This document shows positions 1 through 64,000 of a DNA stretch of 64,000 nt, piece after piece. Where the stretch lies: NCBI GenBank assembly GCA_950295325.1, contig OX485804.1:7626001-7690000 (forward strand), in the 5' to 3' direction. The notes below the pieces were generated by a model. It saw only the letters and a program-made list of their open reading frames with translations, made no database searches and was not told where the DNA came from. A program made the translations under genes and the position numbers. This DNA comes from Polytrichum commune. Lineage: Eukaryota; Streptophyta; Polytrichopsida; Polytrichales; Polytrichaceae. Numbering within the stretch: position 1 is the stretch's first letter; every line of letters begins with the position of its first letter.

Positions 1-1975
1 ATAGGCCTGGAAAAGCACATGAATGTTCTTGAAGTGAAGTTCTTTAAAACACATGTAGTGCAAACTCCTTCCTTGGCACCTATTCCTGACATGGTTATGA
101 AAACTCAAGATGTGCTGCTGTTTTACCTTTGGATTGGTGCAAGAACCGATGCAGCTTCAGCCTATTGTACTTACTTGGACAAAACAACACACTGGAAGCT
201 AAAGGATTCAAGTGTATTGTACCAGAAACTGAGACTCGTTATGACCTGATCCTTTTGCTCAGCCATTTTGCTTGGTATTGTGCTTTTGGGGCGAAAAGAT
301 TTACTCACAAGCAATTATCCTGTTGAGTTGTACCTGACAATTAGGTCCTCATCCTTTTGCTTACCCTTGTTTGCAACAATTTTTATGATTGCAATGATGG
401 GTGTCAACTTTCTCTTTTCTGTGGTGTAAAGAAATATTTACATGGGCAAGCATTTTGAAAGTTTCAGGAAGAAGAATCTCCTTGGATTATTTGCAGTTCA
501 ACCTAGCACCTACACATCAGACTTAGTATCCTGTAGAATTACTCTTAGTGAGGAAAAGCGACAACATGTTGCTTGAAATTGCACAGGCCTTTAAAACCTC
601 TTCCATCTACAGTAACATACACCATTTGGCCATTTACTTCCCCACACTCATCCTTCAAGGAACAAGGCGAGGATCCACTAGTCGATCAATATGTTTTGCA
701 GTCTTTCTAACAAAGCCAATGACCTTTATCTTTTTAATGGGTTGTGTTTTCATGGGAAATGTCTAAGTTTCAATGAGATCCTGGAATTGCATATTTGGAG
801 GAAATGGTTGCACCTGTGATTTGAGAAGAATCTTTGAGCAATGTATCAATGGTCTTTTGGCTATTTTCGGCTATGGGAACAAGTTCAGATTTATTTATTC
901 CTTTGGTTCTTTGTGTCTTTGTTTCTGTATTCCTTTATGAGTCTTCTCATACTCTCAAATTGGTGGACTTTGGACTTTGACATGCTTATTTTTTTTTACA
1001 GTTTGCTAAAGTAATGGGGAGTTAAAGGGATTTTTGAAAGAGGGACCTGATGGTTGGACATTTTAAAATTTTGGTTCCTGCAGCACTATCCTAATCATAT
1101 ATATTGAATGGCGGATTGTTGACATTCCACAAGCTGGTAGGAAAGTGCCTTTAAAGCCAAGTCTTTATGCTTACTGGATTGAATGGCTCATTAGTTATTT
1201 TGCTGAAGACACAATAGATCTTTAAGCTTATTTCTGATAAGTCTCATAGTTCATTGGCATGGCAATGCATAGATGGCATTCCCATTTTGTGGCTTTCAGC
1301 AAAATCTTTGCTCTTTGCTTCTGTTGATTATCACTGTCACCACCAAGAAATGTTGTGTATTCTATGAGTTGTATGGGCAATCTATGAATGAAATCTGGAA
1401 TTGAAATGGCATTCAAGATCAGAGTCGTTTTTGGTGCAATGAGGTGAGTCAGGTGACTTATGGGGAGTTTCCATGTACGCCGCTTGCCCACCAGATTCTA
1501 GTGTGAATAATGACAAACCTGCCCAAATTTAGAGGGGATTTGGTGGGGCAAGGCTCGTATTTGCTTACTAGCTACTCTCATCTTCCCGAATCCAGGTCCA
1601 CATATTAACCTCCTCCTAAACTGGGCCTTCAATCTTTTGGTGATCAAAACTTGTAGGTTAAAGATATTTTAGCGGGCACATGGAAGTCAAGTGGCCTATA
1701 TCCGTGGCCCTTCACATTCTAGTAGACCATTAGAACGTGGTTGGATGGCGGCTTGTGTTTAACTACATGCCAATACCTTCGACATGTGGGCGAGTGACCT
1801 ACATAGAAACTTCACCCTTAGAGGGACTTGAGTTGTTTTAGCGATGAAGTGTATGCATCTTACTTGGTGGAGTGATGTTCTAGGATATTTTATGCTTCTT
1901 TGTTTTAGTTCAAAGTCATTCCCCAAAAAGGTAAATTGAAGAATCATTTTGCCTCAATTGATGCAACATTGGCCT
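1..1975. other. intergenic, no recognisable gene
   Basis: Only short open frames (under 90 codons) occur on either strand, and none resembles a family I recognise. The DNA is AT-rich and non-repetitive at this scale. It could include the end of a gene lying left of the window, but no splice-consistent coding series or domain motif supports one. Confidence 0.5.
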
Positions 1976-1978
1976 ATT

Positions 1979-2425
1979 TTAAGGGCTAGTTTACACCATT
2001 GACCATGAAGTCAGACCATGGAAGATGGCCTTTTTCAATGCTCCGACTTGATGGTCCAACTTTTATGGTCCGATTTCTTAAAAAATTGATCTACAAAGCC
2101 TTTGGGCCCCTCACTAGGTGTAAATGGAATGTGGACCAAGAAGAATGACCATGCACCAAAAAGTGAATGTGCTGATTTTTAAAAATATATTCCCAAAAAG
2201 AGTATTTTTGAAAAAAAATCAACTTTGACCATTCTCTTGTCTTCACTTTTTGTTAAATGTGTCAAAGATATGGCTTGCAAATCTTCTCACAACAATTCTT
2301 ACAAAAAAAAAATGACCGATTTAATTTGTACATGTGACATGTACAATGTACAATAAGCATTGAGTATACATGGTGAAGTAGGTTGCAAATAATGCTCATG
2401 GTCCATGTTGCAAATCAACCCTAAG
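1979..2425. repeat. MITE-like repeat with TTTACACC-type ends
   Basis: The left end reads AAGGGCTAGTTTACACC followed by ATTGACCATGAAG. The reverse complement of the right end reads TAGGGTTGATTTGCAAC followed by ATGGACCATGAGC, so the ends are imperfect inverted repeats of about 30 bp. A related block lies in the opposite orientation at about 27,795-28,096, sharing the motifs 'TGGTCCACATTCAATTTACA' and a terminal GTGTAAACCGCCCCTT. There is no coding capacity. The target duplication is not clear, so the superfamily is not assigned. Confidence 0.45.
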
Positions 2426-2554
2426 TTCAGAGTTGTTTTTACAAATTATCCATTAATAAGAATGATTTGTAGATTACTAGTGGGTGGGATCCACTAAAAG
2501 TTGTGATAAATGACATGGTATGCATCTCCCACACCTCAATATTGTTGCACATCA

Positions 2555-3350
2555 TATATTACGGTATTAAACATGTGACTGCAGTTTGGAGCCAACATTA
2601 CCGAGACCCCCTACTTGTAAATCTTTTCTAATTCTTACACAAATCGTATCAATGAGCTCCCCTCATGCATGTTAACTTATGTAGTCCTATTGTAGACACT
2701 TCCAATTCCACAAACAAGAAGAAGAGATGACTCCCTTGTTGCCACCGGTGTAAATGTTGGTATTGTTTCATCTTCAACTTCCTCCAAGTCTACATGAAAT
2801 CCCAAAATGGGCATTGCAAGAATTAGAGGCCCTAAAGATTGCCTCTTTAAAGAAAGGAACACCTTGAACATGCATGGACAAGCCAACTTCCACCCATCCC
2901 CCCCAAGGGCAAGCTCCTAGGTTCTTAGATGATTGATAAGAATACTTGGTCAGCCATATACCCCCACTCGGTATGATTGGGTGGATTATAGATGGCAAAT
3001 TACACCAAAACTTAAGTGCTAAGAAGGTCACCCATCTAAGTAAAATTTTGGCCTTAGGCAACTTTAACCTTGGAGTTTCAATGAAATCCAAGTTAAGGCC
3101 TTGGGTTTAATCCCCCCTAATTCCACAAACAAGTTGATTGTTTGAATTGTCTCATTTGGTCCATGGGCCAACAATGGACTCTGGACCCGTTTAAGGAAGA
3201 AGGGCAACTCTCTCTCCAATGAGGGTTGCAATATTGTTTTCCTTTATCTTGAACTAAGAACGGGTACAAATCCACTCTTTCAAAAATAACCTCCCTCATT
3301 AAGTGGTTTATGACTCACACACTTTTAATACCGCATGCCGGAGAGTTTAA
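2555..3350. repeat. dispersed repeat, copy 1 (pair at about 40.8 kb)
   Basis: This block is collinear and clearly homologous with about 40,795-41,620 in the same orientation. Both carry the phrases GAGCTCCCCTC, TATGATTGGGTGGA and GGTCCATGGGCCAACAA in the same order with scattered substitutions. Minus-strand frames of up to 105 codons run through it but resemble nothing known and are not conserved in frame in the second copy. It is probably an old transposon fragment of unknown class. Confidence 0.7.
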
Positions 3351-3548
3351 GCGATTAAGGGATGCTTTACACTACGGTGGAGAAGTCCTCCAGTCAAGAA
3401 TTCTAGGGAATTCTGAAATTTGATTGGCCGAGAGTGACACTCTTGACTGGTGGTGGTTTACACTAAGGCCAAGAGTCCTTTGATGAAGAACTTTGTACAT
3501 GGATGAAAAAATGACATGGTTGGCAACGTGGCGACACTTTTTCCAAGG

Positions 3549-3622
3549 GGAGTTCTCCAGAGGTCAAGTTTCTTGGGCAACCTCAAAGCTTTGGACAAGA
3601 AACTTGGCCTCCGGAGAACTCC
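3549..3622. repeat. short perfect-type hairpin (27-bp arms)
   Basis: The left arm (3549-3575) starts GGAGTTCTCCAGAGG. The right arm (3596-3622) is its reverse complement with two mismatches, and a 20-nt loop separates them. It lies within a run of short inverted motifs (about 3,360-3,640) that includes TTTACACTACGGTGG and TTTACACTAAGGCC. This is probably a MITE remnant. Confidence 0.6.
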
Positions 3623-3656
3623 GACTTCAATAAAATATTCTTCTTTAGAGAAATCT

Positions 3657-4058
3657 CTCAGGGGGTGCACTCCATTGTCAAGTTGAACACCGCATGCGAT
3701 AAATAAAATCTACTTTCTACTTAAAGCATCACCAAAATGGGTCAAAATTTTACCAATTATTTTTCATGAGTAGATATACACAGTATCTATTACACAGTAA
3801 AAAAAACCAAATTTGATGATTTTTTTTTTGATAAAATTTATAAAACTTATTGTTTCTAACTAGAATGACACAAAATTGAACTTAAAAATTACTACAAAAT
3901 TAAGATGCTCACAAATTTCAAAAAATTATATAAAGAAGATATTATCAATGGTTATGCATATGTAGAAAATTTCTAAAATTATAAATGGCATATAATATAG
4001 GGTAGCAAACTTTTATTGCACGTGGTTATGAAACGTAAGGGGGTGTGATCGCCCCGAG
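3657..4058. mobile_element. hAT-type MITE (GGGGTGCACTCC family)
   Basis: The element is 402 bp and AT-rich with no ORF. It begins CTCAGGGGGTGCACTCC and ends in CCCCGAG. It is flanked by an exact 8-bp direct repeat AGAAATCT (3649-3656 and 4059-4066), the target length of hAT elements. Its interior is homologous to the element at 46,545-46,960: both contain TTGTCAAGTTGAAC or TTGCCAAGTTGAAC just inside the left end, a GAGTAGATA stretch and TAGCAAACTTT near the right end. Confidence 0.75.
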
Positions 4059-4066
4059 AGAAATCT

Positions 4067-5284
4067 TTGCACTATTGTTCTCCCTCTTTAGTATGACATT
4101 TTTGGGAAATACAAAACAATCGTATTATCAAGGTGTTGTCTTCTCATTAATATGACAAATGACATAAAGTCGTCATACTATTGAGGGAATACGAAAACAT
4201 AAGTAATATGAGCTTTAAATTATATACAACAAGTTTAAGCAATATAGATGGTATGAAATAATAACTTATAACTCCAAACAATTACAAACATTCTCATGAA
4301 CTCTTAAAATAAGAGTCCAAAGATCTTTGGTGTTGCCTACCCAAGTTAGCAACTATCATCTTATCTAAATTCCCATCTAACTTTTGGAAACTAATAAGTT
4401 TATTAACACCAAAATATAAAGAGTTTTTTTAATAAGAAACTAGACAACAATGATGCATGATGTTTAGCATCAAGATACTGGTGATACTATATCACCCGTG
4501 TACAAGGCAACATACTAGGCAAGAGGCCACTCTCACCCTAACCATGTCCATTCTACACTAGTAACCCTAATTACCATTAAGTTCCCAACCGTAAGTGAAG
4601 TTCCCAAGTAGTTCCCAAGTGAAGATGGATGTATTTTAGATGTACATTATATAGATGAAAGGAGTTTTAGCATTAACTACCTCTTTAATATGACAAAACA
4701 AAGATTCTATATGTTGCATTATCAAGTGTTGTTGTCGTATAAAAGAGGGAGTTTTGAACTAAAAAGTTTGGTCTTGTAAAAATGTGTCGTAATATTGAGG
4801 GTGTCGTATAAACGAGTGTCGTATTAACGAGGTTGGACTACACCAACATGTTATTTCTTTTAAAATAAATAAGAAGATAATGTTACCTACTTATTTACCT
4901 TAATTTGGATGTATTATAGAGGTGGAACATTTTCAACTAAATTATTGTCATGAAAGAAGTTCTAAAAGATTGCCATATACTTTTTTTTTATCAATATAAT
5001 TTTTATAAATATCAATACAATGGTCATTTAGGGGGTAAGGTTTCTATTATGGCCGGCTTTGGCCGTTTTGTGAAGTAGTCCAGTGGACTTCTCCTCTTGG
5101 TGAAGTTGTCCAATACACTTCTCCTATAGGTGGTTACACTACGGCCGGTCAAGACTTCTTAAGGCATTATTTTATTATTTTTTCATCTTCTCTGGCATAG
5201 CATCCCTCGCCTCAAACAACCATGTCTTGGGCGAAAGTTCTTGACCGACCGGTGCACTTCTCCACCGTAGTGTAAAGCGGCCCT
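4067..5284. other. AT-rich intergenic DNA with inverted motifs near 5.04-5.28 kb
   Basis: No coding signal is visible. The right part (about 5,040-5,284) contains GTCCAGTGGACTTCTCC, GGTTACACTACGGCCGG and, near its right end, CACCGTAGTGTAAAGCGGCCC. These are the same GGGCCGCTTTACAC-type end motifs seen elsewhere in the window, suggesting one or more decayed MITEs. Confidence 0.4.
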
Positions 5285-5660
5285 TATTGTAGGTATGTAA
5301 GTTATGAAGTGACACTCAAGGATTCATGTAGAATTTGAGCTCACATGTGCTTTAGGCATTGAACTACACGTGAGTTTATTTATTTATTTTAAGTGTAGGC
5401 ATGCAAACTTTAAAATGGCAATCAAGTGGATTAATGTGGAATTTGAGGTTATACTCGCTTTAGGCATTGAACCACTGTTAGTTTTTTTGAATTTCATGGT
5501 AGGGTTGCAAGGTGTAAAGTGGTACTCAAGTGAGATTCATGTGGAATTTTAGGTCATACAAGACTACAAGTTTTCTCTAGGGATGGAACCACATGTCATA
5601 TTTTTGGAGTTTTTGTGTAGGTATGCAAGGTTTAAAGTGGCACTCAAGTAGGGTTGAAAC
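5285..5660 (+). repeat. diverged tandem repeat, about 115-bp unit, 3 or more copies
   Basis: Successive units share 'GTAGGTATGCAAGGTTTAAA', 'GTGGCACTCAAG', 'TTCATGTGGAATTT' and 'GGCATTGAACCACATG', recurring near 5290, 5395, 5500 and 5620. Units differ by many substitutions and small indels, so this is an old array. The short open frame here is a by-product of the repeat. Confidence 0.6.
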
Positions 5661-5699
5661 AAAAGTTGAGCTTCAAAGTGACACTCAACTAAGATTTGA

Positions 5700-6427
5700 G
5701 GTCAACTTTTACCATCGCATACATGTCAAAATGAGGTCACATGTGAGTCGGCCTCCTAGAGTCTAAGCATGCATTAGCCCAAAATATCAATGCGATGGTC
5801 CTACTAGGTGTCTAGACATGTAATTGATATTTTGTAGGTGAATCAAGTAGTCTAATAGATCCTCCCTAGCCACATTCCCATCTAGCAATGCTCTTTCCTT
5901 GCTCACAAGGCCCATAAGTCTTGGAGGTAAGAAAGGATCACCGTCCTCTCTAGAAGCAAATTCTTCTTCTTGCATAGGTCGTAGGTGGCAACCAATGAGA
6001 AATCGGTCCAATATACAATCCTTGTTTACAAGTAGAATGTTGTGCAACACTTAACAACAATGTATAACTATAGGAAGAAAATATATTTTGAAGTGCGACT
6101 TTGTTCAAATTTCTTTAAATTGTGCCTTAAGAATGTCAAATCCTTGTTCGACACTAATGCGAGTGGAATGGTGTTTTTGATTACACCAAGTTTCATCACT
6201 TGATAGTGGCTTCTCCATGTGGCCCTTCTTGAATGGTGTGATGCACCAACTCAATAAAGGGTAAGCCTAGTATGACATAATATAAGGCGAGATAAGAAGT
6301 CCATCTAGCGATGTCATGAGGTCATCGTGTAAGCCCCCCATGACTCCTTCTTCCACCCTTCTGTATAGTTCCATTGTTTTAAAGTGAACACTATTATATA
6401 AGGATATCGGAAGACCAATATTAATTG
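5700..6427. other. intergenic, nothing recognised
   Basis: A minus-strand frame of 87 codons (5787-6050) is the longest open stretch. It shows no motif I recognise and no upstream or downstream partner exon. I see no RNA gene or repeat here. Confidence 0.4.
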
Positions 6428-6535
6428 AAGTGAAGTATTTCCTCTGTCCTAAAATGATTGTCCTACCCCCCGGAGTTTTATGTCCCAAAATGTTTGTAGG
6501 ACAAACATTTTGGGATTAAAAACTATGGGGGGTAG
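6428..6535. mobile_element. Stowaway-like MITE fragment
   Basis: The block starts CCTCTGTCCTAAAATGATTG followed by TCCTACCCCCC, and its right half returns GGGGGGTAGGACAATCAT, giving a long hairpin. The outer motif resembles the plant Stowaway/Tc1-mariner end CTCCCTCCGT..., which is present intact at the mariner at 59,768. The distal right terminus appears lost, so this is likely a truncated non-autonomous relative. Confidence 0.55.
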
Positions 6536-6540
6536 GACAA

Positions 6541-6690
6541 TCATTAGGTTGTATTATTTCTGGTTATATTACCGCTAGTTGTTTTATTGTAGTTGTCTTG
6601 TTGTGGTTGTATTGTTCTAGTTGTACTGTTGCTGGTTGTATTGCTACTAATTGTATTGTTCTAGTTAGATTGATTTTGATTGCATTGTTT
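6541..6690 (+). repeat. degenerate minisatellite, GTTGTATTGTTCTA-type units
   Basis: About eight imperfect units of 14-20 bp built from GTTGTATTGTT, CTAGTTGTA and GCTGGTTGTATTG run head to tail. No coding frame is maintained. Confidence 0.6.
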
Positions 6691-8890
6691 TTGGAGTATT
6701 CTTTCTATCTCATCGAGGTAGAGAAGTAGGGGTTTAGAGGCATGAGATAGAGATATCATTAATAGTTAGAGATAGAATTAGTGATTAGTGACAAAGTTAG
6801 AGACAAAAGCTATAGCTAAAACTCTAGTTTTAGTCTTGATTGGAGTATTGGCTTAGAGCGTGACAAAAGGTTATCCATCCAAATACTATTCATCGGAAGT
6901 CTGGCTCAACATTAAATCCTTTCATTGTTTGGCCAATCCAACCAAGAGTGGCCGGTGTGGAATTTGGTGGAAGTTAGGTATCTTGAGCCAAACCCCCCCC
7001 CCCCATCCTTTGTGGTAGCAATTAATAAGTATGATGGATGAAATTTAGATAAAGTTATGATGATTTAGGTTGGATGAAGAGCGGTATTCCGAGGTATGAA
7101 ATGATGCGCTTAAGATTAATTTAAGATGATGTGCATGTATGAATTTGATGCTCAAATGAATAAAATGTATTTGGATGATGCTAAGAAAGAGAAGATCATT
7201 GCTTGGAGACACTAGATTAGTCCACCCATCCAACCAATTTTGTGGGTTGTTACTTTGGTTGGAGTAGTAATTATTGCCACAATGTGACATCCCTTGCTCT
7301 ATCATATTGTTGAGGGAAAATTGTTGTGGTTGTGATCAATGGGTGCAAAGATGGTGAAGTGGACAACTCTTGATCCTTGTACATGTTTAAATGAAAGTGA
7401 TTCTAAACAATATACCAACTTTTGATTTTGTCAAAATATGGTCATGAATAAATTTTGGACTATATTGATCTACTAAGCCAAATAATATATGTTGACAAAA
7501 ATACTTTTTTAAAATACATATATTTTAGAAGACAAATGCATTGATATTCAACAAGTAATTATTAATTTTCTTTTTGAAACATGATAAATTTATATTGAAT
7601 TGATGATTTAAAAAAAATGTTGGATGATGACCTCAAGCGTATAATGTATTTAAAAAATACGTAAAAAAAATCAAGTTCAAAATAGTTAAGGTCATGAAAT
7701 TTTAAGCATTACTTTTAATGATAAGTTTGGAAAACCTCATATTGGTATTATATATTTGAGTACTTAACACAACAATAGTAGTCACCATGAAGAAATATTA
7801 AATTTAAATAATAGTTGGCGACTACTGTTAGGCGTTTGACCACCTCTCCATTTAGCCCAAGTTAACCTAATTTAATATCCTTAGTGCAATGTGCTTGGTG
7901 TACGATGTGTGGTGATGTTCTCAATGCTTCTATTCAAGGGTGCCTAATTTTAATTCAATTTCTTTACTTGTAGCTGCAAATAAACAATATCTTCATTTGT
8001 AGCCATTTATCCTGCATATGCAAATTGGAGTTTCCAATAAAACTATGTATGATGTGTCATTGTTCCCCCATCATTGGCACATCGATCTAAGATATGTAGG
8101 TCTTGTTTGGTTGTTTTTCTTACTCAAACACCTATATATGATAGGTGAGGATCAAAGGACAATTTAACATCATAAAGACACATGTTTAAATGAGCTAGTG
8201 GGGCAAAAAGGCCAATGTTAGTGGGAGAAGAAAGCTCACAAATTCTAACTAATTTTAACAAAAGTAGTTTTTTCACTTCAATGTTGGTTAATTACTGCAA
8301 CCAAAGTCTAGAATGTATAATGCATTTCAAGACTAGACAAAGAGATCATAATGCTAAGATAATATTCAAAGTAAAAGAACCAAACCAAAATGCTACAAAA
8401 TGAAGGAAATTTGTGACATTTCTCCAGACACCAAAAGAGCATAAGTTTTTGTCAGAACCTTAAATGCTTTGATGTGCATATCATTTCACTTGCAAAAACT
8501 TACAATTAGGTTTTTGTAAGACTCTCCAGTGCTACAAGAGGTTGCTAGCCAAGGGGGATCCACTTGTTCGAGTGGAACCCACCAAGGGGAACCTGCTCTT
8601 TCTCTTCAAAAATTACATAGACCCTCCCTTTGTGTTGATTATTGAACCTAGAATGATGTGTGTATTTTGAGCATAGCCCATATCATCATAACACATGTCT
8701 TTTTTTTTCTAAGGCCCACATACCTCAGAACCCTGCAACCCATACATTCATCCACTATTACATCTTCATAGGTTTGGGGTTCATTCACAAGACATAATGC
8801 CTCAAAGGACAGAAGTGTTAGAGAAATTAGAATAGAGGCAATCTGATGTATTAACCATATGAGGCTTAGGGTGCAAAAGCCATTTGAGAC
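6691..8890. other. intergenic, nothing recognised
   Basis: AT-rich sequence with a 13-nt C run near 6,993-7,005 and no convincing gene. Open frames are under 90 codons and lack motifs. Around 8,550-8,600 there is a CCACTTGTTCGAGTGG palindrome. Related palindromes recur near 9,460-9,485 and 9,815-9,840. Confidence 0.4.
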
Positions 8891-8894
8891 TTAG

Positions 8895-9065
8895 GGTGGA
8901 CACCCTGGAACCAGGGTATATAGTTTAAATAATAACCCGGGACTTAACCCGGGTATCTGTAGGTTGAAGCTTTAACACTACAGAGTGTAACCCGGGTATC
9001 CCGAGGGTATTAGGGAGTTAAGTTAACTTAGTAAAGTTAAACCCCGGTTATCCCAAGGGTATAAA
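8895..9065. repeat. cluster of AACCCGGGTATC inverted motifs
   Basis: The strings AACCCGGGTATC, AACCCGGG, AGTTAACTTAG and CCCGAGGGTAT / CCCAAGGGTAT alternate over about 170 bp and can pair with one another. It resembles the terminal part of a small DNA transposon, but no flanking duplication could be fixed. Confidence 0.35.
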
Positions 9066-10179
9066 CCTAGACCTCGACCTCAGTAGGTATGGCCGACAAG
9101 TAGGTGCTTCAAATGGTGACAAGTGGCATTTACCAATATTTTATTATTTTCATACTTATAAATTTCTCTTCTACCGTATCAGGCAGCTTAAGAGGATTTG
9201 CACCTACATACTGTCCAAAATACATCTGACTATTATTCCTCTTACAACAAGAAGCAACATAGGTATTCTTAAACATACTCACAATAGGCATCCTTTGGAT
9301 GCAACAAAACCAATGCGGTGTATTGTACATGCAGACACATGAATTATCTTTTAATTGGAGTTAAGTTGACTTCAATTTACTGTAGGCCACATCGATTTTA
9401 AAATTGTGGGCACTTCAGAACAAGTGTGTCAACACTAATATGGGTGGATCCCCCTTGGCCAGCTCCACTTGACCAAGTGGAATCCCCTTAGCCGCTTCCA
9501 CTGCTGAGCCACTTCAATGGAACTATAATAATGGCAAACTATAAACATGCCGCTTGTTGTACAATGTGTTGCTTCCGTCTCTTTAAGAGTTGCCATCCCA
9601 CACTCAACACATGTGACTAGATGTGGCGCCCGTGCTTATGTCCAAGTTCTCCTGAGGAATTTGAGTGTTTGTTGTTTCATTACTACGAGCGTGAAAGAGG
9701 CCTCTATAGGAACATTAATGCCTCCATGTTGGCACAGTTCTTGAGGCGCATTCGCTAAGTCTTGAACTGGGTAAACCAATTTCTTGATAGAATGACTGTT
9801 ACATGCCCTAGCAGGATCCACTCGATCAAGTGGAACCTCCTCGCAGTGATTCACTCAACCAAATGGATGCTGCAAAGGTACTTACGCATCTACTTCATAA
9901 TTGTTCATCACTAGATCCACTGAGGCTCCAGTCAACCCACTCCTTGTGCTAATTGCAATTGTTACAATACTCACAAGCTCCTCTAGAGCAGATGCTCCAG
10001 ATAAGTTGAACTATGCCATACGTTGAATTGCTGACTAAGTGCGCAAGTGATTTTTTTTGTGCAGGGCGAACGAGAAAATGAATCCAGACCCATTCGCAAC
10101 AAAGGAGGTGATTTTTCTAATACCACATGTTGCCATCACACTATTTGTTGGGATAAATAATAACAATAAAGTTTTATTG
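9066..10179. other. intergenic, nothing recognised
   Basis: Short overlapping frames occur on both strands around 9,547-9,854 but carry no recognised motif. Repeated CACTTGNNCAAGTGGAA-like palindromes (9,465-9,485 and 9,820-9,835) are the only structure I see. Confidence 0.4.
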
Positions 10180-11231
10180 TGTAGGGGTCATCCCTATCCG
10201 TAGCAATATTTTTAGAAGAGGGAAATGACGTCCATGTTGAAGATTTTGACCAAAATTGCAATGGGCTTCAAAGGGAGGATTGGATAAACATTCATGTGAT
10301 GCTTGTGAATGAAGATGGACAAAATATGGCAAAAGGCATTTGCCGTAATGTGAACAAAATCGATTGCGTGGAAGACAATTGTTTTGGAAGTGACCACGTT
10401 GGTGTCCTTACAAATGAAGCCTATTGAGGGAATGATGGACATGGGAGCCATGTTCACTTTGAGGGCGTGGCCACTCTCTTGTGTTTACCATAGTGGATGT
10501 ACTCTTGCACATCACCTTTTTGTGAGTAAACACAGATTGCATGCAAAATCCAAGTTACTGGAGAAATGGAGGAAGGACGGGAAAATGGCCTACGACATAT
10601 CTTGTACATTAGACCATAGTAAGCCCACTAAAAAAATCTCAAATACTGAACAATGCAAGCATACAACAACTCTTTGCAGTTCTCTGTTGCGATCCTGAGT
10701 GCCTTATCTTCTTTCCTGGAGATGAGGCACTCACACTTCGAATCGAATTTTATGATTGTTCTACAAGGATGAGGCATGCCAAACGACTCGAGGCTCACAA
10801 ACAAGTACGTCCACTTCTAGGGGGGTCTACGAATGTCGTCACTTTGAATGGAGGCAATATATGCGTCATAGCATGGAGGCACATATTTGTGATCTTGAAA
10901 GCCACATTCTATAGAATCTGTCACGAATTGAAGTGTGGTATGCGTCCGCAAGACCATGGAAACTTGAACACCAAATGGTACCATAACTTCCTTATATGAT
11001 GTTAGATGCTTACAAGTGACCAATCCATCATCATTTACGCTTCAAGTAGATGCCAATGGACTCCTCACCTGCCCCATTTGGGCAAGTATAAAGGAAGTTA
11101 TTCCTGTTCAAACCTTGTTAGTCCCAAGAGCCACTCCCATGCCACTGCTGCAACAAGGCTATGTCCTGGGACAGTGCCCCACTCATATTGCCATATGTCC
11201 TAGCTCACACCTCCGATTGAGATGTTCTTGA
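10180..11231 (+). pseudogene. decayed coding region, unidentified
   Basis: A series of open plus-strand segments runs through here. From a possible acceptor (TGTGTAG at about 10,183) a frame reads without stop to 10,428 and includes WINIHVMLVNEDGQNMAKG. Another segment to 10,999 includes PECLIFFPGDEALTLRIEFY and VRPLLGGSTNVVTLNGG. A third (11,016-11,231) follows. Amino-acid use is protein-like, and the segments read as one broken gene interrupted by stops and frameshifts. I do not recognise the family; it could be a transposon accessory protein or a captured host gene. Confidence 0.35.
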
Positions 11232-11859
11232 GCATCCTACGCATAGCTCATGGCCTTATTCTCGTGATTCCTAGTTTGCTTGGGTGGGAGGCGTTCCTAA
11301 CACCTAGGGCCCTCACTCACACTAGAATCACTTGGGCCCTCTCACCAATGGCGGCACAAGTCCCGGGTGTCACTCCAAGGTCCCCCTTGTGCCCATGGTG
11401 TTTTGGGCACTTCTAGTGAAGAGGTGCGCGACAGGGCAAATACCGAGGGCGGTAGGAGTGAGACATTAGAATTGCTTCTTGCATGTGCTTTCGTTGATAG
11501 TGTGAGCCACTACAACAAATACTACCATTGGTACTAAATATATATGGGTGGTTGGTCCATGGGAGACCATCATGACCTCTCAAGGTTAGTGGGATTTATT
11601 TTCGTTGATTTCAATACTTTACATGCTAATTGTACCAATATTGTCGACATGGTGTACTTGTCACGACCTTAATGAAAAGCTTAAAATAATTTGAGGGACT
11701 GTTGACCTATCCAATGTGAAGTGTTGTATATTAAACTTCAAGTTGATATTACAAATTCTATATGTAGTACTAGGAAGAGGTGGACACGGTGCGTATTGAG
11801 CATGCCAACGTGGACGACCGTATAGTTCCCACGATACCTTGCTATAATGTTTGCTTGCC

Positions 11860-11985
11860 ATCCCATGTTGTCCTTCCCATATGTTGTTCCAACGTTCCCA
11901 TGGTGTTCCCATGTTCCCATGTAGTCATTCCCATGTAGTCATTCCCATGTTCACATGTAGGCATTCCCATGTGAGCAGCTCACAT
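11860..11985 (+). repeat. minisatellite of TTCCCATG units
   Basis: TTCCCATG or close variants occur about eight times within some 125 bp, some separated by TAGTCA or GTTG. Open frames here rich in Cys, His and Ser come from the repeat. Confidence 0.65.
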
Positions 11986-13142
11986 TCATGTGGTCCGACT
12001 TCAATGTTCCCACGATCCCACAAGCCCGTAATATGTTCATGTGTGCAATAAATTTGTGCCCACATGAACAATACAAACATTTTTCACATTTTGGGACTCC
12101 CGAAAGCCCCGAAATGTTTAACATCATGTTCTTGACCAATCGGAAGCAAGCACCAAATGAACATCTTTTGACATCCCGCAATAAATTACTCACAAGATTG
12201 TTGGTGAAATTCATGATGATTATTCACCTCTTGAACTTAAAAACACAAAGATTAGAAAATCATACATTGGTTTCAACTTTCACCAAATCATGATTGACAT
12301 CAATCCCAATTTCAAGAAGAATAGCTCTCCCTCAGTATGAATATGACATTATTATACGTCATACTACCAGACAATCTCCGTTGTCATAATTGCATGCAGT
12401 CTTAGCACAGTTGTTTGTAAACAAAATCCTACATATGTTGAAATGCTCAAAATGTTCAAAATAGGTTCATTTACCTTAGTTTTGGTACGTGGATGCAGTG
12501 AGTTTTATTTCAAATATTCAAGAGAGGTACACTCACTACAAGTCTACAACCATTGGAGTGGCGAAGCCACATATGGAGGATTGTATAACTTTTCGTCCAA
12601 ATGTTTGCACATCAATTCAAAAGTTGGCAACTTCATCTAGTGTTTTTTTTTGTTGCTTTCTGTTTTTAAGGGGTTTTGAGACTATTTTGTCCATAGGAAA
12701 TCATTGAAAAATTGCAGAAACTTCATTGTCTATTCGAGATTTTGAAAAACAGAGCTAGATAGCCAGTTAGAAAATCACAGATTCTACGAGGTGATCTCTG
12801 CACAGCTCGTGTATCGACACATTTGATGCATTTAAGGCCAATGTGTCCGTGGTTTCAACACACGTGCTAGCAAGTCGTCTCTGGAAGGCTTTTCAAGTAA
12901 AAGTAAGGTGTGTGGGGCCTAAAATGCACGTCCTTCCTACAGTGGTCTTGATATTTATTGGCTCTGTCTGTAGGACAAAGACTATGCATCAACTTCTTCG
13001 TTTCAAGAGCAAATTTCCTAACCACTTTGCGTTCACACTTGGACGTTACTTGTTCTTGTTATTTTTGGTCCACTTTGTTTAATGTGGATGTTAGCTAAAA
13101 TTATTGTTTTATATATATATATATATAAGTGGACATTAAATA
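11986..13142. other. intergenic, nothing recognised
   Basis: No motif-bearing ORF. An (AT)n microsatellite lies at about 13,110-13,128, just left of the unit A duplication border. Confidence 0.4.
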
Positions 13143-13929
13143 AAGTGATATGAACTCCACACCATTGAAAATTAAGCATGATCATGGTTCATTTGTAATG
13201 TACAATGTAGCATGCATGCTTCGAGAAGACTTGATGAAGGAACTACATACAACCTTGACACTAAGCCTAGGAAACCAACCATCACTTTCCATTCCGTACA
13301 TTCTTTTTAGACATATATACTTATGCGGGGTGTTGAGAATATTATTTCTCAACCTCTAACTGAATTACGTATGGCCACTCATGATGAATGCATAATCTAT
13401 CTAAATGAAAACATATTTGCCGCAATACAAATGTATCCTACCTATGCTAGCCAAGCCAAAACATGCTAAATGAAGTTTAAAACTATCCCGTAAATTTATG
13501 TACAAATATTTTGAGCCTTTATAACTTGAAATTTTGAATAATTGATTAGTTTGCAATGGCTATGTACATGATTGCAACTGTGGTTTGTTTCTTTGTGCTT
13601 GGTAGGATAGAAACTTACATAGGCAAAGCTCACATGATTTCTAGGCATGTTGAATAACCACTCCAAAACTTGTTGGTGTCATTTGGTTGCAAATTTATAT
13701 AGAACAAAACACGCCGTGGTGATGGTGGTTAGGCCGTTCCCACTATTATTGTCTACAAAACAAAGCAAAATTGAAGAAAAAAGGAATACATCATATATTT
13801 CTCCCCAAAACAAACATGTGACCAAAAAAAAGGAACAAGAATGGAAAAGTGAGGGAACTACAATTGCAAAAAATGGGTATGGTGGGGGAACTTGGCAGAG
13901 GTGGCAGGCATGGCATGGCATGGGCAAGA

Positions 13930-14060
13930 GGGTGGGTCATGGGGAGCTTATGAGTATGGGCACGTGCATACATGCATATGGTGGGTACGCATATGCATGG
14001 GGGCATATGGACATGGGCATATGGGCATAGGGACAGAGTGTTGCATGGGCATATGGGTTG
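13930..14060 (+). repeat. GGGCATATG minisatellite (unit A)
   Basis: Units such as CATGGGCATATG, CATACATGCATATGG and ACATGGGCATATGGGCAT are tandemly arranged. The unit B counterpart at about 47,290-47,420 has fewer units (it lacks the GGTGGGTACGCATATGCATG section), so copy number has changed since duplication. Confidence 0.65.
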
Positions 14061-15656
14061 GCTTGACCCGGGATTCAATTCATATGTAAGGATTTCTCAT
14101 TGGCACGTTAAATCCATCTATGAAATATGTCCCGGCACATTGTACATATATCCATCTACAAAATGTTCTTTTCTTCAACCCGAACTTTCCATGCCCAATT
14201 TTCCTCAAATTTTCCGGGAAAATGTGACCTCAATTTCAACAAATGTAGTTGTAAATTTAAAGTTTTTTTGACATACCCAACTCTATAGATGTTTGCAAGT
14301 TAAAGGTGACTATTTATAGTCGACATTTTACATGTTGAAATTTTGTTGTGTAGGAGATTATAATAAGATTGTCAATAATGGTTTTGAGGAATAGAAGTTG
14401 AGAACTTAAAGTGGGGTGGGTTCCCTAATCTTATCTTCACTCAAATCATCTCCAAATGACAAAATATTTCTCTTATTCAAAATATATATATATACCTATT
14501 CAAATCAACTCACAAATCTTGAAACTATTGTTTTGTGAAATTATGGGAAGCTCTACAATTTGAGGAACCCGTGGCATATCTGCGCACCTTCAACATGGAT
14601 TGACATCCACCAACACGTGTCAAACCAAACATTCCAACATTAGATGTGTAGGATATGTTGGATTTGAGTGTCATGCAAACTTTCAAATCAATTGGGAATC
14701 ATTTGCACGTGGGGATCAACAAACTACGTGTTTGAGATATGTTGCCCTAAACCTCAAAGGTGACAAATGTGAAGCTAGAATTCGTGGAGTGATTCCATTA
14801 TAAACAGATTGAGAGCACACTACCATATTTGAAAGAATGAATCAAAATTATCCACATGATAGGACATAACATACCTGAAGATGCACAAGAGGAGTAGTTG
14901 AAACAGTCCCAAAACCATATAAACTAGTGTCAAAGGGGTCATAGTAAACTTGTCACGACCATTTTATGGTTGCATAGGACATTAGGGGTTAAGAAAACTA
15001 GCATGAATAAAGTTTATATTGTCCAAAGGTTAGACAATGGGTACATATGTATTTAGATTTGGAATTAAAGTTCGGTGAGCACGTTCTCAAAAATTCCATT
15101 TGCGTGCCATTTTTCCATATATTGACAATATTTTAGGAAACAAGAGAATGTACAGTTTGGATTTGACGACGAGGAATTCTCACCCATCATGGAAGGTAAA
15201 CCGTAGCTCTCTGGCAGCTTTTTCATAAAATGATTCATTTTCAAGGTGCCTAAATTTTTGAGAAATTAAATTTGCTCAGTGTTAAAAAATATATATTCAA
15301 AGAGTGCTTAAAATCATAATAATACAAGTGACATTCACTGGAATCCAACAAAGTAGTATCAAATAACTTCAAGAGTGTCTTCATGCAACATCAATCTCAC
15401 TCACATTATAAAAACAATACAATCATGAATCTACTCCACAAGTCATGTTGACACACTACCAGGGAATGATACAAGCAAATGGAAGTGAATGTCTAGATTA
15501 TTTTAAATTACTTTTGAATCTGTTTAATTTTAGAATATTATTTTTTAGGCTACCTAACTTACTTTTTGACTTTAATTAATTATTAGGCAAAAAGATGCTC
15601 AAACTGCTAGAGAACTACAATACTTTATCCAATAATATTTATGAGTTTAAAAATTT

Positions 15657-16580
15657 CCTTCCACTTATGAGCTCAAGAACAAGAACCCCAAAGCTATAAA
15701 CATCAATCTTTTTTACTTATATGACCCATTTGAAATATACTCATGCGCTAAATGGTTTACAAACTTTGGAAGATTAAAATGGCTTGGTAAGTCTATTGGA
15801 AGCATGTTATGTTTAAGATCAACAAATGCTCCCCAAAAAAAAAAAAAAAAAAAAAAACCATAAAATTTAATGCGTGTGTAATTACTGTGTGCCAACAATG
15901 TGCATTGTCATCATGTGAGTTTATTCATTTGGAAACAACAACACCAAACCAAAATTTGCCCTCCATGCTTCTAAATTTTTGTCCAACAAAATATTGCCTG
16001 CTTTGGCATGTCCATGAATGATTGTTAGTTTGACCAAAGCATGTAGATAATGATGGCCTTGGGCTACTCCTTGAGAGATAGATAGATAGAAACTCCGGTC
16101 CCTTTTAGGGGCCGGCGTGAATGGAGTGTCCGTTCGTAATGCCAACAACCCGATGCCCAAACTCCTTGAGAGATGTTTAGTGTATATGCCAAGTCACTAA
16201 TAAACCACCTTCGTGCCCTGCCTTTAGAATTAAAAGGACAAAGATTCATACACAAGCCATAAATTGCTAAAATTCCACCAACGTCAAATAAGTCTCAATG
16301 GTTGCTAGATTGCATCATTATTTGAGAGATCACTATGACATCATAATCCTAGTATTAACATAAAATAAAGCTACATTAGGGACAAAATTGTACCAAAAAG
16401 GGTTTGAACAAAACCATTGTTTTCAATGTACTCATCCACCCAAAGCATTTAATTTGATGTCCATGTAAACAACAACCTTGTAATTTCACAAGATTTTGGT
16501 GTTTTACGTTTCTAAGAAGGATTACTTCATTCAAAAAAAAAAATTCAAATTTTTGATGGGATTTGAGGAAGAGTAGTTTC
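15657..16580 (-). pseudogene. receptor-like kinase remnant (unit A)
   Basis: The minus strand carries kinase fragments in the right order. EVILLRNVKHQNLVKLQGCC (about 16,470-16,535) is subdomains III-V. IIHGHAKAGNILLDKNLEA (about 15,955-16,030) is the catalytic loop with the essential Asp replaced (HGH for HGD or HRD). NHLAHEYISNG (about 15,730) is the P+1/APE region. KKIDVYSFGVLVLELIS (about 15,665-15,715) is subdomain IX. The pieces are separated by introns or decayed sequence and by an inserted 82-bp retroposon, and the N-lobe start and extracellular part are absent. It is a plant RLK/Pelle-type kinase pseudogene, homologous to the one at 48,890-49,665. Confidence 0.8.
16079..16160 (-). 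mobile_element. 82-bp LINE/SINE 3'-end insertion
   Basis: It is flanked by an exact 13-bp direct repeat ACTCCTTGAGAGA (16,066-16,078 and 16,161-16,173). Read on the minus strand it ends with a GC-rich hairpin (CCGG...CCGG at 16,095-16,115) followed by a TCTATCTATCTA tail, the form of a target-primed retroposon 3' end. The hairpin and the next 40 bp resemble 61,831-61,895, downstream of the LINE at 62,093. Unit B at about 49,285 has the uninterrupted site. Confidence 0.8.
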
Positions 16581-16849
16581 ATGGTTACTTGGCTCCCGCT
16601 ATCAAGACAACCTTGAAATTGTCAAAAACAAATGTAACATGAAACTTGTCAAAAGTTAACAAAGAATTTAATGAAATGCAACCTTCAATCCCTTGCACAA
16701 AATGCTCGAGGTGCATTGGAATGCTATGTGCATCCAAAGTCTTGTAGCACATAGTGCACATCATGTTGTTGGATCTTTGGTCTACACCTTTGAAGGTGAT
16801 ATTTCTAGTGGATTGACATCTATCCTCATTTCAAAGATTAATATATCTA

Positions 16850-18034
16850 GGGAATTGTTAAAACCACCACGCCTTTTGTTAATGCCACCACGCTCGTGAT
16901 TTGTAGTCACGTCATTTAGGATTTTACGCGCGATGTCCGAGTATCTTAAATTAAACTAATCTCTTGGCGGGCCGGACGAGGGCTGCTATATGAACCATTT
17001 ATGACGGGGGAAGATCTTTAATATATGCGGGCCGGTTCTAGGGGGGCGGACATTGGTGGGGCTCACTTATGCCGTTGGCCTCATGTCTGATTTCGGGGAG
17101 CCCACCATTAGGTTCTTGTTGGGCTAGGCGGGCTCGGTGGCTCGGTTTGTTTAGGGTCACACACTTGATTAGGCACATCTACCCTACCGGATTGCAAAAT
17201 GTGTTGCATGTTAAGGATGGGTGGCACAAATAGATGCCCCTATGTGACCACAATGGACGAAGGGGTTTGTTACCTTATGTGATATTTTCCTTGTTTTAAC
17301 TTAAAGAATATTCATTTTAATAAGGAATAGAATATTCATATGAGCTCCTCAAATTATAAGGGAAGTGGCTACAAGCACAAATTGGATTTGCTAATCATCT
17401 CGCACTAATTGCATGTTCGGCATTCTAGTATCCTATTACAAGAAGTGGGTGCAGAAAGAAAATGTCCGTTTAAGACCCGGTTACCTTACAATGTTGGGCG
17501 AAGTTGGAAGTGCCCACATTGCTTTCAAGTTGTAAACCATGTGTGAGTACATAATAGAATTGACTCAACCTTAGTCACCCTTTGCCACTAAGCAAGTAAG
17601 ACTAACGAACTACTTATTAGTAGTAAGTAGGCCTAAGCAACTAGTTATTAAGTAGTAAGTAGGCTTAAGCAACTAGTTATTTAGTAATAAGTAGGCCTAG
17701 AAAGGAATTATACTTAATTGCCTAATCTGCCTAGCCACGTAGCCACCGAGCCCGCCTAGCCCAACAAGAGCCTAAAGGTGGGCTCCCCGAAATAAGACAT
17801 CAGGCCGACGGCATAAGTGAGCCCCACCAATGTCCACCCCCCTAGAACCGGTCCTCGTATAGTAAAGATCTTCCCCCCGCCATAAATGGTTCATATAACG
17901 GCCCTCGTCCGGCCCGCCAAGAGATTAGTTTAATTTAAGATACTCCGACATCGCGCGTAAAATCCCAAATGACGTGACTACAAATCACGAGCGTGGTGGC
18001 ATTAACAAAAGGCGTGGTGGTTTTAACAATTCCC
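16850..18034. mobile_element. foldback DNA transposon with about 293-bp inverted repeats
   Basis: The 8-bp direct repeat TATATCTA (16,842-16,849 and 18,035-18,042) brackets inverted repeats 16,850-17,142 and 17,741-18,034. Both start GGGAATTGTTAAAACCACCA and are about 94% identical by eye. The 600-bp centre has no ORF but contains three copies of an AGTAAGTAGGC(C/T)TA-type motif. Unit B has the empty TATATCTA site (49,965-49,972). No transposase is encoded. The 8-bp target site favours hAT, though long-TIR Mutator-like elements remain possible. Confidence 0.9.
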
Positions 18035-18044
18035 TATATCTAAA

Positions 18045-21000
18045 CACAATTGTCGTGCATACATAACATTACTCAACTAATGAGTTATATTCAAAGGCTT
18101 TATTCTTGAATCTACCACATGGCCCATCAACACAACTCATCAAATGTGTATTATTATGTAACATGTCAACACATATCTTTAGGTGGGTGGGCCACATACG
18201 GTAATTCTAGGAGTATAATCACAACATCTTGCAAGTTTTCACCCTCCACACTACAATGTCCACCTAATGATGTAGGAAGACCCTTGCTATACCAAGTAAT
18301 GTTGTGTGTGATCAGGACTTGTCATCATGTTTGAAGAGGGGAAGGGAGGGGTAAAATACGATTTTGGTTCTCTAAAGGGAGAACATTGACCACTCGAATT
18401 GAACCACATTACCGTGCCAAGTCAACTTTAAACTAGGTACACAAAATATGAAATTTAGTGGTTGCTTATGCATTGGCCTCATGAGTCAAAATCCGTTTAA
18501 ATGTTTAGGTTGACACCTTGTTGGTTAGACATATGCGGTCAATCCCATGTTGACCAAAGTAGAAAGGAAAAAGAAAAAGAAAAGGAATGTCAATCTCCTT
18601 CTAAATTTAAATGAATTTATTAATTTTTACAGTAACATGCAATATGCGTTTGCCATCTCCTATCCATGGCCATATGGTCAAGGGGGGGGGGGGGCAACAC
18701 GATGGCTTAGTTCCTATTCTCATTGGATAGTGGGTGAGTGTTAGTTATATGTCATATGAATGTTAGTAATTTTTAGTCACATTTGACCCGGGCTTGCTTA
18801 TTTTTTGATTTTCTTTTGTTTAGTATGATATGTGTTAGATATCTTATGGCTATTTGTTGGATTACATGATGCTCAATGTCCCACTCAACCATCATTTTTG
18901 TTATGACAACCTTGAACCTTATGGAGGAGATGTGCACCCACATTAGAGAGTTGTCATTAACACCTCCAACGACATTCATTCTCTTTCTATATAGGACATT
19001 TGGTCAACATGAAATAATATGACTTTACTTGATTCTCCCATTACACAAATTGTTTCAAAATAATAAATTTGAAAGTTCATGGCAAAAAAATAAACATCGA
19101 TGCATGTAAATGTATGACAAAATAAAGTCAACAGAGACAAAAGAGGTGAAACTACATCATAGCCTACCTCACCCGATTTCAGGTCTGGATTGAAATCTTG
19201 AGTAGCTCTTTGAAAGTCATTGTAACTGAATAGTGTTGGTTTGAGATTAGATGCGGCAAACTTTACACATGATCAACTTCCAAATAATGCAATACAATAA
19301 TTACATTTTACCCAGTTCTTTGCTTGAGTCGTCATTGACTAGGCATCCATTCACAGATGTTCTGGTCACCTACTAAGAACATTCCAATATCATTGCTAAA
19401 AATGAAATTGTCTCCATGAAATTGTCTCCTTGGAGCACAAGAGTCAATTATAACCCCAAGGTTATAATTATCTTAGTATATACAGAGTTAATATTTTCAA
19501 TTATAATCAACTCTGTATATTATTATCATTAATATGTGATGAACTATAGTACTGCAACTTTCAAGACAATGATTGAAACCAGTACAGGATATTTGCATAC
19601 TATGTAAAAGTAAGGATTCAAGGATAGATATTCAAGCTGGTTTGGACGGCTTTGGACACTTTGTTTTGGGCTCTCGCAATTACATGGTCACGGCACTTGG
19701 CTAGTGTATGAAGTGGCCCAAAGTTACAGAAGCGTGCCACCTAGAGGGTGGGGCAATTCGTTGTGTAAGAGGTTTGACACACTCACTGGTGATTGGCCAA
19801 AAGGCTGAAATCGTCCCAACCCCTTTACACCTTGAGGCAGGGATGATTGGGTGGTATGAATTTTCTAATAAAAAAAATGCATGGTATGTCACAGTTCGAG
19901 CTCATTGAATTAGGTGCACCCAAACTGGAAGGCCAATTCTTGGCCTCGGGACCAATACCAAATTTCAATAAAAACAAAACCTTTTATAATAAAATATGAT
20001 TTTTTAAGCAAACCATATCCATTGGATTATGTGGAAATATGAATGGCTCTATTGTAGATTATGCTAGATCCGTTGCATTATACTAGATTTATTGAATCAA
20101 CCTAGCTTCTTGGCCCTAAGGCCTTTACATATGGGAAAATTGCCCCCCCCTATAATCTTATCATAATGTGTAGTTGAGGCCGGCCTCCAACCCAAAAGAG
20201 GCTGAAATTTCATGCAATCGGCCTCGAGGGGAATTGGCCCAGCCTCTCGGTGTAAAGCGGCCCTCAGTAGCCATGTGGTCACACATGGAGTGACGCAGTC
20301 AGTCTTTGTTTGTTGTGTGGTTCTGTGTTTTGGGATGTGCCACAAGTTGTGGTTGAAGACTTTGTCATTACCTTCAAACCCTGATGCCTCAACTCTCCGC
20401 GTTCAAGGACGGTACTGAACTATTTTCAGGATAACATCTATAATAAACTGAACTGAACTGAACCAGGTACTGAACTGGTGCAGAAGTGCCGCGTGTCGAT
20501 GGGCCATTCTTTTGTTGACAGGGCCCACTTTGAGCACATTTTGGACCTTGGATTCTCCCCCAACTTATTAGGTACTGTACCCCGCAAATAATTGAAGCAA
20601 GACTTCTGTGCATTGGCCCCCTCGCAGACATTTTGAAGGCGGCGACCATGATTCCAGCTACGCTGATGAATGCATGTCCGTACGATGGTGGAGCATCCAT
20701 CCTCTGGACAATCTGCTCTTGATTGAAAAAAAATAAAAGAACCATGTGCACGGACGGCACAATACACTACTCGACATGAACTTGGAAGTTGCATGATGTT
20801 GGTGCTGCCCAACTGCTACCTCAATGTTCTGAATATGATATACCGCACACCGTTTATTTTCATTCAGAATCCATGCCGTATTGTAGAGCTTCAGGAACTC
20901 CGGTGCAACCACGGTTCCGTTGACGACGGACAACCTTCCGAATCCGTGGAGTTTAGATGGGACTGGGGATTTCTAGGCGGCCTCGTGCAGTGCCTCGTTG

Positions 21001-21378
21001 GGAGCGTGTGCCCTTCAACCTATTCTATGCGAGAGCTTTTCCGTGGTACATATATTAAAGAGAGAGGAAATTGCACTGAGCAGTGGGATTGTAAGAATCG
21101 GAGAACTTGAGCGAGAAATATTTTTAGCTCACTCTTGCCACGATCCATGTATGAAGACCTACGTACAGCGCAGTTGTAGACGGGAACTGTTGTGCTGGTG
21201 GATGGGGAGCGTGCATCCTCTAATTTCTTCCTCCAAACTTCGGAGTGGAGAGAACATGCGTGGGACTCGTAGGAACTAGTCTGCGAAGGGAAACTTTTGG
21301 GGCGTTCTCAGAAGTGCACTAGTTTTGTAGCACACACTAATATTGTTATCGTTGTTGCAAAACACCGACACAAGAGTC
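18045..21378. other. spacer and 5' region upstream of ROCO gene A
   Basis: There is no supported gene. Homology with unit B continues but is broken by A-only segments (about 18,110-18,700; 19,340-19,470; 19,690-20,045; 20,430-20,465; 20,570-20,660). From about 20,270 to 21,378 the two units align well, which suggests a transcribed leader or promoter. A CATATATTAAAG string at about 21,047 is a weak TATA-like candidate but is altered in B (CATATTTCAAAG). Short frames here overlap on both strands and are not conserved between A and B. Confidence 0.5.
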
Positions 21379-24300
21379 ATGATGCAGTGGTGGATTGCTT
21401 TCATTTCTCTGTTGGTGAGAGTTGTGGTTTGGTTGAAGTCGCACTTCCGTTCAATTTTATGGAAGCCCCAACGTGAGGATACCAGCTGTGTGCTTGGACA
21501 GGCGGGCGGCTCAGCACCGCATCATGGTGAGGACCAGCTTGTTGAGGGCACGGTGGTTGTGGATGCTTTGGATTCCACATCATGGTGGTCACATGATGCA
21601 CCGGATTTTGGTCTGGACCCGATTCTCTCTGCGATCTCCCGGAATGAGCAACTGCGGTTCGGCGTTACTTATAAATCTTCCGGCGAAGTTGATGCGTCTA
21701 GCCCTGAGGATCCCGATGTATGGAGGAAGACTATTGTGAAAAGGGTTTCCAAAGATCGGAATTTGTGCATGGACATCACCCGACATTCCGTAGCCTCTCA
21801 ATCCGGGGTCGTCCTCATCTTGATGGAAAATTTCTGTGTGGAGGAAGAAATTGCAGTTATGTTCATGGAAGAGTTTGCGAATGCCATGCGCTCCAACCCA
21901 AGGATTGAAATGGTACGTATTTTTGCTGTTTTCTTCGGAGATACAGATAGGACACTCGTAACACGCTTCATAACACTTGTAATGAACATGATTGGAGTGA
22001 TCCTGGAAAACCCTAGCTTGCGAAATGTTGAACTGCGTAATACTGCTGGAAAAGGCGTACTTCCGCTCGACCGAGCTGCAATCGAAAGCTTAGTATCCGC
22101 TCTCCGAAGGAATTTGACCCTGACCGGTTTTAGCATTTACAACAGAGGGGGGGTTTTTTTTGACACGGAGGGGCTCAAATTGTTCCTTGAACCCCTCATG
22201 ATAGGTGGGGAAGGCTCTTACCAAGGTTTAAAAACTCTCACTCTGGACTGCACTGGAATCAACGATGAAAGGGCAGAGGTAGTAGCATCCATGTTGCGGC
22301 ACAACACTTCTCTTACATGCATAGATCTCAGCGGTAACAAAATTGGGCCTCAAGGTGCGGCGCCCATTGCAGAGGCACTACGCTCCAATACTACGCTTCG
22401 ACAACTAGACATAGATTACAATCCCATCGGTGCAGCGGGACTGAAGGCATTGGTTGCATCTTTGACACACAACATGGCCAACGGTGACCTTCAACCCAAT
22501 TCATCTCTTACACATCTTGGTATGGCGGGTGACTTCGGGGTAGAGGACATGGAGCTCTTGGAGATCCTCGTACGCCAAAATACTTCCTTGTTGAGGTTGG
22601 ATTTGACCAACTCAAGGTTATTGGAAGTTGCAGATAATGTGATCCGACTGCTAGAGACCCTCAAAAGCAACAAGTGCTTGGAGGACGTCATGTTACGGGG
22701 TTGTGGCGGAGTGGTTGGGCGGAGGGTGTTGGGGACAATATTCGATCTACTAGATGTGAATCATCATCTTAAAGAGCTCGATCTGCGGCGTACACCGTTG
22801 GCAGAAGATGGAGGGGCGGGGATGGTGGAGGCGGTGCTGGAGCAGAAGGCCAAGCACAACATGTGGGAGGTGTTGCAGGCCATGGCCACTACCAGACCCA
22901 ATTCCGCCAGAATCTTCCTATGTGGCTACCCCTTTGCAGGTGAGCCCATGGACCCAATTTCAGGAAGCAAAACTCCTTGTCCTTCTCTTTTCAGGCTAAA
23001 AACAACTTTGAGAAACTTTTGTGCTTTATTATTTGTGAGTTCGATTCCATTTGAGTAGTACACAAGTGTGAGCGGCGCAAGAAGGGCCTAGACAAGACAC
23101 GTGCATATTTGATTCGGCAAAATATTGATAATAATATTAGCTATATCGAGATGAAACACATGGGCGTCTAAATCTCAAAGAAGTCCTCTTAAGATTGGGT
23201 TCCTATACTCAAAAAAAGGGACAAATTAGAAGATTTTGACCCCACTTCAACCCCATACTTTTACAAACAACTCTAATATTCGTTCGATGTTGGTCAGATT
23301 GCTTGTCTTTCAGGTATTTGAAGTAACTTCTTAGGCTTGGTTAATCTATGATGTATCATTCTTGCCACTTAGGGGATGCTTAAGTACTTTGGAGTAGTTG
23401 AATTGGAATGATCTTTAGTACTTACACTAGTACACTTTCAATCACAAATCGGAGCCTCATGTAGAGTAATATATGCATATCAACAGTACATATGGATTTT
23501 TCCAAACAAATGTAATTGACGAAAACTCTCCAATTTGACGCCAATTAATTTTGAACTCTGAAGTTGAACCTGTGGAAAATGGTTAGATGACCATAACCCA
23601 CAATAAATGATGGGGAATGGTCCACATGCAAATTGTTTCATGGACAATTCTCAACCTAGACAAATTGATCATTTTATTTTCTAGTAAAAATAAACCGAAC
23701 ATATATTTCAATGGTGTTTCTAAATTACGGGTTCTTCAATGCCAAAGTGTTGCCATGTCTTTTGGTATCGGAAGTTTACTTCAAATGTTAGATTTTTTCT
23801 CAATTTTTGCAAACCTATATCAAACTTGAGCATGTTAGGTTCATGCCATGATAGTCATGTGTATTTGTGTGATTCTTGAGCAGGCAAGACAACTCTTTCT
23901 CAAACCATAACGAAAGCAGTCAAACCCTCGGACCATAATGCAATACACTCTAAGCATAGAAAGCAATGGACATTTACAAGTTTACTATCAGGCATGCTCC
24001 GCAAGGGCGAGTCAAACAATGATCCAAAAGAAATGACACCACGAACGCGGGGCATTGAAGTACATGGTATGTCATTTGATGACATCATGGTCACCATTTG
24101 GGATATGGCAGGTCAAGATGATTATCATTCTTTCCATGACCTTGTGATTCCAAACCTTACCGGCAACTCCGGGAGTTCATGTTCTTTTTTACTTGTGTGC
24201 AATCCACTCCAACTCGGAACGCGTCGCCTCAAGAGTGTCCAAGTAATTGCAGATGAATTGTTATATTGGTTGCGGTTCATTGCCTCAAATTCAAGAATAT

Positions 24301-26992
24301 CAACAGCCTATAAGCCACATGTGATCATTGTATTGACAAACCTTGACATGGTATGTCCCGACTATGAAAGCCTCAATCTACCAAGAATCAAGGATAAGGT
24401 TGAATGGCTCAGAAACCTCTTCAAAGATATTCTTGAGATTGATTTACAAGTGTTTCCAGTCAACGCCTTGTCAATTGACTCCATCAATGTTTTGCTCCAA
24501 ACAATGAAGGCGCACTTGAAATTCCTATTGGGAAGATTGCCACATGTTTTTGAGGCTTGTTCAAGGATGCAAGTTCTTATTGCCAACTGGAACCGTGAGC
24601 ACCCCAACCAACCTCTTGTGCGGTGGAACGAGTTTTCTAAGTTGTGTGACAATGTGGAAGAGTTGAAATCTCTCGAGGGGCTTGGACCGGAGGTTGTGAA
24701 AAGGAAAAAAGAAGTTGTGGCAATTTCTTTACACGACAGCGGACACTTGATGTACAATGAAGAGCTTGATTTTGTGGTCTTGAACCCTCATTGGTTTTGT
24801 CATGATATCATCGGACGTGTGTTGAAATGCAAAGGGCTTGATAACTTGGATGGAATCACAAATGGTACCATGACCAAAATTGATTTCAAGCATGTTGTGA
24901 ATGCCTCCCTCCAACCGAACCTACAAGGGTTTAGTTTTGATGATTTGTTGCAAATGATGATAAAGTTGGAGTTTTGTTATGAGCATGATGACGATAAGGT
25001 GTTGATCCCTGCCTTGCTCAAAGATGACAACGATCAAGCATGTTTGGGGAAACGACAATTGCAATGGCCTTCGCAAGAGAAGCATTCAAATTGGCAGTAT
25101 GTGGGTCGGAGAATATTATGTGACGATAAAGTTCGAACCGTCCTCACTCTTGGGTTTTTCCCACGATTGCAGGTACAAAATTTAAACCATATCAACAGCT
25201 AGTGGTGAGCATGAGAACCTTACAATGCATTTATTGGTTATGAACATGTGAGCATCACAATTATGTAAGAAATAAACTATAATTAGTAAATTTCTTTTTT
25301 GGTATATTTCATGTCATTGGATTTCCCCTTGTTGTACACTATGTACACATGAAGGAATCAACGGAAGTATAATTCTTCATTGTCATGTCTTTTGTTTTGG
25401 GGTTCTTCTCATGTATATAGAGTATACGAGATTCTCATGATGTAAATTGTTTTGCGCTCAAGCAAAAATAGTACCACAAAATAATCTTTTGGAAAATATT
25501 TTAGAACCTTCGTTGTTTATCATTGTGCTAAGAAGTAATGCATTTACAAATCAAAGAGAGCGACGTTTAATGAAATTCTCTTTCATCGCAGGTGGTATTT
25601 CAAAAGCTTTTTGGAAAAGACAATGGTAAAAATAGCTACAAGCTCGCCAAGAATGTGATATCATTCTACATGAGCGGGATGGAAGTCATCGTGGAGAGTA
25701 GTGGTCAAATCGGTTTTTACATTGATATCATGGTGCGCTCTGCAAGGACCGACAAAGATGTTATGTTGGAGTTCTTACATACACATGTTATGAAACATAT
25801 CTATGACCTTTGTGCTCATCCTGTTTTGGGTTGCCAAGGAGTGAAACTTGTTGAGGGAATTTTACGTCCCACATGTGTGGAACGTTTGATTCCACGGATC
25901 CACAGGGAAGATCAAGTTGTTTTGGTTGAGGATCTCCAATCTATTGTTTTGGCAACTTGCGATTTTTCTTATGAGCACAATTGGAAAGAAGAGGGTCCGT
26001 TGGAAGGAGGTCATGATTATGCACAAACATTGTTGGGCAAGAAGGCATGGGAGATAATACTAAATAGACATCTCCGAGACTTGCAAAAGCTACAAAAGGT
26101 GCTCCCTTGTGACACGAAACATGAAGAGTTGATGCTTACACAACCGCAATGGATTGATGATTGTGATGATCATACATGTGAAGTGAGGATTGTAGATGTG
26201 CAAAAATTGGTTCAACGAGTGGGACGAAGATTGTATCACAAGATAGAAGAGATTGAAACCAACATTGTGAAGAGGGTGGATGACATGGAGAGCCGAATAT
26301 CCATAAAATTGAACCATATCATTTCTATGGAGAAAGACATGCTACCAAAGATATGTGAGAATATTGACAAGTTGATGACATTCTCAGTGGAATTGCAACA
26401 ATCTCAAGTGCCACGACTTGTGTACTTCACCACAACTCCCAAGAACAATTTGAAATGTATTGTGACACGCATGGTGCCTGGCCTTACCAATTTGAAAATG
26501 CACTTCATGTGTGAACATCGTGGAGGATTTCACATTGTGAATGATCAAAAAGGTTGTGATGTAACATTTGGCACAGAAGCAACAAGAGTGTTTCAAACGA
26601 TTTTGGTGTGGGGATTGAGAATATTCACTATATTGGCAAAAGTTGGTGCACATTTGACGGCCGGTATGGGAACAATGATTCCAGATCTAGCAAAGGATTT
26701 CATGTTGGTCGTTGATACGCCAAGCTTACTCGATGGTTGGGAATTACCTTATGTTGATGAAACGCTTGACCATAAACTTCAAAGATTAACAATCACGGAT
26801 GACGATAAACGTACAACTGAACAATGGTTGATTGATTTTTTGAAGGGAAAAAACTTGTATGGTTCTTTTTCTTTGCGAAAGGCTATGTACAAAAATAATA
26901 TTGGAGGATGTCATGGAACCATTGCATGGCTTTGTAGTGACCACATACAGGAAGGTGAAGATGAGTCTTCGTTAGTTTTGCTTCCTTGCTAG
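21379..26992 (+). CDS. LRR-Roc-COR (ROCO) GTPase, copy A, intact, 3 exons
   Basis: Predicted exons are 21,379-22,939, 23,884-25,172 and 25,592-26,992, giving 1416 aa. Both introns are GT-AG (phase 1, then phase 0). An ATG-ATG opens a hydrophobic N-terminus (WWIAFISLLVRVVVWL), a possible membrane anchor. RI-type leucine-rich repeats span about residues 200-475. Joining exons 1 and 2 makes Walker A GYPFAGKT (516-523). DMAGQ (594-598) and TNLD (672-675) are the G3 and G4 motifs of a Roc domain. COR follows (LNPHWFCHDIIGRVL; GRRILCDD; LGFFPRLQ across exons 2-3). A coiled coil (about 1157-1215) and a conserved C-terminal domain containing MHFMCEHRGGFHIVNDQKGC complete it. The order and length match plant TORNADO1-like ROCO proteins. 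The role is likely signalling; ligand and partners are unknown. Confidence 0.9.
22940..23883 (+). other. intron 1 of ROCO gene A (splits Walker A)
   Basis: The donor CAG|GTGAGC and acceptor TTGAGCAG|GC restore GKTTL exactly, so the boundary is well supported. By eye I find no difference between this 944-bp intron and the unit B intron (55,135-56,078), and the lengths are equal. Intron 2 and the LRR exon differ clearly. Confidence 0.85.
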
Positions 26993-27617
26993 TACACAAT
27001 TTGAAGACACAAAACTAGTGATTTCCAAACTGTAGAAAGTGAATCACATATGCACATGTGATCCAACCAAGGTTTAGGCCGTGAATGTAGAAAAGTTTTG
27101 TGCATGACAAATACTCGACAAGCCAACGTATGTTCATTTTATTTCAAAGGTCATAGCATGCCAATTTGGTTCAAATTCGTTACCTGTAAGCTTGATTTCA
27201 TCACTCAATTTGTTGGCTTGTGAGGTGGTCAAATGTTCACATTTCACTTAGAAGGTTAAATTATGGGTTGTTGGTTACATGTGTTTCCAAGGGAGATTTT
27301 TTGTGTGAAGCCTTTAAGGCATGTTTAAGTTGAAAATCTACACAAATGACTTGTCCAAAATTTGGGCATGACTATCCAAATACATCCTTTTAGTAGTGTA
27401 TCTTTTTAGGCATTCAAGGTGTTCAGGTTCAATAAAAAAACATGTGACGTCCCTTGGTCTATTGAATTGTTGAAGAAAAATCACAGTGGTCGCGATCAAT
27501 GTGACATGATCCAATGTAGTTGTAATTTAATTGCTCATGTTTCCAGCATGAGTGCAACTCATACGAAATATAATATGTGCAAATCCGAGTACAAACCATC
27601 CATGTAGCATCCATATT

Positions 27618-30600
27618 GTAATTTTTTCCCATTCTCCTTGTAAAATCAGTGTTTGAATGCCCACAACATTCTTCACAAGCATGTACAAAAATATATACAA
27701 TCCTAGTAGCATGACTAGCTTCCTCCTCCTCTCCTCTATTTCGACCATACTTGTTGAATTTTAAGGCGAAAAGAAGAAAAAATTAAGTGACAAGATAAGT
27801 GAAGGCATGTGTAGGCAAGTGAAGGCAAATTGAAGTCAACAAAATGGTCCAACTTCATTTTTTCCCAAAACTGCCTTTTTTGGGCTTATATTAAAAAAAT
27901 CAGCACATCCACTTCTTGCCCCATGGTCATTCCTCTTGGTCCACATTCAATTTACACCTAGAGAGGGCCCCAATGGCATCGTAAATCAATTTTTTAAGAA
28001 CTCGGACCATGAAATGTAGACCATGAACTCGTACCATGGAATAAGGCATCTTCCGTGGGACGAGTTCATGGTCTATGGTGTAAACCGCCCCTTAAATATC
28101 ATATGTAGTCTACTACCTTATGCAACTTGTAGAGCAGAGAGATTGAATTCGACGTCTGTAAGGGGATAAAATATCAATATTTAACAATCTTTGTCAAAAT
28201 AGAGTCCGAACTTCTAGTCTTTCTATTGAGAGCCTTGTGTTCGGTAATGACAACCAAGAACATGGGAATGGGTTCCATGGATTTGTGTTTTTCATTTCAA
28301 CAACACATGCTTTGATTCAAATCAACAAATATTATTTCAATGCCTACAAATTGATATGTCCTACATATTACATGGTTCGCAGAGGACTGCCCTCTTAGTG
28401 TATTTATCAACACGTACATAGTTGATAAGGGTGCTCTTCTATTGTTGTGGATATTAATTGCGATCATGACATCCACAACTTTAATTGCTTGTATAAAGTG
28501 AATGTATGGAACATATATGAAGGAACATCTCTCCTCTGAATTAAAGGTACCCAGTTCAGCACCTTGTTTGTGTTAATGCTTGGTGTACACCCTGTGACGA
28601 TCCCAGGTTGGTCACGTAGAAAAGTTAGGTAACCATGTGCAATCAAATATAGGTCACATCTTATTCTTTTGAGATAAAGGTTTGAACATTGTGAGAGAAC
28701 GAAAAAACCCTAATAATATTTGGGAGTCATGTGTATAAAAAACATGGGGGTCCAATTATTTCTCATAGTTTCTTAATTTCTAAATATTACCAAAGGGTAC
28801 TAAACAAAAAAGGGAAGGGAAAACGTACCTACATGTATAGTTGGTTTTGTATTTGAAGAGAGATGAAAGATGGTTTTATTCGCTCTCATGGATGATTTCG
28901 TAAGACATATTTCCTCCTCGTCATCCCTAGGGTTTGTGCCTACAAGTGGTGCATTTGTGTGGTTTATCATTCTCTTTTCCATGACACTATGTGTTTTTGT
29001 GGTAACTTTGAATGGGATTTTCATGGGTGGGAATTTATTTTTAACAAACATACCCCTTAATAAAATCATTGCATAGTTTATTTTTCTAGTTAACTATAAA
29101 TTATCATTAAATCAAGAAACAAAAAATAAAATTATGACTTAAGGGGTCCAAAAATACTATGGTGCACCAAACTCCCCCCCCCCCCCCTCCAAATTTAATT
29201 ACACTATGAACACAAGTGCATACATGAAAACATGCTAAGTGATCGATCTGGGATGGTGACAGTCTTTACACTCCATTCATATTAAGCACCTAAACAACTG
29301 GAATTGTTTTATTTGTTCCCTAGAAATAAGAGTTGTTAATTCTATACATTGGGACTATACACACCGTTAGTGGTTCATCAAGCACGTCTTTGATACATTG
29401 CCCATCAAAAATTGTAAATGTTAGAATTTTGCACATTGTTGAGGTGAAACCTATTGGACTCAAATTTTATGTACATGTTTGATAAGGTATGCCACCAACT
29501 AACACTAGCATGAATGGAACGTCACATTGTGGAAAGTTGTTGCGCCCTTAAACGAAGGGTACCTACATGTCACTTGCGGGGGTAGACCTTAGAGTGACAC
29601 CCAAGTCCCCAAATGCAACAAATGTGGTGGTGATGGTCACATGAGGTTTCATTTGATGCCGGTAAATGAACTACCATTGGACAACTATTAGACTATTAGA
29701 ATGGAATGAAGGATTTTCCAACAATTTACTATTAGACTCGCAAAGTGACTTGCAAAGCCCACCAAAGTTTGTTGGGATGTTTAACCACATAATTGGCATC
29801 AGGCCAAACTTGACATGGGCATTCCATTCTTTGATGGAATGGTGGGGTCCTACATGGAGGATAAGAGGTTGATTTAATATGAGTGGGGAAGGACAACTAA
29901 GTCACGGATGGTGTCCCATGGATTCCCCCACTCTAGTCCAATGCAACTAGTTCCCATGGAGGTATTTTCTCTTTTTATCTACCCGTACCAGTAAGAACGT
30001 GACCCAAACTCCTGAATGGATGGCCCAAAAGCTAGGATTCCAGGGAAGTCTCTAAGTGGAAACAACATCATGTAGGAAGTTGGGAGATGTCATCATGTTT
30101 TGATTTAACTGTCAGTTTTCTTTTCAATCCAAATTACCATTCATGTACCTTTAAAGAACAAGTAGTGTTATATGTAGGTTTTAAGGCATTTTTAAGTTGA
30201 AAATCAAGATAAATAACTTATCTAATTAGTGTAGGGCATCATGTTGTGGGGTGGGCAAGTAGTGTGTTGGCTATTGTGTTTACGGCTTTGTTATGTTGAT
30301 TGGATTGAAGGTTGTTGATGTGTTTAATGTTGTAGCATGAAGTAGGTGTAAGCATGTGTCATTTTGTTGGGATGTGCATAGACTACATAGGGGGGATATC
30401 TTTGGTATGACGATGTGTTTGTTTTTTGTAGTTGCCTAGATATCTACCATATCTAAAATTCAGGGCTTGAGTAATTTGTGCATCTGCGATCCATGGGGCA
30501 TCCTAGAATAGAGTGGACCACATTAGGTGGAGGTTAGTGTGGAGAGTCATTTGTGTACATAGGGAAGTGTGTTTTTTGCTTGTGAAAGTATTGCATTTTC

Positions 30601-31145
30601 ATATTCTTTTTAGATTTGTGAACAAATCCGTCATGTTGAGTACATGTTGGATGGATGAAAGTCCAATACAAAGCCTGGGAGTTTGGGCAACTACATTGAT
30701 GTGTCCCATAAGTGTATTGGATTAATATAATAGGTACAAGTTGCTAAACATTTTACTAGGAATATCATTTTCTACAAAATAATTTGTTTCCATTCTTTTG
30801 ATGTGCACATTAGCTTCTTCTTCTTATTATTATTATTATTATTATTATGATGGGGGGTGGGGGAGGGAACATATTATCAATAAAACATTACATCAACATG
30901 GAACTCTAGTCGGTAACTTATCTTACTAGGTGTCACAAGTTACAGATGAGCCATTTACCTTTTCAAAATTGTCGATTTTACAGCAAAACTTTTGACAGTT
31001 CACTGTTCACTTATATGTCAAGAAAATGTTTAGATCAAGTAAATGTACCTATAGAGAATAACCAAAGCATTGCAATGAACAGTAGCCAACTGCTGATTCG
31101 AAAGTAAAGACAATAGCTGGCATGATTATTTCATGTAATATCTGA
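27618..31145. other. intergenic; one MITE-like block at about 27.8-28.1 kb
   Basis: About 27,795-28,096 is an inverted relative of the repeat at 1979-2425, ending GTGTAAACCGCCCCTTAA. The remainder is AT-rich, with a long C run near 29,167 and a (TTA/ATT)n microsatellite near 30,820-30,848. No ORF carries a recognisable motif. Confidence 0.45.
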
Positions 31146-32520
31146 AACCAAATTGCTTGTCATTGTATGTAAGGAAATAGTCACAACTAGGAGATCAAGA
31201 AAGACCCATGGACAAAGGTGACTGGACCAAGGACACTCGTCGTACAAAAAGAACCAAGTGACCACATGACCAAGCAGAATTGTTAAATTACTACACTAAA
31301 TACTACATTTAGCGTCACCAATTCTGGTAATAGAAATTGGGCATTATAGATTGCCTTGTTGCAACTATAGTCACTTACTAAGTGTTTTTCATCCAAATCT
31401 CAATCATCCAAGACAATAATTCGTTACATAAATGTTAGGATGCAAAGTATACCAAAGTTTGTTCCATTAATTGGACAATGGATGAACTAATAATAAATTG
31501 GGATGCCAAAACTTGTCAACTTATTCATAAGAATTGTCATTAAATTAGGTACGGCAATTACACAAAATACCACATGACACTAAATACAAAATTTAGTGTT
31601 GTACCAAAGTAACCTCACACCCGGGGAGATTGCATAGGTGTGTTCCTCTCATTCATCCAACAAAGAAGTGATGAAATAGTATGTAGTTTGGAGCTTGTTT
31701 TTTTGAGTTGACTTGACAATGGAATAAGTTAAAAAGACCAAGTCTATTCCAAGTCAAGTCATTGGAGATGAATTAGCCACAATCCAAGGGGGGGGGGGGG
31801 TCAAGTTATCTGTGACTTAAGATAAGCCTCGCAAGTGGGTGTCTGCACAATACCTTGACTTATTTTTGCAATGTCAAATGTCCATAAGCAAGGTCGAGGC
31901 ATCCATGGTTGACCAAGTCCATTTCACCGCTCACTAGGGTCATGTAATAGCGCCATAGATGAGATTTACAATTTCCGACGAACAAAGTTAAAGTTTATGT
32001 GGTGGCAACTTGTGATTGATTACCGTCATAAGAGTTTTCACAATTGACGTAGCAAAAGAGTAGCATTCAGATGAGCGGTTGTGGGTTAACCTATAGATCG
32101 ACTATGGGTAACCCTAAATTTCACAGTTTGAAATTTGTGACAATTTCCACATTCAAGAAAATTATTATTCCAAAATAATAGCATTCTCCTTGGAATTTGT
32201 TACTCTTCGCAAGAAAAGCGGTTCTCCTTTATTACTCCTCCTAAACATATGCAAACTCTCTTATCTTATCGGTTATTAATGCCTCGACGTTAGTTGCCAT
32301 GTGGTGTTGCCCTACAGAGGGTACGATCTTTTGGATACGCTACAAGTTGTTGTTGTTGTTGTTGTTGAAAACTTTGGCCTAATTAGGTGTGGCCATGCAA
32401 GCTCATTAAGACCCACCAAGGAATTTCGCCTCACTCGGTGGGGGTTCAAAGTGTGACCTATCTCGACGTTGTACCCAACTAGGGTGAAGTTGCACCTCCT
32501 TCATGAAATATACAAATAAC
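31146..32520 (+). repeat. second duplicated block, copy 1
   Basis: It is collinear with about 38,046-39,899. Both begin at GGCTTGTCATT/TGCTTGTCATT, pass through GTGACTGGACCAAGGACA, a poly-G run and CATAAGCAAGGTCGAGGCAT, and end in GGGTGAAGTTGCACCTCC. The last shared 140 bp are separated from the rest by about 500 extra bases in the second copy. I see no gene. The final part carries a weak tRNA-like B box (GGTTCAAA / GGTTCGAA). Confidence 0.75.
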
Positions 32521-33503
32521 ACTACTATTTCATGTATTATTTCAGCCATTACCATACATATTATACGTAAGGAAGAGATCATCTTTTTCTCTAGTGTGTA
32601 CATTTAGAAAGAGGTTTTTCTTAATGTGAAGTAAAGGCATGTGTACAAACATGTGTAAAAAAATCCAACTTCAAAATATTTAAGGTCTTGAAATCTACAT
32701 CCAAAACCAAATTTAGTCATTACCTTTGGGTAGTAATTTTAATGAAAATTTTGGAGATCTCATTTTCATATTCTATAGTTGAGCACCTAATACAAAAATG
32801 GAGGGCACCATGAAAAAGAAATTCTAAATTAAACAACACTTTGCTACTACTTTTAAGCGTTTGACTAGAAATATTAAGGTTTTAGTATACCGAAGATTTT
32901 TTTCCGTATACTTGACCGTATTTGCTCTCCTTACGTTGAATCGACATCATTATGGAACATCTAGCATCTAAGCCTTCTCCACACAATCCTGTAAAAATTC
33001 TTGAACCATTGTTATGTCCCACTAGTGATCGCCATTAGCAATGCAGTAGGACAATGGCAGTTGTGACTGTAGATTGACCTTCGCTTCAAATTGAAGACCA
33101 CAAAATACTAAATGAGGAGGAGAGATGAACTATGGGAGATTGCGACTATAGATTGAGATTCAATTAAAATGGAAGAGTACTAAATGTAAAGTGGAAGGAG
33201 AGTTGAGCTAGATGAGATGAGCTATGGGAGTTTGTGACTATACATTGAGCTTCACTTCGATTGAAAATTGTTGTTAAAGAGTGTTTTTATTCTACTCCTT
33301 TGGTAAAACCGGGCATTCTTACCTAATCATTCTTTCTCCACCGTCGATTACTAGACCATGCTACCGGGTTCGCCCCTCCACCGGAAGTGGCCTCCACTAC
33401 CTCGTTCACCAACCGGGTCACACTCTCCATTGGATTTCGTCCCTCCATGCAATAATACACAACCATTTGGTGGATACCAATATTGTCTTCACGTGCGTCA
33501 CTA
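32521..33503. other. intergenic, nothing recognised
   Basis: AT-rich. About 32,535-32,660 is homologous to about 43,765-43,885 (shared CTCTAGTGTGTACATTTAGA and GTAAAGGCATGTGTACAAAC). This indicates another dispersed repeat of unknown class. Confidence 0.4.
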
Positions 33504-33806
33504 CACTAAATAGGATATTTAGTGTTTGATACACTAAATACGAACACGTACACTAAATATCAATAACCCTATTAAAGTAAGTAGCATTAAATGTAAACTC
33601 AAACACTAAATATCAACTATGGTAATATGTGGAAGTTACATGTTTGAATTTAGTGTTAGTTAGGATGTGAAAAAAAAGGATGTAATAAGGGAGGAGGCAA
33701 TAGGGAAGGTAGCGGCACATCTATGTCTTACGCTAATTTTCAAAGTATTGAAAATTAGTGTTGAGGAGGGTAGGGTGGTAAACAACACTAAATATCCTAT
33801 TTAGTG
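33504..33806. mobile_element. MITE with CACTAAATAGGATATTTAGTG ends
   Basis: The left terminus is CACTAAATAGGATATTTAG and the right terminus is its exact inverse. Each end is itself nearly palindromic. It is flanked by TA on both sides. Several internal ACACTAAATA motifs repeat. The start CACTA recalls CACTA elements, but the TA flank and small size leave the superfamily open. Related ACTAAATATTGTATTTAGTG strings occur near 31,290 and 38,203. Confidence 0.6.
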
Positions 33807-33809
33807 TAC

Positions 33810-34770
33810 TTTATGAACCAACACTATTGTTGGTAAATAATGTCGTAACCTTTACCATCCCGGGAGTGATGTTGACTATCATCCACGTCATCGATTTGGG
33901 CAAACCGACCCATAAACTCGTTCCTTGTTGGATGCCTAAACCCTTGCCTCAAAGGAACTAGTGTACAGGTTGGTTCACCCTAACCCACATCACCAATGTA
34001 TTAACTACTAGCTACTTCTATCATCCTAGACTATCCTAATATGGTTACCCCCATTATAATGCTTTCCGGTAGCGCTTATACTACCAGTAAGATGACGTAG
34101 ATCTCTCTCTAACAATAGTTTATGATGTTTACCTGGTAAACAACAGTCATGCCCCAATCACATCAAACTTACTGTCCAGTTCTAACCATGAAATTGTTGG
34201 GGATCATGTTCAAAAAATAGATGTCGGCCCACCACTTTTCACATTATTACAACCGGAGATACCAACGGATGGTGCCAAAAATGGCCGGTGTGATCGACCC
34301 ATGCATCTCACCATAATTCAACTATGGGTGTGTTTCCTATTGTTGGGTTTACTTTCACTACTTCCTTGGCTACTAGTTCCAACCACCATTACTTTTATGG
34401 CTTGAGTAACTTTCATTGCCATGATTCAAAATTTATACCAGGAATACACTATATTGCCTATTATAACCTTCATTGGCTAAATTTTCCCACTACTACTGGA
34501 TATTATCTCTAATTGAACATCCTCAAGTTTCCATCAAGAGAAATGATAAATCAAGTCCATTCTAACTCCCATACCTTGCACAACTAAGGGCCACTTCACA
34601 CACAAGGCTGAAGGCCCTTGACCATGGCAATGTAAGAGCTCTCATTGGTCGAAAAGGCGGAGACCGTCCAAGTTCACTTCACACTAGGAGGTGAAGGCCT
34701 AAAGGCCCAAAGAAAAGTTCGTGGATGAAAAGTCTACATGGAGTCCTACATGGCTAGTTGTGGATAAGGG
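33810..34770. other. intergenic with a possible element end at about 34,588
   Basis: GGGCCACTTCACACACAAGG at 34,590 is inversely matched by the right-end sequence at about 36,645-36,688 (reverse complement GGGCCACTTCACACATGAGC). These could be the termini of one roughly 2.1-kb element into which the hAT-like element at 34,943 inserted, or two separate MITE ends. No gene is visible. Confidence 0.35.
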
Positions 34771-34773
34771 TGT

Positions 34774-34842
34774 ATGGTCTACCGGAATTTGCGTCAGACC
34801 CACCTCCAAGAGGTGGGCTTGACGCAAATTCCGGGAGACCAT
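34774..34842. repeat. hairpin with 32-bp arms
   Basis: The arms 34,774-34,805 and 34,811-34,842 are inverse copies (ATGGTCTACCGGAATTTG versus ATGGTCTCCCGGAATTTG) with two or three mismatches around a 5-nt loop CCAAG. It is possibly a very short foldback element. Confidence 0.7.
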
Positions 34843-34860
34843 GATTTTTTTAATATTTTT

Positions 34861-34942
34861 TCCAGCAGGACAGATTTCAGGACAGATTGCATGGCAAATT
34901 CCAGGATAGATTCCAAGATAGATTCCATGATAGATTCCAGGA
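34861..34942 (+). repeat. 17-bp minisatellite (GATAGATTCCAGGACA)
   Basis: About five imperfect units of GATAGATTCCAGGACA, GACAGATTTCAGGACA and GATAGATTCCAAGATA occur in tandem. The 1477-bp element inserted inside this array; array-like TTCCAGGACAGACA continues at 36,420. Confidence 0.7.
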
Positions 34943-36419
34943 CACAGTCCGGGGAGTTTTATACAAAAATCGGTACATTTCCGATCTTTTATAAAGACAT
35001 TCGGATTTTTATTTTTTTGCTCGGAAGCTACCTAAATCCAATTTTTATTCTCGGTTAAAAACCGATATTTAAATTTACCATTCGGTAATTTTCCGACTTT
35101 CTGAATTTCATTTCGGTATGTTTCCGAAGATTTGTATTGTATGTCGGATTTGTTTTCTTAAATATTGTAAAACAAAATTGGTGTTATGCTTTTAAAGGGG
35201 TGAATTTTGTTGATAGAAAATCCAAGTATCCTTGGAAGGATTTGAACTTTGCCAAGCCCCCACCAACTTGGGGCCAAGGATTTAGCCTTTAAAAAATATA
35301 TACTGGATTTGTTCGAAGGAGACACAAAAAACATACAATACAATTTCGACTCTCAAGCCGCATAAGGAAGACCAACAACAAGTGTCACATTGAAATTTCA
35401 GAAATAGTTTCTACCTTGTCAAAACAAGGTGCTCCGGGTGTACACGAAGGAAGGCACCAAATAGTTGCGGCTGAGAGAAACTTCATCCCACGCTTTGTAC
35501 TTAACAGCGCCATGCACAAGACGGAGAAGAAAAGCTCTATATTTCACGGCGCCATGCACAAAATTCCAGTGTGATGTCACTGTGAAGTATCAAAATCGTT
35601 GTGAGAGATTCGAGAGATCCAGGAGACAAGCATTGGTTCCGCACAAGTTTGTTTCCTACTCTTCAAGACTTATCTACAGGATTTCAAGAGATTCACGACC
35701 TCCAAAATAGATGTCTCCGAGTGGATCGCAGTGGATCGCCGCACCGAACTGGACCTTCACCCTGGACCTCCGAAACATATGTCACCAACTGGATCGTAGG
35801 TGGATCGCCGCACCGAACTGGACCTCCGAAACATATGTCTCCAACTAGATCGCAGGTGGATCGCCGCACCGAACAGGACCTCCGAAACATATGTCCCCAA
35901 CTAGATCGCAGGCGGATCGCCGCAGGTGGATGCAGAAACAAATAGAAGCGGAAGAGCAGTAGCGAAAGAGCACAGAGAGAAATCCCAATAGAGGAGTGAG
36001 AGGAGTGAGATACTTTGCCCAAGGGACTCAAACTCCTTATACTCGTGAGAGAGGGTCCTTGGGTGCTTAGAGCCTCAAAACCCTAATCGGCCCAGTGAAC
36101 GGAACCAACCCTAAATTAATTAGCCTCCATGGTTCTTGACTTTATGAGTCATGACTCTAGTATTACCCTAGTAGAAATTTCCGCCCTATCCCTAGTCCCT
36201 TCGGCTACTTGCCTAAAATTTAAAAATTGGCTCGGTAAATATCCTAAAATATGATGCCTCAACCGGCTATATTGCCGATCTTTTCTCATTTGAACCGGTC
36301 AATTTCCGACCTTAACAATTTTAAGTCGGTACCTCGTCCGAATCATTGCGAATTCATTCGGAAATCTCCAAAAAATTTCGGCTAGCTCGTAACCAAAGTT
36401 CGGTACTCCCCGTTCATTG
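34943..36419. mobile_element. non-autonomous hAT-like element, copy 1
   Basis: It starts CACAGTCCGGGGAGT and ends ACTCCCCGTTCATTG, giving imperfect 15-bp inverted ends. It is flanked by the 8-bp duplication TTCCAGGA (34,935-34,942 and 36,420-36,427). A second copy at 51,379-52,855 has its own different 8-bp duplication and is the same length and apparently identical. Both ends carry clustered TCGGTA...TTTCCGA motifs, the pattern of subterminal transposase-binding sites. The middle holds a 56-bp tandem repeat (about 35,722-35,935). There is no transposase. The open frames (up to 114 codons) come from the tandem repeat and are not supported as genes. Confidence 0.9.
35228..35281 (-). other. tRNA-like sequence inside the element
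   Basis: On the minus strand ATCCTTGG and CCAAGGAT form an 8-bp end stem. TGGCCCCAAGTTGG resembles a pol III A box and GTTCAAATCC a B box. At 54 nt it is too short for a tRNA. It may be a degenerate SINE head or tRNA-derived fragment captured by the element. It is present in copy 2 at 51,664-51,717. Confidence 0.25.
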
Positions 36420-36427
36420 TTCCAGGA

Positions 36428-38045
36428 CAGACAAACACCACCAAGTAGTTATCTTAAATTGATAAACTTGGAGACATATTAAATTAAACCAAATCCTCCC
36501 CTCTTTTTCCGCCAACAAAATATGCAATGGTCCCGCAACATGGTTCATTCTCACTTCACACTATGCTTGAGGGCCAAAGACTACATAAAATGGCTTTCCC
36601 AACACCCATGGTACGGCCTTTGGATGAGAGTCAAGGGTCCTCACCATTACAAGGTCACGGCTCTTGGCTCATGTGTGAAGTGGCCCTAAGTCCTTCTTGC
36701 CAACATCTATCGATTTCAACATTCCATAATCAATCTCCACATACACATACAATCCAATCCAGTGTAATTTAAACAACTTCAACTTCACATATTCTAAAAG
36801 GAGACAACCCTTGTACATAACTACTTAATATTTTGGTCACCCAAAACACTGTTCCCTCTTATCTCATATACATTTCAAATCCAAGTCTCTATTTCCTATC
36901 CTTCATTCCCAACCATTCCTTAAAACAGTGGCTCCTCTTGCACATAACCCTTTACCTTATTCTTATCTAGTGTCTCCTAATCCTTATCCATTCTTACTAC
37001 CGACACCCTTATTATGGAAAAACTATGCATAACTGCTAAATGGAAGGAGATATGAAGTATATGAGCTAGGTGAACTTCCATAATGCCATGTGCATGAATA
37101 GTGGAGGCTCTCCCATACATCAAACACATGGCTATGCCATAATGCAACTTTCACACATGGAATCATTCAACCTAACAAGGGGATAGTCATCATGCAACAT
37201 GGAAATGAGGACTTAAGGTAATCGTAGACTGCTCAATAGTTACTGGGGAGTTTTAATGACGGAGTACTCTAAGTAATACGTAGGAGTAGGTCTTCATCTA
37301 GAAGTAGGTTGGTTACTTTGGTTACTTTTATCAAGTAACCCACTTCTACTAACTTATGAAACATGCAATTTCAGTACGAGACGGTTGGCAAATCCAAATC
37401 CACTTTAAATCCATTATCCTTGAATATCTTCTTGACATTCTAATAAAAGATTTTCATGTCCATCAACTTTTTAACATGTGTATGGATGGTGTGTCCCTTC
37501 TTTAAGTTTTGAACGTATGTTGCGATGGCATCCATCCCCCTTGACCTTACTCTTAATTACCAGCTATAAACTAACAATGGCCTTGAGGATGTTATCGCCA
37601 ACAAGGAGGAAAATGCAAACTACACGTTTGTAGTGCTATATATTATAACATGTTTGATTGTTAGATTATGATCATAACAATATATAGCTAAGTATGGAGG
37701 GTGGGTGGGGTTGGGAATTTGTAAGGTAGTATCCGGGACATGGGGGGTGCACCTACACTTGATTTATGTATACACGTGCGAGAACCCCTTATTTAGTGCG
37801 TACTATGCATACATTACATTGCGCAAATATTACTCTGCACATTACACACACACAACCATCATATTATAAACTTTAGGATATTGCGTATGGTTCTTCAACC
37901 CCTTAGGAAACTTTAAATAAGCTAGCCAACGTATTCATTGCCAAATGACCGTACTTTTCATCCAAAGGCGACCGTTTCACCAATCCATCCACAAGTCCAC
38001 ATACATTTTACTTATTTCTCATCCAATGCCACTAATGGCAAAAAC
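36428..38045. other. intergenic, nothing recognised
   Basis: AT-rich. It contains the GTGTGAAGTGGCCCTAAG motif at about 36,676 (a possible element end) and a few short frames without motifs. Confidence 0.4.
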
Positions 38046-39899
38046 CAAATGGCTTGTCATTATATCTAAGAAAATAGTCCTAACTAGGACATCGAGAAAG
38101 ACCCGTGCGCAAAGGTGACTGGACCAAGGACAATCGTCAAACAAAAAGAACCAAATGACCACAGACCAAGCAGAATTGTTAAATTAACTAACGTCACTAC
38201 ACTAAATATTGTATTTAGTGTCACCAATTCTTGTAATAGAAATTGGGCATTGTAGATTGCCTTGTTGCAACTATAGTCACTTACTAAGTGTTTTTCATCC
38301 AAATCTCAATCATCCAAGGCAATAATTCGTTACATAAATGTTAGGATGCAAAATATACCAAAGTTTGTTCCATTAATTGGACAGTGTATGAACTAATAAT
38401 AAGTTGGGATGCCAAAACTTGTCAACTTATTCATAAGAACTGTCATTAAAATAGGTATGGCAATTACACAAAATACCATATGACACTAAATACAAAATTT
38501 AGTATTATACCAAAGTAACCCCACACCCGGGGAGATTGCATAGGTGTGTACCTCTCATTCATCGAACAGAGAAGTGATGAAATAGTATGTAGTTTGGAGC
38601 TTGTTGTTTTGAGTTGACTTGAAAATGGAATTAGTTTTAAAGACCAAGTCTATTCCTAGTCAAGTCATTGGAGATGAATCAACCACAATCCAAGGGGGGG
38701 GGGGGGGTCAAGTTATCTGTGACTCAAGATAAGCCTCGCAAGTGGGTGTATGCACAATACCTTGACTTATTTTTGCAATGTCAAACGTCCATAAGCAAGG
38801 TCGAGGCATCCATGGTCGACCAAGTCCATTTCACCGCTCACTAGGGTCATGTAATGGCGCCATAGATGAGATCTACAATTTCCGACGAACAAAGTTAAAG
38901 TTTATGTGGTGGTAACTTGTGATTGATTACCGTCATAAGAGTTTTGACAATTGACGTAGCAAAAGAGTAGCATTGAGACAAGCGGTTGTAGATCGACTAT
39001 GCGTACCCCTAAAATTCACGCTTCGAAATTTGTGACAATTTCCATATTCAAGAAAATTTTATTTAGAAGTAATAGCATTCTCCTTGGAATTTGTTCCTCT
39101 TTGGAAGAAAAGGAGTTCCCCTCTATTCCTCCTCCTAAACATATGCAAACTCTCTTATTTTATCAGTTATAAATGCCTTGACCTTAGTTGCCATGTGGTG
39201 CTACCCTACAGAGGTTTCGACTTTCGGAATACGCTACAAGTTTTTGTTGTTGAAGACTTTGTCATTCCAACAAACCCGGATGGCTCAACTCCACATGTTC
39301 GAGGACATGCGGGTGCAAGATGCAAGATGAAAGTGGAGAATTGACTGCTAGTTACAGATGAACCGGTGAAGTTGAAGAAAATTAGAGGTTGAAGTTCAAG
39401 GCTTCAGTAAAATAAGCGATATTTCAACCAATGAAGGAAAAAACTGGAGGATGTGCACATGCAACGTGTTGGACTTGGATACACTAGAATCTCGACTGAT
39501 AATGCCCAAAAACCTCCGCCAACACTGCTTGGAATCCTCCCCGAACTTGCGTAAGAAGTTGCCCCACATATAATGAAAGCTAGCCTTTGTGTGTATTTGC
39601 AGACACTTTGAAAATGTGGCCAAGACGATTTCATCTATGATGAATGTGTGTGCCGACTATGGTGGAGCATTCATCCTCCGCATAATATCTCTCCCAAGTC
39701 TTAGCGGATGAAATTCTACATGTCTGAACATTACCTAGTGCGAAGCACTACTATGGCCTACTTAGGTGTGGCCGTGCAAGCTCATTGAGACCCACCAAGG
39801 AATTTCGCCTCACTCGGTTGGGGTTCGAAGTGTGACCTATCTCAACGTTGTACCCAACTAGGGTGAAGTTGCACCTCCTTCATGAAATATACAAATAAC
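38046..39899 (+). repeat. second duplicated block, copy 2
   Basis: Homologous to 31,146-32,520 (see there). The extra segment at about 39,256-39,763 is not in copy 1. Part of it (about 39,180-39,690) resembles the DNA upstream of the ROCO genes. Confidence 0.75.
39180..39690 (+). repeat. diverged third copy of the ROCO 5' region
   Basis: GTTGAAGACTTTGTCATT, CCTCAACTC-like and CAAGG-like strings follow in the same order as at 20,345-20,410. CTATGGTGGAGCATTCATCC matches ACGATGGTGGAGCATCCATC at 20,683. Homology stops before the LRR exon would begin, so no coding part is retained. The minus-strand frames here are not supported. Confidence 0.55.
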
Positions 39900-40073
39900 C
39901 CAACACTTGTATCTAAGTAAAGTTGGACATATTCTCAAAATTTGGACTTTTGGGGTGCCTCATATCTATGGGGGGATTCGTCGATACACTTCCAAGATAT
40001 GTGAATTCTATGGGAGATATGTGAATCCTTGTTGAAAATCTGAATGCCATGATGATAAAACATGATAAAAATA

Positions 40074-40730
40074 GGGGATCGCTATTTCCACACCTTTTTT
40101 GGCTAGATTCACACCTTTTTGCTGGTTCGGTTGGCGTTGCACTGAGGCGCTACATATAAGATTCTTCATGGTGCATCCGGACCGTTGATCCACCAAGGCC
40201 CATCCAAGGGCCTCAATGATCCTAGGTGGCGGTGGGGCGGGGGTGGTGCTTGCCACCAAGGCGGGGTGGGGCCGTGGGCCTCATGTCTTTTTTGGGGAGG
40301 CCGGATTTAGGGTGGTGTCGGGCCTAGTGGCTAGGTGGGCCCAGTGGCTAGGCCTACTTATTATATAACTAGTTAGTTAGCCTTACTCTACTTACTAAAT
40401 GACTAGTTGGTTACCCTTACTCTACTTACTAAATAACTAGTAGGCCTAGCCACTGGGCCCGCCTAGCCACTAGGCCCGACACCACCCTAAATCCGGCCTC
40501 CCCAAAAAAGACATGAGGCCCACGGCCCCACCCCGCCTTGGTGGCAAGCACCACCCCCGCCCCCCACCCCACCGCCACCTAGGATCATTGAGGCCCTTGG
40601 ATGGGCCTTGGTGGATCAACGGTCCGGATGCACCATGAAGAATCTTATATGTAGCGCCTCAGTGCAACGCCAACCGAACCAGCAAAAAGGTGTGAATCTA
40701 GCCAAAAAAGGTGTGGAAATAGCGATCCCC
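40074..40730. mobile_element. foldback DNA transposon with about 285-bp inverted repeats
   Basis: Ends GGGGATCGCTATTTCCACAC are inverted at 40,074 and 40,730. The arms 40,074-40,358 and 40,439-40,730 nearly fill the element and are almost identical apart from a short C-rich insertion. The 8-bp duplication TAAAAATA flanks it (40,066-40,073 and 40,731-40,738). It shares GGCCTCATGTCT and GGCTAGGCGGGC-type inner arm motifs with the 16,850 element, so both belong to one family. The GC-rich arms create spurious proline-rich frames. Confidence 0.88.
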
Positions 40731-40794
40731 TAAAAATATTGAATATCTATTCCTCGGTGTTAAATATATATAACTAAATATTTTGAATGGTGGG

Positions 40795-41620
40795 CATCAT
40801 ATATTTTGGTATTAAACCTGCAACTGCAGTCTGGGGCAAGCATCACCGGGACCCCCTATTTGTAATTTTTTTTTAATTCATACATTAATCGTATCAATGA
40901 GCTCCCCTCGTGCATGTTAACTTATACAGTCCTATTGTGGACACTTCCAATTCCACAAACAAAAAGAAAAGAAAAGAGACGACTCCCTTGTTGCCATCGG
41001 TGTAAATGTTGGTGTTGTTTCATCTTCAACTTTCTCCAAGTGTACATGAAATCTTGAAATGGGCATCACGAGAATTAGAGGCCCGTTGAATGCTATTGCC
41101 TCTTTTAACAAATGAACACCTTGAACAGGCACGGACAAGCCAACCTCCACCCATCTCCCCCAAGGGCAAGCTCCTATGTTCCTAGACGATTTATTAAGAA
41201 TCCATGGTCAGCCATAAAACCCCACTTGGTATGATTGGGTGGACTATAAGTGACATGGTGCACTAGGAATTTAGTGCTAAGAAGGTCACCCATCTAAGTA
41301 ACATTGTGGCCCTAAGTGGCTTTAACCTTGGAATTTCAGTGGAATCCAATTTAAGGCCTTGGGTTTAATCCACCTTCATTCCACAAACAAGTTGATTGTT
41401 TGATCATTTTGGGAATTGTCTCATTTGGTCCATGGGCCAACAACGGAATATGGACCCGTTTAAGGAAGAAGGGCAACCCTCTCTCCAATGAGGGTTGCAA
41501 TAAATTTTCTCCTTTATCTTGAACTAAGAACCGGTACAAATCCACTCTTTTAAAGATAGCCACCCTCATTAAGTGGTATATGACTCACGCACTTTTACTA
41601 CCGCATGTCGGAGAGTTCAA
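40795..41620. repeat. dispersed repeat, copy 2 (pair of 2,555-3,350)
   Basis: Collinear with the block near 2.6-3.3 kb in the same orientation, with moderate divergence and small indels (an extra ATTTTGGGAATTG-like piece near 41,405). No gene is supported. Confidence 0.7.
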
Positions 41621-41891
41621 GAGATGAGGAATATAATCAAGGATGCACATGCATACTTTATAGAATTAACTATTTAATTGAACTTAATGATTTCTAATCA
41701 ACATTTACATGCTCCCTTTTGTCATTTATGGGTAGGATAAAAGACATGAAACAACGTTTTGAATTAAATAATTTGACTTGCTAAGAAAACATGTGTGAAT
41801 GCGTGCATACGAGGGTGCGTTGTCACCCCACTACTAACCCATTCACAAAGGCTCGGTTGTGTTGCACATGGAGAGAGCCCTTTATCCCTAG

Positions 41892-43493
41892 CAGTGTTCA
41901 AGATTGAAGCCCTCATATGAGTTTCATTTTGAAGGGCTCTAAAATTTGAGCCCTTCGGTTGAAGGGCTAGTTCAAATTCAAGACGTCAATTCAGTAATAT
42001 AGAAATAAAATATAAAAAACTCATATTAAACTTATGCATGATTTATATGGTGCATGCTTCCAATACAATGTGAAGAATTAAGAATCAACCATCTAACTCC
42101 ACCTCTTCTAGTGATAATGCCCTACGCTTGTTGGTTCTTGTGCCAATTTTCCAAGATTCAAAAATACTATCCCAATCCATGAATTCAACTCCTAACCCAT
42201 TTAGACTAACCCTCATTAAAGCATCTAGTGTGTCAAGGTTGAGTCTAGTTCTCCTTTCACTCTTAACCCAATTTTGCTTTGAAAAACCACGCTCACAAAC
42301 AACAGTGCTAGTTGGGATCACAAGTATGGCTTGCCATAGCGACATCATAGTTGGCCAATTAATCATGAACTCCCGGTCATTGCCACAAAAAACCCAAGCT
42401 TCTTGCATACTTCGGCGTTCACAAACGGAACATAACATCTCCACGAATTCTAGCAATTCCGCATTGCATTGATTAACAAGGTCATCGCTCCAACGGAAAT
42501 GTGTCACCAACCGGTTCAACCATTGTTCCGTTAATGTCCCTCTGTCCAATTCATCTACGGGATAGTGCTTCGGGCTAAAAAGCCGGGCCGCATTGAAAAT
42601 GGACAAGTCAGGAAATCGATCATTGAGTGAATCGATGATTTTCTGCACATACTGCCTCCCCAACATGATGCATGCCTCCAATGAGCCTCCTACGTCACAC
42701 TCGGGCATGGAATCATAATGCAAGATATGCATTTTTTCACACCCAAAACTATCAACATACAATATTTGCCCATTGGGTACCACCTCGCGGAGAAACTTTC
42801 CTAGGTGTTTGGTTGTCAGGCCAAAACTTACACCCAGATAGTGTCTACGAAACAAGCTGATTGTTACATCAATCGTAGAAGCTATGCTAGTGATATCTAC
42901 AAGATCAAACTGAAACTTGCGATTGACCTTATTCAACTCTGATAATATATCAGCTAGCATGTGAATGAAAAATTGGAACTGAAGAGAAGTTAGATCCTTG
43001 TACCATGTGGGTTCTTCAACCTCCCAAGTTTCTAAAATTGCAGGCATACAAAATACCAATCTCTCCATGACCAAGCCACAGGATAACCATCTCACCGAAT
43101 GGATCTGTAAAGTTGCACGGGATTTCAAATCAGCACTGATTTCACATTGATTGAATCACATCACACTACAACACTGACTCAATGCTTACCAAAGAAAGGG
43201 TTGGATTCCAATCTTTTGCAAGACCTAAAAAGTTGAATTCCAAGTCAGATCGATGTTGAATGAATCATTTGCTAGGTGTTGAGGTTGTCACTGTAGCGAC
43301 CTCCTCGTTGCTGTAACGACCTCCTCGTCACTGTAGCGCTACAGTGTTGACGGGTGTAAAAAATTTGAAGACGTCAAGTGAAGTTTTCATTTTGAGTTTG
43401 GGGTTGCATTTTGAAGGGCTGTTTTGAGAGAGGTATATTTTGAAGGGCCAAATCGCGTTTGAAGGGCATTGAAGACTTCAATCTTGAACACTG
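41892..43493 (-). mobile_element. hAT transposon, 1.6 kb, internally deleted
   Basis: Perfect 18-bp inverted ends (CAGTGTTCAAGATTGAAG) occur at 41,892-41,909 and 43,476-43,493. They are flanked by an exact 8-bp duplication ATCCCTAG (41,884-41,891 and 43,494-43,501). GAAGGGC motifs repeat at both subterminal regions (about 41,930-41,970 and 43,412-43,470). It encodes the C-terminal part of a hAT transposase on the minus strand. Only about 350 bp separate that ORF from the 5' end, so the zinc finger and first catalytic part are missing. Confidence 0.95.
42085..43128 (-). CDS. hAT-family transposase, C-terminal part
   Basis: 347 aa, open throughout. The start region RATLQIHSVRWLSCGLVMERL resembles the 'RW.S...' block of hAT transposases of the ZNF862/DUF4371-like group. 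The C-terminus (about residues 255-315) holds WPTMMSLWQAILVIPTSTVV, CERGFS and a following NLDTLDALMRVSL, the hAT dimerisation signature. A full-length hAT transposase is usually 600-900 aa with an N-terminal BED zinc finger, which is absent. The product is therefore probably inactive alone, but could be a regulator or a domesticated fragment. The ATG is the first available in frame; coding may begin in a lost exon. Confidence 0.8.
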   Translation of the reverse strand: MKSRATLQIHSVRWLSCGLVMERLVFCMPAILETWEVEEPTWYKDLTSLQFQFFIHMLADILSELNKVNRKFQFDLVDITSIASTIDVTISLFRRHYLGVSFGLTTKHLGKFLREVVPNGQILYVDSFGCEKMHILHYDSMPECDVGGSLEACIMLGRQYVQKIIDSLNDRFPDLSIFNAARLFSPKHYPVDELDRGTLTEQWLNRLVTHFRWSDDLVNQCNAELLEFVEMLCSVCERRSMQEAWVFCGNDREFMINWPTMMSLWQAILVIPTSTVVCERGFSKQNWVKSERRTRLNLDTLDALMRVSLNGLGVEFMDWDSIFESWKIGTRTNKRRALSLEEVELDG

Positions 43494-43501
43494 ATCCCTA
43501 G

Positions 43502-44180
43502 TGTTATTAAAATTCTATATATTTTAGGAAGTTTGTGTGGTGAGTGGGAAAGGCTCAGGGCGATGATTGGCTCCTCGTAGAGCGAGGGGGTACACTGGGC
43601 ATATGACTATGGGCTACCTTGATTGGTGAGACTCCTAGTAACAAGGCATCAAGGGCAATTATGTAGTGGAAGAGAGCAACTTCCAACAAAGGTTTTCCAA
43701 CAAGCACAGAGGCTCCAGGAATGGACTCTTCATACCACGTACAAACTAATGTGAGTGTAAGAAGGGGTATTATTTGAGGCATCAACGTACATACTACACG
43801 TAAGGGAGAGATCTTATTTATCTCTAGTGTGTACATTTAGAAAGAGGTTTTCTTAATTTGAAGTAAAGGCATGTGTACAAACAGGGGCCCTAAGGTTTGG
43901 AGTAAAAATTGGCAATAGATGTATTGGTTTCATCCAATTCACGTTTTCATCCATTGTTGTCTAATGGTAATAGTCCTCAATGACTACCCTGTGCATTCTT
44001 GTTAGGGTTTGCATTTGGGTTCTAGGTTTTTACAAATTGGAGGGTCTTGGACAAATCAAGGGCTTCCTTGAGTTTTCCTCTCCGGATTATTATGCTATGC
44101 TCTTTGTTTATTTGATGCAATTTTTGAGTTACATGCTTGATGAAAAATTGTTCAATGACTTTCAAATTGGAAAGTGAAAG
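43502..44180. other. intergenic, nothing recognised
   Basis: It includes the 43,765-43,885 piece homologous to 32,535-32,660. No gene or structured RNA is recognised. Confidence 0.4.
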
Positions 44181-44688
44181 CCCAGGGAGTGCACTCTTCA
44201 AGTACTGTAAATATACACGTGCGTGCACAAAAGGGGTATTATTTAGAACAAGCATGTACAAAATGTACGTACAAGAGTCATATTGCTATTAAGCAGGAAG
44301 TAGATATACATGAGGCTGGAGATAAGGCTATAGAAAAATATATGTAAAGTACGCGTTTACGCGTTTACGCGTTCAAGTCAGACCTGGACCAAGAATCATG
44401 TGTTTTTTCATCCACTAAGTAACAACTTTATAACTAAAAATCCATAATTTGATATTATACATATAATAGGGCCATATTTTTGCATTTCCAAACATTTGTA
44501 CACATGTTATATACAATTTATGTATTTGTTTTTGGACCCTTGTGTACGTATGGAAATGTATTTTGAAGCAATGAGATTTGTAAGTATATTGCTCGATTTT
44601 AGCAAAAATAAAATGTATACATGGGTATTTTAATAAGGGGTATGCACGCACGTGATGCTTGGTTTTAATGAATAGTGCACTCCCTGAG
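44181..44688. mobile_element. hAT-type MITE (GGGAGTGCACTC family)
   Basis: The left end is CCCAGGGAGTGCACTCTTCA and the reverse complement of the right end is CTCAGGGAGTGCACTATTCA. CACGTGCGTGCA follows in both arms. An exact 8-bp duplication AGTGAAAG flanks it (44,173-44,180 and 44,689-44,696). A small ACGCGTTT triplication lies at about 44,351-44,372. No ORF is supported. Confidence 0.8.
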
Positions 44689-44696
44689 AGTGAAAG

Positions 44697-46111
44697 TGAA
44701 AGTGAAAGTTTAATGTAATAAGGGCCTATTTAAATCATGATTCATATTTTGTACATGTAATGAAGGCATTTATCACATTAAATTCAAAAGCTCAATCTAA
44801 AGACATGAATCCATTTTCTAGGATGTTGTTAACACATATACATTTGTATCTCTTCATAAATTCCCATATATAAAGGGTTTCATTTCATAGTGACCCATGT
44901 ACGTCGTCTAGGTATTAAATGAAGCGTCCACTCCCGGGGCATATAGGCAGTGTTGCCATTAGTAACTACACTACTTTGGTTCAAATACAAGCAATTTGCT
45001 TCTGCTACAATCAAGTTTATGAGAACAACATTCCGGTGATGCTAGAATCTACAAAATGTTGAAATTTGTATAAATTTGGCTACATTTAAATTCCTAAATG
45101 TTGCCACTTAATTTGTAATCACTTTCAACTTAACCTGCAAATGCAACTCTTCTTTGCGCATTAAACTCCAAATCCACCTGACACTTGTAAAGCAAACCCA
45201 AATCACTCACTCCAATGCCAAAGAAAAGTAATAACAATTGAAGAATGATGCCAAAATTTAAAGAAATATGGAAATTTCGTCATCTTGAATTGAATATCCT
45301 AAATGTTGCCACTGATTTCGTCATCATTTATGCCACTGAATTTAGAAGGGCAACTCTTCATTGCACATTGAACTTCAAAGACACCCAAGACATGCAAAAC
45401 ATACATAAATCACCCCATTTGATGATAAAGCTAGTAATAATAATTCGAAAAAATGAATAGAAAAGATGCACAATGTAACATGCTACCCGCTCCATTGGAG
45501 GCTTGTAAAAGAAACACCAAGATAACCCTCCGATGCCCACAATGACAACTATCGTCTATATGAGCAACTATCATGGAGCATGCAATGGTTGTGAAGGAGT
45601 GGAGGGCACCCACTCCTTAGCATTCTAGGTCTTTGTTGCAACATTTCTCCCTTATGTGGCACCATGTTGCCTTGGGTGTTGTTGTAGTGTTGTTTCAACT
45701 TTTCCAAATGTCTTGGATCTGTTGCTCTTGGATTGGAAAGTGATGTTTGCTCTCCTATGCTTGCTTGATTTATTACAAATAACACATGCCAAGTGCACAC
45801 ATGACATCCTGCACATAAATCCTCTTCAACTCATTTGAGTGGCATGCAACAAGGTAGAGCATGTCCTTCACGAACCCCAATATGACGTCTTAATCAATGT
45901 GGGAAGCCTCCTCGTAATCCTCAGGGAAGGTCGTGGAGCTCATGCTAGCCATGCGTGACTCCCACAACCTTGTACACAAGATGCATCTCCTTGGTGTTGA
46001 AACAATAACCCATTCTTGCTCTACAAATGGTGATGTGTTGGAGACTAATTACTAAAATTGCAAGGAGCTTAGGACTGGAAAGTGACGTGATATTTTCTCT
46101 TGGATTGGAAA
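44697..46111. other. intergenic, nothing recognised
   Basis: AT-rich, with short frames on both strands (45,245-45,838) that overlap each other and lack motifs. No repeat of note. Confidence 0.4.
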
Positions 46112-46544
46112 GTGATGTGAACTCCACACCATTGAAAACATTAAGCATGATCATGCTTCATTTGAAATGTACAATGTAGCATGCGTGCTTCGGGAAGACT
46201 CGATGAAGGAACTACATACAACCTTGACACTAAGCCTAGGAAAGCAACCATCACTTTCCATTCCGTACATTCTTTTTAGACATATATACTTATGCAGGGT
46301 GTTTAAAATATTATTTCTCAACCTCTAACTGAATTACCTAGGGCCACTCATGATGAATGCATAATTTCTTTGAATGAAAAGCATATTTTCCGCAATGCAA
46401 ATCTATCCTAGCTTTCCTAGCCAACTCAAAACATGCTAAATAAAGTTTAAAACTATCCCATAAATTTATGTACAAATATTTTGAGCCTTTTATAACTTGA
46501 AAATTTGAATAATTGATTAGTTTGCAATGGCTATGTACATGATT

Positions 46545-46960
46545 CCCGGGGGATGCACTCCATTGCCAAGTTGAACATCGCATGTGTACAAAAAAATCTA
46601 CATTTTCTAAGTTGCATCACCAAAATGGGTCAAGATTTTATCAACTTTTTTTCATGAGTAGATAGATATACATGGTATCTAGTACATAGTAAAAGAACGG
46701 TAACCAAATTTGATAATTTTATTAATTTTATTTTATAAAACATACCATTTCCAACTAGAATGACGTAGAATTGAACTAAAATAATTACGACAAAAATGAA
46801 GATGACTAAGAAATTTCAAAAAAAACATAAAAAAACATTATCAATGGTTATGTATATGTAGAAAAAATAGAATAATTAAAAAAATTGTGCCATATAATAT
46901 AGGGGTAGCAAACTTTGATCGCACGTGTGAGGGACAATCCTATGGAGTGCAACCCCCGGG
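46545..46960. mobile_element. hAT-type MITE, unit B only
   Basis: The ends CCCGGGGGATGCACTCCATTG and, inverted, CCCGGGGGTTGCACTCCATAG differ at two positions. The flanks are ACATGATT (46,537-46,544) and ATATGATT (46,961-46,968), an 8-bp target duplication with one change. Unit A has the single uninterrupted ACATGATT (13,566-13,573). The interior is homologous to the element at 3,657-4,058. Confidence 0.88.
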
Positions 46961-48889
46961 ATATGATTGCAACTGTGGTTTGTTTCTTTGTGCTTGGTAG
47001 GATACAAACTTACATCGGTAAAGCTCACATGATTTCTAGGCATGTTGGATAACCGCTCCAATACTTGTTGGTGTCATTTGGTTGCAAATTTATATAGAAC
47101 AAAACATGCCGTGGTGATGGTGGTTAGGCTGTTCCCACTATTAATGTCTACAAAACAAAACAAAAATTGAAGAAAAAAGGGATACATCATATATTTCTCC
47201 CCAAAACAAACATGTGACCAAAAAAATAGGAACAAGAATGGAAAAGTGAGGGAACTACAATTGCAAAAAATGGGTATGGTGGGGGAACTTGGCGAAGGCG
47301 GCAAGCATGGCATGGGCAGGAGGGTGGGTCATGGGGAGCTTATGAGTATGGGCACGTGCATACATGCATATGGACATGGGCATATGGGCATAGGGACAGA
47401 GTGTTGCATGGGCATATGGGTTGGCTTGACCCGGGATTCAATTCATATGTAAGGATTTCTCATTGGCACGTTAAATCCATCTATGAAATATGTCCCGGCA
47501 CATTGTACATATATCCATCTACAAAATGTTCATTTCATATTCATAGTCGACATTTTAAATGTTGAAATTTTGTTGTGTAGGAGATTATAATAAGAATGTC
47601 AATAATGGTCTTGAGGGGTAGAAGTTGAGAACTTAAAGTGGGGTGTGTTCCCTAATCGTATATTCACTCAAATCATCTCCAAATGACAAAATGTTTCCCC
47701 TAGTCAAAAGAGGGGCAATATACCTTCTCAAATCAAGTCACAAATCTTGACACCATTGTTTTGTGAATTTCTGGGAAGCTTTACAATTTGAGGTAGCGGT
47801 GGCATATATCTGCACCTTCAACATAGATTTACATCCACTAACACATGTTGAACTAAACATTCCAACAGTATGTGTTTAGGATATGTTGGGTTTGAGTGTC
47901 ATGCAAATTTTCAGATCAATTGGGAATCATTTGCACGTGGGGATCAACAAACTACATGTTTGAGATATGTTGCCCTAAACCGCAAAGGTGACAAATGTCA
48001 AGCTAGCATTCGTGGAGCGATTTCATTATAAACAAATTGGGAGCATGCTACCATATTTGAAAGAATGAATCAAAATTATACACATGATAGGACATAACAG
48101 ACCTGAAGATGCACAAGAGGAGTAGTTGAAATAGTCCCAAAACCATCCAAACTAGTGTCAAAAGGGTCATAGTGGACTTGTCACGACCATTTTATGGTTG
48201 CATAGGACATTGGGGATTAAGAAAACTAGCATGAATAAAGTTCATATTGTCCAAAGGTTAGACAATGGGTACATATGTATTTAGATTTGAAATTAAAGTT
48301 TGGTGATCACATTCTCAAAAAATCCATTTGCATGCCATTTTTCCATATATTGACAATATTTTAGGAAACAAGGGAATGCACAGTTTGGATTTGACGACGA
48401 GGAATTCTCACCCGTGATGGAAGGTAAACCATAGCTCTCTGGCAGCTTTTTCATAAAATGATTCATTTCCAAGGTGCCTAAATTTTTGAGAAATAATTTT
48501 GCTTAGTGTCCAAAAAAAAATTCAAAGACTGCCTAAAATCATAATAATGTAAGTGACATTCATTGGAATCTAACAAAGTAGCATCAAATAACTTCAACAA
48601 TGTTTTCATGCAACATCAATCTCACTCATATTATATAACAATACAAGCATGAATCTGCTCCACAAGTCATGCTGACACACTACCATAAAAATGGGAATGA
48701 GGCAAGAAAACGGAAGTGAATGTCTAGATTATTTTAAATTACTTTAGAGTTTGTTCAATTTTAAGAATATTATTTTTTGGGCTACCTAACTTACTTTTTC
48801 ACTTTAATTAATTACTAGGCAAAAAGATGCCCAAACTGCTAGAGAACTACAGTACTTTATCCAATAACATTTATGAGTTAAAAATTTTG

Positions 48890-49665
48890 CTTCCACACTT
48901 ATGAGCTCAAGAACAAGAACCCCAAAGCTAAAAACATCAATCTTTTTCACTTGGATGACCCATTTGAAACATACTCATGCGCTAAATGGTTTACAAACTT
49001 TGGTAGATTAAAATGGCTTGGTAAGTCTATTGGAAGCATGTTTTGTTTAAGATCAACAAATCCTCCAAAAAAAAACAAAACAAAGAAACCATAAAATTTA
49101 ATGCGTATGTACTTACTTTGTGCCAACAATGTGCATTGTCATCATGTGAGTTTATTCATTTGGAAACAATAACACTAAACCAAAATTTGCCCTCAATGCT
49201 TCCAAATTTTTGTCCAACAAAATATTGCGTGCTTTCACATCCCCATGAATGAATTGACTAAAGCATGTAGGTAATGATGGCCTTGGGCTACTTCTTGATA
49301 ATTGTTAAGTGTATATGCCAAGTCACTAATAAACCACCTTCGTGCCCTCCCTTTAGAATTAAAAGGACAAAGATTCATACACAAGCCATAAACTGCTAAA
49401 ATTCCACCAACGTCAAATAAATCTCAATGGTTGATAGATTGCATCATTGTTTGAGAGATCACTATGACATCATAATCCGAGTATTAACATAAAATAAAGA
49501 ACCATTAGGGACAAAATTGTACCAAAAAGGGTTTGAGCAAATCCTTTGTTTTCAATGTACTCATACACCCAAAGCATTTGATGTCCATGTAAACAACAAC
49601 CTTGTAATTTCACAAGATTTTGGTGTTCTACGTTTCTAAGAAGGATCACTTCATTCAAATGAAAT
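48890..49665 (-). pseudogene. receptor-like kinase remnant (unit B)
   Basis: Same layout as the unit A remnant. NEVILLRNVEHQNLVKLQGC and HQMLWVYEYIENKGFAQTLFG (about 49,520-49,655) preserve subdomains III-V better than in A. IHGDVKARNILLDKNLEA (about 49,190-49,250) keeps the catalytic Asp, but the DFG motif reads NFG. HLAHEYVSNGS and KKIDVFSFGVLVLELIS follow toward 48,895. The upstream P-loop/Lys region and ectodomain are missing and the pieces are not joined by one frame. It was probably already a pseudogene before the segment duplicated. Confidence 0.8.
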
Positions 49666-49979
49666 TATCAATTTTTTGATGGGATGTGAGGAAGAGTAGT
49701 TTCATGGCTACTTGGCTCCCGCTATCAAGACAACCTTGAAATTGTCAAAAACAAATGTAACATGAAACTTGTCAAAAGTTAACAAAGAATTTAATGAAAT
49801 GCAACCTTCAATCCCTTGCACAAAATGATAGAGGTACATTGGAATGCTTTGTGCATCCAAAGCCTTGTAGCACATAGTGCACATCATATTGTTGGATCTT
49901 TGGTCTACACCTTTGAAGGTGATATTTCTAGTGGATTGACATCTACCCTCATTTCAAAGATTAATATATCTAAACACAA

Positions 49980-51378
49980 TTGTCGTGCATACATAACATT
50001 ACTCAATTGATGAGTTGTGTTCAAATGCGTATGGTGGCTTAGTTCCTATTCTCATTGGATAGTGGGTGAGTGTTAGTTATATGTCATATGAATGTTAGTA
50101 CTTTTTAGTCACATTTGACCCGGGCTTGCTTATTTTTTGGTTTTCTTTTGTTTAGTATGATATGTGTTAGATGTCTTATGACTATTTGTTGGATTACATG
50201 ATGCTCAATGTCCCACTCAACCATCATTTTTGTTATGACAACCTTGAACCTTATGGAGGAGATGTGCATCCACATTAGAGAGTTGTCATTAACACCTCCA
50301 ACGACATTCATTCTCTTTCTATATAGGACATTTGGTCAACATGAAATAATATGACCTTACTTGATTCTCCCATTATACAAGTTGTTTCAAAATAATAAAT
50401 TTGAAATTTCATGGCTACCAAAATAAACATCGATGCATGTAAATGTATGACAAAATAAAATCTACAGAGACAAAAGAGGCGAAACAACACCATAGCCTAC
50501 CTCACCCGATTTCAGGTCTGCATTGAAATCTTGAGTAGCTCTTTGAAAATCGGTGTAAGTGAATAATGTTGGTTTGAGATCAGATGCGGCAAACTTTACA
50601 CATGATCAACTTCCAAATAATGCACTACAATAGTTGCATTTTACGTAGTTCTTCGCTTGAGTATCTTAGTATATACAAAGTTAATATTTTCATTTATAAT
50701 CAACTCTATATATTAATATCATTAATATGTGATGAACTATAGCACTGCAACTTTCAAGACAATGATTCAAACCAGTACATGATATTTGCATACTATGTAA
50801 AGTTACGGATTCAAGGATAGATATTCAATCTGCTTTGGATGGCCTTTGGACACTTTGTTTTGGGCTCTCGCAATTGCACGGCTCTATAATAGATTATGCT
50901 AGATCCATTGGATTATACTAGATTTATTGAATCAGCCTAGCTTCTTGGCCCTAAGGCCTTTATATATGGGAAAATTGGCCCCCGCTATAATCTTATCATA
51001 ATGTGTAGTTGAGGCCGGCCTCCAACCCAAAAGAGGCTGAAATTTCATGCAATCGGCCTGAAGGGGAATTGGCCCGGCCTCTCGGTGTAAAGCGGCCCTT
51101 AGTAGCCATGTGGTCACACATGGAGTGACGCAGTCAGTCTTTGTTTGTTGTGTGGTTTTGTGCTTTGGGATGCGCTACAAGTTGTGGTTGAAGACTTTGT
51201 CATTTCCTTCAAACCCCGATCCCTCAACTCTTCGCGTTCAAGGACGGTACTGAACTGGTGCAGAAGAGGCAAGTGCCGCGTGTCGATGGGCCATTCTTTT
51301 GTTGACAGGGCCCACTTTGAGCACATTTTGGACCTTGGATTCTCCCCCAATATATTACACTGATGAATGCCTTCGATG
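49980..51378. other. spacer upstream of ROCO copy B
   Basis: Homologous to unit A spacer with A-only segments absent. No gene supported. AGGCCGGCCTCCAACC and GTGTAAAGCGGCCC (about 51,014-51,100) mark a MITE-like end shared with 20,180-20,262. Confidence 0.45.
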
Positions 51379-52855
51379 CACAGTCCGGGGAGTTTTATAC
51401 AAAAATCGGTACATTTCCGATCTTTTATAAAGACATTCGGATTTTTATTTTTTTGCTCGGAAGCTACCTAAATCCAATTTTTATTCTCGGTTAAAAACCG
51501 ATATTTAAATTTACCATTCGGTAATTTTCCGACTTTCTGAATTTCATTTCGGTATGTTTCCGAAGATTTGTATTGTATGTCGGATTTGTTTTCTTAAATA
51601 TTGTAAAACAAAATTGGTGTTATGCTTTTAAAGGGGTGAATTTTGTTGATAGAAAATCCAAGTATCCTTGGAAGGATTTGAACTTTGCCAAGCCCCCACC
51701 AACTTGGGGCCAAGGATTTAGCCTTTAAAAAATATATACTGGATTTGTTCGAAGGAGACACAAAAAACATACAATACAATTTCGACTCTCAAGCCGCATA
51801 AGGAAGACCAACAACAAGTGTCACATTGAAATTTCAGAAATAGTTTCTACCTTGTCAAAACAAGGTGCTCCGGGTGTACACGAAGGAAGGCACCAAATAG
51901 TTGCGGCTGAGAGAAACTTCATCCCACGCTTTGTACTTAACAGCGCCATGCACAAGACGGAGAAGAAAAGCTCTATATTTCACGGCGCCATGCACAAAAT
52001 TCCAGTGTGATGTCACTGTGAAGTATCAAAATCGTTGTGAGAGATTCGAGAGATCCAGGAGACAAGCATTGGTTCCGCACAAGTTTGTTTCCTACTCTTC
52101 AAGACTTATCTACAGGATTTCAAGAGATTCACGACCTCCAAAATAGATGTCTCCGAGTGGATCGCAGTGGATCGCCGCACCGAACTGGACCTTCACCCTG
52201 GACCTCCGAAACATATGTCACCAACTGGATCGTAGGTGGATCGCCGCACCGAACTGGACCTCCGAAACATATGTCTCCAACTAGATCGCAGGTGGATCGC
52301 CGCACCGAACAGGACCTCCGAAACATATGTCCCCAACTAGATCGCAGGCGGATCGCCGCAGGTGGATGCAGAAACAAATAGAAGCGGAAGAGCAGTAGCG
52401 AAAGAGCACAGAGAGAAATCCCAATAGAGGAGTGAGAGGAGTGAGATACTTTGCCCAAGGGACTCAAACTCCTTATACTCGTGAGAGAGGGTCCTTGGGT
52501 GCTTAGAGCCTCAAAACCCTAATCGGCCCAGTGAACGGAACCAACCCTAAATTAATTAGCCTCCATGGTTCTTGACTTTATGAGTCATGACTCTAGTATT
52601 ACCCTAGTAGAAATTTCCGCCCTATCCCTAGTCCCTTCGGCTACTTGCCTAAAATTTAAAAATTGGCTCGGTAAATATCCTAAAATATGATGCCTCAACC
52701 GGCTATATTGCCGATCTTTTCTCATTTGAACCGGTCAATTTCCGACCTTAACAATTTTAAGTCGGTACCTCGTCCGAATCATTGCGAATTCATTCGGAAA
52801 TCTCCAAAAAATTTCGGCTAGCTCGTAACCAAAGTTCGGTACTCCCCGTTCATTG
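51379..52855. mobile_element. non-autonomous hAT-like element, copy 2
   Basis: Same 1477-bp element as 34,943-36,419, offset by exactly 16,436 bp with no indel and no substitution that I can find. It has its own 8-bp target duplication CTTCGATG (51,371-51,378 and 52,856-52,863). It sits upstream of ROCO copy B, about 730 bp before the start codon, where unit A has no insertion (about 20,680). Confidence 0.92.
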
Positions 52856-53583
52856 CTTCGATGGTGGAGCATCCATCCTCCGGAGAATCTGCTCTTGATT
52901 GAAAAATATGAAAAATTAAAAAAACCTTGTATACAGACAGCACAATACACTTCTCGACATGAACTTGGAAGTTGCATGATGTTGGTGCTGCCCACTTGCT
53001 ACCTCAATGTTCTGAATATGATATACCGCACACCGTTTATTTTCATTCAGAATCCATTTCGTATTGTAGAGCTTCAGGAACTCCAGTGCGACCATGGTTC
53101 TGTTGACGACGGACAACCTTCCGAATCCGTGGAGTTTAGATGAGACTGGGGATTTCTAGGCGTCCTCGTGCAGTGCGTCGTTGGGAGCGTGTGCCCTTCA
53201 ACCTATTCTATGCTCGCACTCCTTCCCCCCGGAGAGAGCTTTTCCGTGGTAGACATATTTCAAAGAGAGAGGAAATTGCACTGAGCAGTGGGATTGTAAG
53301 TATCGGAGAACTTGAGCGAGAAATAGTTTTACCTCACTCTTGCCACGATCCATGTATGAAGACCTGCGTAGAGCGCAGTTGTAGAGGGGAACTGTTGTGC
53401 TGGTGGATGGGGAGTGTGCACCCTGTAATTTCTTCCTCCAAACTTCGGAGTGGAGAGAGCATGCGTGGGACTCGTAGGAACTAGTCTGCGAAGGGAAACT
53501 TTTGGGGCGTCCTCAGAAGTGCACTAGTTTTGTAGCACACACAAATATTGTTATCGTTGTTGCAAAACACCGACACAAGAGTC

Positions 53584-56500
53584 ATGATGCAGTGGTGGAT
53601 TGCTTTCATTTCTCTGTTGGTGAGGGTTGCGGTTTGGTTGAAGTTGTACTTCCGTTCAATTTTATGGAAGCCCCAACTTGAGGATACCGGGTATGTGCTT
53701 GGACAGGCGGGCGGCTCAGTACCGCATCATGGTGAGGACCAGCTTATTCAGGGCACGGTGGTTGTGGATGCTTTGGATTCCACATCATGGAGGTCACATG
53801 ATGCACTGGATTTTGGTCTGGACCCGATTCTCTCTGCGATCTCCCCGGATGAGGCACTGCAGTTCGACGTTTCTTATAAATCTTCCGGCGAAGTTGATGC
53901 GTCTATTGTATCCCGATGTATTAAGAATCCCGATGTATGGAAGACTATTGTGAAAAGTACTCCCAAAGATCGGAATTTGTGCATCGACATCACCCGACAT
54001 CCCGGAGCCTCTCAATCCGGGGTCTTTCTCAACTTCCTGGGAAATTTCTGTGTGGAGGAAAAAATTGCAGTTATGTTCATGGAAGAGCTTGCGAATGCCA
54101 TACGCTCCAACCCAAAGATTGAAAGGGTACATAGTTATACTAATTTCTTCAGAGATACAGTTAGCACAGTCATAATGAACATGATTGTGGTGATCCTGGA
54201 AAACCCTGGCTTGCAAGATGTTGACCTGCTTCATTGTGGAAAAGGCTTACTTCCACTCGACCGAGCTGCAATCGAAAGCTTAGTATCCGCTCTCCGAAGG
54301 AATTTGACCCTTACCCGTTTTAGCATTGACAACGGAGGATGGGGGGATTCTTTTGACACGAGGGGCTAAAATTGTTCCTTGAACCCCTCATGATAGGTGG
54401 GGAAGGGTCCTACCAAGGTTTTAAAACTCTGTATCTGAGCCGCACTGGAATCAACGATGAAAGAGCAGAGGTAGTTGCATCCATGTTGCGGCACAACACT
54501 TCCCTTACATGCATACGTGTCACGGGTAACGAAATCGGGCCTCAAGGTGCGGCGCGCATTGCAGAGGCACTACGCTCCAATACTACGCTTCGACAACTGG
54601 ACATAAGTTACAACTCCAATATCGGTACAGCGGGACTGAAGGCACTGGTTGCATCTTTGACACACAACATGGCCAACGGTGACCTTCAACCCAATTCGTC
54701 TCTTACACATCTTTCTATGGGGGGCAACTTATGGACAGAGCACATGGAGTTCTTGGAGACCCTCGTACGACAAAATACGTCCTTGGTGAGGTTGGATTTG
54801 TGCTCCTCAAGCTTATTGCGAGTTGCAGATAACGTGATCCGCCTGCTAGAGGCCCTCAAAACCAACAAGTGCTTGGAGGACGTCTCCTTAATGGGTTGTG
54901 GCGGAGTGGTTGGGCGGAGGGTGCTGAGGACAATATTCGATCTACTCGCAGTGAATCATCATCATAAAAAGCTCGATCTAGAGGCTACATCTCTAGCAGA
55001 AGATGGAGGGGCGGGGATGGTGGAGGCGGTGCTGGAGCAGAAGGCCAAGCACAACATGTGGGAGGTGTTGCAGGCCATGGCCACTACCAGACCCAATTCC
55101 GCCAGAATCTTCCTATGTGGCTACCCCTTTGCAGGTGAGCCCATGGACCCAATTTCAGGAAGCAAAACTCCTTGTCCTTCTCTTTTCAGGCTAAAAACAA
55201 CTTTGAGAAACTTTTGTGCTTTATTATTTGTGAGTTCGATTCCATTTGAGTAGTACACAAGTGTGAGCGGCGCAAGAAGGGCCTAGACAAGACACGTGCA
55301 TATTTGATTCGGCAAAATATTGATAATAATATTAGCTATATCGAGATGAAACACATGGGCGTCTAAATCTCAAAGAAGTCCTCTTAAGATTGGGTTCCTA
55401 TACTCAAAAAAAGGGACAAATTAGAAGATTTTGACCCCACTTCAACCCCATACTTTTACAAACAACTCTAATATTCGTTCGATGTTGGTCAGATTGCTTG
55501 TCTTTCAGGTATTTGAAGTAACTTCTTAGGCTTGGTTAATCTATGATGTATCATTCTTGCCACTTAGGGGATGCTTAAGTACTTTGGAGTAGTTGAATTG
55601 GAATGATCTTTAGTACTTACACTAGTACACTTTCAATCACAAATCGGAGCCTCATGTAGAGTAATATATGCATATCAACAGTACATATGGATTTTTCCAA
55701 ACAAATGTAATTGACGAAAACTCTCCAATTTGACGCCAATTAATTTTGAACTCTGAAGTTGAACCTGTGGAAAATGGTTAGATGACCATAACCCACAATA
55801 AATGATGGGGAATGGTCCACATGCAAATTGTTTCATGGACAATTCTCAACCTAGACAAATTGATCATTTTATTTTCTAGTAAAAATAAACCGAACATATA
55901 TTTCAATGGTGTTTCTAAATTACGGGTTCTTCAATGCCAAAGTGTTGCCATGTCTTTTGGTATCGGAAGTTTACTTCAAATGTTAGATTTTTTCTCAATT
56001 TTTGCAAACCTATATCAAACTTGAGCATGTTAGGTTCATGCCATGATAGTCATGTGTATTTGTGTGATTCTTGAGCAGGCAAGACAACTCTTTCTCAAAC
56101 CATAACGAAAGCAGTCAAACCCTCGGACCATAATGCAATACACTCTAAGCATAGAAAGCAATGGACATTTACAAGTTTACTATCAGGCATGCTCCGCAAG
56201 GGCGAGTCAAACAATGATCCAAAAGAAATGACACCACGAACGCGGGGCATTGAAGTACATGGTATGTCATTTGATGACATCATGGTCACCATTTGGGATA
56301 TGGCAGGTCAAGATGATTATCATTCTTTCCATGACCTTGTGATTCCAAACCTTACCGGCAACTCCGGGAGTTCATGTTCTTTTTTACTTGTGTGCAATCC
56401 ACTCCAACTCGGAACGCGTCGCCTCAAGAGTGTCCAAGTAATTGCAGATGAATTGTTATATTGGTTGCGGTTCATTGCCTCAAATTCAAGAATATCAACA

Positions 56501-59188
56501 GCCTATAAGCCACATGTGATCATTGTATTGACAAACCTTGACATGGTAGGTCCCGACTATGAAAGTTTCAATCTACCAAGAATCAAGGATAAGGTTGAAT
56601 GGCTCAGAAACCTCTTCAAAGATATTCTTGAGATTGATTTACAAGTGTTTCCAGTCAACGAATTGTCAATTGACTCCATCAATGTTTTGCTCCAAACAAT
56701 GAAGGCGCACTTGAAATTCCTATTGGGAAGATTGCCACATGTTTTTGAGGCTTGTTCAAGGATGCAAGTTCTTATTGCCAACTGGAACCGTGAGCACCCC
56801 AACCAACCTCTTGTGCGGTGGAACGAGTTTTCTAAGTTGTGTGACAATGTGGAAGAGTTGAAATCTCTCGAGGGGCTTGGACCGGAGGTTGTGAAAAGGA
56901 AAAAAGAAGTTGTGGCAATTTCTTTACACGACAGCGGACACTTGATGTACAATGAAGAGCTTGATTTTGTGGTCTTGAACCCTCATTGGTTTTGTCATGA
57001 TATCATCGGACGTGTGTTGAAATGCAAAGGGCTTGATAACTTGGATGGAATCACAAATGGTACCATGACCAAAATTGATTTCAAGCATGTTGTGAATGCC
57101 TCCCTCCAACCGAACCTACAAGGGTTTAGTTTTGATGATTTGTTGCAAATGATGATAAAGTTGGAGTTTTGTTATGAGCATGATGACGATAAGGTGTTGA
57201 TCCCTACCTTACTCAAAGATGACAACGATCAAGCTTGCTTGGGGAAACGACAATTGCAATGGCCTTCGCAAGAGAAGCATTCAAACTGGCAATATGTGGG
57301 TCGGAGAATATTATGTGACGATAAAGTTCGAACCGTCCTCACTCTTGGGTTTTTCCCACGATTACAGGTACAAAATTTAAACCATATCAACGGCTAGTGG
57401 TGAGCATGAGAACCTTACAATGCATTTATTGGTTACGAACATGTGAGCATCACAATTACGTAAAAAAAAAACTATAATTGATAAATTTCCTTCATGATAT
57501 ATTTCATGTCATTGGATTTCCCCTTGTTGTACATTATGTAGTCATGAAGGAAGCAACGGAAGTGTAATTCTTCATTGTGATAATTTTTTGTTTTGGGGTT
57601 TTTCTCATGTATATAGAGTATACGAGATTCTCATGATGTACATTGTTTTGCGGTCAAGCAAAAATAGTACCACAAAACAATCTTTTGGAAAGAATTTTAG
57701 AACCTTCATTGTTTATCATTGTGTTAAAAAGTAATGCATTTACAAATCAAAGAGAGCGACGTTTAATGAAATTCTCTTTCATCGCAGGTGGTATTTCAAA
57801 AGCTTTTTGGAAAAGACAATGGTAAAAATAGCTACAAGCTCGCCAAGAATGTGATATCATTCTACATGAACGGGATGGAAGTCATCGTGGAGAGTAGTGG
57901 TCAAATCGGTTTTTACATTGATATCATGGTGCGCTCTGCAAGGACCGACAAAGATGTTATGTTGGAGTTCTTACATACACATGTTATGAAACATATCTAT
58001 GACCTTTGTGCTCATCCTGTTTTGGGTTGCCAAGGAGTGAAACTTGTTGAGGGAATTTTACGTCCCACATGTGTGGAACGTTTGATTCCACGGATCCACA
58101 GGGAAGATCAAGTTGTTTTGGTTGAGGATCTCCAATCTATTGTTTTGGCAACTTGCGATTTTTCTTATGAGCACAATTGGAAAGAAGAGGGTCCGTTGGA
58201 AGGAGGTCATGATTATGCACAAACATTGTTGGGCAAGAAGGCATGGGAGATAATACTAAATAGACATCTCCGAGACTTGCAAAAGCTACAAAAGGTGCTC
58301 CCTTGTGACACGAAACATGAAGAGTTGATGCTTACACAACCGCAATGGATTGATGATTGTGATGATCATACATGTGAAGTGAGGATTGTAGATGTGCAAA
58401 AATTGGTTCAACGAGTGGGACAAAGATTGTATCACAAGATAGAAGAGATTGAAACCAACATTGTGAAGAGGGTGGATGACATGGAGAGCCGCATAACCAA
58501 AATATTGAACCACATCATTTCCATGCAGGAATACATGCTACCAAAGATATGTGAGAATATTGACAAGTTGATGACATTCTCGGTGGAATTGCAACAATCT
58601 GAAGTGCCACGACTTGTGTACTTCACCACAACTCCCAAGAAGAGTTTGAAATGTATTGTGACACACATGGTGCCTGGCCTTACCAATTTGAAAATGCATT
58701 TCATGTGTGAACATCGTGGAGGGTTTCACATTGTGAATGATCAAAAAGGTTGTGATGTGACATTCGGCACAGAGGCAACAAGAGTGTTTCAAACGATTTT
58801 GTTGTGGGGATTGAGGATATTCATTATATTGGCAAAAGTTGGTGCACATTTGATGGCCGGTATGGGAACAATGATTCCGGATCTAGCAAAGGATTTCATG
58901 TTGGTCGTTGATACGCCAGGTTTACTCGATGGTTGGGAATTACCTTATGTTGATGAAACGCTTGACCATAAACTTCAAAGATTAACAATCACGGATGATG
59001 ATAAACGTACAACTGAACAATGGTTGATTGATTTTTTGAAGGGAAAAAACTTGTATGGTTCTTTTTCTTTGCGAAAGGCTATGTACAAAAATAATATTGG
59101 AGGATGTCATGGAACCATTGCATGGCTTTGTAGTGACCACATAAAGGAAGGTGAAGATGAGTCTTCGTTAGTTTTGCTTCCTTGCTAG
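53584..59188 (+). pseudogene. LRR-Roc-COR (ROCO) gene, copy B, frameshifted LRR exon
   Basis: Predicted exons are 53,584-55,134, 56,079-57,367 and 57,788-59,188, with the same splice sites as copy A. The LRR exon breaks near 54,358: GACACGAGGGGC lacks one G of A's GACACGGAGGGG, and a TAA follows at 54,367. Downstream frames are open and encode the remaining LRRs, the Walker A junction, DMAGQ, TNLD, COR and the C-terminal domain. Exons 2 and 3 differ from A at about 3 and 17 residues; the LRR exon differs far more. If the base is correct, full-length protein is not made. Otherwise this is a functional paralogue of about 1410 aa. Confidence 0.85.
55135..56078 (+). other. intron 1 of ROCO copy B
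   Basis: 944 bp, GT-AG, phase 1. It is apparently identical to intron 1 of copy A. Confidence 0.85.
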
Positions 59189-59767
59189 TACACAATTTGA
59201 AGACACAAAATTAGTGATTTCCAAACCGTGCAAGCGAATCACATATGCACATGTGATCCAACCAAGGTTTAGCCCGTGAATGTAGAAATGTTTTGTGCAT
59301 GACAAATACTCGACAAGTCAACGTATGTTCATTTTATTTCAAAGGTCATAGCATGCCAATTTGGTTCAAATTCGTGACCTGTAAGCTTGATTACATGACT
59401 CAATTTGTTGGCTTGTGAGGTGGTCAAATGTTTACATTTCACTTAGAAGGTTAAATTATGGGTTGTTGGTTACATGTGTTGCCAAGGGAGATTTTTTGTG
59501 TGAAGCCTTTAAGGCATGTTTAAGTTGAAAATCTACACAAATGACTTGTCCAAAATTTGGGCATGACTATCCAAATACATCCTTTTAGTAGTGTATTTTT
59601 TTAGGCATTCAAGGTGTTCAGGTTCAATAAAAAGAAACATGTAACTTCCCTTGGTCTATTGAATTGTTGAAGAAAATTCACAGTGGTTGTGATCAATGTG
59701 ACATGATCCCATGTAGTTGTAATTTAATTGCTCATGTTTCCAGCATGAGTGCAACTCATACAAAATA

Positions 59768-61705
59768 CTCCCTCCGTTTCATATCAAAAGTTACGTTTCA
59801 CTAAATATGTGGGATTAAGGTCATTTTTCGCATTTTTAGCACGAAATTGTGTGCGTTGTATAGCTCTCACTAAGCACTTTCCGGTGAGCTAGGGGTGTCC
59901 AAAAAAAAATCAAATTTTTTTTAACGCCAATTTCATTGGAAGCCCGTCATTTTGGGCGGATGGCACCGAAGCTCATTTGCTAATGAGTAGTGAGGTTGAG
60001 ACTCGTGCTCCTTAAGGTTTGTGTTTAGGGTTAGGGTTTTTGAGAAGAAACGGCATGGCGATGTCCATTTCTGATGAAATCGATGTTGACGGTGATGCTC
60101 ACGGAGTGGAGATGGAGCCCATTGTGAACAACAAGAAAAAGCCCAACCTGGGTAATGAGAACCGCCAGTTGATCTACCAGAAGTTGTTCGCCAAGCAGCG
60201 AGACGATGGATCGCTCCCGAAAGGTGTTTTACTCAATGTTGGCAAGGAGTTCGGTGTCACACGTCAATCCATCTCGCGAATCTGGAATCGTGGAAAGCAA
60301 TCACTTGCGGCTGGCGATCAGTTGGCCAACATATTGAATCGCAAGCAGAAGACAGGTCGCAAGAAGAAAATCATCGACATGGATCGGATTAAGGCTGTTC
60401 CGCTAAGACAACGCGGAACTCTGCGGGCGTTAGCAGCTGCGCTTGGCGACGTGTCATCCACGACCATTCATCGTCACATTAAGGACAAGAGTCTCAGATT
60501 CCATTCAAGTGTGGTTAAGCCTTTCCTCACCGATGCGAACAAGTTGGAGCGGTTGAAGTTTTGCCCGTCCATGTTGACATACGACACCTTGCAGCACCGG
60601 GATTACGAGTTCGACAGCATGATGTGGCGTATCCATTTGGACGAAAAGTGGTTCCAGGTGACGAGAACCCAGACCGGATACATCCTTGCCCCAGACGAGA
60701 CGGACCCTCATCGTACGTGCAAGAGCAAGTGCTTTATTGACAAAATCATGTTCCTCTGTGTTGTCGCGCGACCTCGATGGGATACAGTTCGGAATCAATA
60801 TTTCGACGGCAAGATTGGAATATTAATGTACCCATTCATTAGGGTTGAGAAGGCCAAGAGGGCCAGCCGCAATCGCCCAAGAGGGGCAGACGTGATCAAG
60901 CCGGTGGATGTCGATCGGGAAGTGTCGCGTCGGATGCTGATCGACAAGGTGCTCCCAAACATTCGTGCGAATTTCCCGAAAGGATGGGACGGGATGGGCC
61001 CTGAACGGGAGACTGAGCTTTAGCAAGACAACGCGACACCCCATGTTAATGGCGATGATGAAGAGCTCGCTCCTGAGCTTGTCAAAGATGGCATCAAGAT
61101 CGTGCTCGTCAATCAGCCGCTGAATTCGCCTGACATGAACGTTCTAGACTTGGGATTCTTCCGCGCAATTCAATCGTTACAACACACTCTGCCTCAAGAG
61201 GGGTACGCTGGGATCATCAGTGCAACAACAAAGGCCTTCGAATTGATGTCGACGGACGCGTTGAACAATGTTTTTCTCACTTGGCAGTCGTGCATGATTG
61301 AGGCCATCATGACTGAGGGGTCGAACCACTATAAGATTCCACACATGGGAAAGGCAGCGTTGTAGCGCAGGGGCGAACTTCCTCACACTTTGCGTTGTTT
61401 GACAGAAATCATTATGAATGCTTGTGAATTTGTTGAAGGCAACACGCCCGTTCATCACCATTGACGAATGATACACATAAAACCGTGTTGATGTTTGGGT
61501 TTAGGTTGAGTTCAAATATCAATTGTTAAATAAGTGTAAATTGTTAGTTGATTGACTTGGTAGTTCATCAGCAACAAGATTTACATTGTTTATAGCAACA
61601 TTCCAATTCGTTTGACGAAGTTTGAAAGAAATTTCACCAAACGTATCTTTTGTTTCGTAACGCAAATTATGTCCAAACGTAACTTTTGATATGAAACGGA
61701 GGGAG
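59768..61705 (+). mobile_element. mariner-like element (plant DD39D), 1938 bp
   Basis: Perfect 31-bp inverted ends start CTCCCTCCGTTTCATATC (59,768-59,798 and 61,675-61,705), with TA on each side (59,766-59,767 and 61,706-61,707). The outer motif matches plant Stowaway/mariner ends. Unit A has the unoccupied site with a single TA (27,569-27,570), so this copy inserted after the duplication. It encodes one transposase on the plus strand. Confidence 0.97.
60055..61365 (+). pseudogene. mariner-like transposase, one in-frame stop
   Basis: From ATG 60,055 the frame is open to 61,365 (436 codons) except for TAG at 61,021 (codon 323). An N-terminal helix-turn-helix includes VGKEFGVTRQSISRIWNRG. Catalytic Asp residues are in HLDEKWF (196), QDNATPH (325) and SPDMNVLDLGFF (365). 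The 39 residues between the second and third match plant DD39D elements. CVVARPRW and FFRAIQSLQ are further family motifs. The stop sits two codons before the second catalytic Asp, where relatives usually have Gln, so a single C-to-T change could explain it. Without readthrough the protein lacks two of three catalytic residues. Confidence 0.93.
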
Positions 61706-61816
61706 TATAATATGTGCAAATCCCAATACAAACCATCCATGTAGCATCCATTATGCATCTATTGCAATCTTGATAAAAACAACCTAAAATGTGCATCCAC
61801 GTCAAGTTTTATGTAG

Positions 61817-62880
61817 AAGAAGAAAAACTTCGGTCTCCGTGAGGAGACCGACGTGAATGAAGTGTCTGTTCGATCCTCCTCCAATCCGATGCCCACAGGA
61901 CAAAGGTATGGAGGTAAAGATCTACTCCTCCCTTTCGAGAGTAGACACTATAGTCACCAGTTACTAGTAACAAGAACCAAAATGGTTAGTTTTTAGAGGG
62001 GATTGTTAGTGTGCTTTGGGTCGCCAATTCTCTAGTGCATTTGTTGGTGGATGGAGTAGAGTGGCTTAGTTACCAAAGTTTTATGGCTTTGTCTATGGGG
62101 GGTCCAGTGTTTGGGGCAGGGGTTGGTGGTTTTCTATTCTTCTTTTGTGTAGGAGGATAGACATGGCATATTTAATAGCAATAGTATTGATGCTTTTAAA
62201 AGTATTTTTAATGATAGGCATAGGTATTTTAAATTTATTTTCAAGTGATTTCATTGAAGGAATGTGTGTAGTGGCTCTAGCGCCTGCGGTGATTATAATA
62301 AGGGGGTCAACTTTCCATCCTCTAGCAACAATACTATCGATTAATGGTTTATATTTGTTATTTTTTGCTTCGAGTGTTTCTGGAGAGAATCTATCATTAC
62401 AGTATGTGAATTCGATGAATTGTATGGTGAGGTTGGGGTCCATGTTTGTGGGGGGGTCATTTTGGTACGGTAATCCTCTAACACAAAGGATGTCAGGTCT
62501 GAATCTGGAGTTACAATGGCATCTTTGTGTACCGCATGTGCAAGGGAGTAGCCAATTGGGAACGGTGTTTTCCTGGGATGTATTATTGAAGGTGCCAGCG
62601 TTCATGAGAATATAACATCGAGATTTTTCAGATGAGATTAGTAATTTCCTAATTTCCCATACAGCTTTGTTGTGTCTTTTGACGTGAAGTGAATGTATAT
62701 GTTGTTGTTTACACGTAAGTAGTACATGTAACCATGTGTCCGGTTTGTATGAGTTGCAAATGGGGCATGTAATGGAGGGATATGATTGTCTACCGAAGAA
62801 CAATTGTTTTCGAGCATTGCCCATATAGGTTCCTGTTCGGAAGCAACAAAAACATATCATGAACAACATGCATAATGATT
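61817..62880 (-). mobile_element. 5'-truncated LINE with restriction-like endonuclease
   Basis: On the minus strand the ORF at 62,869-62,093 is followed by a 3' UTR ending in a perfect 8-bp stem hairpin (61,831-61,850) and a pyrimidine-rich tail. The same hairpin-plus-40-bp block occurs as a separate insertion at 16,079-16,160. The reverse transcriptase is missing, so the copy is truncated in its 5' part. Its target duplication could not be identified. Confidence 0.7.
62093..62869 (-). CDS. LINE ORF C-terminus: CCHC zinc finger and restriction-like endonuclease
   Basis: 258 aa, uninterrupted. RTGTYMGNARKQLFF leads into CPICN...HVLLTC (C-x2-C-x9-H-x4-C), the zinc-binding motif that follows reverse transcriptase in R2-like and Utopia-like non-LTR elements. 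RPDILCVRG, IQFIEFTYCND and KNNKYKPLI then form a PD-(D/E)XK-type endonuclease core, with a conserved-looking ITAGARATTH downstream. It is the C-terminal third of a LINE polyprotein. The Met is simply the first in the remaining frame. It is open but cannot retrotranspose without the RT. Confidence 0.7.
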   Translation of the reverse strand: MLFMICFCCFRTGTYMGNARKQLFFGRQSYPSITCPICNSYKPDTWLHVLLTCKQQHIHSLHVKRHNKAVWEIRKLLISSEKSRCYILMNAGTFNNTSQENTVPNWLLPCTCGTQRCHCNSRFRPDILCVRGLPYQNDPPTNMDPNLTIQFIEFTYCNDRFSPETLEAKNNKYKPLIDSIVARGWKVDPLIIITAGARATTHIPSMKSLENKFKIPMPIIKNTFKSINTIAIKYAMSILLHKRRIENHQPLPQTLDPP

Positions 62881-62899
62881 AAGATTCATAAACATTCAT

Positions 62900-63164
62900 T
62901 TTGTGAATTGGTTCTAAACTTGGGAGGGTTTTTTTGAATATGTAAGATAGGTGGAAGTTGCTAAGATGCATACTCAACCTTATCGCGGGTGAGAGCCTTC
63001 GCTTAGACAAAGGTAATGTTCCCCTTTGTGGATCATTTTCTTACACCACCTCGTTCAGCGGACAGATCCTCAATAAGCCATTAGAATTGACCAAAGTTAT
63101 GTGTTTTTTTGAAAACATTTTTGTATCCTTATCACACCACTACATCGTTTGTGGTATTTAGGGT
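62900..63164. other. intergenic, nothing recognised
   Basis: Short spacer between the LINE remnant and the tandem array. No gene signal. Confidence 0.4.
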
Positions 63165-64000
63165 CACATGCATAACAATGTTACTCACCCTCTTTTGAAG
63201 CATATGCTAGGTCATATTGATGATTAACAACTTCACCATAAGTGTCAGCCATGACATTTGGGGTTCAACTACACTATTTATGGCATTTAGTGTCACATGC
63301 ATAACAGTGTTACTTACCCTATTTTGTGGTGTATGCTAGGTGACGCTGATGACTAACAACTTCACCATTAATGTCACCTCATGACACTTGGCGTTCAAGT
63401 GCGCTTACTATTATATTGGCATGAGTAAGTACAGTAATGTTATAAGGTGTATGCCTATGTTAAAAAGTGGTCTACAAGATGATTAAATTGTACACAATTG
63501 GCACTTGGCATGAATATGTTCATGAATATCTTCCTCTTGCATACCCAAATGCAAACACACTTGCCGTTAGTATGCTTAAGAATATCTTCCACTTGCATAC
63601 TAACCCCACAAGAGTCTCATTTGAAGTATCTCAATGTGCTACTCTAAATGTCATAACGTAAATAAATCATCTCTTGAAAAAGTAACTTATGTTGACAAAT
63701 AGTATCATATTGGCAATTCATAGGCGTGACTATTGGAGACTTGTAGGCATCTAGTTAGATCCTTTGCAAACAATGTACGTGACACTAAATACCATAAACA
63801 ATGTCGTGGGCTTACTTATATTTTGGCATGACTATGTCAATAGTGTTATGATGTGCATGCCGAAGTTACACAATGATCTACAAGTTGACTAAAGTGTACA
63901 CAAATGACACTTGGCATTAGTATGCTCAAGAATATCTTCCTCTTGCATACTAAAATGTAAACACATGACACTTGCCAGTGGTACGCTCATAAATATCTTC
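63165..64000 (+). repeat. diverged tandem array
   Basis: Two consecutive units of about 125 bp (63,165-63,270 and 63,290-63,395) share CACATGCATAACA, TATGCTAGGT and AACAACTTCACCAT. A longer unit of about 400 bp then repeats: AGAATATCTTCCTCTTGCAT and GTACACAAtTGGCACTTGGC at about 63,490-63,540 recur at about 63,895-63,950. The array runs off the window. Frames inside it are not supported as genes. Confidence 0.6.

What the first reader, a model, noticed from the sequence alone, without database searches (positions are those of the whole stretch)
21379..59188. Paralogous ROCO genes differ mainly at exposed positions of their LRR beta-strands
In almost every leucine-rich repeat the A/B differences fall on the x positions of LxxLxLxx while scaffold leucines stay: LTLDC to LYLSR, IDLSGN to IRVTGN, LDIDYN to LDISYN, LGMAGD to LSMGGN, LDLTNS to LDLCSS, VMLRGC to VSLMGC, LDLRRT to LDLEAT. 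By eye about 37 of about 190 LRR residues differ, against 3 in the Roc-COR exon. A concave surface changing faster than its scaffold is the classic mark of a recognition surface under diversifying selection (known for plant NLR and RLK receptors), and would suggest a perception role for this ROCO family.
Basis: partly seen in the sequence, partly recalled or inferred. Interest (0 to 1): 0.85.

Follow-up and report, generated by a model that had tools for sequence, protein, structure and literature searches.

The report
Moss ROCO genes with fast-evolving recognition surface
A moss-like plant carries a cluster of duplicated LRR-GTPase (ROCO) genes whose inner, ligand-facing LRR residues change far faster than neutral expectation while the rest of the protein is conserved, the signature of a receptor that keeps adapting to a changing target.

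Summary
The window holds ROCO gene A (three exons, 1416 aa) and a broken copy B (1-bp deletion in the LRR exon). The genome has at least 18 loci matching the Roc-COR exon. In the three close paralogues open in all exons (A, D, E), concave LRR positions (2,3,5,7,8 of LxxLxLxxN) have omega 4.3; omega=1 is rejected (2dlnL 52.7; maximum 4.75 in 60 null simulations). Scaffold leucines have omega 0.22, helices/loops 0.66, Roc-COR exon 0.35, C-terminal exon 0.56. A second, distant ROCO cluster shows a weaker, less confined signal. AlphaFold gives an RI/NLR-like horseshoe that fits the register.

Correction: the A/B contrast with the Roc-COR exon is inflated by gene conversion (intron 1 is identical too), but other paralogues show the contrast independently.

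The same kind of site is reported as positively selected in brown-algal ROCOs. New here: a land plant, probably an early-diverging moss, with all repeats in one exon. A perception role is likely; ligand and immunity are inferred.

The parts
21379..22939 (+). ROCO gene A exon 1: N-terminal hydrophobic helix plus LRR domain; ends inside the P-loop (GYPFA-G)
   Evidence: open frame, GT donor at 22940, AlphaFold mean pLDDT 77.3, LRR_6 Pfam
21799..22851 (+). 11 RI-like leucine-rich repeats of A used for the site classes
   Evidence: repeat register matched to predicted strands
22940..23883 (+). intron 1 of A, identical between A and B
   Evidence: GT...AG; 100% identity
23884..25172 (+). gene A exon 2: Roc GTPase and COR-A domain
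   Evidence: COR-A Pfam over cut-off, Roc Pfam below cut-off; profile of the exon matches the COR part of LRRK2 and bacterial Roco structures; splice frame
25592..26992 (+). gene A exon 3: probably the end of COR, then a C-terminal extension of unknown family, with stop codon
   Evidence: open frame and splice frame; no solved relative at E 1
53584..55134 (+). ROCO gene B exon 1, broken by a 1-bp deletion near 54359
   Evidence: two frames, alignment
54013..55046 (+). LRR region of B (approximate left end)
   Evidence: alignment with A
56079..57367 (+). gene B exon 2, Roc-COR, 4 of 429 residues differ from A
57788..59188 (+). gene B exon 3, 17 of 467 positions (stop included in the 467) differ from A
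22802..24349 (+). A/B gene-conversion tract in A coordinates (in B about 54997-56544)
   Evidence: 234 consecutive identical polymorphic sites, 99.9% permutation bound 40

Best explanation
These genes most likely encode intracellular receptors of the LRR-Roc-COR (ROCO) type. The horseshoe's concave face binds a ligand that changes over evolutionary time, for example a pathogen or symbiont protein or a host protein that such an effector modifies. Binding is passed to the Roc-COR GTPase switch and then to the C-terminal extension. Shown here: architecture, duplication in clusters with frequent loss, strong positive selection in the close paralogues concentrated at concave strand positions 3, 5, 7, 8 and the adjoining loop position 10, purifying selection on the switch, and gene conversion that has homogenised the switch part of A and B. 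Inferred: ligand binding, the switch mechanism, the immune or perception role, and the signalling function of the C-terminal part.
For: Concave omega 4.3 / 5.8 / 5.2 in three paralogue sets, with omega=1 rejected; null simulations: at most 2dlnL 4.75 in 60 of 60 against 52.7 observed for A/D/E. Single-nucleotide codon differences in A/D/E pairs (first register): concave 2 synonymous to 63 nonsynonymous, helix/loop 57 to 69, scaffold with position 9 11 to 7. Per-position omega alternates as side chains do in a beta strand. The LRR is the most divergent of seven regions, introns and 5' flank included, in all 10 pairs among A-E. Exons 2 and 3 are under purifying selection. Clustered loci with many broken copies. 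RI/NLR-like horseshoe fold. Concave sites are also under positive selection in brown-algal ROCOs proposed as immune receptors (PMC11378527, section 11 read).
Against: No expression, ligand, polymorphism, orthologue or functional data. Only 3 of 10 close paralogues are open in all three exons, and one of these, E, has Cys for the G3 glycine. Position 2, counted as concave, is not elevated (1.19). The F/G pair alone does not separate concave from other sites (3:15 against 17:50, Fisher p 0.54). In pairs with F, intron 2 is more divergent than the LRR. In the second cluster the signal is less confined: helix/loop omega 1.6, 18 of 30 supported sites in that class, and with position 9 pooled the 'scaffold' gave 2.39 against concave 2.81. 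Part of the A/B contrast is gene conversion. Diversifying selection on a binding face does not say what is bound.
Confidence: 0.67

Rival explanations
1. The concave face diversifies for recognition within the species or genome, such as gamete, individual or paralogue-specific pairing, rather than against microbes.
For: The same sequence signature would result; paralogues could be under selection to stop cross-binding. No evidence here names a microbial ligand.
Against: Pairing between paralogues would be expected to change Roc-COR surfaces too, and that exon is conserved (omega 0.35-0.39). Brown-algal ROCOs with selected concave sites are discussed as immune receptors (passages).
Confidence: 0.17
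2. Neo- or subfunctionalisation: a burst of adaptive change after duplication gave each paralogue its own fixed partner, without a continuing arms race.
For: All estimates are between paralogues, so a few bursts of change after duplication cannot be told from continuing selection.
Against: Signal lies in each pair among A, D and E (Fisher p 6.6e-5 to 5.3e-4), and 7 of the 10 close loci are broken, as in birth-and-death receptor families.
Confidence: 0.13
3. Relaxed constraint or pseudogene decay: the LRR simply tolerates change.
For: B, C, F, G, H, I and J are broken somewhere, and omega of the N-terminal part is near 1 (0.76-1.12).
Against: Relaxation cannot give omega above 1; A, D, E alone give 4.3 with 2dlnL 52.7, and their scaffold leucines stay at 0.22.
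Confidence: 0.02
4. The pattern is an artefact of recombination between paralogues or of multi-nucleotide mutations.
For: Conversion tracts exist, and both can inflate site models.
Against: Pairwise counts need no tree, and codons with a single nucleotide change already show 2:63 at concave sites against 57:69 in helix/loop. Neither process follows the repeat register.
Confidence: 0.01

Closest known systems
Brown-algal LRR-ROCO family (Ectocarpus, Saccharina; Teng et al. 2024 PMC11378527, citing Zambounis et al. 2012)
   Same: LRR-Roc-COR order, expanded family, pseudogenes, positively selected sites on the concave LRR face at what appear to be the same four positions (their 14, 16, 18, 19 have the spacing of 3, 5, 7, 8 here; my mapping).
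   Different: There each shuffled LRR is a separate 72-bp exon with a 23-residue repeat, and exons are alternatively spliced; here all repeats lie in one exon, are RI-like and 27-38 residues apart, and vary by substitution. Different lineage.
Other expanded ROCO sets of the green lineage (10 in Chara braunii, 19 in Gonium, per a passage of PMC11378527)
   Same: Multi-copy ROCO families in green organisms, so expansion as such is not new.
   Different: The passage reports numbers, not selection on the LRR; not compared here.
Plant NLR (NB-ARC-LRR) resistance genes
   Same: Clusters, birth and death, conversion, diversifying selection on concave LRR residues, nucleotide-binding switch (NLR side from general knowledge).
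   Different: GTPase Roc-COR instead of NB-ARC, LRR N-terminal to the switch; no NB-ARC match in these exons. NB-ARC genes exist apart in this genome (126 matches from 126 scored of 466 candidates).
Plant TORNADO1 (TRN1)
   Same: LRR-Roc-COR plant ROCO of similar length (length recalled).
   Different: TRN1 mutants have growth and morphogenesis phenotypes, and plants are said to have one or two ROCO genes (passage in PMC11378527). Here at least 18 loci match the Roc-COR exon.
Ribonuclease inhibitor and animal NLR LRR domains (NLRP family, NOD2)
   Same: RI-like alpha/beta horseshoe; RI, NLRPs and NOD2 are among the 50 best Foldseek matches, with axonemal LRR proteins.
   Different: TM-scores by query length only 0.31-0.51 and 14-21% identity; different partner domains.

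Membership tests
ROCO (LRR-Roc-COR) | N-terminal LRR domain (plant, prokaryote and brown-algal type) | tested here: met
   Pfam LRR_6, predicted horseshoe
ROCO (LRR-Roc-COR) | COR domain after Roc | tested here: met
   COR-A 39.1 bits, cut-off 35.3; exon 2 profile matches the COR part of LRRK2, 4wnr and 3dpu
ROCO (LRR-Roc-COR) | Roc domain by profile | tested here: inconclusive
   Pfam Roc 17.8 bits, below its cut-off 27; LRRK2 Roc structures at E 0.04-0.08 only
ROCO (LRR-Roc-COR) | P-loop GxxxxGKT before COR | tested here: met
   GYPFAGKT across the exon 1/2 junction
ROCO (LRR-Roc-COR) | G3 DxxG | tested here: met
   WDMAGQ in A, D and H; Cys replaces the Gly in E
Canonical small-GTPase G domain | G4 NKxD or TKxD | tested here: not met
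   TNLD in clade 1, TGFD or TCFD in cluster 2, THSD in L009: Asp kept, Lys lost; GTP binding is therefore not assured
Brown-algal shuffling ROCO | each LRR in its own exon | tested here: not met
   one exon holds all repeats
Brown-algal shuffling ROCO | positive selection at concave LRR sites | tested here: met
Plant NLR | NB-ARC domain | tested here: not met
   none in exons 1-3 of A at E 0.01
Plant NLR | LRR C-terminal to the switch | tested here: not met
   LRR exon precedes Roc-COR
TRN1 orthologue | orthology by phylogeny | not tested
   no plant protein set at hand
Immune receptor | ligand-triggered defence | not testable with these tools
   needs experiment

The most novel reading that the evidence does not exclude
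Mosses, or at least this lineage, use ROCO proteins as an NLR-like repertoire of rapidly diversifying intracellular receptors, a second nucleotide-switch receptor class beside NB-ARC genes in land plants, reached independently of brown algae and by point substitution in a single LRR exon instead of exon shuffling.
Probability: 0.5. Interest if true: 0.82.

Novelty: new variant of a known kind. Interest (0 to 1): 0.65.

Why it matters
Plant ROCO genes are known mainly from a single developmental gene, TRN1. A land-plant ROCO family with at least 18 loci and a clean concave-face selection pattern points to a receptor class outside the NLR and receptor-kinase families. It would show that brown algae and land plants turned the same LRR-GTPase design into a diversifying sensor, and it gives concrete genes and residues (open copies A, D, E) for binding and infection tests. 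It also offers a natural system for asking how Roc-COR, the switch of LRRK2, responds to a ligand on its LRR.

Tried and rejected
Relaxed constraint was rejected by omega above 1 in copies open in all exons. Recombination or multi-nucleotide artefact was judged unlikely from pairwise single-change counts; a dedicated recombination-aware codon analysis was not run. My first register for repeat 1 (start 161) was moved to 158 after the AlphaFold strand 143-148. The first register gave concave omega 4.18, 5.57 and 5.0 with 2dlnL 50.4, 147.8 and 237.8, so the result does not depend on it. Position 9 was first pooled with scaffold and then set apart, after cluster 2 gave a pooled scaffold omega of 2.39; without it scaffold is 0.88. 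This choice was made after seeing the data. The exon 3 AlphaFold model was poor (mean pLDDT 36.9) and its profile found no solved structure at E 1, so the C-terminal extension remains unassigned. The Roc Pfam search of the genome seems to list mainly small GTPases and was not used for counting. The C2:67.8 Mb locus (L018) shows no stop-free stretch of 130 residues and was left out. A TRN1 orthologue was not sought for lack of a query. Zambounis 2012 and the TRN1 paper are not held; they are known only through passages of PMC11378527. Paper searches for plant or moss ROCO receptors listed none whose title or abstract start describes this; others (10 of 23; 10 of 56) showed only part of their hits.
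Full report
WHAT IS THERE. The window lies in a 408-Mb genome (C2:7626001-7690000). Gene A has three exons (21379-22939, 23884-25172, 25592-26992) with GT/AG borders; the spliced frame is open for 1416 aa. Exon 1 is an LRR exon. Exon 2 holds Roc and COR-A: COR-A passes Pfam's cut-off, Roc does not (17.8 bits against 27), and a profile of the exon matches the COR part of LRRK2, CtRoco and 4wnr. Exon 3 starts with what looks like the rest of COR (my reading) and goes on to an extension with no known family. Gene B (53584-59188) is a copy inside a duplicated segment of roughly 14 kb.

THE FAMILY. The Roc-COR exon has 22 matches in the genome that I group into 18 loci (the tool calls such counts lower bounds): ten close relatives (A-F at C2 7.65-7.82 Mb, G, H, I, J elsewhere), six in a distant cluster at C3 41.29-41.52 Mb, one on C5 and one fragment at C2 67.8 Mb. 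Of the ten, only A, D (L002) and E (L003) are open in all three exons; B, C, H, I, J are broken in exon 1, F and G in exon 2. In the C3 cluster L012, L014 and L015, 3 of 6, have long open frames for all three exons. The organism is a land plant or close kin: it has LEAFY at three loci. Of the two that I read, one has His/Arg and one Asp/Cys at two sites that I take, from recall, to tell type I from type II. In the passages that I saw, both types together are given for mosses outside Bryopsida, Polytrichum commune, and one liverwort (PMC6588583). The matches listed lie on contigs C1-C7, which fits n=7 Polytrichaceae (recalled). I call it a probable early-diverging moss.

THE TEST. Eleven repeats were given the standard register LxxLxLxxN; AlphaFold strands start at position 3 in each of repeats 2-11 and corrected the register of repeat 1. 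Site classes: X (2,3,5,7,8), S (1,4,6), position 9, R (rest of repeats). A/B by counting (NG86, first register): X dN 0.407, dS 0.080; helix/loop dN 0.072, dS 0.141; the N-terminal part dN 0.097, dS 0.026, the last from 2.5 synonymous differences only. Likelihood with shared branch lengths and one omega per class: A/D/E X 4.3, S 0.22, R 0.66; A/D/E/F/G X 5.79, S 0.47, R 1.03; nine copies A-I X 5.18, S 0.53, R 0.93; X=1 rejected with 2dlnL 52.7, 157.1, 252.1. J, the most diverged copy, was left out of all these fits. Sixty data sets simulated with X=1 on the A/D/E design gave at most 4.75. Per position in A/D/E/F/G: 1: 0.56, 2: 1.19, 3: 4.38, 4: 0.01, 5: 7.53, 6: 0.88, 7: 11.91, 8: 7.86, 9: 1.23, 10: 4.35, the alternation of a beta strand with one face exposed; position 2 is not elevated and position 10 is, though outside X. 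Without classes, M2a beats M1a by 167.7 with 12% of sites at omega 9; of 29 sites with posterior above 0.95, 18 are X (55 of 520 codons), 8 R, 2 N-terminal, 1 position 9. The two N-terminal sites (93, 95) lie in a further predicted strand (91-99).

CONTROLS. Exon 2 has omega 0.39 in A/D/E/F/G (about ten codons past the donor included) and 0.35 in A/D/E; exon 3 0.53 and 0.56. In all ten pairs among A-E the LRR is the least similar of seven regions, below both introns and the 5' flank, in BD by 0.906 to 0.907 only; in the five pairs with F, intron 2 is lower. Codons with one nucleotide change in A/D/E pairs (first register, S with position 9): X 2 synonymous, 63 nonsynonymous; R 57, 69; S 11, 7. 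Pairs AD, AE, DE and AB each separate X from S+R (Fisher p 6.6e-5, 5.3e-4, 4.2e-4, 7.2e-3), the pair FG does not (p 0.54); these five pairs are those that I tested.

GENE CONVERSION. A and B share 234 consecutive polymorphic sites from 22802 to 24349, against a 99.9% permutation bound of 40, with further tracts in exons 2 and 3; intron 1 is identical. That the tract starts where the LRR ends fits selection against homogenising the LRR, but it is one event and only an inference. Shorter tracts over the bound, most of them barely, involve AC, AF, BC, CD and EF.

REPLICATE. The C3 cluster (23-25% identical to A in the LRR exon) gives X 2.86 (X=1 rejected, 2dlnL 22.7), position 9 8.1, R 1.6, S 0.88, M2a over M1a 93.5 (5 of 6 copies, L010 left out). 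The direction is the same, but supported sites are 6 X, 6 position 9 and 18 R of 30, and loop lengths vary, so this is only partial support for confinement to the concave face.

HOW IT LIKELY WORKS. Shown: a predicted horseshoe like RI and NLR LRRs, a P-loop and DxxG but no canonical G4 lysine, COR-A, a conserved C-terminal part with a hydrophobic stretch (its fold is not modelled reliably), and a moderately hydrophobic N-terminal helix that might tether the protein. Inferred: the concave face binds a changing ligand, Roc-COR switches, the C-terminal part signals.

WHAT IS KNOWN. Brown-algal ROCOs are proposed immune receptors with positive selection at four concave sites (section 11 of PMC11378527); the spacing 14, 16, 18, 19 equals 3, 5, 7, 8 here (my mapping). 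Their shuffled LRRs are one per exon; here they are not. The same paper says plants have one or two ROCO genes, but gives ten in Chara braunii and nineteen in Gonium (passages), so expansion in the green lineage is not new in itself. The kind is thus known; the land-plant lineage, the evidence of selection there and the genetic route are what is new to me. My paper searches listed no description of this in a land plant; that library lacks most subscription journals.

Noticed in passing
51379-52855 and 34943-36419: A 1477-bp element is 100% identical at both places, is flanked by 8-bp direct repeats (CTTCGATG; TTCCAGGA), has imperfect terminal inverted repeats and is absent from A's homologous site: a recent insertion upstream of B, probably a non-autonomous hAT-like element (my reading); 77 partial or full matches are listed genome-wide.
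   Followed up: partly
42085-43155 (-): Open frame with a hAT dimerisation domain, a possible transposase relic between the two ROCO genes.
   Followed up: no
60016-61023 (+): Open frame with DUF7769 and a Tc3-like helix-turn-helix match just under its cut-off, downstream of B.
   Followed up: no
L003 (gene E), exon 2: G3 glycine of the Roc domain is Cys (WDMACQ) in an otherwise open copy; it may be a switch-dead or decoy-like paralogue.
   Followed up: no
25592-26992, exon 3: C-terminal part conserved between the two ROCO clusters (28-30% identity over exon 3), with no family above cut-off or solved relative; it carries a hydrophobic stretch.
   Followed up: partly
L016, L017: LEAFY genes with the residues I associate with type I and type II (recalled) occur in one genome, as reported for non-Bryopsida mosses.
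   Followed up: partly
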